This document shows, piece after piece, positions 1 to 64,000 of a DNA stretch of 64,000 nt (the stretch's first letter is position 1; the number at the start of each line of letters is the position of its first letter). Location: assembly GCF_021155765.1 (NCBI RefSeq), contig NC_060108.1:21539025-21603024 (forward strand), read 5' to 3'. The DNA is from Diprion similis. Taxonomy: Eukaryota; Arthropoda; Insecta; Hymenoptera; Diprionidae. Below the pieces are notes generated by a model. It did not search any database. It was not told where the DNA came from and saw only the letters and a program-made list of their open reading frames with translations. The position numbers were made by a program, and so were the translations under genes.

Positions 1-3000
1 TTTATAAACCAGATCCAGCGAAGAGTATTGTTTCCGAATGCCCAGAACTAATTAAACTCCGGTGTAAAAATCAAAAAGGAACTTTTAGCGTCGCTCGTTC
101 GTTCGCTAGTTGTGCAAAATATTCCACAGCGAAAGTGTTTTACGCCGCACCAAAAACGGCACAACCATTATACGCGTGTAACACTTGCAGCGAGGTGAAC
201 AGCTTCTGAGATCGTTGTGCACCGTTAGTTACTCGGAACTAGAGAGTTTCGTTACTTTTAGCACCTGCGTTATACGCCGTGGCGTTAAAACAATTTTGTG
301 GTATTCTGAAATTTTTTTTTGGGTGAATCGATTCCGCCGTTGAATAATATATTTGAAAAATACCGAGAAAACTTGTTTGCGAAATTGAACGTCGATGGAA
401 TCGTGGAAAAGCTCGTCTTACTTACGAAATTTTACGAGACTGTAGAATTAGTAACGTTAACGTAACGAAACGTCAGAGAACAAATCGTTCTGCGCAATTC
501 TAGAATGACTTTCTAGAAATTGGCTTTGCAAATTGGAAGAAACTCAAAATACCGATTTGAAGTTTGCGGAATGAATTCCGTATTTAGGACTGGAACATAG
601 AAAGTATAAACTCGAGAAATACGTTTGCGTTTATTCGCAAGTTTAATTGATCAACCGGTAATTTGCGCGTTTCGCCGCACCAGTTATCCCCGTTATTTGC
701 ACGTTTTTCGCTGGTTGTCATGACTACTTTTTCCCCCCTTTCGCAGAAATCCGGGACAATTCATTCCCGCTGATATGCAACTCGTTGGACAAATTGCGCA
801 ATTTCCCAGACTATGCAACGAGCCCACGAATACTTCCGGCATTATACACGCGCATTGCCCATATGCAAAGGTATTCATAAGGAAGTATATGAATACATAC
901 ATGCGTGTTCGTATTATTTGTATACCAGCGCGAGCAAAGAGCGCGGAAATGTCAGCTCAGGTTGAGATCAGATGTCAGACTGAACCGGAATTCCGTTCGG
1001 CCAAGATGAAAACCGAGAGATTTTCACACGGGTTGTTCGCAGCTCTGTTTCTCGGTTATTTGCGTTATCTATACCCTGCACGTTTGTAATATCGAAATTC
1101 AGAGAACTCGGTAAGGGATTCTTTTCACGATTCTAATGGGGTATTCGATCTCCTATACCGAAAACCTGATTTATACTTTTCAAGATATTTCTTTCTCAGT
1201 CAAAGAAAAAAGGCACTTATTGACTCGGCGCTGCAGCTGTTCCAGGGGTCGCTTTATCTGCTCAGGAATGCGGTATCTTCGAGTATTTCTGCCGAAGTTG
1301 GCGCGATAAGCGGATTAAAGTGTTAGGCTTCGAAACGAGTGCGAAGCATCTCGACGAAATTGATGAAAAAAATCAGTTTTTACAATGGATACTTTTGCCC
1401 ACGCTATCAAATCTTTGTATTACACCAGCGTAAGACGATGGACACGAGAATGGAAAAAAACTAAAAACTACCCCGGCACCAGGTAGGCCCGGTATCTAGG
1501 TTATTTGGTTCAACGGTTACGAGACGGTTGCATTGTTTCAGGAAATGGCGATAAGTCATAATTCAATTCCGCCAAATATGTCCAGTACCATTTCGCGGTA
1601 AAGGTTGCACACCAGTTGGGGTTAGATAGTTGAAAATTTTCTGCATTAGTCATCCCGATCGTCCACGCGGTATCCGAACTGTAAGAACATGACGTACGCA
1701 CAACGTGTGAGATACCTGTAGGCATATGTATGTATGTACATACATACATTGTAACCCGAATGTGATCATCGACGTCGAGAGATTAGTCATTGTTGCGGTG
1801 CACAGAAAGCACCCAACGCCGATGTGTATGATGATAATAATACATTCGAGATTTTCAGCCGGCGTTGGTATATTCCGTATTATGATATAGTAGTAAAACA
1901 TAACCGATAAGGCGGTGACGTATTGCGGATAAAAACGGAGCACTCTGCGGTGCCCTGCATTTGACATTTCCGTGTTATGTGTGTACATATGTATGTACAA
2001 CGCCGCGAGACTTTCGTTCTTAACAGTCTCTAATTTTATTCGTGAGTGTATAATTTTACGCATCCTCGTACCGTATGAACTAATGAATCCTGTATTTATT
2101 TGTAACTTACCCCATTTCATTCAAAATTTAAAGTTAACGACTGTTGGTCGATTGGAACTTTTTATATTCATACCCACACGCTATAATCAGAAACTCCTGA
2201 GCGAATACAATAAACGACTTTAGGAATTTAACAGTTTTGTATATCGTATTGCAGAGTTAAAAGAGTCTAAGAAGTATAAATTTTTGGAGACTGATTTATA
2301 TTTAGCAAGATATGTTAAATCTAGACAATTTTCTATATACTCTTTTATTTTACGGTTTTAATGTCGTAGATGTGCGAGTTGAACAACCACACAATGATTG
2401 ATTAATCGATTGAGTTCTCGTTCACGAACTTTTGCTTTAAATTGAAACAGGTTTTGCTGAATATTTATAAAACCTTCTACAATGTGTATGGAATATACTT
2501 CCACATTTATAAATCCAAGCCAATATTGAATAACTTTTTTAGAGTTTTTTAAAGTCGATGTTCCATTTATTATAGTTTAAAGAATTCCGCTTTCAAACGA
2601 TTCGTGTTAGGCACCCGCGTCATGCGATTGGCAAACACGACTCTAAAAGGACACGATGTAATTTCACTGGGATATCCTGAACGGTTCTTGAAACGGAAAT
2701 TGCGGATGTATGAGAATAGTATTTCTGGAATATGATGGTGGAAGATAGAATTGCAAATTAGTCAATGGTACACATTGGCGATTCAAACCTCGCGTACTAC
2801 CAGTAATATTTACCCGGAAGTTTCTCTTCCTCAATTTCACCCCCTTTTCGTATGCTTTTCAGGGATATAACAACTCAGTACAGGCGGAATGTCACGTTTT
2901 TTTTAGAATTTCAGCTAGATCATTTTTATGAGAATATGATCAAGCGTTTCCATAAACGGACGATGCAACGTCCGATGGAGACGATGATGATTACTTTCAA

Positions 3001-5042
3001 GCTGAGGAAAAGGTCATTATATTCTGTTATTTAAAACAGGAGCCTCTCTCTGCCGACAAAGCGATAGAGATTATCGCGTTATTCTCGGTATAGGGGACAA
3101 AAAGGACGAGGATAGCGGACGCTGGTCAGGTCTTGTAAATGTAACGAAGAGTATCACGATTCCCTGTAGGCCTGCCTTGCATGGGTCCCACAACGCTGAA
3201 CTCTTCTTCGAGGAACTTATCGAACGGAGGTATCACGATGATGGAGGTAGGCATGATACACGGGCCCAACCCTACGCCACGTCAGTTCTTAACATGCATA
3301 TACATGATGAGCACCTATTTGTCCCGCAGCTCTGGTATACCTCGGCGATTTTTTATTTCATTTGAAGAAAACCGATGATATATCGTTTCTTAAAATACAA
3401 ACGATTCCCTATAAAAAAAAAACCCTCTCGAGTTTATAATTTACAGGATAGCTATATTTACATATTATACACGTAACCATATATTTTTAGAAGAGGAACT
3501 TCCTTCACAGGATAATATGTATGTAATAATCAATCGACAAGTATGCCAGCTCATTTTTATTCTCGTTATTACGATATTGCTGTAATTGAGCTGAATTTTC
3601 TTTATATTTATATACTCGTATATATATATATATTTAATCGAATCTCAAAGGTTTCTTCGTTATAATATCGTTATTATTCACCCAGTGTTTGTTTATTTTC
3701 CCTATTTCTCGAAGCGTGACTCAGACACGGAGTGTCACGTCGCCTTGGAGCGTTCGAAGGCTATGTTTAAAATACCAGTCTATACCCGACGCATCGAGCC
3801 CGGAGGAATGCTAAAATTGATCCACGTAGGTATTCCTAGAACGGCGTATAGCCGTATAACATGCACCGCGCGAGACTGCGTCGCGTCTTCGGCCCTCTCT
3901 GCTCGTCTCACCCTCCACTCAGGATTTCCGACGCTTCGATTTCGGCTCTACGTCTCATCCTCAGGCGACGAGGGTCCGCATGCACCCCGGCTGCACTCCG
4001 AGAACCCGATGCATCCTCGAAGTAGTATATCCACGGGAAGTAGTAGTATAAGTAGTTGCAGCATGCGTTTGCGCTCGCCTTTGCACCCTGCGGGCTTTCC
4101 AGGAACGAATAACGATTCTGATGCGGGAACGTGTTATTACAAATGATAAGTGCCAACCACCCCTCCCTTCTCCCCCTCCTCCTCCTCCTCCTCCTCGTCT
4201 CGGAGATAATGTTCTTCGGCGAAACCACGGTGACCTCTGAGAGGAGGGCAGACATTTGACAGATTTTATATTCGACGGACGTTACGATGATTAACAACGT
4301 CGTATTCGTACGGCATCGGTGCAATGTAGTTAAGATTGATTTCTTGGATACATGTCCACGATGTAGGTATAAGGCACAAGTTCTACGTGTTACATGACTT
4401 GTGTTAGCTGCTCAATGCGTGTTAGTTTCTCACTGTCACATGAGCATTAGTCAGGTTGGAAAATTAAAGGTGTACACTGTAATTCGGATTAAAGGAAATT
4501 ATTACCGGGAAGAGATCTGACCGGAAAGTTGCAAATTGTTTACGAGACATATTAGTGCTTGGTTTTTTATGTTTCCACATAACGCAAAACACATGAATCT
4601 TTTTGTGTGCCATATTTCATGGAAAGTATAGGATTGTGGTGAAAATTACTCTTTTCCTTATCCATATCGTTAGTATATCTTATTATTCATATCGACGTTT
4701 TATAAATAAAGCCACAATACATGGACGGACTGGTTTCATAACTTAAATCCCTGTAAATATACATACAACACGTATATAATACACAAACGCACATACTCAC
4801 GCGAAATGTAGAGTAATTTCATATTTTCACGTACCGCATCGGTATTTTTCTCTCTAAAGTGTCGAGGTCAAAAGTATACATTGTATCCAACGATAAGCGC
4901 GTGATGCGATAAGATATCAAGTGTAAGAAATTTAACGAATGGCTGATTGACTTTAGAGAGAAACAGCCGCGGCAGCATTTTGCAGATAATTATGCAGGTA
5001 ACTGACGTGCGTCAGTTTAATTGGAGTTGAATGTTCAATTCC
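1..5042. other. No supported gene; upstream intergenic region
   Basis: About 5 kb of AT-rich DNA with only short frames in all six readings. No frame shows a recognisable domain or a chain of phase-matched exons. It contains a short TATG/CATA repeat near 1,728-1,750 and a CCT-type repeat at about 4,173-4,196. The stretch nearest 5,042 should include the 3' untranslated region of the minus-strand IFT56 gene. The first few hundred bases could be the untranslated exon or promoter of a gene outside the window, but nothing in the sequence decides that. Confidence 0.5.
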
Positions 5043-8000
5043 TTAGAAGTTTATCCTGTTGTCTTTACCCCACTTTCGCATAACTCGCGATATCTGTTCT
5101 ACCTGTGAGTTATTCGTATTTCTTAGCAGTTGAATTACGTCCGGCAACAGTTCTCTGTACACGAGAATAAATAACTGTTATAAACACGCATCATCACAGG
5201 ATGCCGTTCTTTGTATCAGGGTAATTGTAAGCTGTCACTTTTTAGATCTCATCATTTTTGCTACGTTTTATATGGCAAGCATAAATTCGTCCTTATACAT
5301 TACATGTATCAAATTTTTCTTCCACACCTGAGAAATCTTTTAATCCCATAGTGACTATGGTTAGTGAATTGGAAAACTATACAGAATGATTGATAAAATG
5401 CAATTGTCACTTCAAATTTTTGGGAAAAGTTGTCTAACAAAATCAGTGATGTAAGACCGTACTAGGTGAAACTTTCCCTATACAGGAAAATAATACTAAA
5501 AGTTAAAAGTTACCGCATCAAGGATAAAATTTCCGACAAATTATCAATTTTTGTGAACATTTTGCTTCTCTGGTGAACTAAATTCTGGATTGCAAACAAG
5601 AGTCTCGGAATTTTTCTGGTTAGTGACTAACCTAATGACGACTTCTCAAGAACACAATTTTTAAATTATTACAGTTTTCCTATGTGCGTCTTTTTCGTAT
5701 TACTTCTTTTTTTTTTAATATACTTACTTTGGCTGTTTTCCTGCTACAATGTACTGAAAGGTCCCGCAGCATGCTCCTCTCTTGCCCTCCCAGTGCTCAG
5801 GACTTGGGTCCATTCTCTCCAGCATATCAAATGCTTTAGCCGCATGCCAAAACTCCCCAACTTTGTAGCAGGTATTTGCAATTAATTGCAAAAGGTTGAA
5901 AGATTCATTGGATGTTTCCATTTTTAGGTAAAGCTCCCAGGCTAACTGAGCTTTCTTGTTCATTATATCTAAATATACACAACATGATGTTATTTTTAAA
6001 TATTATGGACGGAGAATTTAGTTTCGAAATTGAGGTGATGTGATTAGCCTTGATTATGCGGATACAGAGCAGTACAGTGATTTTCTGGGTAGTTAATTAA
6101 AATGATAATGGTTTCCCCAAACCAGTCATTAACACAAGAATTTCATTAGTAAAGGCTTCATATCTCATAAAGGTGCATATTTTGTGACAGGAAATATATG
6201 GCTGGATTTTTACGGACATCAAAATGCAGCCGCGGTATTTTGCTACCTAGTTCTAGACCAGTAGGACTCATTGTGCTGCCTGTGAAAATCCCCCAAAAAT
6301 GTAGATCTACAGTTTTTTCAGAGATAGCACTGCTGTTCCTTGTAGTTGTCTACACTTATCTGCTGTAGACATAGTTCGACATGAATGTTTTCGAGGATGG
6401 CGTTAATGATCAAGACTTGGCATTTAAAGGTGACAAAACACATATGAAAAAGATACAACATTTCTCTCAAAGAAACGAATACTTACAACAGTAAGAAAGT
6501 AAGCTGATGTAGACATAGTCATTCTTGTATCTCTCATTCCGAATCATGAGAAAGGCATCTTCAGCTTCCTTGAAATACCCAGCAGCTGTTTTAGCTTGGC
6601 CATAATTGAAATTGAATACATCTTCATTGAAATAGTAGCTCTTTATCGAGTGTAGATAGACTAAGACTTCTTCGAATTGCCTGAACAGAAAGAAACACGA
6701 AGCCATGCACTGACGACCTGGAATTGTGTCACATTCTGACACTGATGATCCGACTAGTTGAAAATACTGCTGGGCTGTCTTTATGTTCTCCCTCTAAAAA
6801 TATTTCACCCTCAGTTTGACGGTAAATTGAAGGTGAAGAAAACTAAAAATAAATGAAGAAAGTAAAAAACTCACAACCAGCCAAAAAATAAAAACGCAAT
6901 CAATAAATAAATAGCACATCTATCCATGACAAATAAAAAATGATATTTTCCAAATATTTTATCCACAGGTTGCATAATGTGGATAAACTTACAGAGCCTG
7001 TTTCTTGACCAATGGCGGCATTAACTACTCCCTTCAGTATATATTCCTGGGGTACGGCTGGCTCAAGGTCTTTAATGAGTTCAAAAGCTTCTCTTACTTC
7101 GTTTTGTTTCAAGTAATATATAACGAGATTTAATCTAGCTTCTGGTATTACATCTACCAAGCTAGGCAATACTTGAAGAGCACCTTCGCCACCTCTGAAT
7201 ACCTGAAACGATGCAGAAACGAGATAATTAAGGAGTGGAATTATTGAAAATTTTAATCTTTCACTTGTATTAAATACGTACTACTATATTATGTCGTATT
7301 AGATCATGCCCAAAGCTGAAAGAGCTTGATGTTTGTTCCATAAGTTGTTTCATCTCTGCCTGCGCAGCACTGCCATTGTACAATCTGAAGTGATTGCAAG
7401 CTTTCAGGTTGATCGCGATTGCGCTGTCTGGATGCTTTTGCAAATAAACTTGAAGAACTTCTTGAGCGACGTCGTAATAATCCAGTTTGTAGTAGCATAG
7501 AGCTACATACACGTTTAAGGCTAAGTAGTCCCTAATGAAAATATGAGCAAAAACACATTAGTCATTTAATTTGGCATAACTTGCTTAATTTTTTAGGTAT
7601 GCAGGAAAATCAAAGATTTGAAAGCGGGACATAAGGATAGTGGGAATATGGATGGGGTACCTGGTATTCTTTAAGAGTTCAGCTATCAAGTATACTTCGG
7701 ATTCTTTGCCACTCATCGAGGATTCGTTCTTCAAATTAATCGGTTTACTAGAATAAATGAGTAACTCGTTTCTTTCAACTTAATTTAGAAGAAACTCTGG
7801 CAATGTTTGATTACAACAACATGCTGCTTTGCTAATTGTAGGCTTCCGTTCAATTGTATGATGTGATTATTTTTGTCAGTTGAAAACTAACCTGTTTTCC
7901 AGTAATATTCTCTTGTATATATCGATGGCCTCCTGATAGTGAGCCCTGAGATAATGGATAGAAGCGAGACACAGTTGATCCTCAATAACATCCTCTAGCA

Positions 8001-8588
8001 TTTGGTGGTATTCCATGAGTTTTTTCTCATCACCCATTTTGTGAGACAGGTGAAAGAGAATCCTGATTTTCAAACGGCTGTCAGGGGATTCTTCTACAAC
8101 GTTCAACGCTTCTGGGTACATACCAAGGTAAAAATAACAACATGCCAAATTTGTAGCGAGATCTACAGAAGTATTTCCTTTCTTTCTCATATTCTCATAT
8201 ACTTTGGCAGCTCTTTTATAATCGCCGAGGTGAAAGGCGCAGTAACCAATCCATAAATCTGTATTTATCGAATTTTTTTCATTTCCATTGTACTCCAACA
8301 ACGTCAACGCTCCTGTATAGTCTCGCTTTTCAAGGAATTCCTCCAACTTAGGGATCTCCTTTCTCGAGGCGCTTTTCTTGGTGCCATCTGTTACGACAGG
8401 TTTAGCTCTGGATAGTATCTGTGAATAAATTTTTAATTGCATGATTTACTATCTACTAAAATTATGCATTGACTAGCCCAGTTGCTGGGTGATGTGTATT
8501 TTTTTTCCATTTTATACACAAGTGTCGAAAACATGAGACGGACTTATTTTACTTATTAAGATTGTTACTGAAAATTCAACATTACCAT
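5043..8588 (-). CDS. IFT56: Intraflagellar transport protein 56 (TTC26/DYF-13)
   Basis: A TPR-repeat subunit of the IFT-B complex, which carries cargo along cilia. In insects cilia are restricted to sensory neurons and sperm, so expression should be narrow. Coding exons on the minus strand are 8586-8588 (the ATG alone, followed by a GTAATG donor), 7892-8418, 7282-7531, 6993-7202, 6487-6793, 5728-5968 and 5043-5154. Together they give 549 residues, close to the usual 550 or so. The protein starts MILSRAKP and carries family-typical strings such as [69 protein letters not shown] and [17 protein letters not shown]. It ends in a short basic helix ([14 protein letters not shown]). An extra 87-base in-frame exon may lie at 7661-7747 and is listed separately. 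The gene is head-to-head with RpL14, about 480 bases apart. Identification is very secure; the last exon was found by protein similarity plus phase. Confidence 0.95.
7661..7747 (-). other. Candidate 87-base cassette exon in IFT56
   Basis: This lies in the intron between IFT56 exons 2 and 3. It has an acceptor (TTCTAG) and a donor (CAG|GTACC), and an open frame of 29 codons containing [19 protein letters not shown]. Its phases match both neighbours exactly: the preceding exon ends with AG, this one adds a T and itself ends in AG before the following G. Including it gives a 578-residue protein. Vertebrate IFT56 has no insertion at this place, between YKRILLEN and DYLALNVY. It could be a lineage-specific exon, an alternative exon, or chance. 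Confidence 0.5.
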
Positions 8589-8838
8589 ATTTGCAAATCA
8601 GCGGATATCGTCGAATATAATATGCTCACTAGCTCATAAATGTTTCACCACAGACTCGAAACTATCGCGGCCATGTCTAAACAAATCATTTTCAAGCGTC
8701 ATAAGCACCTCATAAGCCAATCGATGATGAGATTTGAAGCCTTGTCAATGAAATAAGCTTTGGCCCAACTTAAAACTCTATTAGCGCCATCTAGTCTTGA
8801 ACGCACAAACTTTCCCGTTACTGTGACTTGTCAGGCTA

Positions 8839-8861
8839 TTTTTTTTTTTTTTTTTTTTTTT
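8839..8861. repeat. Poly-T tract (23 T)
   Basis: An uninterrupted run of T in the divergent promoter between IFT56 and RpL14. Homopolymers of this kind are often nucleosome-poor in promoters, but that is an inference here. Confidence 0.9.
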
Positions 8862-9050
8862 ATTCTGATAATTGATTAATGGTAACTTAATGCGGATACA
8901 TTCTATAAAATTGAAATTTGAATGATTTTTTCTTCATTTTCCTTTTCGAGAGATTGCGGAATTAGGTAAATGTGTTGATTAGACAGTCATGAGCTTGACT
9001 ACTTTTCTCTGGGCGAATGTCCGGCAAGTTCCCATTTCAGTTTTTCAGGT

Positions 9051-9061
9051 CTTTCGCTTCC
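9051..9061 (+). promoter_or_regulatory. 5'-TOP-like pyrimidine tract of RpL14
   Basis: CTTTCGCTTCC sits nine bases before the RpL14 start codon. Ribosomal protein mRNAs usually begin with a C inside such a tract, which places them under TOR-dependent translational control. The transcription start at 9051 is inferred from the motif only. Confidence 0.5.
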
Positions 9062-9069
9062 GGTTAACC

Positions 9070-10471
9070 ATGGTAAGCATGCTGTGGCTCTTGTTATAAC
9101 GTCAGTTTTCTCAATAAAAGTATCGAATATTATTCAATTTCCCTATTATTCTAACACGAATGTAATCGGGTAAACCGTGAAAATGAATTTGTGTTCCGAG
9201 TGTAAGAGGAGAACAGTTTATTGATGGGAATATAACCTTTTTACAATGCGGCTCATCACCAGCCACATGGCATACGCCACTATTTCGTACACGTTTAGCC
9301 GCAAATCCAAATGATCTCAACCATAATTTGAGACCGATTCCAAAGTCTCGGTTTGTTCCAATCCAATTAGCCCGATTCGACCCACAGATTTCTTGATCGA
9401 AACTTAAACTCTGTGTAAACGTTTTACATGTTCTCGCACAATTGTTAGTCTTATTTACCATTCATTGTTATTTACAGCCGTTCAAGAGGTTCGTTGAAAC
9501 GGGCCGCGTCGCCTATGTCAGCGATGGGCCCCATGAAGGCAAACTTGTCACAATTGTTGACATAATTGATCAAAACAGGGTAAGATTCTTTAGTTTGTAA
9601 TCAAATTATACGATTTTTGACTTGATGATTAGAACCGAGGTTACATTGAAGCAAGAAACCGGTCGCTTGATTTGAATAATTTCAATTAATATTTATGAAT
9701 TGTATTTCTCGAAATCAAGATGCTCTCACTGTAATCCTTTGTTTGTCTGGTCAATATTCTTAATGATGATCCCAAATTCTTGATAGGAATTGCCGGCTGA
9801 TACATAATTGAAGATATCACACTTTTTCTGAAAACACTCTGATCCACCAAACAATAACATTGTGTGGGAATGTTCGGCTCTGAATTTAATCTTGTATTTC
9901 CAGGTGTTGGTTGATGGACCGGCTGCAAATATTCCCAGAGGTCAGATGCGCCTTAGCCAATTACACCTGACAAAATTCCGTCTACGTTTCCCATTCACTG
10001 GCTCGACTCGCGTTGTACGCAAGGCATGGTCTGATGGGAAAATTGATGAGAAATGGAGCGAGTCCATGTGGGCACAAAAAGTAGAAGCCAAGAAAAAGGT
10101 ATGGGAGATTACTTTGAAAATCTTTTGGCCCGCTAATTTTGTTTGTATGATGAACCTATATTCTTGATAGGAATTGCCGGCTGACACATAAATGAAGCCA
10201 TTATTTGTCTGATTTGATTTAAAATTGACCATGCTTGTGTCACAATACCGACTCTCCAAATTAAAGTGATTTAATAATAACTTCACAGCGAGCTGCCCTT
10301 AGTGACTTCGACCGATTCAAGCTGCGCAAAGCTAGGCAGGTCAGAAATAAGTTGAGGACACATGCGTTCTTGAAGATTAAGAAAAAGTCAAGGAAAGGAA
10401 CTAAGGCTGCCGTTACGGCACCTAAACCTGGCGCAAAGAAGCCTGCAGCCAAGAAACCCGAAAAGAAATAA
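9070..10471 (+). CDS. RpL14: 60S ribosomal protein L14 (eL14)
   Basis: A component of the large ribosomal subunit. Four coding exons: 9070-9072 (the ATG alone, directly followed by GTAAGC), 9478-9579, 9904-10098 and 10289-10471. The protein starts [19 protein letters not shown], continues with [20 protein letters not shown] and [19 protein letters not shown], and ends in a Lys/Ala/Pro-rich basic tail ([11 protein letters not shown]), as in other animal eL14 proteins. Splitting off the initiator ATG in its own exon is common in insect ribosomal protein genes. A TOP-like tract precedes the ATG, and AATAAA at 10488-10493 follows the stop after 16 bases. Introns 2 and 3 each contain a C/D-box snoRNA candidate with nearly the same guide. 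The next gene starts about 240 bases downstream on the same strand. Confidence 0.97.
9763..9831 (+). ncRNA. C/D-box snoRNA candidate in RpL14 intron 2
   Basis: It contains box C (ATGATGA, 9763-9769), box D' (CTGA, 9797-9800), a degenerate C' and box D (CTGA, 9828-9831), about 69 bases from C to D. The presumed guide before D' (TTGATAGGAATTGCCGG) is identical to that of the candidate in intron 3, while flanking sequence differs. Ribosomal protein introns are standard hosts for such RNAs, which direct 2'-O-methylation of rRNA. The target should read as the complement of the guide, with the modified base opposite the fifth guide base from D'. I could not identify it. Confidence 0.75.
10147..10212 (+). 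ncRNA. C/D-box snoRNA candidate in RpL14 intron 3
   Basis: It contains box C (ATGATGA, 10147-10153), box D' (CTGA, 10181-10184), a C'-like ATGAAG and box D (CTGA, 10209-10212), 66 bases from C to D. AATTTT upstream and AAAATT downstream could form the external stem. It shares 25 consecutive bases spanning the D' guide and box D' with the intron 2 candidate, so the two are paralogues that probably modify the same rRNA site. Confidence 0.78.
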
Positions 10472-10487
10472 TTGTACAACCTTTCGA

Positions 10488-10493
10488 AATAAA
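10488..10493 (+). terminator. Poly(A) signal of RpL14
   Basis: AATAAA 16 bases after the RpL14 stop codon, in the expected place for a short ribosomal protein 3' UTR. Confidence 0.8.
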
Positions 10494-10707
10494 TCCATAC
10501 CATAAAAAATATTATCTGTTTAATTATTCCAGAGGTTAAATATCCCTTTAAACAATTTTTACAAATACCTTGCAGTTGGCTAATTAAACGTGTGAATACA
10601 GCCCGAATTTCATTAACTTGGCAGTTGACTTTTCCTTCCTCATTGCTTTTTTCTATAGTCGTTTGTTTCTGTATAATCAAGAGAAATCTTTATGGGTAAA
10701 ATGTAAA

Positions 10708-11456
10708 ATGCAGTCAAAATCCACTTCTACTGACAACGGTGAGCCTCTTGGGGCAAAGAAGATGGATAAAGTTGTATTTGAACAAATCTGTGATGCAATA
10801 TTTATGTTGATACCTGAGGGTAATGGACTCCCATGATTAGTCATGTATGTAACTCCTATTATACATTCATATTATGCCCATTTGGTAGTCCCACGGTTGA
10901 AGCAGTTATTCTTGAGCTGGAGTCTACTTAGCACTGAAGAAAGATCTCAACTAGATTCTAGAGTTTGTACTTGGTATAATCCCAGTCGTCGCCAACTTTA
11001 TAAACCTCTTCGAGAAGCCCTAATCCGGTGGGAAAACGTTCAGGATACCCAAGGTTCATATCTTTGATTAGATAAAAAAAAAAGGATAGTCATGCCTTCT
11101 AATAATACCATGAACTCCATAAATTGTCTACTCAAATTTTTTTATCAGGTGCTCCAGGGTGTGAGCCTGGTATGGTGTCATTTTCTTGCGACCCTCAACT
11201 AGAAGAAGAGTTAGTTAATGTAATCTGCAGCTTGGAAATGATGTTTGCCAAGAGCAGAGACAGCACAGATGAAATGATAGAGGGCAAAAATATTCAGTAT
11301 GGAAGAGTCTTGGAAGAAGTATCGATAAGTGCAAGAGATAGCCCTAGATCTGGAACTAGTCCAAAAGATCGAACTCCGCACTCGGTTCACAGTTGCGGCC
11401 ATATCACAGATAGCAAACATTCGGACGACGATCTCAGTGGATATTTGACTAATTAA
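10708..11456 (+). CDS. Conserved-looking protein of unknown function
   Basis: Three exons, 10708-10819, 10889-11053 and 11149-11456, join with matching phases (both introns phase 1) into a protein of 194 residues. The introns are very short (69 and 95 bases). The N-terminal half looks folded and helical (MDKVVFEQICDAIFML, then LKQLFLSWSLLSTEERSQL and YKPLREALIRWENVQ). The C-terminal half is Ser/Asp/Thr-rich and probably disordered, ending DDDLSGYLTN. No signal peptide, membrane segment or catalytic motif is visible, and I do not recognise the family. A five-codon upstream frame (10692-10706) ends just before the chosen ATG. It lies 237 bases behind RpL14 on the same strand and converges with NBN. 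Confidence 0.8.
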
Positions 11457-11584
11457 ATACGCTGATTTTGCTCAAGTTTCAGATGTAATCCTGTAAATAT
11501 AGTTCAGGGGAATTCCTGAAAAAGATTGACTACCATGTTATAGAGAAAATGAGAATAAGTGTTTATTATTTTTTTTTTTTTTGC

Positions 11585-11590
11585 AATAAA
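11585..11590 (+). terminator. Poly(A) signal of the unknown gene
   Basis: AATAAA about 130 bases after the stop at 11456, after a T-rich run, in the tail-to-tail gap with NBN. Confidence 0.6.
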
Positions 11591-11737
11591 CACGGTTTGT
11601 CTATATTATTCGATAAGACAGTTGTTGACGTGTATTTCGATGTTGGTACTAGAACTTTACAATACAAACTTCAACGATGTTTTATAGTTTGTTTATGATA
11701 TACAGAGTCGAAAAGGAGAACTTTCATTTACTTGGGA

Positions 11738-14700
11738 CTACCTTCTTGCTCTCACTTTCTTTTCTACTTGTTTACTGTGAAATCTGAAGTCGTCGTTCTC
11801 GTCTTCACTCGAGCTTATCTCTTCTTCACAAACCTTGGATTTGCTGATAGAGTCGTCTTCAGACTCATATACGTACATATTCTTAATCTTCACTCTTTCT
11901 TTTGGAGTTAATGTATACATCTGGAAAATGGGGGATTTTAGTAGGAGTCCAACTAAACACATGAAATAATAAAAAAAAAAATACATTCGTGTAAAAATAA
12001 CATGGTCCATGTCGAAGATCAAGGGGTACCTTAATAAAAGTTTTGTAATTGCCTAGTGTGGCGTTCAGGGAGACATCGATGTCTGTACGAAGTAGAGGTA
12101 CAACTGTTGAATTACACGTCTCATCAATCTATAATGAAATAAATCCGTTTTATGATGTACATGACCTAATATACGGTTGGATGTATACGTATATGTAATA
12201 ATATGCCAAAACGATTGACAATAAATTTTCTATTTAATATTTTAGTCTCATATGACAATGTGGGTGAGCTGTTGCAACAAAGGTATCACATCTTACCGAG
12301 ATGTCTTCCTTCTTGCAGAGTACTAAAGGTGCACGGATCATTTCCTCGTCCGTATCCATCGCCTCAATTTTAATTTCGGGTTTTTCTTCATCAATGGATG
12401 AATTGTTGCTGGTCAGAGACACAGAGCGTTTTCTTTTTTGAATGTTTCTGCATTTCGTTTTTTGAAGTTCTTGTTGAAATATATTGTCTTCCTGTGGTGA
12501 ATTTGTAGTGGTTGGATCTTCGAGTAATTCGAATAATTCGTTATTTTCCACTTTTATAACGTTCCTTTTTTTCCTTGCTCCCTCGTTTACAAATCCAAAC
12601 ATATCGTCATTATCCATGTCGGTTTGCTTACGTGATTTTCTTTTATCGCTTATATGGGCTGAATTGGACATTTTGGTATCTGGATCTAATTTTTTACTCA
12701 AAATTTTTTCACCCCTCGGATTTTCCTCCCTAGACTGCTGATCTACAGATGTACATCATTTTATTACCGATGTGTAATTGAGAAGAAAAGTTATTGCCGA
12801 GTTTACCTGTAATGCTTTCGGGCTTCCTTAAAGAGAAATTTTCTTCATCTTCAAAATCATTAGGGGCCGCTTTTTTCCATGACTTATCTTTTGAGGTTGA
12901 TGGACTGGAAAGAAAATTACCACCAGATTTTCTTGAGGAACCATGTGCATATGTTTCGTGAACATTTTTCGTTTTAGATCTGTCTGACAGTTGTGACTTC
13001 AGCTGACGAGTAATACGTTGGCCAACTATTGGGTTCGTAAGAACCTTAGACTTACTCAGCACATTGTCAAATTCATTGACATCACTTTTTTTAGCATTTG
13101 TGTCATTACTATCAGACTCAAAATCAGATCCTATTTCATCTATAATCAAATATCCATCTCTAGATGATTCTTCGGATCCAAAAGATGGTCTTTCTGTGGA
13201 TTTTTTATACACTATTGGAAGCGGAGATGAATCTTTTACATTTTCTGCATCGGCCTGTTTTGTTCCGAGTAATGGTATTCCTTTTCTTGAGTTTCCTGCC
13301 TCTTCTATTTGTTCCGAAGGTGTAAAAGATTCATTGATTATAACGTCTGTTTGGCGAGGAATGGTTGACAGCATATCTTCCGTGTCGGGTGCTAGAATAG
13401 TGCTGGATAGTTGAACATTTTTATTTCGCCTACCAACACCTAGCAATCGCTTAAAGTTAAATTTCGGATTACAGTATTTCTCAGTGGAGCAATACAATAT
13501 TGCCAGCGATATTTCAGATTCTGGAATCAACCTTAGTTTCTTTTTTTCCAAAGTACTTTCTATAAAAAAAAAACAATGAGTGGTTACAAATGGAACAATA
13601 GTAATGACTTATCGAAGGAAGCTGGTGAAGAGAAGACTTACGAATTTCATCATACGAAGCTTGGGAGATGTGCAAAGGCTGTGAAGTGCTGTTCTCGAGT
13701 TGTAAGACGATAAAATTTTCCGACGAAAGTTGCTTTACATCCCTTTGCCCCTCAATGAACAGTTCCAATTTGCCCCCTGGAATATACATCGTATTATACC
13801 TAATTACCATGTGAAGAATGAGAGAAGAAATTGTGGTTCAGTATTTACCTGCACATTGAACTATATCTTTCAGTCCACATTGAGAAGCTGATAAGCACAC
13901 GAAGCAGAGATTTCTGAATAGAACTTTGCGACTGGTGTTTGTTTCTATAGATACACATTCACTGTCAATCAATCCTTCTTTTATTGAGGGCAAATAATTT
14001 TTTACTCCTGGTAGCTCTTTCTTATTCTCCACACTACGAATAACTGCTCGCCAATATGCCATACTAACAATTTGAGTACCAAAAGCCAAGGCTTGCACAA
14101 CCTACATGTTTGCAAATAGGAAATAGTATTGGACAGGGTACTGCATAAGTTTGGTTCTACACAATAATTTTAAGTACAATACCATCTAACCTGAGCAGTA
14201 AGTGTGGCATTCGACACAGTAAGATGCGTGCAATATTCTTTCCATTTTTCAACAATCACGCCGTCCAGTGTTTCAACAATATTTTGTAGTTCTACTTTTT
14301 CCTCAGAATTTAGAGTCGATGTCGATATTATGAGAGGTATATAGTGAAGCCTGAAATATTATTAAATCGTGTAGTTAAATATTTTACAAGAAACAAAAGA
14401 CATATTTTTGTGTACGATACATAGGATATGAATATTCACGTGAATATGTGTTGCTGCAGGCCAAATTTGATTCTGTCTTTTTCATTGAGAACGTGATCCC
14501 CTGGTGTAAGTTTGCGCTGTTGATTCTCGCTGTTTATTACAAAGGTTCCATACTTGGAGTTGGTGTCTTGGACAATCACTGTAGAGCTCGGTTCATTATT
14601 CTGAAATATAAAATAATGCCGTTACAAGGATCCGATTGTAGATGCAGCAAGCGACGAGCCTTGTCACTTGTTGTAAATGATCATAATACTAATTGTAAAT

Positions 14701-14981
14701 GAAAATTTGTAGATAAGTAAGTGATCAAAGCACAACCTTGAAATTAACTTTCGGTCTGACAGTAACGGTAGCATGAAGTTTACTGATGGAGGCATCGTCT
14801 TTGAGAAGAATTTCATACCCTTCCTTTCTGCTAACGATCATCAATTTGTTCGGTTTTAAATAAATAATATCACCTAAAAACATAGTTATGGCGCATGATT
14901 ACATTCTGTCATTCTGTAGGTTATACAACGACAAAAGGGAAAAGGAAGGGAATTACCTTTAAGGCTCTTTAGGTACCACAT
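11738..14981 (-). CDS. NBN: Nibrin (NBS1), MRN complex subunit
   Basis: The regulatory subunit of the Mre11-Rad50-Nbs1 complex, which senses DNA double-strand breaks and recruits ATM. Ten exons on the minus strand: 14957-14981, 14737-14873, 14440-14600, 14191-14350, 13849-14101, 13642-13776, 12807-13559, 12297-12742, 12030-12128 and 11738-11920. They encode 783 residues (human: 754). An FHA domain occupies roughly residues 1-105, with the phosphate-binding core at SISKLH (37-42) and NSKYGTF (68-74). The BRCT region follows, with CTHLTVS, the segment IVSMAYWRAVIRSVENKK, and a final GGGKLELF. The middle is long, acidic and disordered. Near the C-terminus GNYKTFIKM corresponds to the Mre11-binding NFKKF element. 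The end DENDDFRFHSKQ matches the ATM-binding FxF/Y motif. The FHA glycine of the usual GRK is a serine (SRK, 23-25). It is tail-to-tail with the preceding gene. Confidence 0.95.
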
Positions 14982-17900
14982 GATTGGAAACGTTATTAGT
15001 TTGCACACGATACAACATAGACAACTGACATGATACGATGCCGAATTCAACGAACGAACATTTAACAAGCGCCAACACGATACAACACTGACGAGTCTGA
15101 CATTTTTATATCCAGAATTTACCGCGCACAGCCGGCGTGCTAAATCTACACGATCTACACTAGTGACAACTCTCCATGTGTTTCGCAATTCAAGCCGTTA
15201 GATGGCGATATAAATCGAAAAAATCGAGAGATCGAACTCGATGAATAAGAATGGGCGCGCATAATTTGAATGAACCGATCAACAGATGATCGATGCGCCG
15301 TTGATTCAATCATATCGTTGACTATATGGATCTTCAGTCACACTTATATTGATTGATACGGTATTACGATCGTAGTAGTATATACTTTTTGCTATGATAT
15401 CCATTCATGCGCACTTCATTTGGATCTACACAAATCCAGTGAGCAGGTAGGTCAGACAAAGAGAGTGTCTAATTCGATAGACTAAAGTTAGATTTCAAAA
15501 TTTAGTCACGTTTCGACTGACCCTACTTAGTTTTATAAACAATTTGATTTTCGAAATACTTTTGTTCTATCGGTCTGAAGGGATTGTGATGAATTAAGAA
15601 TTTGTCTACGTGTAAATTTAGGCAAGCGTGAAAATATTTATTCATACGACGCATCTGATAATAATATTACAATATGCTGTCTGCATGGAAAACATTTTCC
15701 AATTTTTAAATATATTTCCGTAGAGAATAAAAAGTAACATATGTTACATATATATAATATATAAAGACATAGCTACAGTCTGTAGTTTGTCAGAAATATT
15801 CAACATCATCTTATTTAAACCTTTAGTTTACCATCGTCACGCTTATTTTTAATCCAAACGACTTACGCAAAGATCATTGAAATGTCGTTTCAAGTTCCAA
15901 ACATCATAATTAATCCGGGCGAAAAAAAACCGATATTGAAATTCTCAAGCGCAGGTTCAGAATGTAAATATTTTGCAGCTTGAATTTTGATTCTGGTCAT
16001 TGACATTGAGTTAAATGTAATGTAGACACAATAGTGTGTCTCAATAATTACATATTAATGGAATACACTACACCTTGTACAGAATAAATGCTTCAAGTTT
16101 CTCTCTTATAGAAGTTCATGCAGCAATTGGGATATATGGTCGCTAAATACGAAATACACCAAACGCGATAAAATACGAATACCGTTAACTGACATTAACG
16201 GAATTAATTATAGACGGTTTGCACTATAACCAACTGCTTACTGACTATACATGTATAAATCTTTATAAGGCTGTCATATATAAAATGGCAGTATAACAGG
16301 ACACTTTGATTCGTTATTTCATCATTTCTATTTTTAGTTATTTTTCATAGCAGCGTTATCAAATGTTAGCGCCATTATTTAGCCCTAGAGATTACTTTTC
16401 ACCGTAAATTAAAATGGATCATGGATTTCGTATGAATAGAGTGCATAAGTCTTGTATGAATGTTTATACATAGGTATTCAAATTACAAAAAAATTTTGGA
16501 TTTCTCTTACCTCTGCACTCAAGGAATCCCGAAATGTCATTATACGTGACCGTATGTATATGTATACTGGAGTAGTATAATAAAATATATTTATATTGTA
16601 TATATTGCATCGTTTATATGAGATACGGACATACAATAGAACGAAGTGCTTTGTAAGAATGCCAACAAAATTTATTCACGTGAAATAAGTACATCAATCT
16701 GATTCGATTGCAAAACAATAAGTTGATTCATGATTACTGTGCATATTGTAACCACCCCACGTGAAAAAATTTTCATTTTCAAGGTCACATAATTGATAAA
16801 ATTGTCAGATTAATACTTATTAGTTGAATGTGGTCAATCAGTTAATAAAGGTGTCCTTGGTCGATCTACAATTTGTGACTCTCATCGGATTTTCATATCA
16901 GTTTTTTTATTTTTTTTATTTAAATAATTACCGAAAGCTATTACTTGGCTATTTCATCTCCACGTTGCGCCGCATAATATAGCAGCCTTAAAATTTTCCT
17001 TCTAGCCAGTGGGTCGAATGTCAAATGCTTTACTTATAAGTAGACCGTGGTAAAAAATTGCAATGACGACGCGACGATAGATATTTTATTACACCTAAAT
17101 GTGGTTTCATAATTCATTTGCTGAATGTTCATTATTGGACGATGAATAAAAATATTTTTTTCAATCTTGTTTACGTTTAACAATTATTATGTCTTATGTA
17201 TTGTATAAAAATTCTAAAAACTAAAATTCGTCGATTACAGTAAGCAAATGCTTTTGTTGGTCAGATTGGTTTGATTGAATTTTACTTCTTCTATATACGC
17301 TGTAATGCAATAACAATAGTTAAGAAAATAAGATTACAAGCCCATTTGCACTGTTTCTTTTATATCAAGTATAGTTTTAATAATAAACGTAAAAAGAACA
17401 ATCCTTCAACAGCTAGGCAGTTGTGATATTTTTTTAATGAAAAGCTCATTACATTAGTCTTGAAGTAGGAAATAAAGAAATTTCCCAAAATAGTTATGCG
17501 TATAATGACTTTGTAAACCTTTACAAAAATGGAACAGATCAATCGATCGAAGTTGCTAAATGCGAGATAATTTTTTATATTTTAGTTACGCGCAATCTGC
17601 AATATCTCATCAAGTTTTACCAAAAATTGATTACGTTTGTATATGATATAATATAATATAAGTATATTGATTTTTTCTCTTAATATCTCAAAAATTGACT
17701 TGTAACATTTGTTTATTATTATCCCGTTTTTCCGTAAGATTTTATGTTGGCTTAATGTACAGATATAAGTTTCAATGTATATATGCAAGCATGTGCGTGT
17801 GCGTGTTGGCTCGTGTATTATTTATACGCGCTTTGTATTCGTATATAAATATACACGGCATATATATAACATAAATCTAGAGGTAATTTAATTATTTTTG

Positions 17901-18004
17901 AACTGTTTTTTTTTTTTATTTTTTGTTTTTCTCTTTTGTTGATTCAGCAGAAATATCCACTGCGATACTTTTGATATAGAAAAGTAATTTGACTTTTGAC
18001 GCGA
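14982..18004. other. Intergenic region between NBN and the first LITAF-like gene
   Basis: About 3 kb of AT-rich DNA with no supported gene. The part next to 14,981 should contain the NBN promoter, and TAGATGGCG at 15199-15207 resembles an insect CTCF core. TTTATT at 17915-17920 (AATAAA on the minus strand) may be the poly(A) signal of the LITAF-like gene that ends at 18,005. Confidence 0.5.
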
Positions 18005-18591
18005 TTAATTGTTGTATTCTCCAATGTATGCATTGCAGCCTGGGCAGTAATGCTTCTTGGACAAGCAGCTATCGATGCAGTATGGGCAAGGAGCACACGG
18101 CCAACAGCTGAAATTAAATGCAAAATTTTTCAAACGGTTATGCCTGTGCTATGACTTCCACTGAAATATAATTGGAAAAAATGAATTATCGAAAATCTCA
18201 CCCGAATATGCAGAGAAGTAGAGCGATTATGTGGGTTTTCGTTGATGAAGTCTGTTCAACGCGGGTCGCAATATTGGCACGGCAGTTCGGGCATGTCATA
18301 GATACAGAATCGGGCCCCAAAGCCGGTGTCTGGACGATGACCACGGCTGAAATTTGAAGAAGCATTCATTTAACAACTTTAAATCTTACATCAATAATGG
18401 ACGAAATTAATTTTGAACAATTCGGTGCTTCGTACCGCAGAAAATCGTTTCAACTGCGTTTTTATTTGAGAAACGAAAAGCAACGAGCAATTAGTTATAA
18501 TGTCCAATTACTTACAGGGTTGAGTCGACGGTGGGGGGCCGTAAGCGGGTGGCGGCACGAAACCGGGTGGAGGCATCTGGTTTTTGTCCAT
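18005..18591 (-). CDS. LITAF-domain protein (array member A)
   Basis: A small LITAF/SIMPLE-like protein of 107 residues, expected on the cytosolic face of late endosomes and lysosomes. Exons 18516-18591, 18202-18346 and 18005-18107, intron phases 1 and 2. The N-terminus is proline-rich with a PPAY motif (PPPAYGPPP), a potential ligand for Nedd4-type WW domains. The domain has the first knuckle CPNC (Cys44/47), THIIALLLCIFGC and further cysteines in the membrane-inserting stretch, and the second knuckle HYCPGC (Cys95/98). All four zinc ligands are present. A TTTCTTACAG acceptor just before the ATG (about 18,612) implies an untranslated 5' exon further upstream. It is the most conventional family member here and stands 16 kb from the rest. 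Confidence 0.93.
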
Positions 18592-21500
18592 TGTTCAAGG
18601 AAAATTGCCTGTAAGAAAAATTAAACACGTGATATTAAGAATTCATAGATCGACCTATTTAGTACAAGAATTTTAGGTCAACATAAGATCACGGTGGAAC
18701 AGAAACTCGAGCTAGAAATTCATTTTACGCAGACGTATTATTCCATAGAACTTATGTATTCAAGTTAAATTATATAATTAATTCACTCGAATAAAGTCGA
18801 TAACACTAGACACGTAATGTACGTTATGTAATAATAAATTATTTTCGTGAATGTTTTGACTTATTATTCTCCATATTTCCATTCGAATTAAACCATGGCA
18901 GACATTATTTGGGCGCGGGGTTCAAAGGTCACACCCAGCGCCGTCATTCTGACCTACAAAATCAATTATGGGAAGAGACCTTCGTGCCAGCGGACATTTT
19001 CCCTACTTTTTTTATACGTAGAGGGTGGCGTAATTGTGTCATGATGGACTCGCAACGATCTCACGGTTTTCGTTACAGGGCGTGGCAGCTGGGTCTATGG
19101 TTTATCGCGATTGACCCGGCAGCTTCGTATATTATGCTAACAGCTTTACGGCGAACTGTATCAAATGCCCGTATAAGAATTCTGCGAGAATAAAGTCCGT
19201 TGTACGGCGGTCAGCAAATTGCGTAAGACGCTATAAATATACATATAAATTTCTTTCCTCGTCCCTCTTCTCTTCTTCTTCTTCTTTCCTTTTCTATCCT
19301 TTCAAACGTTTAACGTATGTACAATATTGTGTGTAACGCTGTACTCTATTCGAGTGTTATTTTTAAGCTTCTACATCGAAACAGCAAGCTAAAATACCGA
19401 GGGGTGTTTCAGAGTCTGCTTTAGATCACGTTGTACATCCGAAAACGGCCCGGCAGCTATTCAAGATGTTTTTAGAACTAAAATGTATGATGAAGAAAAT
19501 GAGAACGATAAGAATTTGATTACACTGTTAAAAATGATTGTGAATTTTCTATACATTTACCGTGTAAAATAGTTGTCGAATTACAAAATTAGATTGCAAA
19601 TTTACAAATTCGGTGGGGCGATGTAAATTACTATGTAGTTGTTCTAAATTTACAGTAAAAATGTTTGATTTCACTTGAATTTATGTCAAAATCACAAAAA
19701 AGTAATTTTAATTTACTAATTTGAGTAGTAAATTTATTGTATTTGTAAATTGAACAAACGATGACCGTATGGTGAATTCAGTGTTCCGTATCCGAATAAA
19801 ACTTCCAATTCAGTGTAGGAAGTTCCATACAAAAAATTTGAACAGTGTGATAAAAAAATTCCTCAACCGTGATTAGTTCGAATTGATTTTATTGTTAGAT
19901 GGCAATTTGAATATTTTGACAAATGTGTAACGCCTGGAAAATTGAAATGCTAAGATAATTCTATTCCTCAAATATCATGGAAAAAACGATTAATAATGCA
20001 GTGATTCTCAATTAGTACAGCCTTCCTTTGATTTGTTGAAATTCAAAATGCGTCACACGATTCCATTGAAACCTCAGAAGCTGTTACAACTCGAGTTGTT
20101 CGAATTGTTCGAAACTACGATTTTGAGGATTGAAAAGAGTAACCTTGTTCAGATCACGGATGAAATCAAGCATTATACAGGATAAGTGGCGTTTACCTTA
20201 TTGGAAAAAATCGAATTGAAATTAAAGTTTCTATTCACAGGTTGTTAATTTGGTTCAAATGTGGCTGTAAAAAATGAAGCCATTCTGTTTTTCTGGGCAA
20301 TCCCAACTGCACGCCTGCTTCTCGAGTTGTGAAATCAATAATGATTCGATGCTTAATTTTTTATTCTATTCACGCGGTTTAGTCAGTGAGCTAATAAATA
20401 ATATATTTGACGTGCAGACTATCCTGCCCCCATAAAAATGTCGGCGATGATCTCGTCATGATAATAGAATGTCACGTCGTGTGAATAAATTTATCAATTA
20501 TTTACCTCAACCAAGAGGTGTTTCATTGAAGCAAAAGTTAACACCATGATTGCATAGTTCACGATTACTTATATTTTATAGTTATTACGAGAGGTTACTT
20601 GGCAAATAATTTTACTTTCATCAGGTGATTTCTCACGATTTTTTAGATTTCCTATTATTTCTTAAGATTATTGAAAGATTTGTCTATTCCTAAATCATTG
20701 CTCGTGACTACCAATGACTACTAGGACAGAATTCTGTTTTAATATTAATGACTTTTTTTGTGATTTCCGAGATTACTAAATTATTTCGAATGATATTGAC
20801 ACCATGATCAATTGAGTGGGAAATCCTTGATTTATACCATCGCACATCAGGAGACAACCAGCAAAATAGATATTGTAATGAAAATTCAAAACGAGAGATA
20901 TTGAATGATATTTACTGTAATCTGACAGGCAAACAAATCAGCACGTAATTTCTTCTGATAAAAGATAAGCAAGTGATTACGGTGTAGATATGATATCGTC
21001 TACTAGACAATCTATCCGTAGAACAACTTTTGAATGGAATGCGTGCAAGGTTAGAAGTTCATTAATGTGTTTATGAGAATGGAAAAAATCTTACACCGTA
21101 AAATTCTTCCAAATGGATATTTAATTAGACATCGTAACGACGCGATTGAGTTTCAGGTAAGCGACCGACACTACAGGCTTATCGAACTTTTCAAACGCTT
21201 TCCGACAAAAATACTGCTTCAAAATAGAATGCAACCTTATACGCGCAGTTATACCTCTCATGTAGTTGAATTTTCAACACCTGCATGTACAGTACAGATG
21301 TACATATACATTCGAATAATACATATATAGAGGATATAAAAGCGCGCGCGTTTGTGATTGTTGAATGCCTAGTCGGAATAACGAGAAGGATAAATCTCTT
21401 CGAGAAATAATATCCGCAAGATATAACATTCGGGCAGAGAATGCTTTTCTATAGATGTATATTCTTTGCTTTGAATTACAGGTTTCCCGTTTCTACGCTG

Positions 21501-22048
21501 GAGAATGTACCTATACGTATTTCTTCGATAGCGATAAGGTAAACCGTGAGCACACCTGCAGTCTCGATTCTACGGTATATGGCAGGAAAAAGCTCGTTTT
21601 TCAGTCATTGCGGTCACAATTCATATCTCGGTTACACTAAAGAAAAAAAAAATATTATTAAAATATTAAATATAATTTCAACGCCAAATCCATTGCCATT
21701 GTGGTCAGAGCGTTATTGTTATACTATGTATACACACGTATACAGTATAAGTATAAATACAAGTACGTTTGCACTTTAGTTCCTGGCGATCGATTTACCG
21801 AGAATTCTACGTGCATGGATTGCTCGTGTATCAGCTTATCACACTATGAAGCAAACGGGGAAAACGTATATTTGAATAAAATAATAATTCGGGAATTACT
21901 CGATGACGACAATATCGCACGATATTGAACTTTGGAACTCGATAATGTCTCTTCGTCTTCGTGGAATACATATTCGTGTAGGCATGTGACCTAGTAAACT
22001 GGTGAAAATTACACGCTGGCGTAGTTTTAAGACATATAAAATTACACC

Positions 22049-22268
22049 CTGGGGTAGAAACGACCCCAAAATTTTTTTTCGTTAATTTAAAGTACCTAAA
22101 TCTAAAAAAAATCTAGTCTGTAGCGCCATCTAGCAGTTTTCATATTTTGTCATATAACCTATATAATTTGAAAACGTGACTTTTCAAGAACATTATAAAA
22201 AAATTTCAAATCATAATGTTTAATAGTTGATTTTTCATAATGATTTTTGTCGCTGGGGTACAAACGAC
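22049..22268. repeat. Degenerate element bounded by direct repeats
   Basis: CTGGGGTAGAAACGAC at 22049-22064 recurs as CTGGGGTACAAACGAC at 22253-22268 in the same orientation. The roughly 190 bases between are AT-rich and non-coding, with a GCGCCATCTAG motif at 22123-22133. It is probably a remnant of a non-autonomous transposon or an old local duplication; I cannot name the family. Confidence 0.4.
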
Positions 22269-23560
22269 ACGAGTGTGTTTAGTGTGTAATTCCACAGAAA
22301 TGTGTCAGACAAGGATTGATAATACGATCACTACACGTCCGTTTTCACATCGATTCAATCTTCCACACTGCACTCAAGCGAACGTGAATATTTTGTAAGC
22401 GGATGTGACCGGTTCGATTATTAGTTGATGAGTAGTTGCTTCATGAAAATTCTAACTGTATGTTAAATACAGTCAGAGTGAACCGCGTAACCTTTATATC
22501 AGTAAACAAATTTCTTCTTTGCTCTTAACAGTACGGAGAGGTTAAAGATTAAAACAGTTTAGATTATTAGAAAAATTATATAAGTCTGGTATTTACGCAG
22601 AATTTAAACGACAGAATTACGTAACGCGAAATACTGATGAAAATAACAAGAATTATACTACATATTTTAAATGGATTCGACAATCCCTATATAATTATCT
22701 TTATACTGTGGGAAGTATATAATAGAGAGAAACAGAAAGGAAGAAAAGAAAGGGAAGAAAGAAACATGGAAAGAATACTGAAAACATAATTTGCGGGAAA
22801 TGTGATTTGATTTTCTCTGATAAGTTTGATTTGCGGGAAACATGATCTTAAGTTTCTTTTAAAGATGGAATAATATGCTACATTCGTCCCGCTTTTTAGG
22901 TGAAAAAAGTTAAAGTTACGATTGATTCGGGAATAAAATTCTTATGCGTATTTGGTGTGCTTATTGGTATGTACGTATGATGGACACGTTATGCAAATGT
23001 CGAGAGAAGCATGAAGGTTGTCCAGTTTGATAGCGTGCAATACAACTGTTGTATAGTAAATTTAAAAGTCTCGGTTACTTGATTGTCAATAATTTCGTTA
23101 TTTATATTTTTCCAACCGAATAAAAGAATTACTTCAAATAATTCTCTGCATTTTTTCATATCCCTCGTTTGCAATTTCCATTTAGTTTCCAGTGCGGGAC
23201 CGAAAAGATATCAAAACGATTATAACTAAAACCACAGCTTATTCTGCTTACAGCTAAGCGATTTGTCGAACATACTACGCAAATACGGCAAACAGAGATA
23301 CGGTACAAAAAAAATTATAACCACTCCAAGGAGTTTTGTCTCTGTTTATATTTGTTGATTCATGCGATTTATCTTTTCCAAAGATAAAGCTTCGCGCTGA
23401 TTTGTTTTGCGAACACCGGTGCTATGTATATAAGTACGTATACATATACGTTACATGTTGTGTACGCATAATTATAATAGATAAAATATTCGCGCAGAAT
23501 CTGAAACAAGTGTTAATATATTTAATGAGAACTTACGTCAACGTATATCATGCATAGGGC

Positions 23561-23578
23561 AAAAAAAAAAAAAAAAAA
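23561..23578. repeat. Poly-A tract
   Basis: An 18-base run of A with no gene context. It could be the tail of an old retroposed sequence, but no source is recognisable upstream. Confidence 0.8.
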
Positions 23579-25679
23579 CAAGAAAACGAAAAATTTCGAC
23601 AACGTATCGCGCAAGTTTATCAGAAAAGAGAAGACAATTTTACAGTGTAGGATTTACCGACAAAAAATTAATCCCCTGCACAAACATATAGAACATAAAA
23701 TTTTCAATACACGGTCTGTCGCAATTTTGCAGTGATTCTTCCTTTATTATTCTGTTTTACATTCGACATTGCAGCGATTATAACTAATCAGTCCCCACGG
23801 CGATGCAGTATCACGGTTTGGAAAAATGCGATAAGCCCGAACATCTACGGATAAATCGCGGTAGGAGAGTAAAAGCAATACTGCAATAGATAATATCGTC
23901 GCATACCTTGCAGTGGCCTGGGGCAAAAATAAAATTCTGAGTCGTTATAATTACAGATCGTATCGCTTCGTTGCGGGACAAAAGTTCATGTTAATGCAGT
24001 CTATAATCAATTCTTAACGAAGGTTTTCTATCCCCGAGCGCGGGAGTGTGAAATTCATTCTAGTAGAAATATTTGAAATTAGACATTTTTTATTGAAAAA
24101 TAAAATAATGTATTGATTTCTGAACTGATTAACGAAGGACCGTACAAAAAACCTTTGCCTTTATTCCAAACTGTTTTTCGACGTAAAGGGTTAGCGAAAG
24201 CCTGTAATCACATACGTATTATTATATACCTATATACTTATAATATATTAGCCGCGTGCAATCTTCAACAGGTGTCCCAGAAACTTTCACCCAGTTACAG
24301 TTTTAAATCACTATAGATACGCAACACGTGTGTACTTCGCATTGTCGTCAGGTATTGATGTAAGTGAAGAAAAATAAAAAAAATAACAATTATTTGTATC
24401 TAATTTACCGGTTTTACTTTTTACAAAAAAAATCTTAGCCTCATTCAACACGCTGATGTTTGACTGGATGTTATGTTTATTATGTGAAGCTTGGGCAGAT
24501 CGAATTGTTATTGTATTGTTAGAGACAAATGTATAGCTCTTCTCCTACATCAATTTTTAATGCATTTATTATTAAACTTGGGTGCTGCAACGCTTCTCAG
24601 TCTGTTTGATAAATATAAATCTTGGATACTCGTTAAGAAATGTTTAGTACGACCTTCAAATATTCCAAAGATCAATTCGTTTAAAACCAATAAAATCGAC
24701 TCGGATGAGAATAATGCGCCTAGACTGCAAAAGTGTCACGAAATTTATTTAAAGTTAAGAGTCTTTCGACGAAAATGGTAATCCAATTCAGTACGAAAAG
24801 GATTGATGTTAAGTGTTAAAAATTTTTTCCTAACTTGAGTGACTTTTAAATATACGTGACATGGTTTGATCTCTTCAAAATTTCTTGCCAGTTAAATATA
24901 GCTTTAGCTATAAATCTGATCGAATTTTAATCCTCGTTTTATTAACCGTATGTATAAAAAATATATGCATGTGAAAATGCATCTTTCCTCATATGTCGAA
25001 AGCACAGAGTATAATAAACATGAAGCTGAAGAGCCAGAGCCAGGAGCCAGAGTTGGCAGGCAAACGTGTTAAAATTTTTAGAAATAAAAAAATGTAGTTC
25101 AATTTTACCCTCATAATTCCACCAAATTTTCATATTCCAACTTCACGACCTACTATTCTGCAGTCAGCTTTAGCCTCGTAGTATAAACGACAAATTTCTC
25201 AAATCAAACACACGTATGTGTGAAAAGTTGACATTACTAGGCGGGTGTAGGGGTTTACATATTCGTCAAAAGGATTCGTCGATTTAATCAGCTTGTGAAT
25301 TGGTTGCTGTATGGCAAAATAGTGGAGGCATACACCTTCGTTATGATGGCGATGCGATGGCGCCTGTACGTCCCGCCGCTTGCGTCACCGCCGCAACAGT
25401 TTCTTTTTTTTTCTTTTCTTTTTTTCGTTTACTGTAGCTTCGAGACGTTGTATCATAGGTACAACTGTATACGATAATGCACACTACACAAATATCACGT
25501 GAATACAATATTTTGTCGAGGCTGTGTGCGTGTCTATCTATATATATGTATACACCTCTGCTCGGGCATTTCGTGTCATACATACAAATGTCGTATACAC
25601 CAAGTTAAACCGCATATAGGAATATTGTCTAGTGTTACGGAGAAACCTGTTTTAGAAGAGCTACCCGGCCGGGTTTTAT

Positions 25680-25682
<3 letters not shown>

Positions 25683-25766
<84 letters not shown>
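25683..25766. repeat. (CT)n microsatellite, about 84 bases
   Basis: A long, nearly pure CT dinucleotide run with one interruption (TTT near 25,750). It creates a spurious Ser-Leu repeat frame on the plus strand. On the opposite strand it reads (GA)n, the type of sequence bound by GAGA-like factors in insects. Confidence 0.95.
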
Positions 25767-28230
25767 AGTTTACTCGTATTTCAGCCGCGCTTCGTACATG
25801 CATACATGCTGAGATATCAGTGAAGTGAAAGAATTCCAAACTCTGCGCGATGCGCGCGCATTGCATGCGGCGACTTTAAGATGGAATCCCCGATCTTTCC
25901 GGCTCGGCAAGGCCGGCTTGGATCGCTCCGTTCGTTTCTACGCAGCGGGCGTGTTCTCCCAATCACGAATGCTTGCTTTATTTTTAATTCCTCTCGCACC
26001 GCCGTGTGCACGTGGCGATGGTGACCTCCGACTTGTTCGGCCATCTTGGGCCAACCAGTGGTTGGCAACGAGATACTCGGGTACCTGCAGTCTTATCTTG
26101 AAAGAATTCTAACTATCAACAGTTTCCTTCGACGCTTGGTATTTATTCCTCGCGCATTTTTCACCCTGCTGGATTGGGGTCGATGCGTCATTCCAACATT
26201 TCATCTGCCGTACAGCCTGAGATCACGTGGTACAGCATCTGTAGCTGTATCATCGAACTTCGCTTTTCGGCCTATCAAGAACCGCCCATGGTTTAATCTG
26301 ACCAAATGTATATTCTTCCCGTTTTAAATAACTAGGTTGCAGCGCCGCCAACGTTTCTTGGCTTTCATTTACAGTCATCAATCTGCGTGTATGTGGGTTC
26401 GACGAATGACACGTGACAAATGCGTGTCGATATGTGAAAGCACGACGACAGCCACGTCGGTGGTTACCAAGTCGGAAAAGTCAGTAGCTTGAGCACCGCT
26501 AAATTTGCAAAATAAAACTGCAGCTCCCTCAGGACGTTCAGAATTTTGGCTTGCCAATGGAAAACCGCAAATCTAAATACTCATTACGTTCTAGGTGAGG
26601 TTTGAGATCCTCGGATTAGTCCACGACTAGGTATTCTATATACGCCTTAATGTCAATGATCCCGTCGAGCCACGTATTTGTCTATACATTCCCACCAACA
26701 AACCAGCGAGTTTAAAATGTATAGGAATCATGGAGAACCCTGAGGCATTCCGTTGAGTCGACTTGATAATTCATAATAAGCACAAGGACAGTCTGTCCAA
26801 TGGTTTCCGAAATCAGTTCATACGATACATGACGAGTGCGTTGGTCGATTTCGACGTTGACGTATATGCATCCAAATACCAAAGTCCACGATCTCAATCG
26901 CGAAAAAAGGCTCAACAGCCCCGTTCTATACGCAATTATAAAGAAAAACACCCCACTTCATTTTCATTTGACGCAGAAATAAAGAAATCGCAAGGATTCT
27001 ACGGAATTGCATTAACAAATTCGTAGAATTCCTGTCATTTCTTCATTTCTTCATTTCTGTATCATCAAACGAAAATGTATTGGGAGTGTTTTCCTTTAGA
27101 AATGCTTACGGGGTGAGGCTGTCAAGCCCTTTCTTGCGTTCGAGATACGTGGAGATGGATGTTTGGAGATATATACGTAAACGTCGAAATAGTCGAGGGC
27201 ACTCCCTTAATTTTTCCGCCCTACTTGAACACGCGTCGACTACCGGTAACATCGTGTTTCGTGAGTCCACCATTGGAATGATCGAATATTTCGCGCGAGC
27301 GCAAACGTTACACGCATTATATGCCTGTTAATTTTAATCGATGACAGTACATACGTAGAAATTAGGTGACGTACAAAGATTCGGAGAAATGCATTAGATA
27401 AACGATGAAATTATCGCTATTTTATATCTTTTATCCGAGAGCCGGCACAGACTCTGACAATTAGTCGATGATCGTATGTTGTGAAAATGAATCATCCCGC
27501 GTTTGTTGTCGCTCATTATTCATTGTCAGCCTATAGATCCCATACCCCGGTTGTGTGTTGTAATCCACACGCGGCAGGGGGCGAATAAACGATCAAACTG
27601 TATACTATTCACGAAGCAATTAATTATAGGGAAACAATTGACAGTCTCGGAAAATATTCCGGACAGTTCATCTCAGGTTACATAATCAACCTAATCAACA
27701 GTCGACAAGTGTATCGCAATTCAAAACTGTTCCACCGAATGTATGAAACCAACGACTGCTAAGCGTAGCGTTCGAAAACTCATGGCGTGGCAACCTGATG
27801 CTAAAAATAATACAACGGCTGTTTACGTAAGCGCGAAGCGAGCGAAGGCGCACGCATGAACATCGTTCAGCAAGACGCATCGATTTCATTCAAAACTCGA
27901 TTTTCCCCGACGAAATTGTTGCAGGGATTAACACATAGAAGTATAAAAGACGAAAGAAAGATAGTGAGGAAAATTATACCGTTATCGATGGCCCAATTCT
28001 GTTTCCGATTGAGAAAAACATTCTCAATCCACTTCTATCTCTTATCATCATTTTTCATCTAGGATAATATTAGGTTTCGGGTCAATGATCGAATACTGTC
28101 AACGAGTGCCACTAATGCAGGGGATTTCACCCGAAACCGGCATTTGAGCATTTTTCTCTCTCTGTCTCCCTCTTTTTGTAAATCAAGAAAGGATATCCTT
28201 ATCCAGCATTGTTATGGATAAATAAAACTG

Positions 28231-28265
28231 ATCTATCTATGTATCTATGTATCTATCTATCTATC
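28231..28265. repeat. CTAT/TATG tetranucleotide repeat
   Basis: Short tandem repeats of ATCT with ATGT variants, non-coding. Confidence 0.85.
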
Positions 28266-28969
28266 ATATATCTATTTCTCACTCTATGATTGAATATCCA
28301 GTGTTCTACCAATGCCTCTGCAAATGTACATATGTAGTTGCATATCTATATAATTTTAACCGACGCCCGTGTTGTCCCGCATGGTCAACGAGACCTACTT
28401 TGGACCAAGTTTCTCGTACTCGATGTGAACAGCTTTTAAAAATTTCTCCACAACCCTGTGCATACAAAAAAGCACGTTGCCTTTGACGAGTGAAACTTTG
28501 AGAGGCAACTGAAGAGAAAAATTTGTAAAGTGACACAGACTGTGCTACGCACGTAATAAATACATCCGCAGGTACGCCAGCAAACGTCACAATCCCGGAG
28601 CAGTTGTGCTTCGGCAAAGAGAGACTCATCGAGTTACTTCTCTACAGTCGTCGTAAGCGTGCACGAGATAAGGAAATTCCAGCGCAGCAAAGCCGCGGTG
28701 CATTTCTGTATGCACATAAGCCGTAATGTCAACGAAGCCGGCCGGCCAGCTGGCATTTCTAAAAGTTGTTTATACCGAGTACCGAAACAAATTCTGCCCG
28801 AATCGCGTACCGTTATCCGTGCAATGCGGTATACAGACAAGATCGTCGACTCGCAGGCTCATCTTGATGGCACTTTCCTAGCTGAAGAAAGAATTTTTAC
28901 CGTCCTGCGTAGCAATTATATGTTCGAAGAATAAAAACGATATGAAAGACACTTGGGATTCTTTTTTTT

Positions 28970-28971
<2 letters not shown>

Positions 28972-29003
<32 letters not shown>
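28972..29003. repeat. (ATT)n microsatellite
   Basis: About ten tandem ATT units in the intergenic gap. Confidence 0.9.
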
Positions 29004-31513
29004 GCGCCCGAAGGCAATTCGCAGGCCGTTCGTTATACGAGTGATTTCTTTGTCTTCACTAACCTGGGACAATTGTTTGGAATACTTCGCTCGAAAGCTG
29101 TGCGTACCGGCGTAGTTCTTGCAAGTGACTGTTGCGGCGATCGTAGAGACGACGCTCGGCTATGAAGCGAGTTTGCTTCGATGCTGGTCGTCCTCCCCCC
29201 TCCTCGGGATGGTGGGGATACCAGAGCTAGATAATATCGCCACCAGTACCGTCTTTGGGAAATTTTGTTTCTACGCAACCGGCTTTCAATGATTCCCAGA
29301 ATTTTTGACGTCCCGTTTCTTCTGTTTCCTTTTTTTCCTCTCAGCTTAGTTCAAGGTCGTTGTGTTGCCGGATTTTTGTGATTTTGGTCCTAACCTACGC
29401 GGTTTCTCCAATCTTGAAAGTCTTGCTTTGAATTGTTCAGTGCGAAATTACAAACATTCGAAGAAAAATTATGTCATCTTGAGAATGAATGAATGGATTT
29501 GAATGAAAATTGGTACTTTTTTTGAGGTTTTTTACTCACTGATCGCGAATGTATAATCAGATTTCTAGAATTTTGATTTCGAGTATTCAATGCTTAAAGG
29601 TTATTTGGGTCGCTGATCGTGAACTCGACATTCGGCTAGCAAAGTTCGAATGAGATAGTGACATTCTTATCATTATCATTCAGGTTATTATTAGTTTAGA
29701 TTGAAATGAGTTTAAAGGCTGGAAGTTTATAGACCCGCACAACTTACAGTTTAAAAAAAAATCAAATTGCGTTTCCTTGAATGTGTTATTATCTAATCGT
29801 CCTTCCGTTGCGTCATTTGACCGTTATTATACATATACGTTGGCTCTTAATTATTTATGCAAATTGTATTCAATGATGCCGAAGCTAGTCGCCGATGTAC
29901 AATTTTTATTCACACTTTTTTTCGGTACGATATTCAATTCGAAAGTATTTCATGCAGACGATGTTACTCTGGAGTGACTCATAGATACGGGCATATTTTG
30001 AGAAACATCGGCATGACATTACAGTCCCATATTTTTTACTAGGGATTTGGGGGACAAGAACAGGAGCGGCTTATGAACTGAGCGGACTGGGTGACGGTCT
30101 ATGGGCCCCAGCCCAGAGGGCCTCATTTGCTTCTTTAGTTGAATATTTTTAAAATTATTTCAAACTAATTGTATTTCTTAGTGAATAATTTTGGTCATAT
30201 GAAAACAAAAATAACATCAATAAATAGACATTGAATAAAATCTTGTATGGTGATGATCTAGTATATGGGATGAGTTTAGTTTTCTTGAGACTAAAATCTC
30301 GGCAGCGTTTTATCACAAAGTTGTAACTTCAGTGAATTTTTATTTACTAAAATGAAAACTTTTTTCCGGGATCACGAAGTGTCTACGGCCGTCGATTAGG
30401 AGTCACTTGATTCTTTTCTACATAAGAATGATGGTATCACAATTTTTTAACGCTAAACGTAAAAGCATTCCACAAAAAGAAAATTGAGTAGGTATGCGGT
30501 TTCAACCAATGACGTTAAATTTGAATAGATAAGAATTTTGCATTAAAAAAATCTTACAATTCCGACAGATGTTCCCAAACGAAAGTGATAGAGAGTTAGA
30601 ACTTCGAAAAAATTAGATCACGTATGTTTGGTGCAATAGAAATACGAAAACAAGCGTGTCGTTGTGAAACCCAATTCATTTTCACTGCCAATTAACACAA
30701 TTAAGGAATATATGAAACAAGACCCTGTGAAATGTGTCAGCCTACAGGCACGATCAACCTATGACTCGGCCCTGAATAGGCAGGTAGAGGAATAGAAAGA
30801 GAAACTACGTAGTGTTATCTCCGTTTTTCCTCACTCTGAACCCTAGACGAAGGGAAAATCTGGTGCCCCATTGTGGCGCCACTCTCTTATAGATCGTTGC
30901 CATGGTTCCAGAGGAAATTTGGCAACTCCTGTGAACTCCGGAATCAGCTATTACGAAGCCAGCGTGCGCGCTGACGCCAAGCATCGATCCGATGCTTTTT
31001 ATCATCTAAGCTAAAGAGAGACGAAATTTCACATTCAGAAATCGTGAATGGCTCATTTTTCTTTCTTTTAAGAACGCTGTTGGATTGTTGATGGATTTCG
31101 CGAGTATTTGATCAACGACGAAATAATTTTTTATATTCTTCGCTATAAACTTTTACCATGGAGATGATCGAACTATGATTATTATAGCGGATTTGATGAT
31201 TACATGAATATACTTACGTATAAACATAAGTCAGACACTCGTTCACGTTTTGATATCAATCGTAAATTTTTTCTTATCAGCGATGTACTGCGAGGAAAGT
31301 TTTATGACTATTCAAGTCTATTTATGCACTCTGACTAGATGATAGACGTTACTAGTTGCGTGATCTCGTGCATTTTATTTTCTGATAGCCCTTATCTAAG
31401 AGCCACCGGATACGTGAGATCGGACAGTCGGAAATTACGTCTGTTCGTTACTGAAATACAGTAACATTCTACGTTTGATTGAATCATCGCACCGATAACG
31501 CTCACAATCAGTA

Positions 31514-31535
31514 GGGGGGGGGGGGGGGGGGGGGG
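31514..31535. repeat. Poly-G tract (22 G)
   Basis: An uninterrupted run of 22 G, very unusual in this AT-rich background and able to form G-quadruplexes. Such runs can also be length-inflated by sequencing or assembly. Confidence 0.85.
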
Positions 31536-32934
31536 ATTTTTGTTAATTTTATTGATTCTATTAGTAGTAGAGGTAACAACGCGATCGAACGTGTCCCCGG
31601 ATCTTCCTTACACGTTGCTGTTTGTTTAAGGTCAAGGAGATGGCTCGCGGCCAGAGCCGTTGTTATTATTGTTTTTTAAGGTTATACATTCAACTCGAAT
31701 CGACCTTGGGACGGTCAAATGCACATGGGCGTAATTGCAATAAAGCCGCGACGGCTTTGAGTAAACCACGTCGCCAGTTCGCTTTTTTTTACACGAACTT
31801 CGATATTCTTGAAAATATGTAAAGAGTATTCCATGCTAACTCGACCTGATTTTGACCCTTGACCTCTCCAATTTGGCTCGCGATTTTCTGTGTGATTTTT
31901 TTTTCCATTTGAATTGTTTTGAAATTTTTCCAATTGATAATAAAATTGATCTTAAGAAACTTTGAATCAGCTATAAATTTTAAAAGTTATTATATTTATG
32001 AATGCCAATTTAAAAATCTGATATTTCTGAAAAATCTTCTGTTGTATATAAAAATGTTTGAGCTTTATCAATCGAATTCCTGTATTCTACTGCGATTTTA
32101 CAAAAATTACGCTCGGAAAATTCACTCTGGTATCACCATAATATCACTATTTTAATCCACTGGCGATTTTCAAATTTTAAGTTCAATACTTACGGTTTTG
32201 ACCAATGACCATCGAATAATTTGTATCGAGAAAAAAAAATGTCTAAAATTTGTATAAATTTTTCAGTCCCAAATCTTTGGGATATAATTTATAGCCGAAA
32301 TTACTTGTTTCTCTAATTTTTACAACCTAAAACTTTTTTAAATCAGCGTTATTTTTTTTATTATTTAAATTTCAACACTTTCTAATTAAAATAAGTTGCT
32401 TTTACTATTATAAAACGCAATTATTTAACAAATTACGCACATTTTGGATATTTCATAAAAATATTTTCTTTTATTTCAAATTAGCAAATAAAATTTCATG
32501 GTTGAAATTGACTGATTTTTACATTTCCTAAATTAAGGATTAACTATGGAAAATTTTTGTTTGAGTGATTTTTCGCTGAGACTTTGGTATGCTTTAAATC
32601 CAAGTGAGAATCGAAATATAATTTCATTTCAATTTCACAATCAGTGAGGTGCATTCCGTCACGATGTGGCTTATCGCGGTTTGTCACTTCCGTTGTTCCG
32701 TCGTGGCATCCGCGAGATTATATCTTCGTGGAATATTAATTAGTCATAGTTCTATTGCGTTAGACATTATTAAAAAGTCTTGGGAGTGTTATTCAAATTA
32801 TGTCTAACTTATTAGTGTAGATTAATTGATGGTTAAAACGTTGAAAGTATTTGAATTATAACTTGCTTATAGTAGAATCGAAAAATAAAATGTGGCAACA
32901 GCGTTCTTTCATCTATCATATGATCATATTACTT

Positions 32935-33109
32935 CGTCCAAAAACATTGACTGTCAGAGCAGAAGACTGGTCATGACGTAAGCTGTGACGCCGATTTTTG
33001 CAGCTTCGAATTTAGATATTATTTACAAATATCATTTTATCTGTAAACATCAGCTTTACAGTTTACACCACTACCAGCCTTCTGTTCTGACGGTCAATGT
33101 TTTTGGACG
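32935..33109. mobile_element. MITE-like element with 37-base inverted repeats
   Basis: The left arm (32935-32971, starting CGTCCAAAAACATTGAC) is matched by the reverse complement of the right arm (33073-33109) with only a few differences. The 175-base unit is non-coding and would fold into a hairpin with a roughly 100-base loop. This structure fits a miniature inverted-repeat transposon; no target-site duplication is obvious, and the superfamily is unclear. Confidence 0.65.
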
Positions 33110-34347
33110 AGGTGGTCACTCTCCTTTGCCGCGTGTTGCCATGTGGAAAATAATAAGGCTGCGTACGTTTCAGTGCATATTGAGACGGAAACCCGTTAAA
33201 AATTGAAAGAAATATGAAAAAAGCGAAAAATTGAATCAGCGCCATCTTAGAACTCTTATTTTTTGAAAGAATCTTTCTTTAAACCCAAAGAAACTTATCA
33301 AAAGTTGGAAAGATCGATGTTAAACAAATACGAATCATCGCTACCTGGAGTATTCTTCTTGGCTTCTGCCATAAGAACCTACCTATCTATAGTCTATGGA
33401 TACATCTATCGATGTATGACACATTTTTCGATAACGCTGTAAATTTCAAGCCTCCAATTTGGAATTCTTGGAATCACCATTAGTTGCGTGAACCTCCTTA
33501 ACAACGCGATGTTCTCTCTTTTTCGCCATTACTTGTGACATTTTCCTATTAGACACATTTCTGTCTTCTCCCATACGATATATATGTATAGCTGGGTGTA
33601 CGCCACAAGCTAATCGCAAGCGGTTGACCGTTAAACACAAAACTATTCTTACGTCCGTGAGATATGAGTAGACAATACAAATCTGACGTGATAACATACA
33701 GAATAGGAATGCATACCTTCAATTTTCTGCCTATGCACTTATTTTTTTAAGTTCCTAACACGTAGTATATAATACGTATAATACGAACTATACGTAGGGT
33801 GTTTTTATTTAAAAATATCAAACAAAAGTCAGTTATACTGTCTAAAGCATGAACTGGTTACTTTAATTGGGGCAGCCTAACATTCCACAACTCCTCTGCA
33901 TTAATAATACATACTTTGTGTGTAAAATGCATGTGCTGCACAATACGTAATCCTAATAAGACTATGGCACTTTATACATATATGTCAGTATCGTATTTTG
34001 GTCAACAAATAGACAGCACAAAGAGCGTTAACGATATACAAATAGATATGAACCGTATTTACAATTTTCATTAGCAGATGTTTTCGAATTCACGTACCCG
34101 TACGTATGACAGTTACATTTTACATGTATGTAATTTATACACAGACAGTACGTATAAACGGGAACGAAGTCAAATGATAGTTTGATATCATTGTAATTTC
34201 ATAATCGGTCGAAAACTCAACCAGACAGTGACGGTATGTGTATATAATAAAACCTGCTGGTCTCGTAGGTAAATTTATTCTCACCCGTTACTCCTTGAAT
34301 ACGAAATAAATATATACAGAAAAGAAAATCTTGGCTCAAAATGTCGC

Positions 34348-36675
34348 TTAAAAGAGCTGCTCGTTGTATACTCCAACGAAAGAGTTACATTTGTGGCAAA
34401 AGTGTTTTGTTGCCAGACAGCTGTTCGCGCAGTAGACACACGGCGCGCAGCACCAGCATCTGAAAATTACGAATATGATTAGATATGAACTCATAAATAT
34501 AACATGATACAGTGAATTCATTGAAATTTAAGTCGACCGCACGAACTTCGATACGTGTATGTTTCATGAGAATTTTCTGACGCATTGTACAAACTATAAT
34601 ATTTGTTTTTCACACCCCATGTACTGCCCCATAACAGGATCTTCAAATGTTAAATATACGCTGGATAAATATATATTTTGTCGATAATTGGTCTGTTGTT
34701 ATTACTCCCGCTTGTGGGCGTGAAACACAGCTTCCGAGTTTCGTCGAATACATTTTGATCCGTTTCTTTAGAGAAAAAAAAATTGAATCTTGGAGATTCT
34801 TAAGAGGGTTTTAACAGAAATTGCTTACCCAACTAGGCAAAGGACAAGGGCCATCAAGTGTGTCCTGCCACTAGCTCCTCTCTCCGTTCTGGTGACACCC
34901 TTCTGGCCGCACACGTGACAGGTAACCATGCAAGGATCAGGACCCACGTTTGGAGTGGTGGTGAACACGTGTACAGAAGCACCTGCGTATAAAAATTGTC
35001 TTAAATTAGTTGGTGTGACATTTTTCTCGATCACAGGATGATATCTGTCACATTCTAGCGGCGAAAATCTGATGGAGAATCAAAATCATCGATGATGAAA
35101 TTCGAGCAGCCTGTTCCTTCATTCGTACCTCTGACTTCCGCCATTGGAACACGAAAAAACAATTTACTACCGCGTCGACAGAAAATAATTATCAGCATGA
35201 GTTACACAGTGCATAGAATAATCGAGTCCAAAAAAATAATCGAACATAACTCAATTGAATCGGTATAAATTAATCGATTATTTCGTATTTTTATGAAACG
35301 GTGCACGTGAAACCCAAGTCTCGTACATTTCAGTATTTAGTCTTAATAGCGGAAATTTTTTTTTGTTGAATTATGGTTTCATTCAAAATATTTTTTAATT
35401 TCAGGTGAAAAAATTCATTTGTCATTTGATTTAATCCAACAATCGATTATTTTTGGTCAGTCGTATGAGTTATCACTTGATTTTAAGTACAGCCTATACA
35501 ATCCTCCCAGTTTATTATTGAGATGCCACATACCATTGGCATGATTCAGACTGACAATGAGCTGGGCAAGAAGACACTTAAGCATTTCCTAGTCATTTAG
35601 CCGAAATTGTTTGGAAATATTTTCCTCCATCGGTAGGTAAACAAGTACGTGATTTATATAATGGCACAACATCGCTTCCGGGCATTTCGGAAAATCCAAA
35701 CACCCATTATATGCAGAATATACATTGTTGGGGTGGACTATATTTCGAGCACTCTGATCTAGGGCATCGATCGACGCGTCAGGGCCGATTAATGATGTAG
35801 GTAGTATTTCGAAAACAATACTACGGTCATGCAACACTTACATCAGGATATTAAACAACACGGTTAGATACCGCATTTTTATCTTATCGCTGGTTTACTT
35901 TAGATAACAATTTACGCTTGGGCTTTCAGAAATGAATACCGTTTCGAAAATACGCTCAATCTTTTCCAAGTGAATAAAAAATATACCATGAGCCGCGAAT
36001 AAATAATGAAATTAACGCTCTCGAATCGTATAACTGACTCGTGTAGGAATATCTTTTTTTTACACTATTTTCCTCAACCACAGATGGGGAAAAACTGGTC
36101 GTTTCACAATTAAAGTGAATGTAAAAAATGAGTGTGCAGATTACTTTCTTCACGGTAGCGCCACAACCGTTTCGTTGTTTCAAAATTCAAAACAATTCGG
36201 CACACGATCTGCCGTATAATACATAAAAATAATACAAACTCCTAAACCAAGTGTACCAGTTATTGTCACCTTTAGACCCAATTATTGAACCTTTCATTTT
36301 CCAATATTATAAATTTACGTCGAAAATTGTGAATTTCTCGATAACAAAGACCAACTGCTGGAGGGTTGGACACTGGAAATTTATTTTTTGGTAATCTTAG
36401 AAACAAGGATCAAACCTTTGTAACCAAAAAAGGTCAATCATTGGAACAGGGTCCATAACTGGTACACTCACCTCAAATCACCTGAAATTTCTGAAGCAAA
36501 ATTCGATCGTGGAATATCACCTAAAGTGAAGAAAATATTTCCACTATAGATTATAAAGCGTTTCACCTGGTTGAATGTTGACTGGTTGTGCCGGCGTGTA
36601 GGCGACTCCACCACCTGGTTGAGGGATCGGCTCAGTCGTGGGATTGTAAGGCGACGCATTCTCTTGATGATGCAT
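34348..36675 (-). CDS. LITAF-domain protein (array member B)
   Basis: A 124-residue LITAF-like protein. Exons 36567-36675, 34829-34982 and 34348-34459, intron phases 1 and 2, with a long first intron of about 1.6 kb. The N-terminus (MHHQENASPYNPT) is proline-rich but has no PPxY. The domain begins GASVHVFTTTPNVGPDP, has the first knuckle CHVC (Cys58/61), then THLMALVLCLVGCW, and the second knuckle HFCHKC (Cys109/112), where the usual proline is a histidine. The tail is VGVYNEQLF. All four cysteine ligands are kept, so zinc binding and endosomal membrane association are expected. A phase-compatible alternative first exon lies at 35129-35144. Confidence 0.92.
35129..35144 (-). other. Candidate alternative first exon of gene B
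   Basis: ATG plus four codons and one base (MAEVR, G) followed by a GTACGA donor, inside the first intron of gene B. Splicing to the exon at 34829-34982 keeps the phase and gives MAEVRGASVHVF, a form without the proline-rich N-terminus. It would need its own promoter. The signal is short, so chance is possible. Confidence 0.35.
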
Positions 36676-39418
36676 GTTGCGAATTTAATTAATTTTAAAG
36701 TTGAAAATTCGATGAACCGGGAAAGCTTTTCCCCTGATCCTCCCGACGCACCACTTGACGTTTCGAACTATGTTCACCTGTTGTCTCTGCAATCAGTTAC
36801 ACACAGAAACTTGCGCACGATTAACGCTGCAGACACTCGTGGCAACCGGCGAATCGGAGGAGCACCGTCATGGCGGTCACACAGGTGAGTAATGTGAGGA
36901 GGGAGGGGGAATTTCGAGAGGAAGGTGAAAAAGCGGAAGGATAGAGGGGATAGAAGGTTCCTCTAGTGCGGGAAAAACTCCACGCTTTGAACGCTCGTAT
37001 ATACCTGTCTATACCGATTTTACACCTTTTCATAATTATACACTCTCGGCCAAAAGTTTGGGTACACCGATCGAAATTTCTTGCCGCATTAAAAGTTAGA
37101 CGGCTGACTCAAAAATAAAGATAATCAAATTTTCCAAGCGGTATTATAAAGGAGACAGATTTACCTGTATTTTTCTTTTTTAGAAAATTCTCTGCGATTT
37201 TACTTCTGAACATGGCTGTTTTCGGCTATTTTTTAGTCATCGAAAATTCACCCCATAGCTTAGGGAAACAATTTTCCTCCGTTATTTCTATGGTGAACTT
37301 AAAAAGGATAGGTAAATCTAGATTTACGATTTTTAAAAAGTTTCGTACGATTTTTTTTTTGCCCTAGTATTACATTTTTTCTTATTAATATCTTGTCTTA
37401 AATCCGATAATTCTCGAGACACAACAACTGGACTTATTACCGTCTTGACATTTCCTATAAAACCCCATAGTTATTGGATTACGCCTTCTTTTTTAACATA
37501 TCTTTTTGATCTAAAAATGCAATACCGGGGCGAAAAAAATCGTACGAAACTTCCTAGAAAATGAAAATGTAGGTTTTGATATCCTTTCTAAGTTTATCGT
37601 AGAAAAACGGAGAAAAAATCTTCTCTTAGCTTTGTGGTTAATTTTCGTCGGCTAAAAAATAGCCTATAAACGGCAATGTTCAAAAATACGTACCGGAGCC
37701 AGAGAAAAAAAAATGGTGTAGTATTTTCTAAAAAAGCAAAATGAAGGTAAATTTGTCCTCCTGAAAAGGCGCTTGCGAAATTTGATTATCTTTATTTTTG
37801 AGCCCGATATTTAACTTTTAGTGCGGCAAGAAATTTCCTTGAAGCCATCTGTAGAATTGTCATCTGTATCTTATAATTAATATCAATGCAAGTCTGATAT
37901 CGATCACACGTGACAATAATTCGAAATTTCCGACGTGGTGTGTGATTTTTGCCATTACATATATATATAGAAGACATATATGAAGCCGGTAAATTTGGCA
38001 ACTTTTGTTTATTTGTCGATTTTTATCATATATAAAGGATTGAAGTTTCGATTATTGATTGGAAATTACAAAGTGACGAACGAAATCGCAACGTTTTCGA
38101 ACCACTGCATGATGTCATTTAGAATTATTTATAGCATAAGCAGCCGCAGACCCTTACGTATTGAAATTGAATTCATATTGATACACACATGGCACAGCGT
38201 GATAATGTATATAAAAAAAAGAAACTGTAGGGCCTCAATAAGTCAATCGTTGTGCGGAAGCGAGGCCCGGATATGATTCGCATTTATGGGATGTCATGCT
38301 TCACGACGTGACAAGTATAAGTAACGACGTCTTGGTACGCCATGAATACCCTGTAAGGGTTCACCTTTGCTATTCAGTTTTTTTCCCCACACAGTACTAG
38401 CTGACCTGTGTCTTAGTTTTTTCAGTGACATATACTCATACATTATAAATGGAAATAGCGATGGTCGTATTGAACGAAAACAGCAATTATAAATGTCTTG
38501 TTGATTAGAACATGTGACTAAGGGTATGATTATACTTATGTGTGTCTATAGTACGGTAAAATATGTCAGGTCTAATCAGCCGCAGTTAACAGTTGAGGTA
38601 TATAGACCATAAAAATTGCAAACTAAGATTAAGATAAAACTATTGAAACGTTCTCAAGGGGACCGGTATAAATACGAGATAATGCTGGTAAGTGGAGAGA
38701 AAACGGATTCAGCTGCTTACTGTACGAAACGAATTATGAGAAGAATTTCTGATAAATCATTTGAATTTACTCATCAGCAAAAATTCATTATCGTTACATA
38801 AAAATAAAGAATAATATTTTTCTTCTTGGCACCATATTCCAGCTACCGTAAAACTTCAAGATCGATCTTCGATTTCACTTCAAATGTCAGAGTTTCATAA
38901 TATTTTCAGAACGATCGATATATTCCAACTACTTCAAACCTGCCTACTGACAGTGGCAAATTATTCAACTGAAAAATTGTCACTTGTTCAGTTCTACATG
39001 ATTATAGAACGTTCGAATTGCTGGTGATCAATGAACTGATACAAGTCTAACGGAGCGTAAGAAATTGACTTCTTCAAAAAATAGTTACGACGTTAAAAGC
39101 AAAATTGTTTTGCTCCCAATTTTTAAAATTACACCGGTCGACTTGAGCCACGATTATTTCGTGGAATTGCTTCACGGACAATTTAACGTAGAGCAAATTC
39201 GCCTGCATTTATGTAGTACTATAGTTGTCACTGTAAACTTGCAGCGATCGCTTTCACATGGTCCCAATCACACGCACGCGTATTTTGGCCAAACCAGGAA
39301 CAGAGTTTGACGCCTAGGTTTTGTCCTGGTTCACTTGGTTCTTGAAAACGAGCTGGGCATCTTGAAAGTTGCGATTCGTCCTTTTAAATTCGAGTCCAGG
39401 CAACAGGAAGCGTTTTCT
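36676..39418. other. Intergenic region between array members B and C
   Basis: No gene seen. The 37.0-37.8 kb part is a long foldback element listed separately; the rest is AT-rich unique-looking sequence with short chance frames. Confidence 0.5.
37041..37838. mobile_element. Non-autonomous Tc1/mariner-like foldback element
   Basis: About 0.8 kb forming a long imperfect palindrome. The stretch at 37073-37132 matches the reverse complement of 37778-37838, and matching continues inward (for example AAGTTTCGTACGATTTTTTT near 37,345 pairs with the copy near 37,535, and GGCTATTTTTTAG near 37,230 with its inverse near 37,655). The left end, CTCGGCCAAAAGTTTGGGTA, resembles termini of Tc1-type elements and follows a TA. 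The equivalent outermost bases are missing on the right side. No transposase frame is present. Confidence 0.7.
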
Positions 39419-39996
39419 CTACCGATATCGTTTGGGCCTCAACTGTGGGTAACTTCTGGAGCAACAGTCGATGCAGAAGGCGAACGGTATCCAGAACCAG
39501 CACAACCTGAATAAAATTGAAACCTTTTAAAACAGGTATATAAAATGCTAAAAAATTTACTTCACCAAAAAGTTTACTACCAAATTTACAACGGCTGATA
39601 TTGACGAAACCTGAAATACGACTTACACTATACAACAGGCAGCCTTGATGCTTTCTCCCGACGTCAAGTGGTAGTTCGGAGAGTTCTCCGAAATTTGTGG
39701 ACCAGGACCAGTTATGACTTGGGTTGTTACAGCTGAGTAGGATCGGAATAATGATCCGGAAAATTAGTCGGTACGAGTATTAGATTTTCTGAATATCATA
39801 AAGTTGATCTGTCGTTACGCCAACCTGGAGGATTTCCCGAAGTCAAAGCTGGAGGCTCGAGGGGCGGCGGAGGTGGTTCGTCCGCCATTGTCGGTTTGTA
39901 GAGGGTGTAAGGTGGTGGCGGATCGTCCGTAAGATTTTCACGATTTGGTGCAGAACTGCCAGCCGTTGCCGTTGCCTCTTTCTCCTTGTTGATCAT
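39419..39996 (-). CDS. LITAF-like protein without the zinc ligands (array member C)
   Basis: Three exons, 39825-39996, 39627-39732 and 39419-39506, with the family intron phases 1 and 2, encode 121 residues. The N-terminus is proline-rich with PPPY at 27-30 and further Pro-rich runs. After the phase-1 intron comes VTTQVITGPGP, which aligns with the domain start of the neighbours. The first CxxC is absent (ISENSPNYHLTSG in its place). The hydrophobic centre is recognisable (ACCIVLCWFWIPFAFCIDCC, 89-108), but the second knuckle is replaced by a basic end, SRSYPQLRPKRYR. It should still insert into membranes and offer a PPxY, but cannot form the LITAF zinc site. It could be a derived functional adaptor or a decaying copy; intact splice sites and frame favour function. 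Confidence 0.8.
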
Positions 39997-41124
39997 AACG
40001 AGAGTTGCTGTGTAGTCAAAGTATAGGGGGTGGTAGTCAGTTTCCGGTTCTCCTATGTTCGAAAATAAATTGCCAGCCAGTGTTCACCGGCCAAGGTTTT
40101 ATCGTCTACTGCGGAATCCGTGAGTTCCGTGCAGCAAGTGTGTGACAACATGTGTTTCGTATCTCAGTCAGTGACGTACCAGTAAGAGGAGTATAAAATA
40201 TCGGATCGCAAGGCCTGTGATACTGTCTTTTGAACCGATGCTATCAATCATTATCGCGATTTGTTATCGTCGCTCAAATTCAGCCGCCATCAAGCTCTCA
40301 GAATTTTGAATATTGTACATTAACGCAGCGAAGTCGTTGGTGATACAATAACTCATGAGCGAACACTATCTTTTGTAACAATTTCGCGTAGGTATACAAA
40401 CAATGGCGTAAGAACCTCTTCGTGACTGAAGTACTAATTTTTAATTCACACGTTGCTTCTACAATAACAATAAACTGCTGTATGGTATCCTGTTTTGCAA
40501 TTGAACATAAACCAAAATTTTCTGCACTACACAAAGAGTGAGATAAAGACGAAAAACGTTAATATAATCGAATAAAGGCCGCATTTCAACGCAGTTGAGT
40601 CAGGATGATGTCATATTATATTTTAGAATTGCATGTATTTGTAGGATCCAAAGAGAGAGAGAAATAAATAAATTAAAGTGTAACTGGCACATGTATCTGT
40701 TAATTCTTTTACTGAACACCTTTAACCGTTACCTAATATTTACACAATTATGATATTTAATTACTTTACCGACGTACCCAACCACTTAAGCGTCTTGTTA
40801 TTCACGATTAGCCCGGACTGCGCATCATCGCGCCAGACTCGAGGTTGAAAATTTTATTTCTTTTATCTATACAACAGGTTTCACATATCTTAAGAATCCA
40901 TTATCTCTGCGCACAATCACCCACACTGACACCCATTCTCACACACTGACAAGAGTCCACAACTGTTCTTGACAACATTTTCCCTACATGGCAAGGTAAT
41001 TAGTCAACATCCGCTCCGTTTTTCCCAAGGCGTCGATAAATCCATCGTCGGTTATTACAAATCGGTATAATCATCGCACAGACTGTGTCGTTGGCAACCA
41101 CTTGTTACCCCCGTTGATTTGGAA
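39997..41124. other. Intergenic region between array members C and D
   Basis: About 1.1 kb of AT-rich DNA containing the promoter of gene C and the 3' end of gene D. No further gene is supported. Confidence 0.5.
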
Positions 41125-41606
41125 CTAGCAGCAACAGAGGTCGCAAGGTCCGCACCCTAGACAGAGTCTGGAATCGATGAAAAGTAAAATAAATAAAACG
41201 GTTCAAGCTCATACAGGTAAAAGAATGAATAAATAAAAGCAAGATAAAAATCGGAGTAAAAATCGCCAAAATTTCAACCCACCCTAAACAACACCCGCAG
41301 CAAAGTGCCGACTCCGCACTCATTCCCGTTGACCGTTGCTGTTCCTGGGCGGGAACCACGTAAACCGTCGTACCTGTCATGGGCAAAAATTATAGTAGAC
41401 ACGCGGCACGGACTTGAAATCAATCAATGACCATCGACCTGGTGCAAACACCATTTACTCGAAATTACGATACCTGGGGGTGGCTGCTGCGTAATTGGCG
41501 GGGCACCGTAAGGCGGCGGAGGACCGTACATCGGATAGCCTTGAGGCGGAGGCGGCTGATTGCCGTACTGCGGATTGTACTGGTAATTGTTATTCCCGGA
41601 GTACAT
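41125..41606 (-). CDS. PPxY protein with cysteine-rich tail (array member D)
   Basis: An 88-residue protein from exons 41474-41606, 41283-41373 and 41125-41167, intron phases 1 and 2. The N-terminal 45 residues are Pro/Tyr/Gln/Asn-rich with PPPY at 30-33. The segment after the first intron, GTTVYVVPAQ, mirrors GTTVHVITNV of gene E. Instead of the two zinc knuckles it ends in a tail with 11 cysteines in 20 residues (69-88, ending CDLCCC), which looks palmitoylatable and resembles the cysteine-rich tails of CYSTM-type proteins. The shared intron phases, position and segment similarity suggest descent from a LITAF-like gene. The alternative acceptor at the internal TCTAG would change the tail to a non-cysteine frame, but the CCAG acceptor used here gives the better model. 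Confidence 0.8.
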
Positions 41607-42920
41607 GACGACGCGTCGTTAACTGCAGTCACGAACGGTATGCAGGAGCTGCTCGACGGACGGATGAACGGACGTCGACGATCCAAAGTGCCAACACTGA
41701 CTGGCGACAACGAGTCGCGGCGCGGCGCGGCAAGACCGCGGCCTACGCGATAGCGTTCGTTGGAAAACATTCCGTCGCGTCGTGACGCCCCGCGCCGCGG
41801 CGAATTAGACTCTGTTATCTCAAAAAATTATCGATTTTCAACCGGAGATTCACGTGATTACATTTTGGCAATGGTGTTGTAACGAGGTGCTGTTCACAGG
41901 CCTTTCGGCCGCTCGACGGCACTCTCCGCTTGTACTGGTATCGCGGAATCGTTATTATACCTTTTCCGGATCGTCGATGTCCTCGACGTCACTTCGTATG
42001 ATTAGATATATGACGATTTGTTCTTCGTTTGCTATTCGGTTTATGACGTACGTCATGGTTATTTTTTATTTCTATGCAGCTCACGATTGCAACTATTCGA
42101 GGCTTTCGGTGTTAACGTTAAAACCGTTGAGACGTCGTCGGGCAGCACAAGATCGTGCCAAGTTTTAACGCATAGAGCTGTAAAGTTTTTGTTTAGTGTT
42201 TCAAGGTGATTGAATTTCGCGCCGTATGAACAGTCTGCGGTTACTTTTTGATAAACTTTTAGCTCTGATCGGTACTGATGCCGATCCGATTCAGCGACTT
42301 TGTAGGACAGCGTAAATCAGAGTGCGAATGATATGTCGGTCGAGGACGTTCCGCACTGCGATCACAGATCAGTTGTACTATCGCGATCGTTTGTTTACTT
42401 TTGCAGTTTACCTCGAGGTTTACGAAAGGCCGATCTTCGAAAAAATCGTGCTTTTTGTGACAGCCGCGAGGTAGAAACGCTTCCGATGTCAAAGGAGGAG
42501 TCTCTGGTTCACATCGTGTTTTATCAACAAATTTTAATTTGTTTTACTTGCATCGTGCACCACGCGGTAAAGATAAGCGTCCTTGTGAAGTTGGCGGTTT
42601 TTTTTATGCGTAATTTGCTGTTTGTTTCCTCAATTCTTTTTACTTTTGTCCTTGCTTGCAGAATCACGAGTAGGGGACACATGGTTTGAAACAATAAAAA
42701 TAAATACTACATAGGATATACGTTTAGTCTTATAAACGAGAATAAGTCGAAGTATCTTATAGCACAACATAAATTAAACACTAAATTAAGACGTAGTCTG
42801 CAGTCTGAGACTTGGACTGATTTTAATATCAGCCTTATTTTACGTCCGAAAATCATTTCCATGCGTAGTCTTAGATTGGGTCCGTTGATCATCGATCTCA
42901 ATGTCCTCCTCAGTCGTTAC
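41607..42920. other. Intergenic region between array members D and E
   Basis: A GC-rich stretch at about 41,640-41,810, with CGCGCCGCGG-type words, lies directly upstream of gene D and is probably its promoter and 5' UTR. The rest has only short frames that I do not accept as genes. Confidence 0.5.
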
Positions 42921-44112
42921 TTAACGTATATACTTTCCTTGATAGGATTTACAGCTGGGACAGTAGTGTGCAGTGTCGAGACAGGATTCCGTGCAGTAGA
43001 CGATAGGAGCGCAGGGCCAGCAGCTGAAATACGGACGAGGATGAAAATTTTTGCATAATTCTCCTGACGACTGTTTAAAGGAGAAATTTCGGAGATGGAT
43101 AATGGATGCTTTGTACTTTCGAACTACGAGTCAAAGAGTTATGAGCGATTTGATGAGATAAATATGGCAATTAAAATAAGACACTATAATGTTAATTAAA
43201 AATTAGATGTTGACGTGATCTTAACAAGTAGCGCATCTTACCCGAACATGCATAAAAAGCATGCCCACAAGTGCGTTCTAGTAGTCGGCTGCTTAATGAC
43301 TACGCTGCTGACCGTGCGATTGCACTTGAAACAAGTCATCGTTATTGGTTCCGGTCCAAATGGGGATACATTAGTAATGACATGAACTGTTGTCCCTGGA
43401 AAATGACGAGACGGAAATGAACATAATTTTGAAATTTTTGTAACTCTGATCATTTGAAAAAACAACACCTCTTATTATTTTCAATATTTTTGCAACCGGG
43501 GTTTAATTTTCATTCACGATTAATCGAGGATTAAAAACAGATCCGCTTAGTCGACGATAATTCTTTGTCATCTGATTAAAATACTTATCGAAATATAATT
43601 GATAACATTGATTTCTAGAATTTCTCGTCATGAACCTACGAGAATTGAGCTAAACCCACAAGTCATTTTACAAAAATTTCGTTTCACCCAGATTTCTGCA
43701 AGTACTATATGCTAAAGGAGCTTGCCACCTTGGCATGAGTAGTAGGTAATCGGTTTGTAAATCTCATGGACCTTGAAACCAAGATCAATACCTACATCCG
43801 TTCCGTTATCCACATCTATAACTTTTCCGCCATCAAAGTACCTTTGCTATGGTCGTTATACTGTGTACATATTACTTGAAAAATTCATTTCACTTGAAAA
43901 ATTTAACAAAATCGACGCTGATTGTGAGTACCTGGCTGCTGGGTGATGACGTGTGACGTCACGTTTGCGCCGTGAGGATGATATTGGGGTTGTTCAGTAT
44001 ACGGGGGTAACGTAGAAAGCGGTACCGAGGTTCCCGTCGTCTGTCCCATCGGTGGAGAATATGGGGGTGGCTGCTGGTTGATAAATCCAGGAGGAGGCGG
44101 TTCCTTGTCCAT
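42921..44112 (-). CDS. LITAF-domain protein (array member E)
   Basis: A 145-residue protein. Exons 43932-44112, 43242-43395 and 42921-43023, intron phases 1 and 2. It starts MDKEPPPPGF, like MDKNQMPPPGF of gene A, and carries PPPY at 15-18 plus a second LPPY. The domain starts GTTVHVITNVSPFGPEP, has the first knuckle CFKC (Cys82/85), THLWACFLCMFGCWPCAP, and the second knuckle HYCPSC (Cys133/136). Both knuckles are intact. Expected role: PPxY-containing endosomal membrane protein that can recruit WW-domain ubiquitin ligases. Its middle exon has the same length (154 bases) as that of gene B, suggesting close relationship. Confidence 0.93.
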
Positions 44113-46421
44113 TACTGTGAATGTTTGACGTGTACCTTGAATTTTTTTCGACGATGCAAATGCTGCACGAAGTTCGAAGAACGAATGGTTGTTGCGAACT
44201 GGATCGTTCGCGGTGTGAAAATTCAACCATATCAAGATAACGTTATCTCATTACGTTGGGCGAGGAACTAATCTATGAAACTTAATTCCATGCCAAATTC
44301 AGTGATGATTTCTGTCTAGTCAATGGTCGAAGATAGGAAGGATTAAAGACCGAGATGATAACAATGTCATCGCACCTTATATGGTCATTTAATTGTTGCT
44401 ATTAGAGTAAATTCAATTGAAGAAAAGCATTCACGCGTTCTCGTTGCATCGATTAAGATTAATTGATTAAGGAAAAATATTCAGTTCTGGAAAGATAATT
44501 ATTCACAATCTCATGACTCTGATTATTTCCATCAGAATGACTCACCGATGAATGTCGTTCACGACGACGTGCATCGGTTATACAATAAGTACTTTGAATC
44601 ACGGTATTTCAAATGGTCATTTCACAATATCCCACGCACGTGTTTCTCAAGTGGGAATTGTGTTTGAAAATGAAATTACTTGTAATGCTTATATAAACAT
44701 TACTGCGGGTGATTCCCTGGTCAGTGCAGTGACTCATTTTAAGATAACCGAGCGAAGCTTCTTTCGCATTATTTTATCTTATTCGTTCGATCGAAGCAGC
44801 AGATAAAATGGTACGATGAAATTTGATCGTGTTCAAATCAACCCGATTTAATCGGATCGTTTGATTCGTTTCTATTCCGACGATGAAAAAAACTAATGAA
44901 ACGTGAAAACGCAGCAACGACTGTACTGAACAATTGACAAACAAACTGGTTATAATGAATAATATGGTTATTTATAATACCCAGCTGATTCTGAGTCAGA
45001 TTCAGATTCTGCAATCATAACTATCTGTATTTTACTACAATATCGCTGGATCTAGTCCAATATTTAAATTCAACTACGCTGCAAGTTGATAATTTAGAGC
45101 TATTCAAAGGTAACAAAAGTTTGCAGATATTCTGAACCGTAAGAAGTTAATAATAGAATATATAAGACAGGTTTAAAAAATTCCGTAACCCTGGTATGTA
45201 TAGACATTCTACCCCCGTTTCCAATTTATTTGTTTTTCAGCCGTTCGCATTCAAGGCTTCCTCTATTCTGATCGTGAATTTGGAACGATATAGCAAAGTT
45301 ACCATAAACTTGGACGCAGTAATTCCTCTTCAAAAATACGCGAGTCATATTTCATATCAAAGGCCCGCGTGGAACGTGACCTGAATAGTAACATTACCTT
45401 GTTACATTCACCGCCGTCTTTGGTAGGATAATTACTCATACAAATACCCGCATAAAGTTTAATTTCACGGTCTATTTACAGAATGACTGGGTAGGATATC
45501 TTGCTTTCCGCAACTGTTGCAACAGTGAGTTAAGAGTCTCATCAACAATTCACGTCAAGTCAACATTAGCCGTTTCCTCACTTCGAGCTTAGCAACTTGT
45601 TGCTCGCAGAGCCCAAAAATTGCATCCACATGGTGCCATCTGTTGGTATCGACCTAAACATTGTGAATTCCTGCCAACCAGAATTTACCTGCTGGTTGTG
45701 AGATTACAGTTTTACCATACCGCACCAGCTTGGAGAAATTGAAAAGTTCGGATGAAAAATTTGAATATGATGCTCAAGAAACTTACTCGAATAATTTGAA
45801 CATTTATTATTCAAAGAGATCGTTTCCCAAAAGTTAATGAATTTAACACCCTGTTTTTACGATAAATGGTAACATACCACCATCTCCACGACGGTATGTC
45901 ACTTTTCCCTTGAATTCGAGGCCACAATTGGTATTGAATTTCTTTTGAGATTGCTACGTTGCGCTCGGCTGTTGTGAAACGGGAACGTTCTTTTTGTTGA
46001 ATTTCTTTTCTCTTTTTTCTTCCCCTGCGAATAGAGACGATTTGGGATCGACCCACGTTATTTCTTTGACAGTAATTCTGCGGCTGTAGACATCCCAGTA
46101 GAGCATCCATGACAAGGGTTATCTGCCATTATGAAAATGAACCTGGGGTTTGATTCGAGCAGTGATAAACTAGTCGAAGATGTTTTGCATCCGCCTAATG
46201 TTCACCAGTAGAACCGAAATTCTATTCGTTATACCCTAATTGGACAGAATTGTCAGCTCGATCTTTTCTACAAAACTATTTATTGATTTTGCATGGATAT
46301 TCAACGCGTCGTGTGAAGCTCGGCTCAATTTTTTTAGTTTTTTCACCAAAGGAAATTCACGTACTTCATGAATGTTTACAAAATAAGCTATATCCATGAC
46401 CATATTGAACGATGAGTTGCC
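44113..46421. other. Intergenic region between array members E and F
   Basis: About 2.3 kb that separates minus-strand E from plus-strand F. GGTGCCATCTGTTGG at 45632-45646 is close to the CTCF consensus on the minus strand. A 99-codon minus frame at 45811-46110 has no domain and competes with another open frame over the same bases; I leave it uncalled. Confidence 0.45.
45632..45646 (-). promoter_or_regulatory. CTCF-like motif inside the LITAF-like array
   Basis: The minus strand reads CCAACAGATGGCACC, which agrees with the animal CTCF consensus at all but one position. It lies where gene orientation changes from minus (E) to plus (F). Binding is not shown. Confidence 0.45.
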
Positions 46422-46853
46422 ATGTCCACACCAAATCGATCCTCACCTCAATCCACAACTGGGAATGAGGCTCGTAAGTTTGTTATATCACCGATCTGAC
46501 CAGTTATCATTCGACCCTTGATTTTACCTGGATTTTTTTCAGGTAATCACCATAGTCCGAGTATAGCGTACTGCCCAACGTGTAGGAAGAACGTTATCAC
46601 CGAAGTGAAAATATCTTATTCGAAGATTGCACACATTACTTGCGTCCTTTGTGTTATTTTTGGGTAAGTGCTGATGGGATCCAATATCCTCTTTCGTCAA
46701 TTGATACAATTTTTCATCTATAATCGCAGCTGTTTCCTCGGATGCTGTCTTCTTCCGTATTTCTCGATGTGCTTCGTCACCGCAAAGCATTACTGCCCGG
46801 AATGCGATACTCATTTGGCATCTCACAACTCTATCCTGGAAGTTTTGCACTAA
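46422..46853 (+). CDS. LITAF-domain protein, short N-terminus (array member F)
   Basis: A 98-residue protein on the plus strand. Exons 46422-46473, 46543-46663 and 46730-46853, with two very short introns (69 and 66 bases) in phases 1 and 2. The N-terminus (MSTPNRSSPQSTTGNEA) is short, Ser/Thr-rich and without PPxY. The domain has the first knuckle CPTC (Cys28/31), then AHITCVLCVIFGCFLGCCLLPYFSM, and the second knuckle HYCPEC (Cys80/83). The tail is LASHNSILEVLH. It is close to a minimal LITAF domain and is one of only two array members on this strand. It converges with gene G. AATAAA lies at 46929-46934. Confidence 0.92.
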
Positions 46854-46928
46854 GGAAAATGCCATCCATCTGCCAAGGCACGTCGGCACTTTTGATTTAT
46901 AGACACCATTATACATATCTGAGACTGC

Positions 46929-46934
46929 AATAAA
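46929..46934 (+). terminator. Poly(A) signal of gene F
   Basis: AATAAA 76 bases after the stop codon of array member F, in the convergent gap with gene G. Confidence 0.65.
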
Positions 46935-47178
46935 GCTGTTCCAGTTGTATACTCGTCTCTACGCAGACTTTTCATTAAGGGACTAGAAGCTGTCCCTTTA
47001 TTCGACTTGACGAGAGTTACAATCTAAGGATAAATCTAAGGCAAAATGACACGAGTAATTTTCCGCCCTGGCGTGTGATCAGATAAATTTTATTCAATTT
47101 CCTGCTCCCACTTTCAACGTTCAGGTTTATTTTTTCCACCAAATGAGGAGTCCATGTCGTTGGCTCTCCTCTTCCGCA

Positions 47179-49427
47179 TCACCAAGGCGTGTAAGTTCCC
47201 AGGTAAGTTCGACAAATCGGGCAATGGTGATGCGTACTCTTGCAGGAATCGATGCAGTACGGGATCAAACAACACGGCCAGCATCTGCGAATCGTTATAA
47301 TTTACCGGACTCGTTATAACCTTATATGCCGTCAAATTTTCACACCAGGTGTTCCGTGTTTGTAGGCTTAATGGTCCGGGTACTGACTGAAAATGTTAGA
47401 ATAAGGGCGTTCAACTTTACCCGCATAGAAAAAGTACCAATGCCGAGATATGGGTGATGGCCGATCGTCGAGCTTCGATTGCGGTGACAACGACTGTCGC
47501 ACATCTTGGGCAAATGGTTGCGGTGGGCCTCGGCGGCCAGGCACCCCTGTTCGCTGGAACCAGGACTTTCATATCATTTCTGAAAGCGAGTTTGCCAAGT
47601 CGGAATAATGGAAAGCAAAACGGAAAAATTGAAAAGAAAAATGCCCGGATTCCAACGAGTCTGACGTTCCTGAAGCTTTACGAATATATGTGATGAGAAA
47701 ATGAGAAGATTAATGTGGTGTATTACGAGTCACTGAAATAATCTGTTCCATCGAATACGGAGACACGCAGAGACCTTGGGCTTGGGCATAACTAGGCGGA
47801 GGTATTGGTGCTACGAATGAGGTGACCGTGTCGTTGGAGAGTCTTGGTGGTAGTGGGATGCTTGATTCGGTGTAGAGCGATCTCTGCTCTCTAAATATTC
47901 CCGAATACGTTGGTGGTGGTCCCATGGTGTAGGGTATCAGATCCGGCTGCGGGATGAGGAACGAGGAAAAGAAGAAAAGAAGAAACAATAACAAGGAATA
48001 CTCCCGAGTCTCGTTTTAATTCCATCTACTCCATACCTCTTCTCCCTGAGGGATGTTTCGTCGGAAGCAATTTCCACAGCTCCATCGATTCTCTGGCCTC
48101 CTTCGTTGTAAATTCAGCAAGCTTCTTTGGCTGTTAATTGAAGGTGGTGACATTGTAAAATTTGGTAAGCCGGGTGTCGTCACAGGAGACGAACTTGTCA
48201 CGGCAATTGCCGAAGTACCTGTTGATTAATTATACGCAATTTGCCCCATACGCTTAACACGGGAACACCGTCTAAATTTCACCTATCGAGGATTTTTGCA
48301 TCTTTGGAATAACGACGATGAATAGACTGTTGATGCGCTTTTGGGGTTGATTCCGGACAAAACGAATACCACCAACTGTATCAACTAATTAGGTCAACAC
48401 AATATTAAATGTTACCACCTTCAATAAACGTGATTGGATTCCAGCGATTCGGTCATTTCCTAAATCTATTTGAACGTTTTCAAAATACCTCAAAAACCTT
48501 TCACACTCGCCTCTTCTGAACATCTAACAACTGCTAAATAACCAATCTAAATTAATTCGTTGCCATTTTTCAAGTAATACAGCGACAGTGAAATTCAGGC
48601 GGTTTTCCCCGAAGTAAAAATTTGCATAAGAAAATCTTTACTCGGTTCAACATTGATGTAGCGAATGGGATGTTCCTGCTCAATGACGTCCAGCAGCAGA
48701 CTTCTGGCATCCGGAGTCCGAGTGCCATAGTCAGTGGTCACGGTCAATACTTCACTTTTTGGTCCAGAGCGGTTGGAAGAGACAGAGGTAGCGATCTGCA
48801 TGACATTCATAGGGAGCGTCGAGGACCTGGTCGATGTCAAAGAGGGGTGCGGGGGCGTCGCCTGCGTGGCGGCTTCGTGGCTGAACTTCACAGTCACCTG
48901 TAAGAATTGAAAATGCTGGAAGAATCATCTACAGGAACAGAACAAAAGATAACAAAGACTTACCGCCTCGACTCTAAACTGCGAGAATACAGATTTAACT
49001 ACACTTGTGGAAGGTTCGGGACCTTCTATCGTTCTGGAAGGAATTTCAGCTTCCAATATTTCCGGTACTTCTAACGGGGGTTTTTGATTCTCCTCGTTAG
49101 ATTTGGACATCGTAACCCCTATCAACGTCAATGGTGTCTGCGTGCCGCGTACAGTGTGCTTGAAAGTTCCTGGCGAAGGATTCATAGGGTACTTGATTAC
49201 CGCTTCTAACGATTCAGGAACTTTTTGCACCGCATCGAAGTTGCGACTTGTCGGAGGCGTGGACGTTGAACCTGGAAATTAACGCCGTCAGCTACATCAC
49301 ACGGTGCGTCTAGCAGTTTACTTTACTTTATTATAGTACCCGTTGCTTCAGCGTTACAGAATTCGTTGCAGTCTTGGGTAATCGCGGAGCCATTGTTAGA
49401 GGCGCTGGGTTCCTGATTGGCCTCCAT
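47179..49427 (-). CDS. Long LITAF-domain protein (array member G)
   Basis: Seven exons, 49340-49427, 48964-49271, 48642-48897, 48037-48218, 47727-47946, 47421-47553 and 47179-47284, join with matching phases into 430 residues, about three times the family norm. The first 280 residues are Ser/Thr/Pro/Glu-rich and look disordered. Then come PPTY (289-292) and PPSY (328-331), the first knuckle CPRC (366/369), a hydrophobic stretch [27 protein letters not shown], and the second knuckle HHCPIC (417/420). The last two introns have the family phases 1 and 2. A shorter form could start at the ATG of MGPPPTYSG (47923-47925), giving 145 residues. The LITAF part is certain; the full N-terminus is a model. 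Its start codon is only 22 bases after the stop of gene H. Confidence 0.82.
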
Positions 49428-49449
49428 AAGTATTTATACGGGTTTCAAT

Positions 49450-49925
49450 TCATTGCCGAATGCAGGTATTGTGGTTTGCAGGAGGAACTTTGCGAACAGC
49501 TAGATGATGGAGTTTAGTCGAGGCAATTGTCCTGTAACATTTCCTGTGCCTCAAAAATTTGTTGCAATCGGAACCCGTCAGTATCTCAGGTGGGATTGTC
49601 ATCAGGCAAAGAGGGCACTTGTGTATCGGATTTTTGCCGAGCACGGTGAAATGCGGGATGAAACACAAACTGTGAAAAGGTGTAAAGATTGGCATAGAGT
49701 TAGGCGATTATGAGAAAAAGAGATCAAATTAAAGGCTTGGAACGAGGGAACGGTTATTAGAACGTAAGAAGGTAATAACCAAAATGGACACAGAAGCCTG
49801 CTCATGATATAGGTGAACGAGGATGACCCATACGTAACAATAGTCATGATTTTCTCCTCACAAACAGGGCAAACTACCACAATTGGTCGGTAGGACGAGG
49901 GCATGAATTTCAGGAGTATTCCCAT
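49450..49925 (-). CDS. LITAF-domain protein without N-terminal region (array member H)
   Basis: Two exons, 49780-49925 and 49450-49669, joined in the family phase 2, encode 121 residues. The protein starts almost directly at the domain (MGILLKFMPSSYRPIVVV). It has the first knuckle CPVC (Cys19/22), a hydrophobic stretch with CPFWCLCFIPHFTVL, and the second knuckle HKCPLC (Cys67/70). After the domain is an unusual 51-residue basic tail with additional Cys and His (RHRKCYRT, KLHHLAVRK, NHNTC). The family's first exon and phase-1 intron are missing. No PPxY is present. It is immediately upstream of gene G on the same strand, so co-transcription is likely. Confidence 0.85.
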
Positions 49926-50194
49926 TTTTAATACAAGTATTTGATCGACTCATTTCTAGCCTTCCAGAATTGAAAGTTGAATTTTAACAAGTCTATTATC
50001 TGGACAGGACGATACCATGCTGAACGGATGTACGCGAAACTATATAAAATTTTGAAAAAAAAGTCTGTTTGATGAGATCAACGATAACAAATGCTTGGAA
50101 TATGTGTCAGATTCAGAAACTGATGGTATACGTAACCTGCTAAAGATGATCAAGTTGGTGTGCAGTCCAATTGTACGTTTGCATTAGGGTAGTT

Positions 50195-50987
50195 CTAGGG
50201 GTGATTCTGCCTCTGGGCTACGTACGGCGAAGTTCTGCCAACGAGGATAACACGAGAACAGATCGGACACCTGTGCCTCGGAGTTCTCAACACGTTTGTG
50301 AAACGTGGTAACAAACATAAGCTGCGACAACGTCAGTACGTGATTGTCATTTGGTATTCACGAGGTGCTCCTATCGTTCAAACTCAAACACACAGGGGCC
50401 AAATTTCAGGAATCCAACCAACGAATAACGTATATGTATGTAATACCAGATTGTAGGCTACACTTCACACTGGGTTAACGTTAATTTTGTCTTTTTGGAA
50501 ATTCACCGTTTCCATTACGTCCGCCAATGGGTTTGAGAGTAAACTTATCAGACATCCAGCTACGCAGGAATATACGGTAAAGTAGAGATCAACATGCTTA
50601 CCAACATGGTAGAAGAACGGTGCTGAGCAAGGACATGTACCATTTTGGCCCTGGGTCCGCTGCTGCATGTACATAATAATTGCAGTGTGGGCAAAGTATT
50701 GCAGCGGAGGTTGCACCGTTGATATGCCGATTTGTCACATTATCCGGAGAATATTTATCCTCCCAGTAAACGTTCTTACAATCGTTTACGTCCCTGTGCC
50801 GATTATAGTTGTCGAGATCTTCTAGACTCTCAGAGTTTTCGTCGCTGTATATCCATTCTTCCGATGGATTACCTGGCTCTCCGTCGCACAAGCTGCATCT
50901 GTCGTGATACTCGTCGCAATCACGCCTCTTATTCTTGTCTTGGGAATAGTCGTAGTATTTTCGATCGAATGGTTCTAATTGCGCCAT
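50195..50987 (-). CDS. LITAF-domain protein with acidic N-terminus (array member I)
   Basis: Two exons, 50602-50987 and 50195-50321, joined in phase 2, encode 170 residues. The first 95 residues are hydrophilic and strongly acidic (EEWIYSDENSESLEDLDN) with many Tyr and Asp and an extra CSLC pair (31-34). The domain follows: first knuckle CPHC (Cys99/102), MSLLSTVLLPC, then CLCLLPRF and the second knuckle HRCPIC (Cys147/150). The phase-1 intron seen in most neighbours is absent, as in gene H, so H and I probably share a recent ancestor. No PPxY is present. It is head-to-head with gene J, about 1.1 kb apart. Confidence 0.87.
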
Positions 50988-51276
50988 ATTGCCTTCCAGT
51001 ACTCAATATTAACTAGGAACTTCCCGTAGCGGAACTTTGCTCAGCGTCTCCCATTTGTTATAGCGTGAAAACCACTGCTTTAATAGGTATGTATGTACTC
51101 TTGAGGTACGTGTGTGGCCAATTCCCCAAAGGACAATAGAAATGCAGCTGAAACTTGACGGAAACTATATGACGTAATTGACAAGGGATGTCATATTTCG
51201 ACCCAATATGAATATCCGATATAGCATAATGCCGTAGATCGGGAAATATAGATATATATACATGTATACGTATATA

Positions 51277-51301
51277 TGTGTGTGTGTGTGTGTGTGTGTG
51301 G
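51277..51301. repeat. (GT)n microsatellite
   Basis: About 12 GT units in the divergent spacer between array members I and J. Confidence 0.9.
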
Positions 51302-52080
51302 TGGAAATTTCAAAGCAGTATAGATTTTAGGTAAAAGGAATTGAAACCAACCTGTTTAGCCCGGAAGAGTTTCGAAGAATTTGGAAGGATTCTAGTACTT
51401 GGTCACAGGATAAGAAAGTGTTTTTATTTTTAATTTATATTTTATGATTTCGAAACTGTGTAATCAGTGTCTGGACGTTTTTAAATTAATTTCGAATTTA
51501 TCTTTGGTTATTCAGACGTGTCGAGACGTCTGCATCTCGATGCTGAAGTCATTGCCACGAGAATTTAGTGTCACTGAAATCTGTGAGAACAGCGTTGACG
51601 TAACCCGACAGATTTTTCTGCGACTTGCGGCACCCTTCAGGGTATTTTCACACTTCCGACTTTTCGTCGATTTGCAAAGAAGCCGCAAACGGGCCTGTCA
51701 TTTATAACTCGTGACATAAATAATTCAATAGCGACTGTAAATAAGACGGACGAGTTGGACCTCCAGCGATATGAAGTCACAAGTAACACCCGAGGAAGTA
51801 CGTCCAAGCGGTAGCAGCTATCGTGCGTATAAATTCAAGGCTGGCATAATCTAGATAAAGAATTGTAAACCCAAGCGTGATATCCAGAAATGATGTTCGA
51901 TCACAGTGATTAGCAATGTTTGTGTACGGCTGAGTGCGGCGAATGCAGAATGGTTGTTAACTTGTGATTAGCATTGTGGAAAGGTAAAAAAACAAACGTA
52001 CGGAAAAGAAAATTAACAACATTTTCTCTGGATAATTTCTGTCCTCCGAAGAAGACTCATCCGCGGAAACGATCAAGGAG

Positions 52081-52886
52081 ATGGGAAGTCTGACCGAAAC
52101 CGGAACTGCTGACAGTTCGAGCGGCGGTCAAACGATCGTCGAAGGATTTGTACCGATTAACGACAACGATACCTCGACTGGCGACCTGAGGTTTAAGAAA
52201 TTCTCAACACGTTCGTCCTGGAAATATTTGCACGGTAATAATAATAACGTCCTGATTACGAACTTTCTTCCAGATTGGATCCTGAGTACAAAGGGTGAAC
52301 CGTACGTTCAATTTCCTGTTTTCAGAGCATACAACCCTTGGGCCACGACTGGCCACAATGACTTGCCCAAATTGTCTTATGGCCATTCAAACCGCTGTCC
52401 GATACGTCGAAACTAGTCAAACTCACTTGGTTGCGGTCTGCCTATTTCCTTTAGGGTCAGGACTTATTTATTATTTGTAAGGATTGTGATTTGACCGGAA
52501 GTTAAGCGAAGAGAATTTAAGGGCCAGATCCAATCCAGAGATATTTGGCTACCACGATCAACGCTGCAGAGTTTAAAAACTAGCCCTTAGTCCATTGTTT
52601 TCAGGGGAGAAGTATTACAGCTCATTAATTTATACCCCCGAGGGATTTATTCACCCTTCCAAAGCCCCGAACATCATTCGATCGCAATCCACCCTAGTCA
52701 GTCAACGTCAGTCGTTAAATCTTCGGTATTCTCTTCTGTTACAGTTTGTGCCTTTTCCCCTACTGCACACCATATTTTCGAAACGCCGAACACTACTGTC
52801 CCATGTGTGACGTTTATTTGGGTACTTGTTTTGCCAAAGGAATCAACGGCATGGAATGCTGTCGTGACAAATCCGCGAACGAATGA
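52081..52886 (+). CDS. LITAF-domain protein (array member J)
   Basis: A 141-residue protein on the plus strand. Exons 52081-52234, 52326-52455 and 52745-52886, intron phases 1 and 2. The N-terminus (MGSLTETGTADSSSGGQ) is Ser/Thr/Gly-rich with a basic patch before the intron and no PPxY. The domain has TTLGPRLATMT, the first knuckle CPNC (Cys65/68), THLVAVCLFPLGLCLFPYC, and the second knuckle HYCPMC (Cys113/116). The tail adds several further Cys (GMECCRDKSANE). The donor of intron 2 (GG|GTCAGG) is weak, but the same phase-2 position is used throughout the family and the acceptor (TTACAG) is good. Confidence 0.9.
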
Positions 52887-55800
52887 TTATACTGGATGAA
52901 TAGATCTTTAATTAGGTTTATGATTATTTCGTGAATCCTCGCTTCACTCAAAAACCTTCTTTTCTGACCACGGATAAAGTGGCTCTAAATAGTCAACTCA
53001 AAAAACGAGCGATACAATTTCATTGCATCACTGATCCTGATCCCAATTGCAGGATATTGACTAGATATAATTAGTCATTTTCTTTTAGTGGTTCGTCGAT
53101 CAGTTCCAATGCTAAAATACATTAAATTATCGCATCAACACACTTACGATTCAATACCCAATCCAATCTTAATATAAATATATTATAATTACTTACGAAA
53201 TAAATGTTACTTAGTGAGAATAAAAGACTTGAAGAATAATGGCACAATAATTATTTTCACGTGAACGGTCGTAGGTACTTCTGGTGGATAAGGTAACCAC
53301 AAACTAAATGAGGGATGTCCTAATTTCATCGGCAGACGCTTTTGCGCTCGGTAACTCGTGGAACTGGGACGCAGGATATCATTTCCCAAAGTTGGGATAT
53401 AACTACTGGTCATTCCACCGGGCAGGGTGAGAATAATTTACACTGAATTGTCGGGATGCTACCAGACGATTTCGTCCAAACGCTCGTTTAACCCTGTGCC
53501 ATCTATTCTTCTTTCTTCTCTCTCTCTCTCTCTCTCTCTGTCTCTTATATTCTCTCTTCTAGATCATCCCGTTCTCAGAAAAATGCTGAGTATATGAGAT
53601 TCGCGGTGATCGGATTACTTTTAAAGAAAATCTTTCTATCAAGAGGAAAAAGTCCTTTCAGCCTGTAATTATACATACGACGATTAAAAAATGGTGTCGT
53701 ACTTGCGCGTAGTCATGGATTTTCTGGTCCACATTCTCAACGTTTTTACGGTAAAACGTATCAAGTTTGCACAAGAATCACCCCGTCGTGTGACAGCTGC
53801 GCAAACAACGAGATGCAGGAGAACGTTACTAATTTATTGGGCATTAAAAAACGCGACACGAAACAGGCGTTTCAATGGATACCTACGACGATCGATCCTC
53901 GATTTCAGATCATGGCAATCCTGGCACGCAGTAGCACCTGCAGGGATTCGGTCGTTAATATGGAAAACTCCCCAAAATTGTATCAAGATTTATCTCAGCT
54001 TTGGGCGTAGCCTCGAGGAAGTCAAGCGTAAAGAAGAACACTTCGTCACGCCCTTAACCAGCAGCTGTTTTCGACTATTCCGATGTATGGGAGAGTAGAG
54101 ACGTCTGAATACACGATTTGTTCACCATCTGCAGAAGCAAACATGTTTGTTTATTGTAATAAAAATAGAAAAGAAAAACTCAAGCGAGTTCAACTACTTC
54201 CACGCTTCAAACTGCTGCAAATATTTGCCAGTTCGATTTTCCAATACTGCACAGTTGCGATTACGTATTTTCCCAACTCGCGTACAAGTCTAATAACTCA
54301 CGATGGTTTCAAGAAAAATGTAAAACTTTTCTGAAAATTTTGTCATAATGCTTCGAAATTGCGCGACGTTACTCACGTCTGGTTCGGCCTTTCAAGAACT
54401 TCGAGAACGGGATGAACAACATTGATAGGGTAAAAACCTGGAGGCTCGGAATTCATCCTGATAGATATGCGGTGTGAAACGGGAAGCTGCTGTTGAGTAA
54501 TTTCCGGTCATAGGTCAGAGGTCCGAAAGATGACGGTTTCAACCACAGGCGCAATATGCGATGTCAACGAAATCTCTTAGCCACGTTATATAATGCTTTT
54601 ATTACTAGAACCGATTCGGAGTCTGGAGTTTACGGCGAGATTCCGTTTTAGTTGGATATCTCATGCATGCGGCTCTAGTGGTGGATGAATTTAGATTCGA
54701 TGTAAATTCTTTATTGCCTTCAGCCCCGTTCGCGTCAAAGCCGCGTTGTAGGTATACGCTGTGAGGATATTCGTCAATAAACTCGCCGTTGAACCGCGAA
54801 TAATGTCGAGCATTGACGGTACACTGTGTGTATATAGTTTGAAGTTAAACGATATCTTCTCTCTCCATTATCACTATCCACGACGTTCGATGGAACCCGT
54901 CTCGAGGTAATGTGATTGGTGATAATTCAGGTATTGAATACGGTGAATAATATCGCGAAAGTCTCACTTTTTCTTATCATAACCGTGGGCACGATATTCT
55001 CTGCACGATTTTCATTCCCGACCACGAGAGGCTGCAGAACGAATCGCAGAAGTTAGACGTAGCTAGAATTCTCCGACACCGTTAAACTCCTTCGTGGCGT
55101 AGGTTCTTTATAGTCAAGTATATATTTATATGTACATACGCACACGCATGTGTGGTATGTATATAGATATATGTATAGAGCCATACACGCTACACACAGC
55201 GCCGAAGACCCCCGGCAATTCGTTACTTTTGACACACAGCCAGCTGCAGCAGAGGCAGACAATAAATAACTGTCTGATTATTACCCGATAAAAAATTGTC
55301 ACAACAAAGTTGCCCCCGGGGTTCGAGAGTCTGCGAGTTAAAGTGGGCGCCTTGGTTTTTTGACGCAAAAATTAAATCATCCTCGCAGTCATCGAAGTGA
55401 ATTACGGTGAAGCTGAATTTAGTGATAAATTTGAAAAGTCTGGATAACGGAAATGCCGCTAAATTTTAAGGAGGATAGTTGAGAAGAGAAAGAATTAATC
55501 GCAACTTTTCTTTAATTCCGTAAGATTTCTTTGACAACTGAAATTGATCGATCCATTCGTGACGTGTTACACAATAATCCATATATAGAGATAAAAGTCT
55601 TATACGGTGAACAAATTGAAGGAATTATCAATAGATTCTGATACTATAATAAGCGATGTGACAATTCCATATACCTTGTAACAGTTGTTCAAACAATAAT
55701 CGGAAAAATTTATCGGCCATCTTTGTCCGAGCGCATTTAACGATATAAAAGAATTATTGGAACCCGTTTCTGCTCCAGTGCTGATCGATTATAGGTTGTC

Positions 55801-58233
55801 TTCTCGGTTCGGCAAAGCCCTTTTCTAATTCCTCCAGATCCACGATCCTCACACAGCTTCCTCGCGGTCTGCGCTGACAGTATCAGCAAAGGAATTGCCC
55901 CTGGAAGGCTCTTTATTGTCAGTGACTTTTGTAGATAGTAAATATCGATTTGATACGTATACGTACGGGTGTATTGACGTCACATTGTAGGGTTGATAAA
56001 TTCGGTTTTGTACGTGAATATACCCGAGGATTCAGCAGGGAATAAGAACGCCAAAAAAAAAAAAAAAATTATACATACGTTATATATATGTATACCCATA
56101 GACCTATCCTATGGGAATTTCTTCGTAGCTCAATTTTAGCGGTTCATTGGCCTCTCGGAAAAGTACGATACAGTCTTCGCCGTCTTCTGCTTCTTAAATA
56201 TTCCACGGTCAATGAACTTGGGAAACACCCTAGAGAAAACTTCTTCTTTCTTTTAATAGATTAGAAAATAATTGGTCGTCTAATCGACCTGCACGTACTT
56301 ATTGCTAAAATTGTTTGCGTTTATCGAATACACCGAACCGCGTGACGCGTATTACTTAATGTTCGACTTCGACGATATACAATTTAATATTAATATTTAT
56401 TGATTTTTCTTTTTTTTATATTACAGTGCCCAATACAAAAATCTTCTATGTAATCATCAACATTCATTTACATCGCCGCTCCTTACGGCGGTATAACATA
56501 CGAAAATAGATATGTAACTAGTCACAATGTTTGCGTAATCATCTTTCGAAAAAACATTTGATGCCGTTTTAGACGCGGATTATTGGTACCTATTCGCTTA
56601 TCCAGATATATATCTCTATATATTATTATTATTGTTATTATTATTATTACTATTATTATTTTTATTCTTTCTATTCTTATTATTATTATAAAATACGGTG
56701 TATCCTTGTGTACATTTTAATATCTAATATGTACATATACATATGTATTTCTTTAACCGTTCAATATTTATGTTTTCAATTGCGTATTATGATCGCTTAT
56801 ACTTGTCGTTATTTTAATCGCATATCCGCCGGCGTATTTCCGTTTATTTTCCTTTTTTTTTTTCTTTCCTTTTCACAATAACTACTGTACGGAATCGCTC
56901 GGCGATAATTATTTCGTGACTATCTCTCGATTCGCGGTTTCTTCGCCTTCGCAAGTCACATATTACAACGCAGATAATTTGAGTCATTGGCGTGAGCGGA
57001 GTAAATGTAGCAAATGCTCCGAATTAGGATGTTATCTTATTTCCGTTACGATAAATCGTGACATCGAGACTTTAAAATCCTCTGGCTATTTCCGCTGTAC
57101 CCAGCCTAATTCCGCAGACGTTTGCGGCAGCGGGTTTGGGAAATATTGGAGTGCGTAATCAACTCAGCGCGAACAGAACGGCGAGGTTGTTTGAATCATT
57201 TTTCAAAAGGCGGAATGGCCTGACCGCAAATCACGGACTTTCGTTTTCTCGAAGACTTATTTTTCGCTTCATCTACTCGCGAGTTAGATGGATTGCTGGC
57301 GCGAATGAAGTATGAAGACGGTTTCTTCGGTCTTTCTTCGGCGTACCGCAATTTTCTTCCCCTTGCATGTGTCTTATATTACAAGAGGTAAAAATAAGGG
57401 AAAAACGGAAACAAAAATTATTCGAATCAGCAAAACAGCTGTAGTCAGTCGCAACGAAACTGTAATTAAAATACAGTTGCCACTTGCTGGTGTTCCGTTC
57501 GAGTGACAGTTTGTGGAAAAGAAAATTCTGTTGCAGGTACGTAAACACCTATTGACAGGTGTTTAGTAACACATAGTTAAAGTACGTCGGAGCTACCGAT
57601 CGGTTCAAAATATTTTAGCACCTGCTCGATCGATTTTATTGTTAGTTAAACAATAGCATAATATTTTAACGCTCCGCACGCACCTCGTATATAAATACGA
57701 GTACACAAAAAATTATCCGTAATTATATCGCGCACTTTACGATTCCGCGGTTTAATCCTCGAGTTTTAACAATTTTTTTTATTATTTTAATTGCGTCTTT
57801 GTTGTTTTCCTCTTTTTCTTTTTAGGCCATACGTGTATATTATACTCTAGGTTATCTTATTTTTTATCTTAGTTTATGTCAGTTATTTCGATAATGCAAA
57901 AATTACCTGTATATGTGCACATTATTCAAGATACTTCAAATCGACGAAAATAAAATCCTCTTTCAAATTATCTACAAGATATTTAATTGTTTGTATACTT
58001 CGTCCGCCGTGCTTGTCGAGCTTGCGAGTATAAGAAAATATCCTGAAACGGAAAGGAGGATACAAAAAAGTGTCAAAACTAACGAGGGAAAGCAGCAGCG
58101 ATACACTTTGCAATCCGTATAATATCACAAGCTCACAATCGACTCAGCGATCGTCCTCGTGCAGAAAAGCTCCGCGGACAAATTATACCGAGGAAATCTT
58201 TTCCGAGCGGAGATCTAACAAGCAAAGTTGAGA
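52887..58233. other. Mostly gene-free region after the array
   Basis: It contains a CT repeat at about 53,516-53,544, an orphan first-exon candidate at 54.4 kb, and an AT-rich tract with many ATT units at about 56,620-56,690. The part just below 58,234 is probably the 3' untranslated region of the coiled-coil gene on the minus strand. CTGTGCCATCTAT near 53,495 is another weak CTCF-like word. No other gene is supported. Confidence 0.45.
54377..54456 (-). pseudogene. Orphan LITAF-type first exon (possible array member K remnant)
   Basis: ATG followed by 26 codons (MNSEPPGFYPINVVHP) and a good donor (CAGAC|GTGAGT). The PPGF start resembles first exons of genes A and E. The exon ends in phase 2 instead of phase 1, and I find no LITAF exon with both knuckles between it and gene J. 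It may be a decayed copy, or a real first exon whose partners I cannot see. Confidence 0.3.
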
Positions 58234-59063
58234 CTAAACCGTGTTTTGCTTGTATCTTCTGGCACAATTATTTCTCCTTGCCCGCTGGAAGCTACGGCGA
58301 AGTTGATTAACGGATATGCCAGCGCCTCCAGCCGCACCCTGTTCCTCGTCCAGTTCCAGTTCCAGCTCGCTGCAGCTGTCGCTTGGATATCTACAGTGCA
58401 AAAACACGACCTGACACTTTCCTCCTTTTCATCACTTCGCGATTTATATTTCATTTTATATTTATTTCTATATCTCGTCCCGCCTCGATCCTCCAGCATT
58501 CCGATTTAAATTTCAAAGCAGTAGAAAATGATTATTTCATTGTTTCATTGCGGCTAGACTAATGAACAGAATAGAACAAAACAAAATCCATTTGATAGCT
58601 ACATTACAAATTTTCGCTTTGAAATGGACGAAAAAAAAAACGTTTTTCATTTATCTTAAAAATTATCGCTGGACCTCTGCACTAAACGGTTCGCAAAACG
58701 GTACCCACGTTTCTATGCGTTAACGAATTTCTAGTAGACACAAAATCTGAATCACGAGTGTGTCCGTCGTAATCATTCGCGTCGTTAAATTGTCCGGAGC
58801 ACTTAAGGGTGTGCAGACACCCTGAAACCTCCTGAAATGGTCTGTGACATCAGAAATACGTATTCACAGACTATAAGGAAGTGCACCGTGAATGCAGGCG
58901 AGACAATATCTAGTCGTTGCACAGTTTATAGCCATGTGAATGGTAACTTACGATGATTCTCGACGTTCGACTCGGGCAAGACGCTGCTTCATCTTTGCAT
59001 GGCTGCTCGAATACTCGGCGAGAAGTCGGGCGAGTCGGGTTTGAAGGTTGTCGACGGTATTTT
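58234..59063 (-). CDS. C-terminal exons of an unidentified coiled-coil protein (partial)
   Basis: Two exons, 58952-59063 and 58234-58390, joined in phase 2. The first encodes an amphipathic coiled coil (VDNLQTRLARLLAEY and KMKQRLARVERRES). The second has an acidic segment (SDSCSELELELDEEQ), a glycine-rich turn and a basic end (QLRRSFQRARRNN, then YKQNTV and the stop). Acceptors (GCTTCAG and CTGTAG) and the donor (GTAAGT) are good. The 5' part of the gene must lie upstream on the minus strand, in 59-64 kb or beyond the window; I could not find the next exon. The family is not recognised. Confidence 0.6.
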
Positions 59064-62000
59064 CTGAAGCAAAGATATTAATTATCAAAAATGGGTATGA
59101 ATCGTTGGAAAAATTTGATGGTACACCTCGTGGCTATGGTGCAAAATTTTTAATTTTGTCTGGAGGCTTTCGCCGGCCGCTGCACTGTTAAAATGATGTA
59201 ATCCATTTAGGCCCGAACTACCAGAGACTGTTATAATATATTCGAAATTACCATCATCAGAGCCGAGAGATATAACGCGGTGATGGTGATTTAGTACTTT
59301 CTGCTCCCCGAGCTGCATCCCGTAGGCTTAGAAAAACGGGAGCACCGAGGCTTATGTCCTGAATCGTCAGGATGACGTAGCGATATTTTGATGAACTTTT
59401 CTACTTGACGTCAAACGATCTTGACGCCGTTGAAAACGAGGAAGTTCTCCTCGCCGACTCTGCGATAGTTCTTCAAACTATCTTTTGGCTACATGATAAC
59501 GCCTCGCTTTTCACTACGTCACGTATCGCTTCACCGTTGAAGGCCATAAATCATATGTCTTCTCATTCTTTCACTTCCGGTTTAACTATACGTCGCGTCG
59601 ATAAAGAAATGAATACACGCGAAAAGTTCTGGATTTAAATTCAACGAAAACGAGACTAAGAGCACCGAAATCCAGAATCCAAAATTTGTTAAAGCCTATA
59701 ATATGCAAAACTCATGTGTACAGAATCGATGTTAATTTTTTTTCTCAAATATCACTAGGTCAAGATATATCTTGATCCAATAATACGCGTGTCCTTTGTG
59801 AAAAAATGGGTCCCGCATATCCGAGTGATGAATAGCTCGATCGTTTTTGAGGAAATACTCTTATACGCGTTCGATAAAAGATTCTCTCGGAGGAAATTTC
59901 CTGGATAAATTTCGAGGCTGAAGACTCTTGAATGAAGTTGGAAAAGAAAAACCGATGAATCAGGCCGAACAGAGCTGGGCTCGGAGTAACCATTTGCCGG
60001 AAGTGCTGCGTTATATCATCAGCTTACAGTCAAGCTCTGTACATCGATTACACCCGTTGCTCCATACTCCCGTTTCATCTTTCGCCCGATCATCCCTCTG
60101 CGAGGAGACAAAAAAAAGCCGGCTCTGAGTGCCTGTAGGATTCGATCAAATAACTAATTTCCCCTGAATAGACAGAAGGGAAGATGGCGACTGAGCTCCT
60201 CGTCGAGCAGGAATGTTACATAAACACCGAAGCCGTTTGAGCCGGCCATTGCAAACACCCTCAAAATACAAGACTAAGCCTTATCAAAAGGTTCAGACTG
60301 TGGTAAAGGGCCAGTTGCGTAATTGATTATTCGATTTGATCGGATTAATGTAAACTATAACAGAAGTGAAAAGCTTTTAGAACGCTACAGGGTTGAATTC
60401 TCGTACATACCGACGTACGTCGAACAAATTTTTCCAATGAAATTTCCACGCCGTAAGATTACAGTTTTTGATTGCGATTTCTGGGCTGGATTACTCGTCG
60501 CTTAGCGAGCTCAGCGAGGCACGTCATTTGACTCGAGATCAATCTCTATCAACCTTAAACGAGTGTCTTTCCCCACGAATCAATCATTCGGACGAAAGCA
60601 GTAGGTATATAGTCTGGATTCCCGGTTTCAGATTACGACCCAAGGGCGCCTTCTTGGTATTTTTTTGTTGCAGTATATATAATACGTGTACAATCTATAT
60701 TTTTTTGCTAAAAGAGAGAGACAGGAAGAAAAAACTCACTCCATGATCGGCGTATGCTTTTAAGGGCACAAAAGAGGGGGAAAGAAACGAGATAAGTAAA
60801 AATGCGTTCTTTGTAACAAATTCGTTGGAATGTAACGAAAGGTGACAATTATGTGATGTGAAAAATATCTGTGGCAGATTATAACAAATTTTTCAGCAGG
60901 GTCTGGATTAATATGTAACGACGTGTTTTTTTTTGATTTAAAACACTTTCATTCCTTATTTAGGTGTCCACGTAAAGTATGATGTTTAGAGCCAGAAAAG
61001 AGTGTAAATTTTTGAAATTTTATCACCGAGTGCTACTAACCGGAATAAACTGCACGTTTGAATGGACTCAGTAGGTACCTACTTGCTGCATTTTCCTCTA
61101 TTGCGGTATTCGGTCTCATTCCTCAAAGCGAGATATGGAGTCGCGTCGTGAGTTCCCAGTAAATTCTCCATTTATTGCATGATAGCAGGAAATTTATTTC
61201 TTCGAAATAAAGGAGTTTTCCGTGGGAACCCCTCCGAGTCCCTTCGGCGAGAGCCTGTCACAGCTCCCTGAAATTTCTCCCTCTATCTCTCGCGAGCATG
61301 AACGCTATCGTGAAAAAATTTTAGCAGCTTGTATTTCGTACGTTATACGGCCGGAGATTTTGTTATTTTTGAAAGAAACCTCTTCTCGCGAGTCACATTT
61401 TTATTTTTTTTTATTTTTGTTTTTTAATTTGATGAGAGAGACAAAGAAGTCGAAACCAAGACAAAGTTGCGATACGACCTTCTCGCGATTAGTATAACGG
61501 AAGTAAATTCAAAGAGTGTAATCATTCAGTAGTGAAACCGAGGACCTTCCTTAATCCATTTGATTATACTCAAATTAAGGACTCGATTATACGTCGATTA
61601 TACGGAATATCGCTTCCATTATGTAAGCAGAACAACGCAACTTGTCCCGAACCGATACTCCTGAGTGATGATTGCAAATTGTTCTTCCGTTATATCCTTG
61701 TCTATTGTTCGAAGTTGAAATTGCTTGTTGACTGGAGAAAACGAAGCTGATTGTGCGCCGTTTAATCCAACAACCAATTTCCCGTAGAATTTCACTACTC
61801 AAAGACCATTCGGGATCAACCAATTGTGAATAATGAATAAGCGAATAAATACAATGTTAATTTCACCGTGTTGAGTAATCCAGATTTCCGATTCACGATC
61901 ACCAACAGCAATGTTGACACATATTTCACTCTTGCCTACTATATGGATACCTACACGATAATTTCGTACGTTCTTTGACCAACAAATTGGTGGGATTACG

Positions 62001-64000
62001 GTTTTGATACCTTAATTCACCAAAATTTGCAAATTGTTGGTGGTAGCGACAACTCGCGTCAACAGTCCAGATAAAAATGCGAAACCTTTATGAATTTTTA
62101 TATCTGGCCTAAAATTGCGCACAAGAATTAAATTCACATGAATTTACTATTTCATTTCGTCTTTCGGGATACGATTGAAACAAAATTCCCTTCACGAAAG
62201 TGGAACTTTCATCCGCCTCGCATTCTCTCACGTCCACCTTGCCGACTGATAGTAATCACAGTTTGTCAATTAATAATTACGAGGGACCAACAACGTGGTC
62301 GTGAATTAATAAACAGCAGTATCGAAGCCAAATCGGTGTCGCGTCGTCGTTTTGCGTAACCGGAGCTTTATATAAGTACCAGTTGTTAATGGTGTCTGAT
62401 ATGAGCGTTGCACGAATTATTGAACGTTTGAAAATTTAATTACTCTGATACCTCGGAATTACACAAATTCCTTCGGTGTATGAGATCGGCAAACGCGACG
62501 CAAGGAGTTCAAATTCGAAACATTTCTCGCTTTTACCGTACGGAAATCACCCTCCACGAATCTCAGGGGAAAATATGAGGTCTTTCTGTTCCATCGGAAA
62601 ATATTCGCGGAATGATTATAATTCTTAATTGTATCCTGCAGGCTATCGATTCGGCGGCTGAAGCGAGAGGATTAGGTGATAGTTTGGGTTGTTTGCGCTC
62701 TTCGGATAATTTTTGGATAAATATCACGAGCCAGCTGCTTCGGGGTGACGATGGAATTTTGCTTGTTTACATTGACCCTCGGCACTTGGTTGCGACGACG
62801 GTGGTCCTTTATTGATCCATCAATAAGAGCATCGATGAGCATTTATCAACGCAGAGTTTGACTCGGTGGGGTAAGGAGGAATTTTATTGGGATTTTGGAA
62901 TCCAATTTACTCATTATTCAAAAGGACTTTGAACTTGGGGCGTTTAATTGGTCTTTTCAACCCTCCGCAATGCAGTTTCTGTGTGCAATGGAAAGTTGCA
63001 GGAACAAATCGAGTTTCGGAATTTAACACGTCGAAAATACTGTTTAAATTGATTTAGAACGTATAGATATATATTCTATGGAAATTTTTACGCTAGAAGC
63101 TTCGATCCCGAAATACTTTCTTCCGATTAGCAAACCATCGTCAGATTCCACAGCTCGTAGGGTGAGACGCGGGTCGCCAATCACTTCTGACATTACATAT
63201 ACGAACTCGACGACAGCTTCCCAAATCACATTTATTGACGTTGCGGTCCGAATTCCATAAATTATATCGTTCGAGCTCGACGTCTTCGACTGTTGGTACG
63301 CGTAAATTATCGTTCTGGATTCTAACTTCGACAAATGTACCTATGAGTAGAATAAATCATCTGACAAATTGATTTTTGGAACTGGAAATTAATACAAAAT
63401 CAAGTTCTTGGTCCACAATTCAATGTTGACTATTCGTCTAATTTTCATTTTTCCCTGTGTTATAATTATCATTCTAATGACAAAGAAAATATTCATAAGC
63501 AAAATTTGAATAAAAAATGTTGAAAATTTAATTGAAAATGTACATTAAAACACAAAAATGTATTAAAAAAATTTCAGTTCATGCTGTATAAAGGATTCTT
63601 TTTCGAAGTATGGCCGAGTCTGTATAGCACGAATTTTTTAAAGTTCACACGTATTGATCTCCTTCTTTGGCTTTGATCGTTTGTTGCAAGGATGGATGAA
63701 AATTGTGACTTGAACCGAGGAGATAGATTACATACACCCCTCGGAGGAAATGAACCTATTACAGGGAGAAAAAAATTTCTTGGAATACTAAAAAACTTTT
63801 CTTCCAAATACCCGATACGCGTTTAAACATTCATGGACATACCCCACGAAGTCAAAGGTTTCATAAAATGGAAAACTTGCCATTTGCAGGCTAAATTCGC
63901 TCCGATGATTCTGTATTATAACGAGGGGTTCGAAAAGCGCGGCCCCAAGACGACAGACAATGCTTTTCTGCGGCTCTGGTTTCTTCGTAACCTTTGACTA
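59064..64000. other. Non-coding or intronic region to the window end
   Basis: Nearly 5 kb with only short frames. It is probably intron of the coiled-coil gene on the minus strand or intergenic. I see no RNA gene, transposon or long repeat here. Confidence 0.4.

Follow-up and report, generated by a model that had tools for sequence, protein, structure and literature searches.

Why a single stretch of a sawfly genome should hold so many LITAF-like genes, and what the differing ends of their products mean, are the questions raised by this locus. We analysed a window of 64,000 nt from Diprion similis (assembly GCF_021155765.1, contig NC_060108.1, positions 21,539,025 to 21,603,024 of the forward strand), in which all coordinates below are counted. 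The initial annotation had placed ten LITAF-like genes within positions 18005-52886, and this was borne out, as at least one complete open model was obtained for each of the ten; F and K lie on the plus strand and the others on the minus strand. A search of the 269 Mb genome found at least ten LITAF-domain genes, eight in the array and two outside it; the count is a lower bound because the search goes exon by exon, and the first genome search missed J. With eight of the at least ten LITAF genes sitting in the array, the clustering is not chance. Weak genome hits L010, L028 and L029 look unrelated or low-complexity on reading, L009 and L030 were further weak hits, and L011 was set apart as a separate CYSTM-like gene. 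Genes of animal type adjoin the array, namely nibrin and a TPR protein taken for IFT56.

A common LITAF core had been proposed for all ten genes. Eight of them (A, B, E, F, G, I, J and K) scored between 30 and 82.6 bits with the zf-LITAF-like family (PF10601), above its curated cut-off of 23.8 bits, and each has a CxxC and an HxCxxC on either side of a hydrophobic segment; C and D matched no Pfam family at E values up to 1, nor up to 10, so that the proposal held for eight genes and not for these two. All ten models contain a 19-residue hydrophobic stretch (mean hydropathy 1.58 to 2.51). This argues against the view that the proteins act chiefly as immune transcription factors, as does the demonstration that human LITAF and CDIP1 are monotopic membrane proteins (PMC5095921). 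That view follows mosquito naming, in which the Plasmodium-induced LL3 was called a LITAF-like transcription factor (PMC3475675), and we regard it as highly improbable. A search of the 1 kb preceding each of the ten start codons found no NF-kB-type sites, which says little because only 0.8 were expected by chance. An open reading frame pair at 48.6-49.3 kb (minus strand), faintly LITAF-like by eye, was rejected, having no Pfam match and no profile match among the hits listed, as was a weak profile hit at 8477-8533, which had an E value of only 0.12 with a profile built without C and around which no gene was seen.

A phase-2 intron lies in the membrane segment of all ten models and of both LITAF genes outside the array, and eight models (A, B, C, D, E, F, G and K) also accommodate a phase-1 intron ahead of the domain, I and J having none at that place. 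In C the phase-2 intron is shifted by one codon, away from the CW motif, and the phase-1 intron of G is open only through a weaker acceptor at 47553, 26 bases downstream of the best-looking one at 47579, which is out of frame with the first exon. Two donor candidates exist at this first junction of G, and of the joins tried two left the model open and four broke it.

The cluster and its common introns support the earlier suggestion that the genes were duplicated locally and that their ends then diverged, but not as recent events. Nucleotide self-comparison of 37 kb returned no non-self matches at E values up to 1e-3, and domain identity between members is 21-48%; on these two grounds the duplications are old. 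In a domain tree, none of the seven inner branches met both support limits; the groupings I+J and A+(E,B) stood at 92/92. Part of the diversity of the ends could instead be decay, with several members, I and K first, being decaying or unexpressed copies. Both I and K have poor donors (GTTATT and GTCAGG, respectively), I has a low codon score (4.1 bits, which is not the highest of its six frames) and the first junction of G is odd; however, complete open models persist in ten of ten despite the age of the copies, eight members keep all four zinc cysteines, and K has a codon score of 14.0 bits, the best of its six frames. We consider decay unlikely.

The array may be read as an old cluster of LITAF-family genes built on a plan of two modules, which the phase-1 intron would separate. 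One would be a flexible first exon that can carry PPxY, a motif recognised by WW domains in ubiquitin ligases of the Nedd4 type; the other would be a membrane anchor encoded by two exons with the phase-2 intron between them, where the hydrophobic segment lies between two cysteine pairs that would bind one zinc. PPxY occurs in A, C, D, E and the first exon of G. Both modules are kept in A (18005..18591, minus), with a PPxY first exon at 18516-18591 and a LITAF domain with both cysteine pairs in exons 18202-18346 and 18005-18107 (82.6 bits); in E (42921..44112, minus), with a PPxY first exon at 43932-44112 and domain exons 43242-43395 and 42921-43023 (62.1 bits); and, if its PPxY exon is used, in G (47179..47925, minus), with two PPxY in a first exon of 47775-47925 or 47727-47925 and domain exons from 47553 to 47421 and at 47179-47284 (80.4 bits, scored on a model starting at 47579).

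Five further members have the zinc anchor, and searches of their models found no PPxY. B (34348..36675, minus) has a first exon at 36567-36675 that is proline-rich all the same, and domain exons 34829-34982 and 34348-34459 (61 bits, or 59.7 bits with the first exon added). F (46422..46853, plus) starts with a short first exon (46422-46473) followed by domain exons 46543-46663 and 46730-46853 (61.3 bits), and K (52081..52886, plus) has a first exon at 52081-52234 and domain exons 52326-52455 and 52745-52886 (57.1 bits). I (49450..49925, minus; exons 49780-49925 and 49450-49669; 42 bits) is without a separate N-terminal exon and has a long C-terminal tail; in J (50195..50987, minus; 30 bits), exon 50602-50987 combines an acidic N-terminal extension with the first half of the domain, the second exon lying at 50195-50321. 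C and D join PPxY to a cysteine-rich hydrophobic segment in which the zinc site is absent. C (39419..39996, minus) comprises a PPPPY first exon (39825-39996) and exons 39627-39732 and 39419-39506, with a CWx7CIDxC segment; D (41125..41606, minus) comprises a PPPPY first exon (41474-41606) and exons 41283-41373 and 41125-41167, and 10 of its last 20 residues are cysteines. Seven of the ten models are thus without PPxY or without the zinc site, and with five zinc-only members beside C and D the array separates the two modules of LITAF.

Human LITAF is reported to bind one zinc with both ends cytosolic, and its C96A or C148A variants to lose the membrane (PMC5095921); its PPSY motif is reported to bind NEDD4 and to direct it to endosomes (PMC5142333). 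By analogy with this protein (PMC5095921, PMC5142333), members of the array may serve as endosomal membrane adaptors. A, E and G would recruit ligases to the membranes of endosomes or lysosomes, and B, F, I, J and K, having the anchor only, would reside on those same membranes with other partners or none. Human LITAF no longer binds membranes once a single zinc cysteine is lost, so C and D would have to tether ligases by a different anchor, perhaps acylated cysteines. To this two-module explanation of an old, locally duplicated cluster, taken as a whole and with the putative roles included, we assign a probability of about 55%.

Judged from sequence, C and D look like LITAF genes without the zinc-binding part in which the ligase-binding front is kept. 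HxCxxC is found in neither, and the sole CxxC of C sits within the hydrophobic segment. When exon joins were scored against LITAF joins, C reached 56 and D 41, and none of 5,250 control joins reached 41 (best control 38; 214 of 1,844 window joins, which touch exons of the eight members, had been removed before counting). True members scored 42-127 when they were left out. The scores of C and D come mostly from the last exon alone (47 of 56 in C; 37 of 41 in D, where this is the cysteine-rich exon). C follows the LITAF gene plan in its phase-1 and phase-2 introns and in similarity over the phase-2 join; its best score against the ten LITAF domains was reached by 1 of 5,000 shuffles and its summed score by none of 5,000. 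D has the same two intron phases, and its domain shuffles were not significant (p of 0.33 and 0.046). In-frame codon scores were 30.9 bits for C and 31.1 bits for D, each the best among six frames. Shuffles of the whole proteins gave small p values (C versus E only 0.018), on which we do not rely because shuffling scatters the proline-rich stretch.

There is a substantial chance, short of even, that C and D are not LITAF-derived at all. They would then be small membrane proteins of other origin that carry PPxY, with D belonging to the CYSTM1 kind, and would lie within the cluster by chance, the family consisting of the eight zinc-bearing genes only. Their missing Pfam matches and the failure of D in the domain shuffles fit this, as do blind profiles, which miss both: the leave-one-out profile ranked the last exon of C 855th (19th without composition correction), and whole-protein profile scores of 0.9 bits for C and 7.6 bits for D fell below the inclusion limit. 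A search of solved structures for relatives gave none, its two matches being at chance level (E values of 0.38 and 0.74). D presumably resembles vertebrate CYSTM1 in having PPxY at the N-terminus, a TTVYVV linker and a hydrophobic end rich in cysteine, and the genome holds another CYSTM-like protein, L011, with a TIYVV linker (17.3 bits against a cut-off of 25.2). Yet D had no match to CYSTM (PF12734) at E values up to 10, and both C and D have the LITAF phase-1 and phase-2 introns, whereas L011 is one exon through both places. The join controls also speak against a chance neighbourhood, as does a match between D and E over the first junction (ITQQ..PGTTV), which none of 5,000 shuffles reached, the stretch having been picked after being seen. 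We tentatively entertain, as a doubtful possibility, that C and D arose from LITAF genes by loss of the four zinc ligands with PPxY and the exon plan kept, and that the cysteine-rich segment now holds Nedd4-type ligases at membranes, a route that the animal CYSTM1 kind could share.

The array as such is of an already known type, because insect LITAF clusters have been published: Anopheles gambiae has four LITAF-like genes, LL1-LL4, within about 50 kb, and an expansion in Diptera was reported with them (PMC3475675). The two arrays are alike in holding several LITAF-domain genes in one stretch and differ in number, four against ten; the comparison covers gene clustering. In the present array PPxY is lost in five members and the zinc site is absent in two. 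The Helicoverpa armigera family is described as 13 genes, with five on chromosome 20, four on 10 and three on 5, and with low-complexity N-termini in only some members; a C-terminal LITAF domain is reported there for 13 of 13, and the available part of that account mentions no zinc-less members (PMC13113599), unlike C and D here. Human LITAF/SIMPLE and CDIP1, as described (PMC5095921, PMC5142333), resemble A, E and G in joining a proline-rich PPxY N-terminus to a zinc-held monotopic anchor, and differ from the array in P(S/T)AP, which was found in none of the ten models, and from the seven models of ten that have either no PPxY or no zinc site. When LITAF domains were surveyed, both cysteine pairs were described as strictly conserved and the proline-rich-plus-LITAF architecture as kept across eukaryotes except apicomplexans, which was taken to mean that both parts are needed (PMC5142333). 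In contrast, one part is missing from six of ten neighbours here, the cysteine pairs from C and D and the proline-rich PPxY front from F, I, J and K, and B has the prolines and no PPxY. If expressed, these genes would offer natural variation through which the role of each module could be studied, and C and D, which are less expected than the array itself, would test whether a LITAF-type anchor can work without zinc.

Reading frames and splice signals in the window (C4:21539025-21603024 of a 269-Mb genome in 60 contigs) served to rebuild each gene model of the LITAF-like array. Together the ten models (A, B, C, D, E, F, G, I, J and K) extend over 18005-52886, in full agreement with the range that the initial annotation had assigned to ten genes. 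A scan for exons that are rich in proline and end in a phase-1 donor supplied the first exon of gene B, which reads in frame; re-scored with this exon, the protein again exceeded the Pfam zf-LITAF-like cut-off. For gene G two phase-1 models are open; each takes an acceptor that lies 26 bases downstream of a better-looking one. A LITAF core common to all ten had also been claimed: this was confirmed for the eight proteins of ten that exceeded the zf-LITAF-like cut-off, every one of which carries CxxC, a hydrophobic stretch and HxCxxC, but not for C and D, which matched no Pfam family.

All ten models have a phase-2 intron inside the membrane segment, as have both LITAF genes found outside the array, on contigs C2 and C3. 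The codon that it interrupts is one for glycine in A, B, D, E, F, G, K and both outside genes and one for cysteine in I and J; in C the codon is for valine, and the intron sits one codon further from the CW motif. A, B, C, D, E, F and K clearly have the phase-1 intron upstream of the domain, which is possible in G and absent from I and J; the outside gene on C3 has a phase-1 intron before the domain and that on C2 has one further upstream.

PPxY is encoded in A, C, D, E and the first exon of G and is missing from B, F, I, J and K, and P(S/T)AP occurs in none of the ten models. Together with the zinc-site tally, these counts therefore divide the array into three models with both modules, five with the zinc anchor and no PPxY, and two (C and D) with PPxY and no zinc site. 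Human LITAF is described as binding one zinc with both ends cytosolic, C96A or C148A preventing membrane association (PMC5095921), and its PPSY motif as binding NEDD4 and directing it to endosomes (PMC5142333). The C and D proteins, if made, would thus require a different anchor, for which cysteine acylation might be guessed as a candidate. This split of the two LITAF modules, in C and D above all, is the part that merits a specialist's check.

Gene C is probably a LITAF gene minus the zinc finger. It encodes, in order, M...DDPPPPY..., a GPGP linker, a hydrophobic segment (C-W-x7-C-I-D-x-C, spaced as in A and G) and a short basic tail at the expected place of the second cysteine pair. Against ten LITAF domains, 1 of 5,000 shuffles attained its best score and none of 5,000 its summed score. 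The in-frame codon score (30.9 bits) was the best of six frames and comparable to the best members. The whole-protein profile score (0.9 bits) was below the inclusion limit, and in a leave-one-out profile the last exon ranked 855th when composition was corrected for and 19th when it was not.

Gene D, possibly another such gene, has a PPPPY exon and a TTVYVV linker, and ten of its last twenty residues are cysteine. Its codon score (31.1 bits) was likewise the best of six frames and comparable to the best members; the same shuffle test failed (P = 0.33 for the best score, 0.046 for the sum), and the whole-protein profile score (7.6 bits) was below the inclusion limit. A CYSTM-like protein with a TIYVV linker is encoded at C3:4905766-4906023 (minus strand; 17.3 bits, below the Pfam cut-off); unlike in D, its linker and cysteine-rich end lie in one exon.

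Because the gene models were our own, a fixed set of splice rules was used to enumerate phase-2 exon joins, both in the window and in 20 control stretches of 10 kb each. Every join was scored, at the junction, against the eight LITAF members of the array and the two outside genes. The window gave 1,844 joins, of which 1,630 were clear of the eight members' exons. Among these the gene C join ranked first (score 56), followed by three joins of the C last exon with other donors (47) and the D join (41); the rest scored 37 or less, several involving the D last exon. None of the 5,250 control joins reached 41 (best, 38), and the true members, each left out in turn, scored 42 (K) to 127.

A family search of the genome gave 16 matches to exons, of which 12 lie in the array and 4 in the two outside genes. 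The array matches came from seven of the eight LITAF genes, J being missed. Because the genome was searched exon by exon, scoring best candidates only, such counts are "at least" values. Protein searches of the genome with A, C, D, J and the C3 gene revealed no added convincing member, nor did LITAF profiles reveal a further domain half at a convincing score in the some 15 kb between A and B (about 18600-34340). A long simple repeat at about 25576-25770 translates, in opposite frames, into runs of SL or of ER.

Comparison of 37 kb around the array with itself (blastn) gave no non-self match at E <= 1e-3, LITAF domain identities, outside genes included, were 21-48%, and end branches in the domain tree are long; the cluster is therefore old. 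None of seven inner branches exceeded both support limits, with I+J and A+(E,B) at 92/92.

The array exists and belongs to a known kind: four LITAF-like genes are reported within about 50 kb in Anopheles gambiae, with an expansion in Diptera (PMC3475675), and 13 in Helicoverpa armigera, grouped on four chromosomes (PMC13113599). Literature searches found no link between LITAF and the CYSTM1/CYSTM families (judged by title or abstract start) and nothing on point for LITAF in Hymenoptera (by title). Loose searches for zinc-less or tandem LITAF genes show little, as they matched thousands of papers, of which 10 and 12 were listed; having found no prior report of zinc-less LITAF genes, we make no claim that they are new.

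Between G and I, two minus-strand open frames at 48595-49278, with a possible phase-0 intron and no Pfam match, might be one more gene. The minus-strand neighbours of the array encode a TPR protein (5727-8445), which we take to be IFT56/TTC26, and nibrin (12733-13608; Pfam NIBRIN_BRCT_II).
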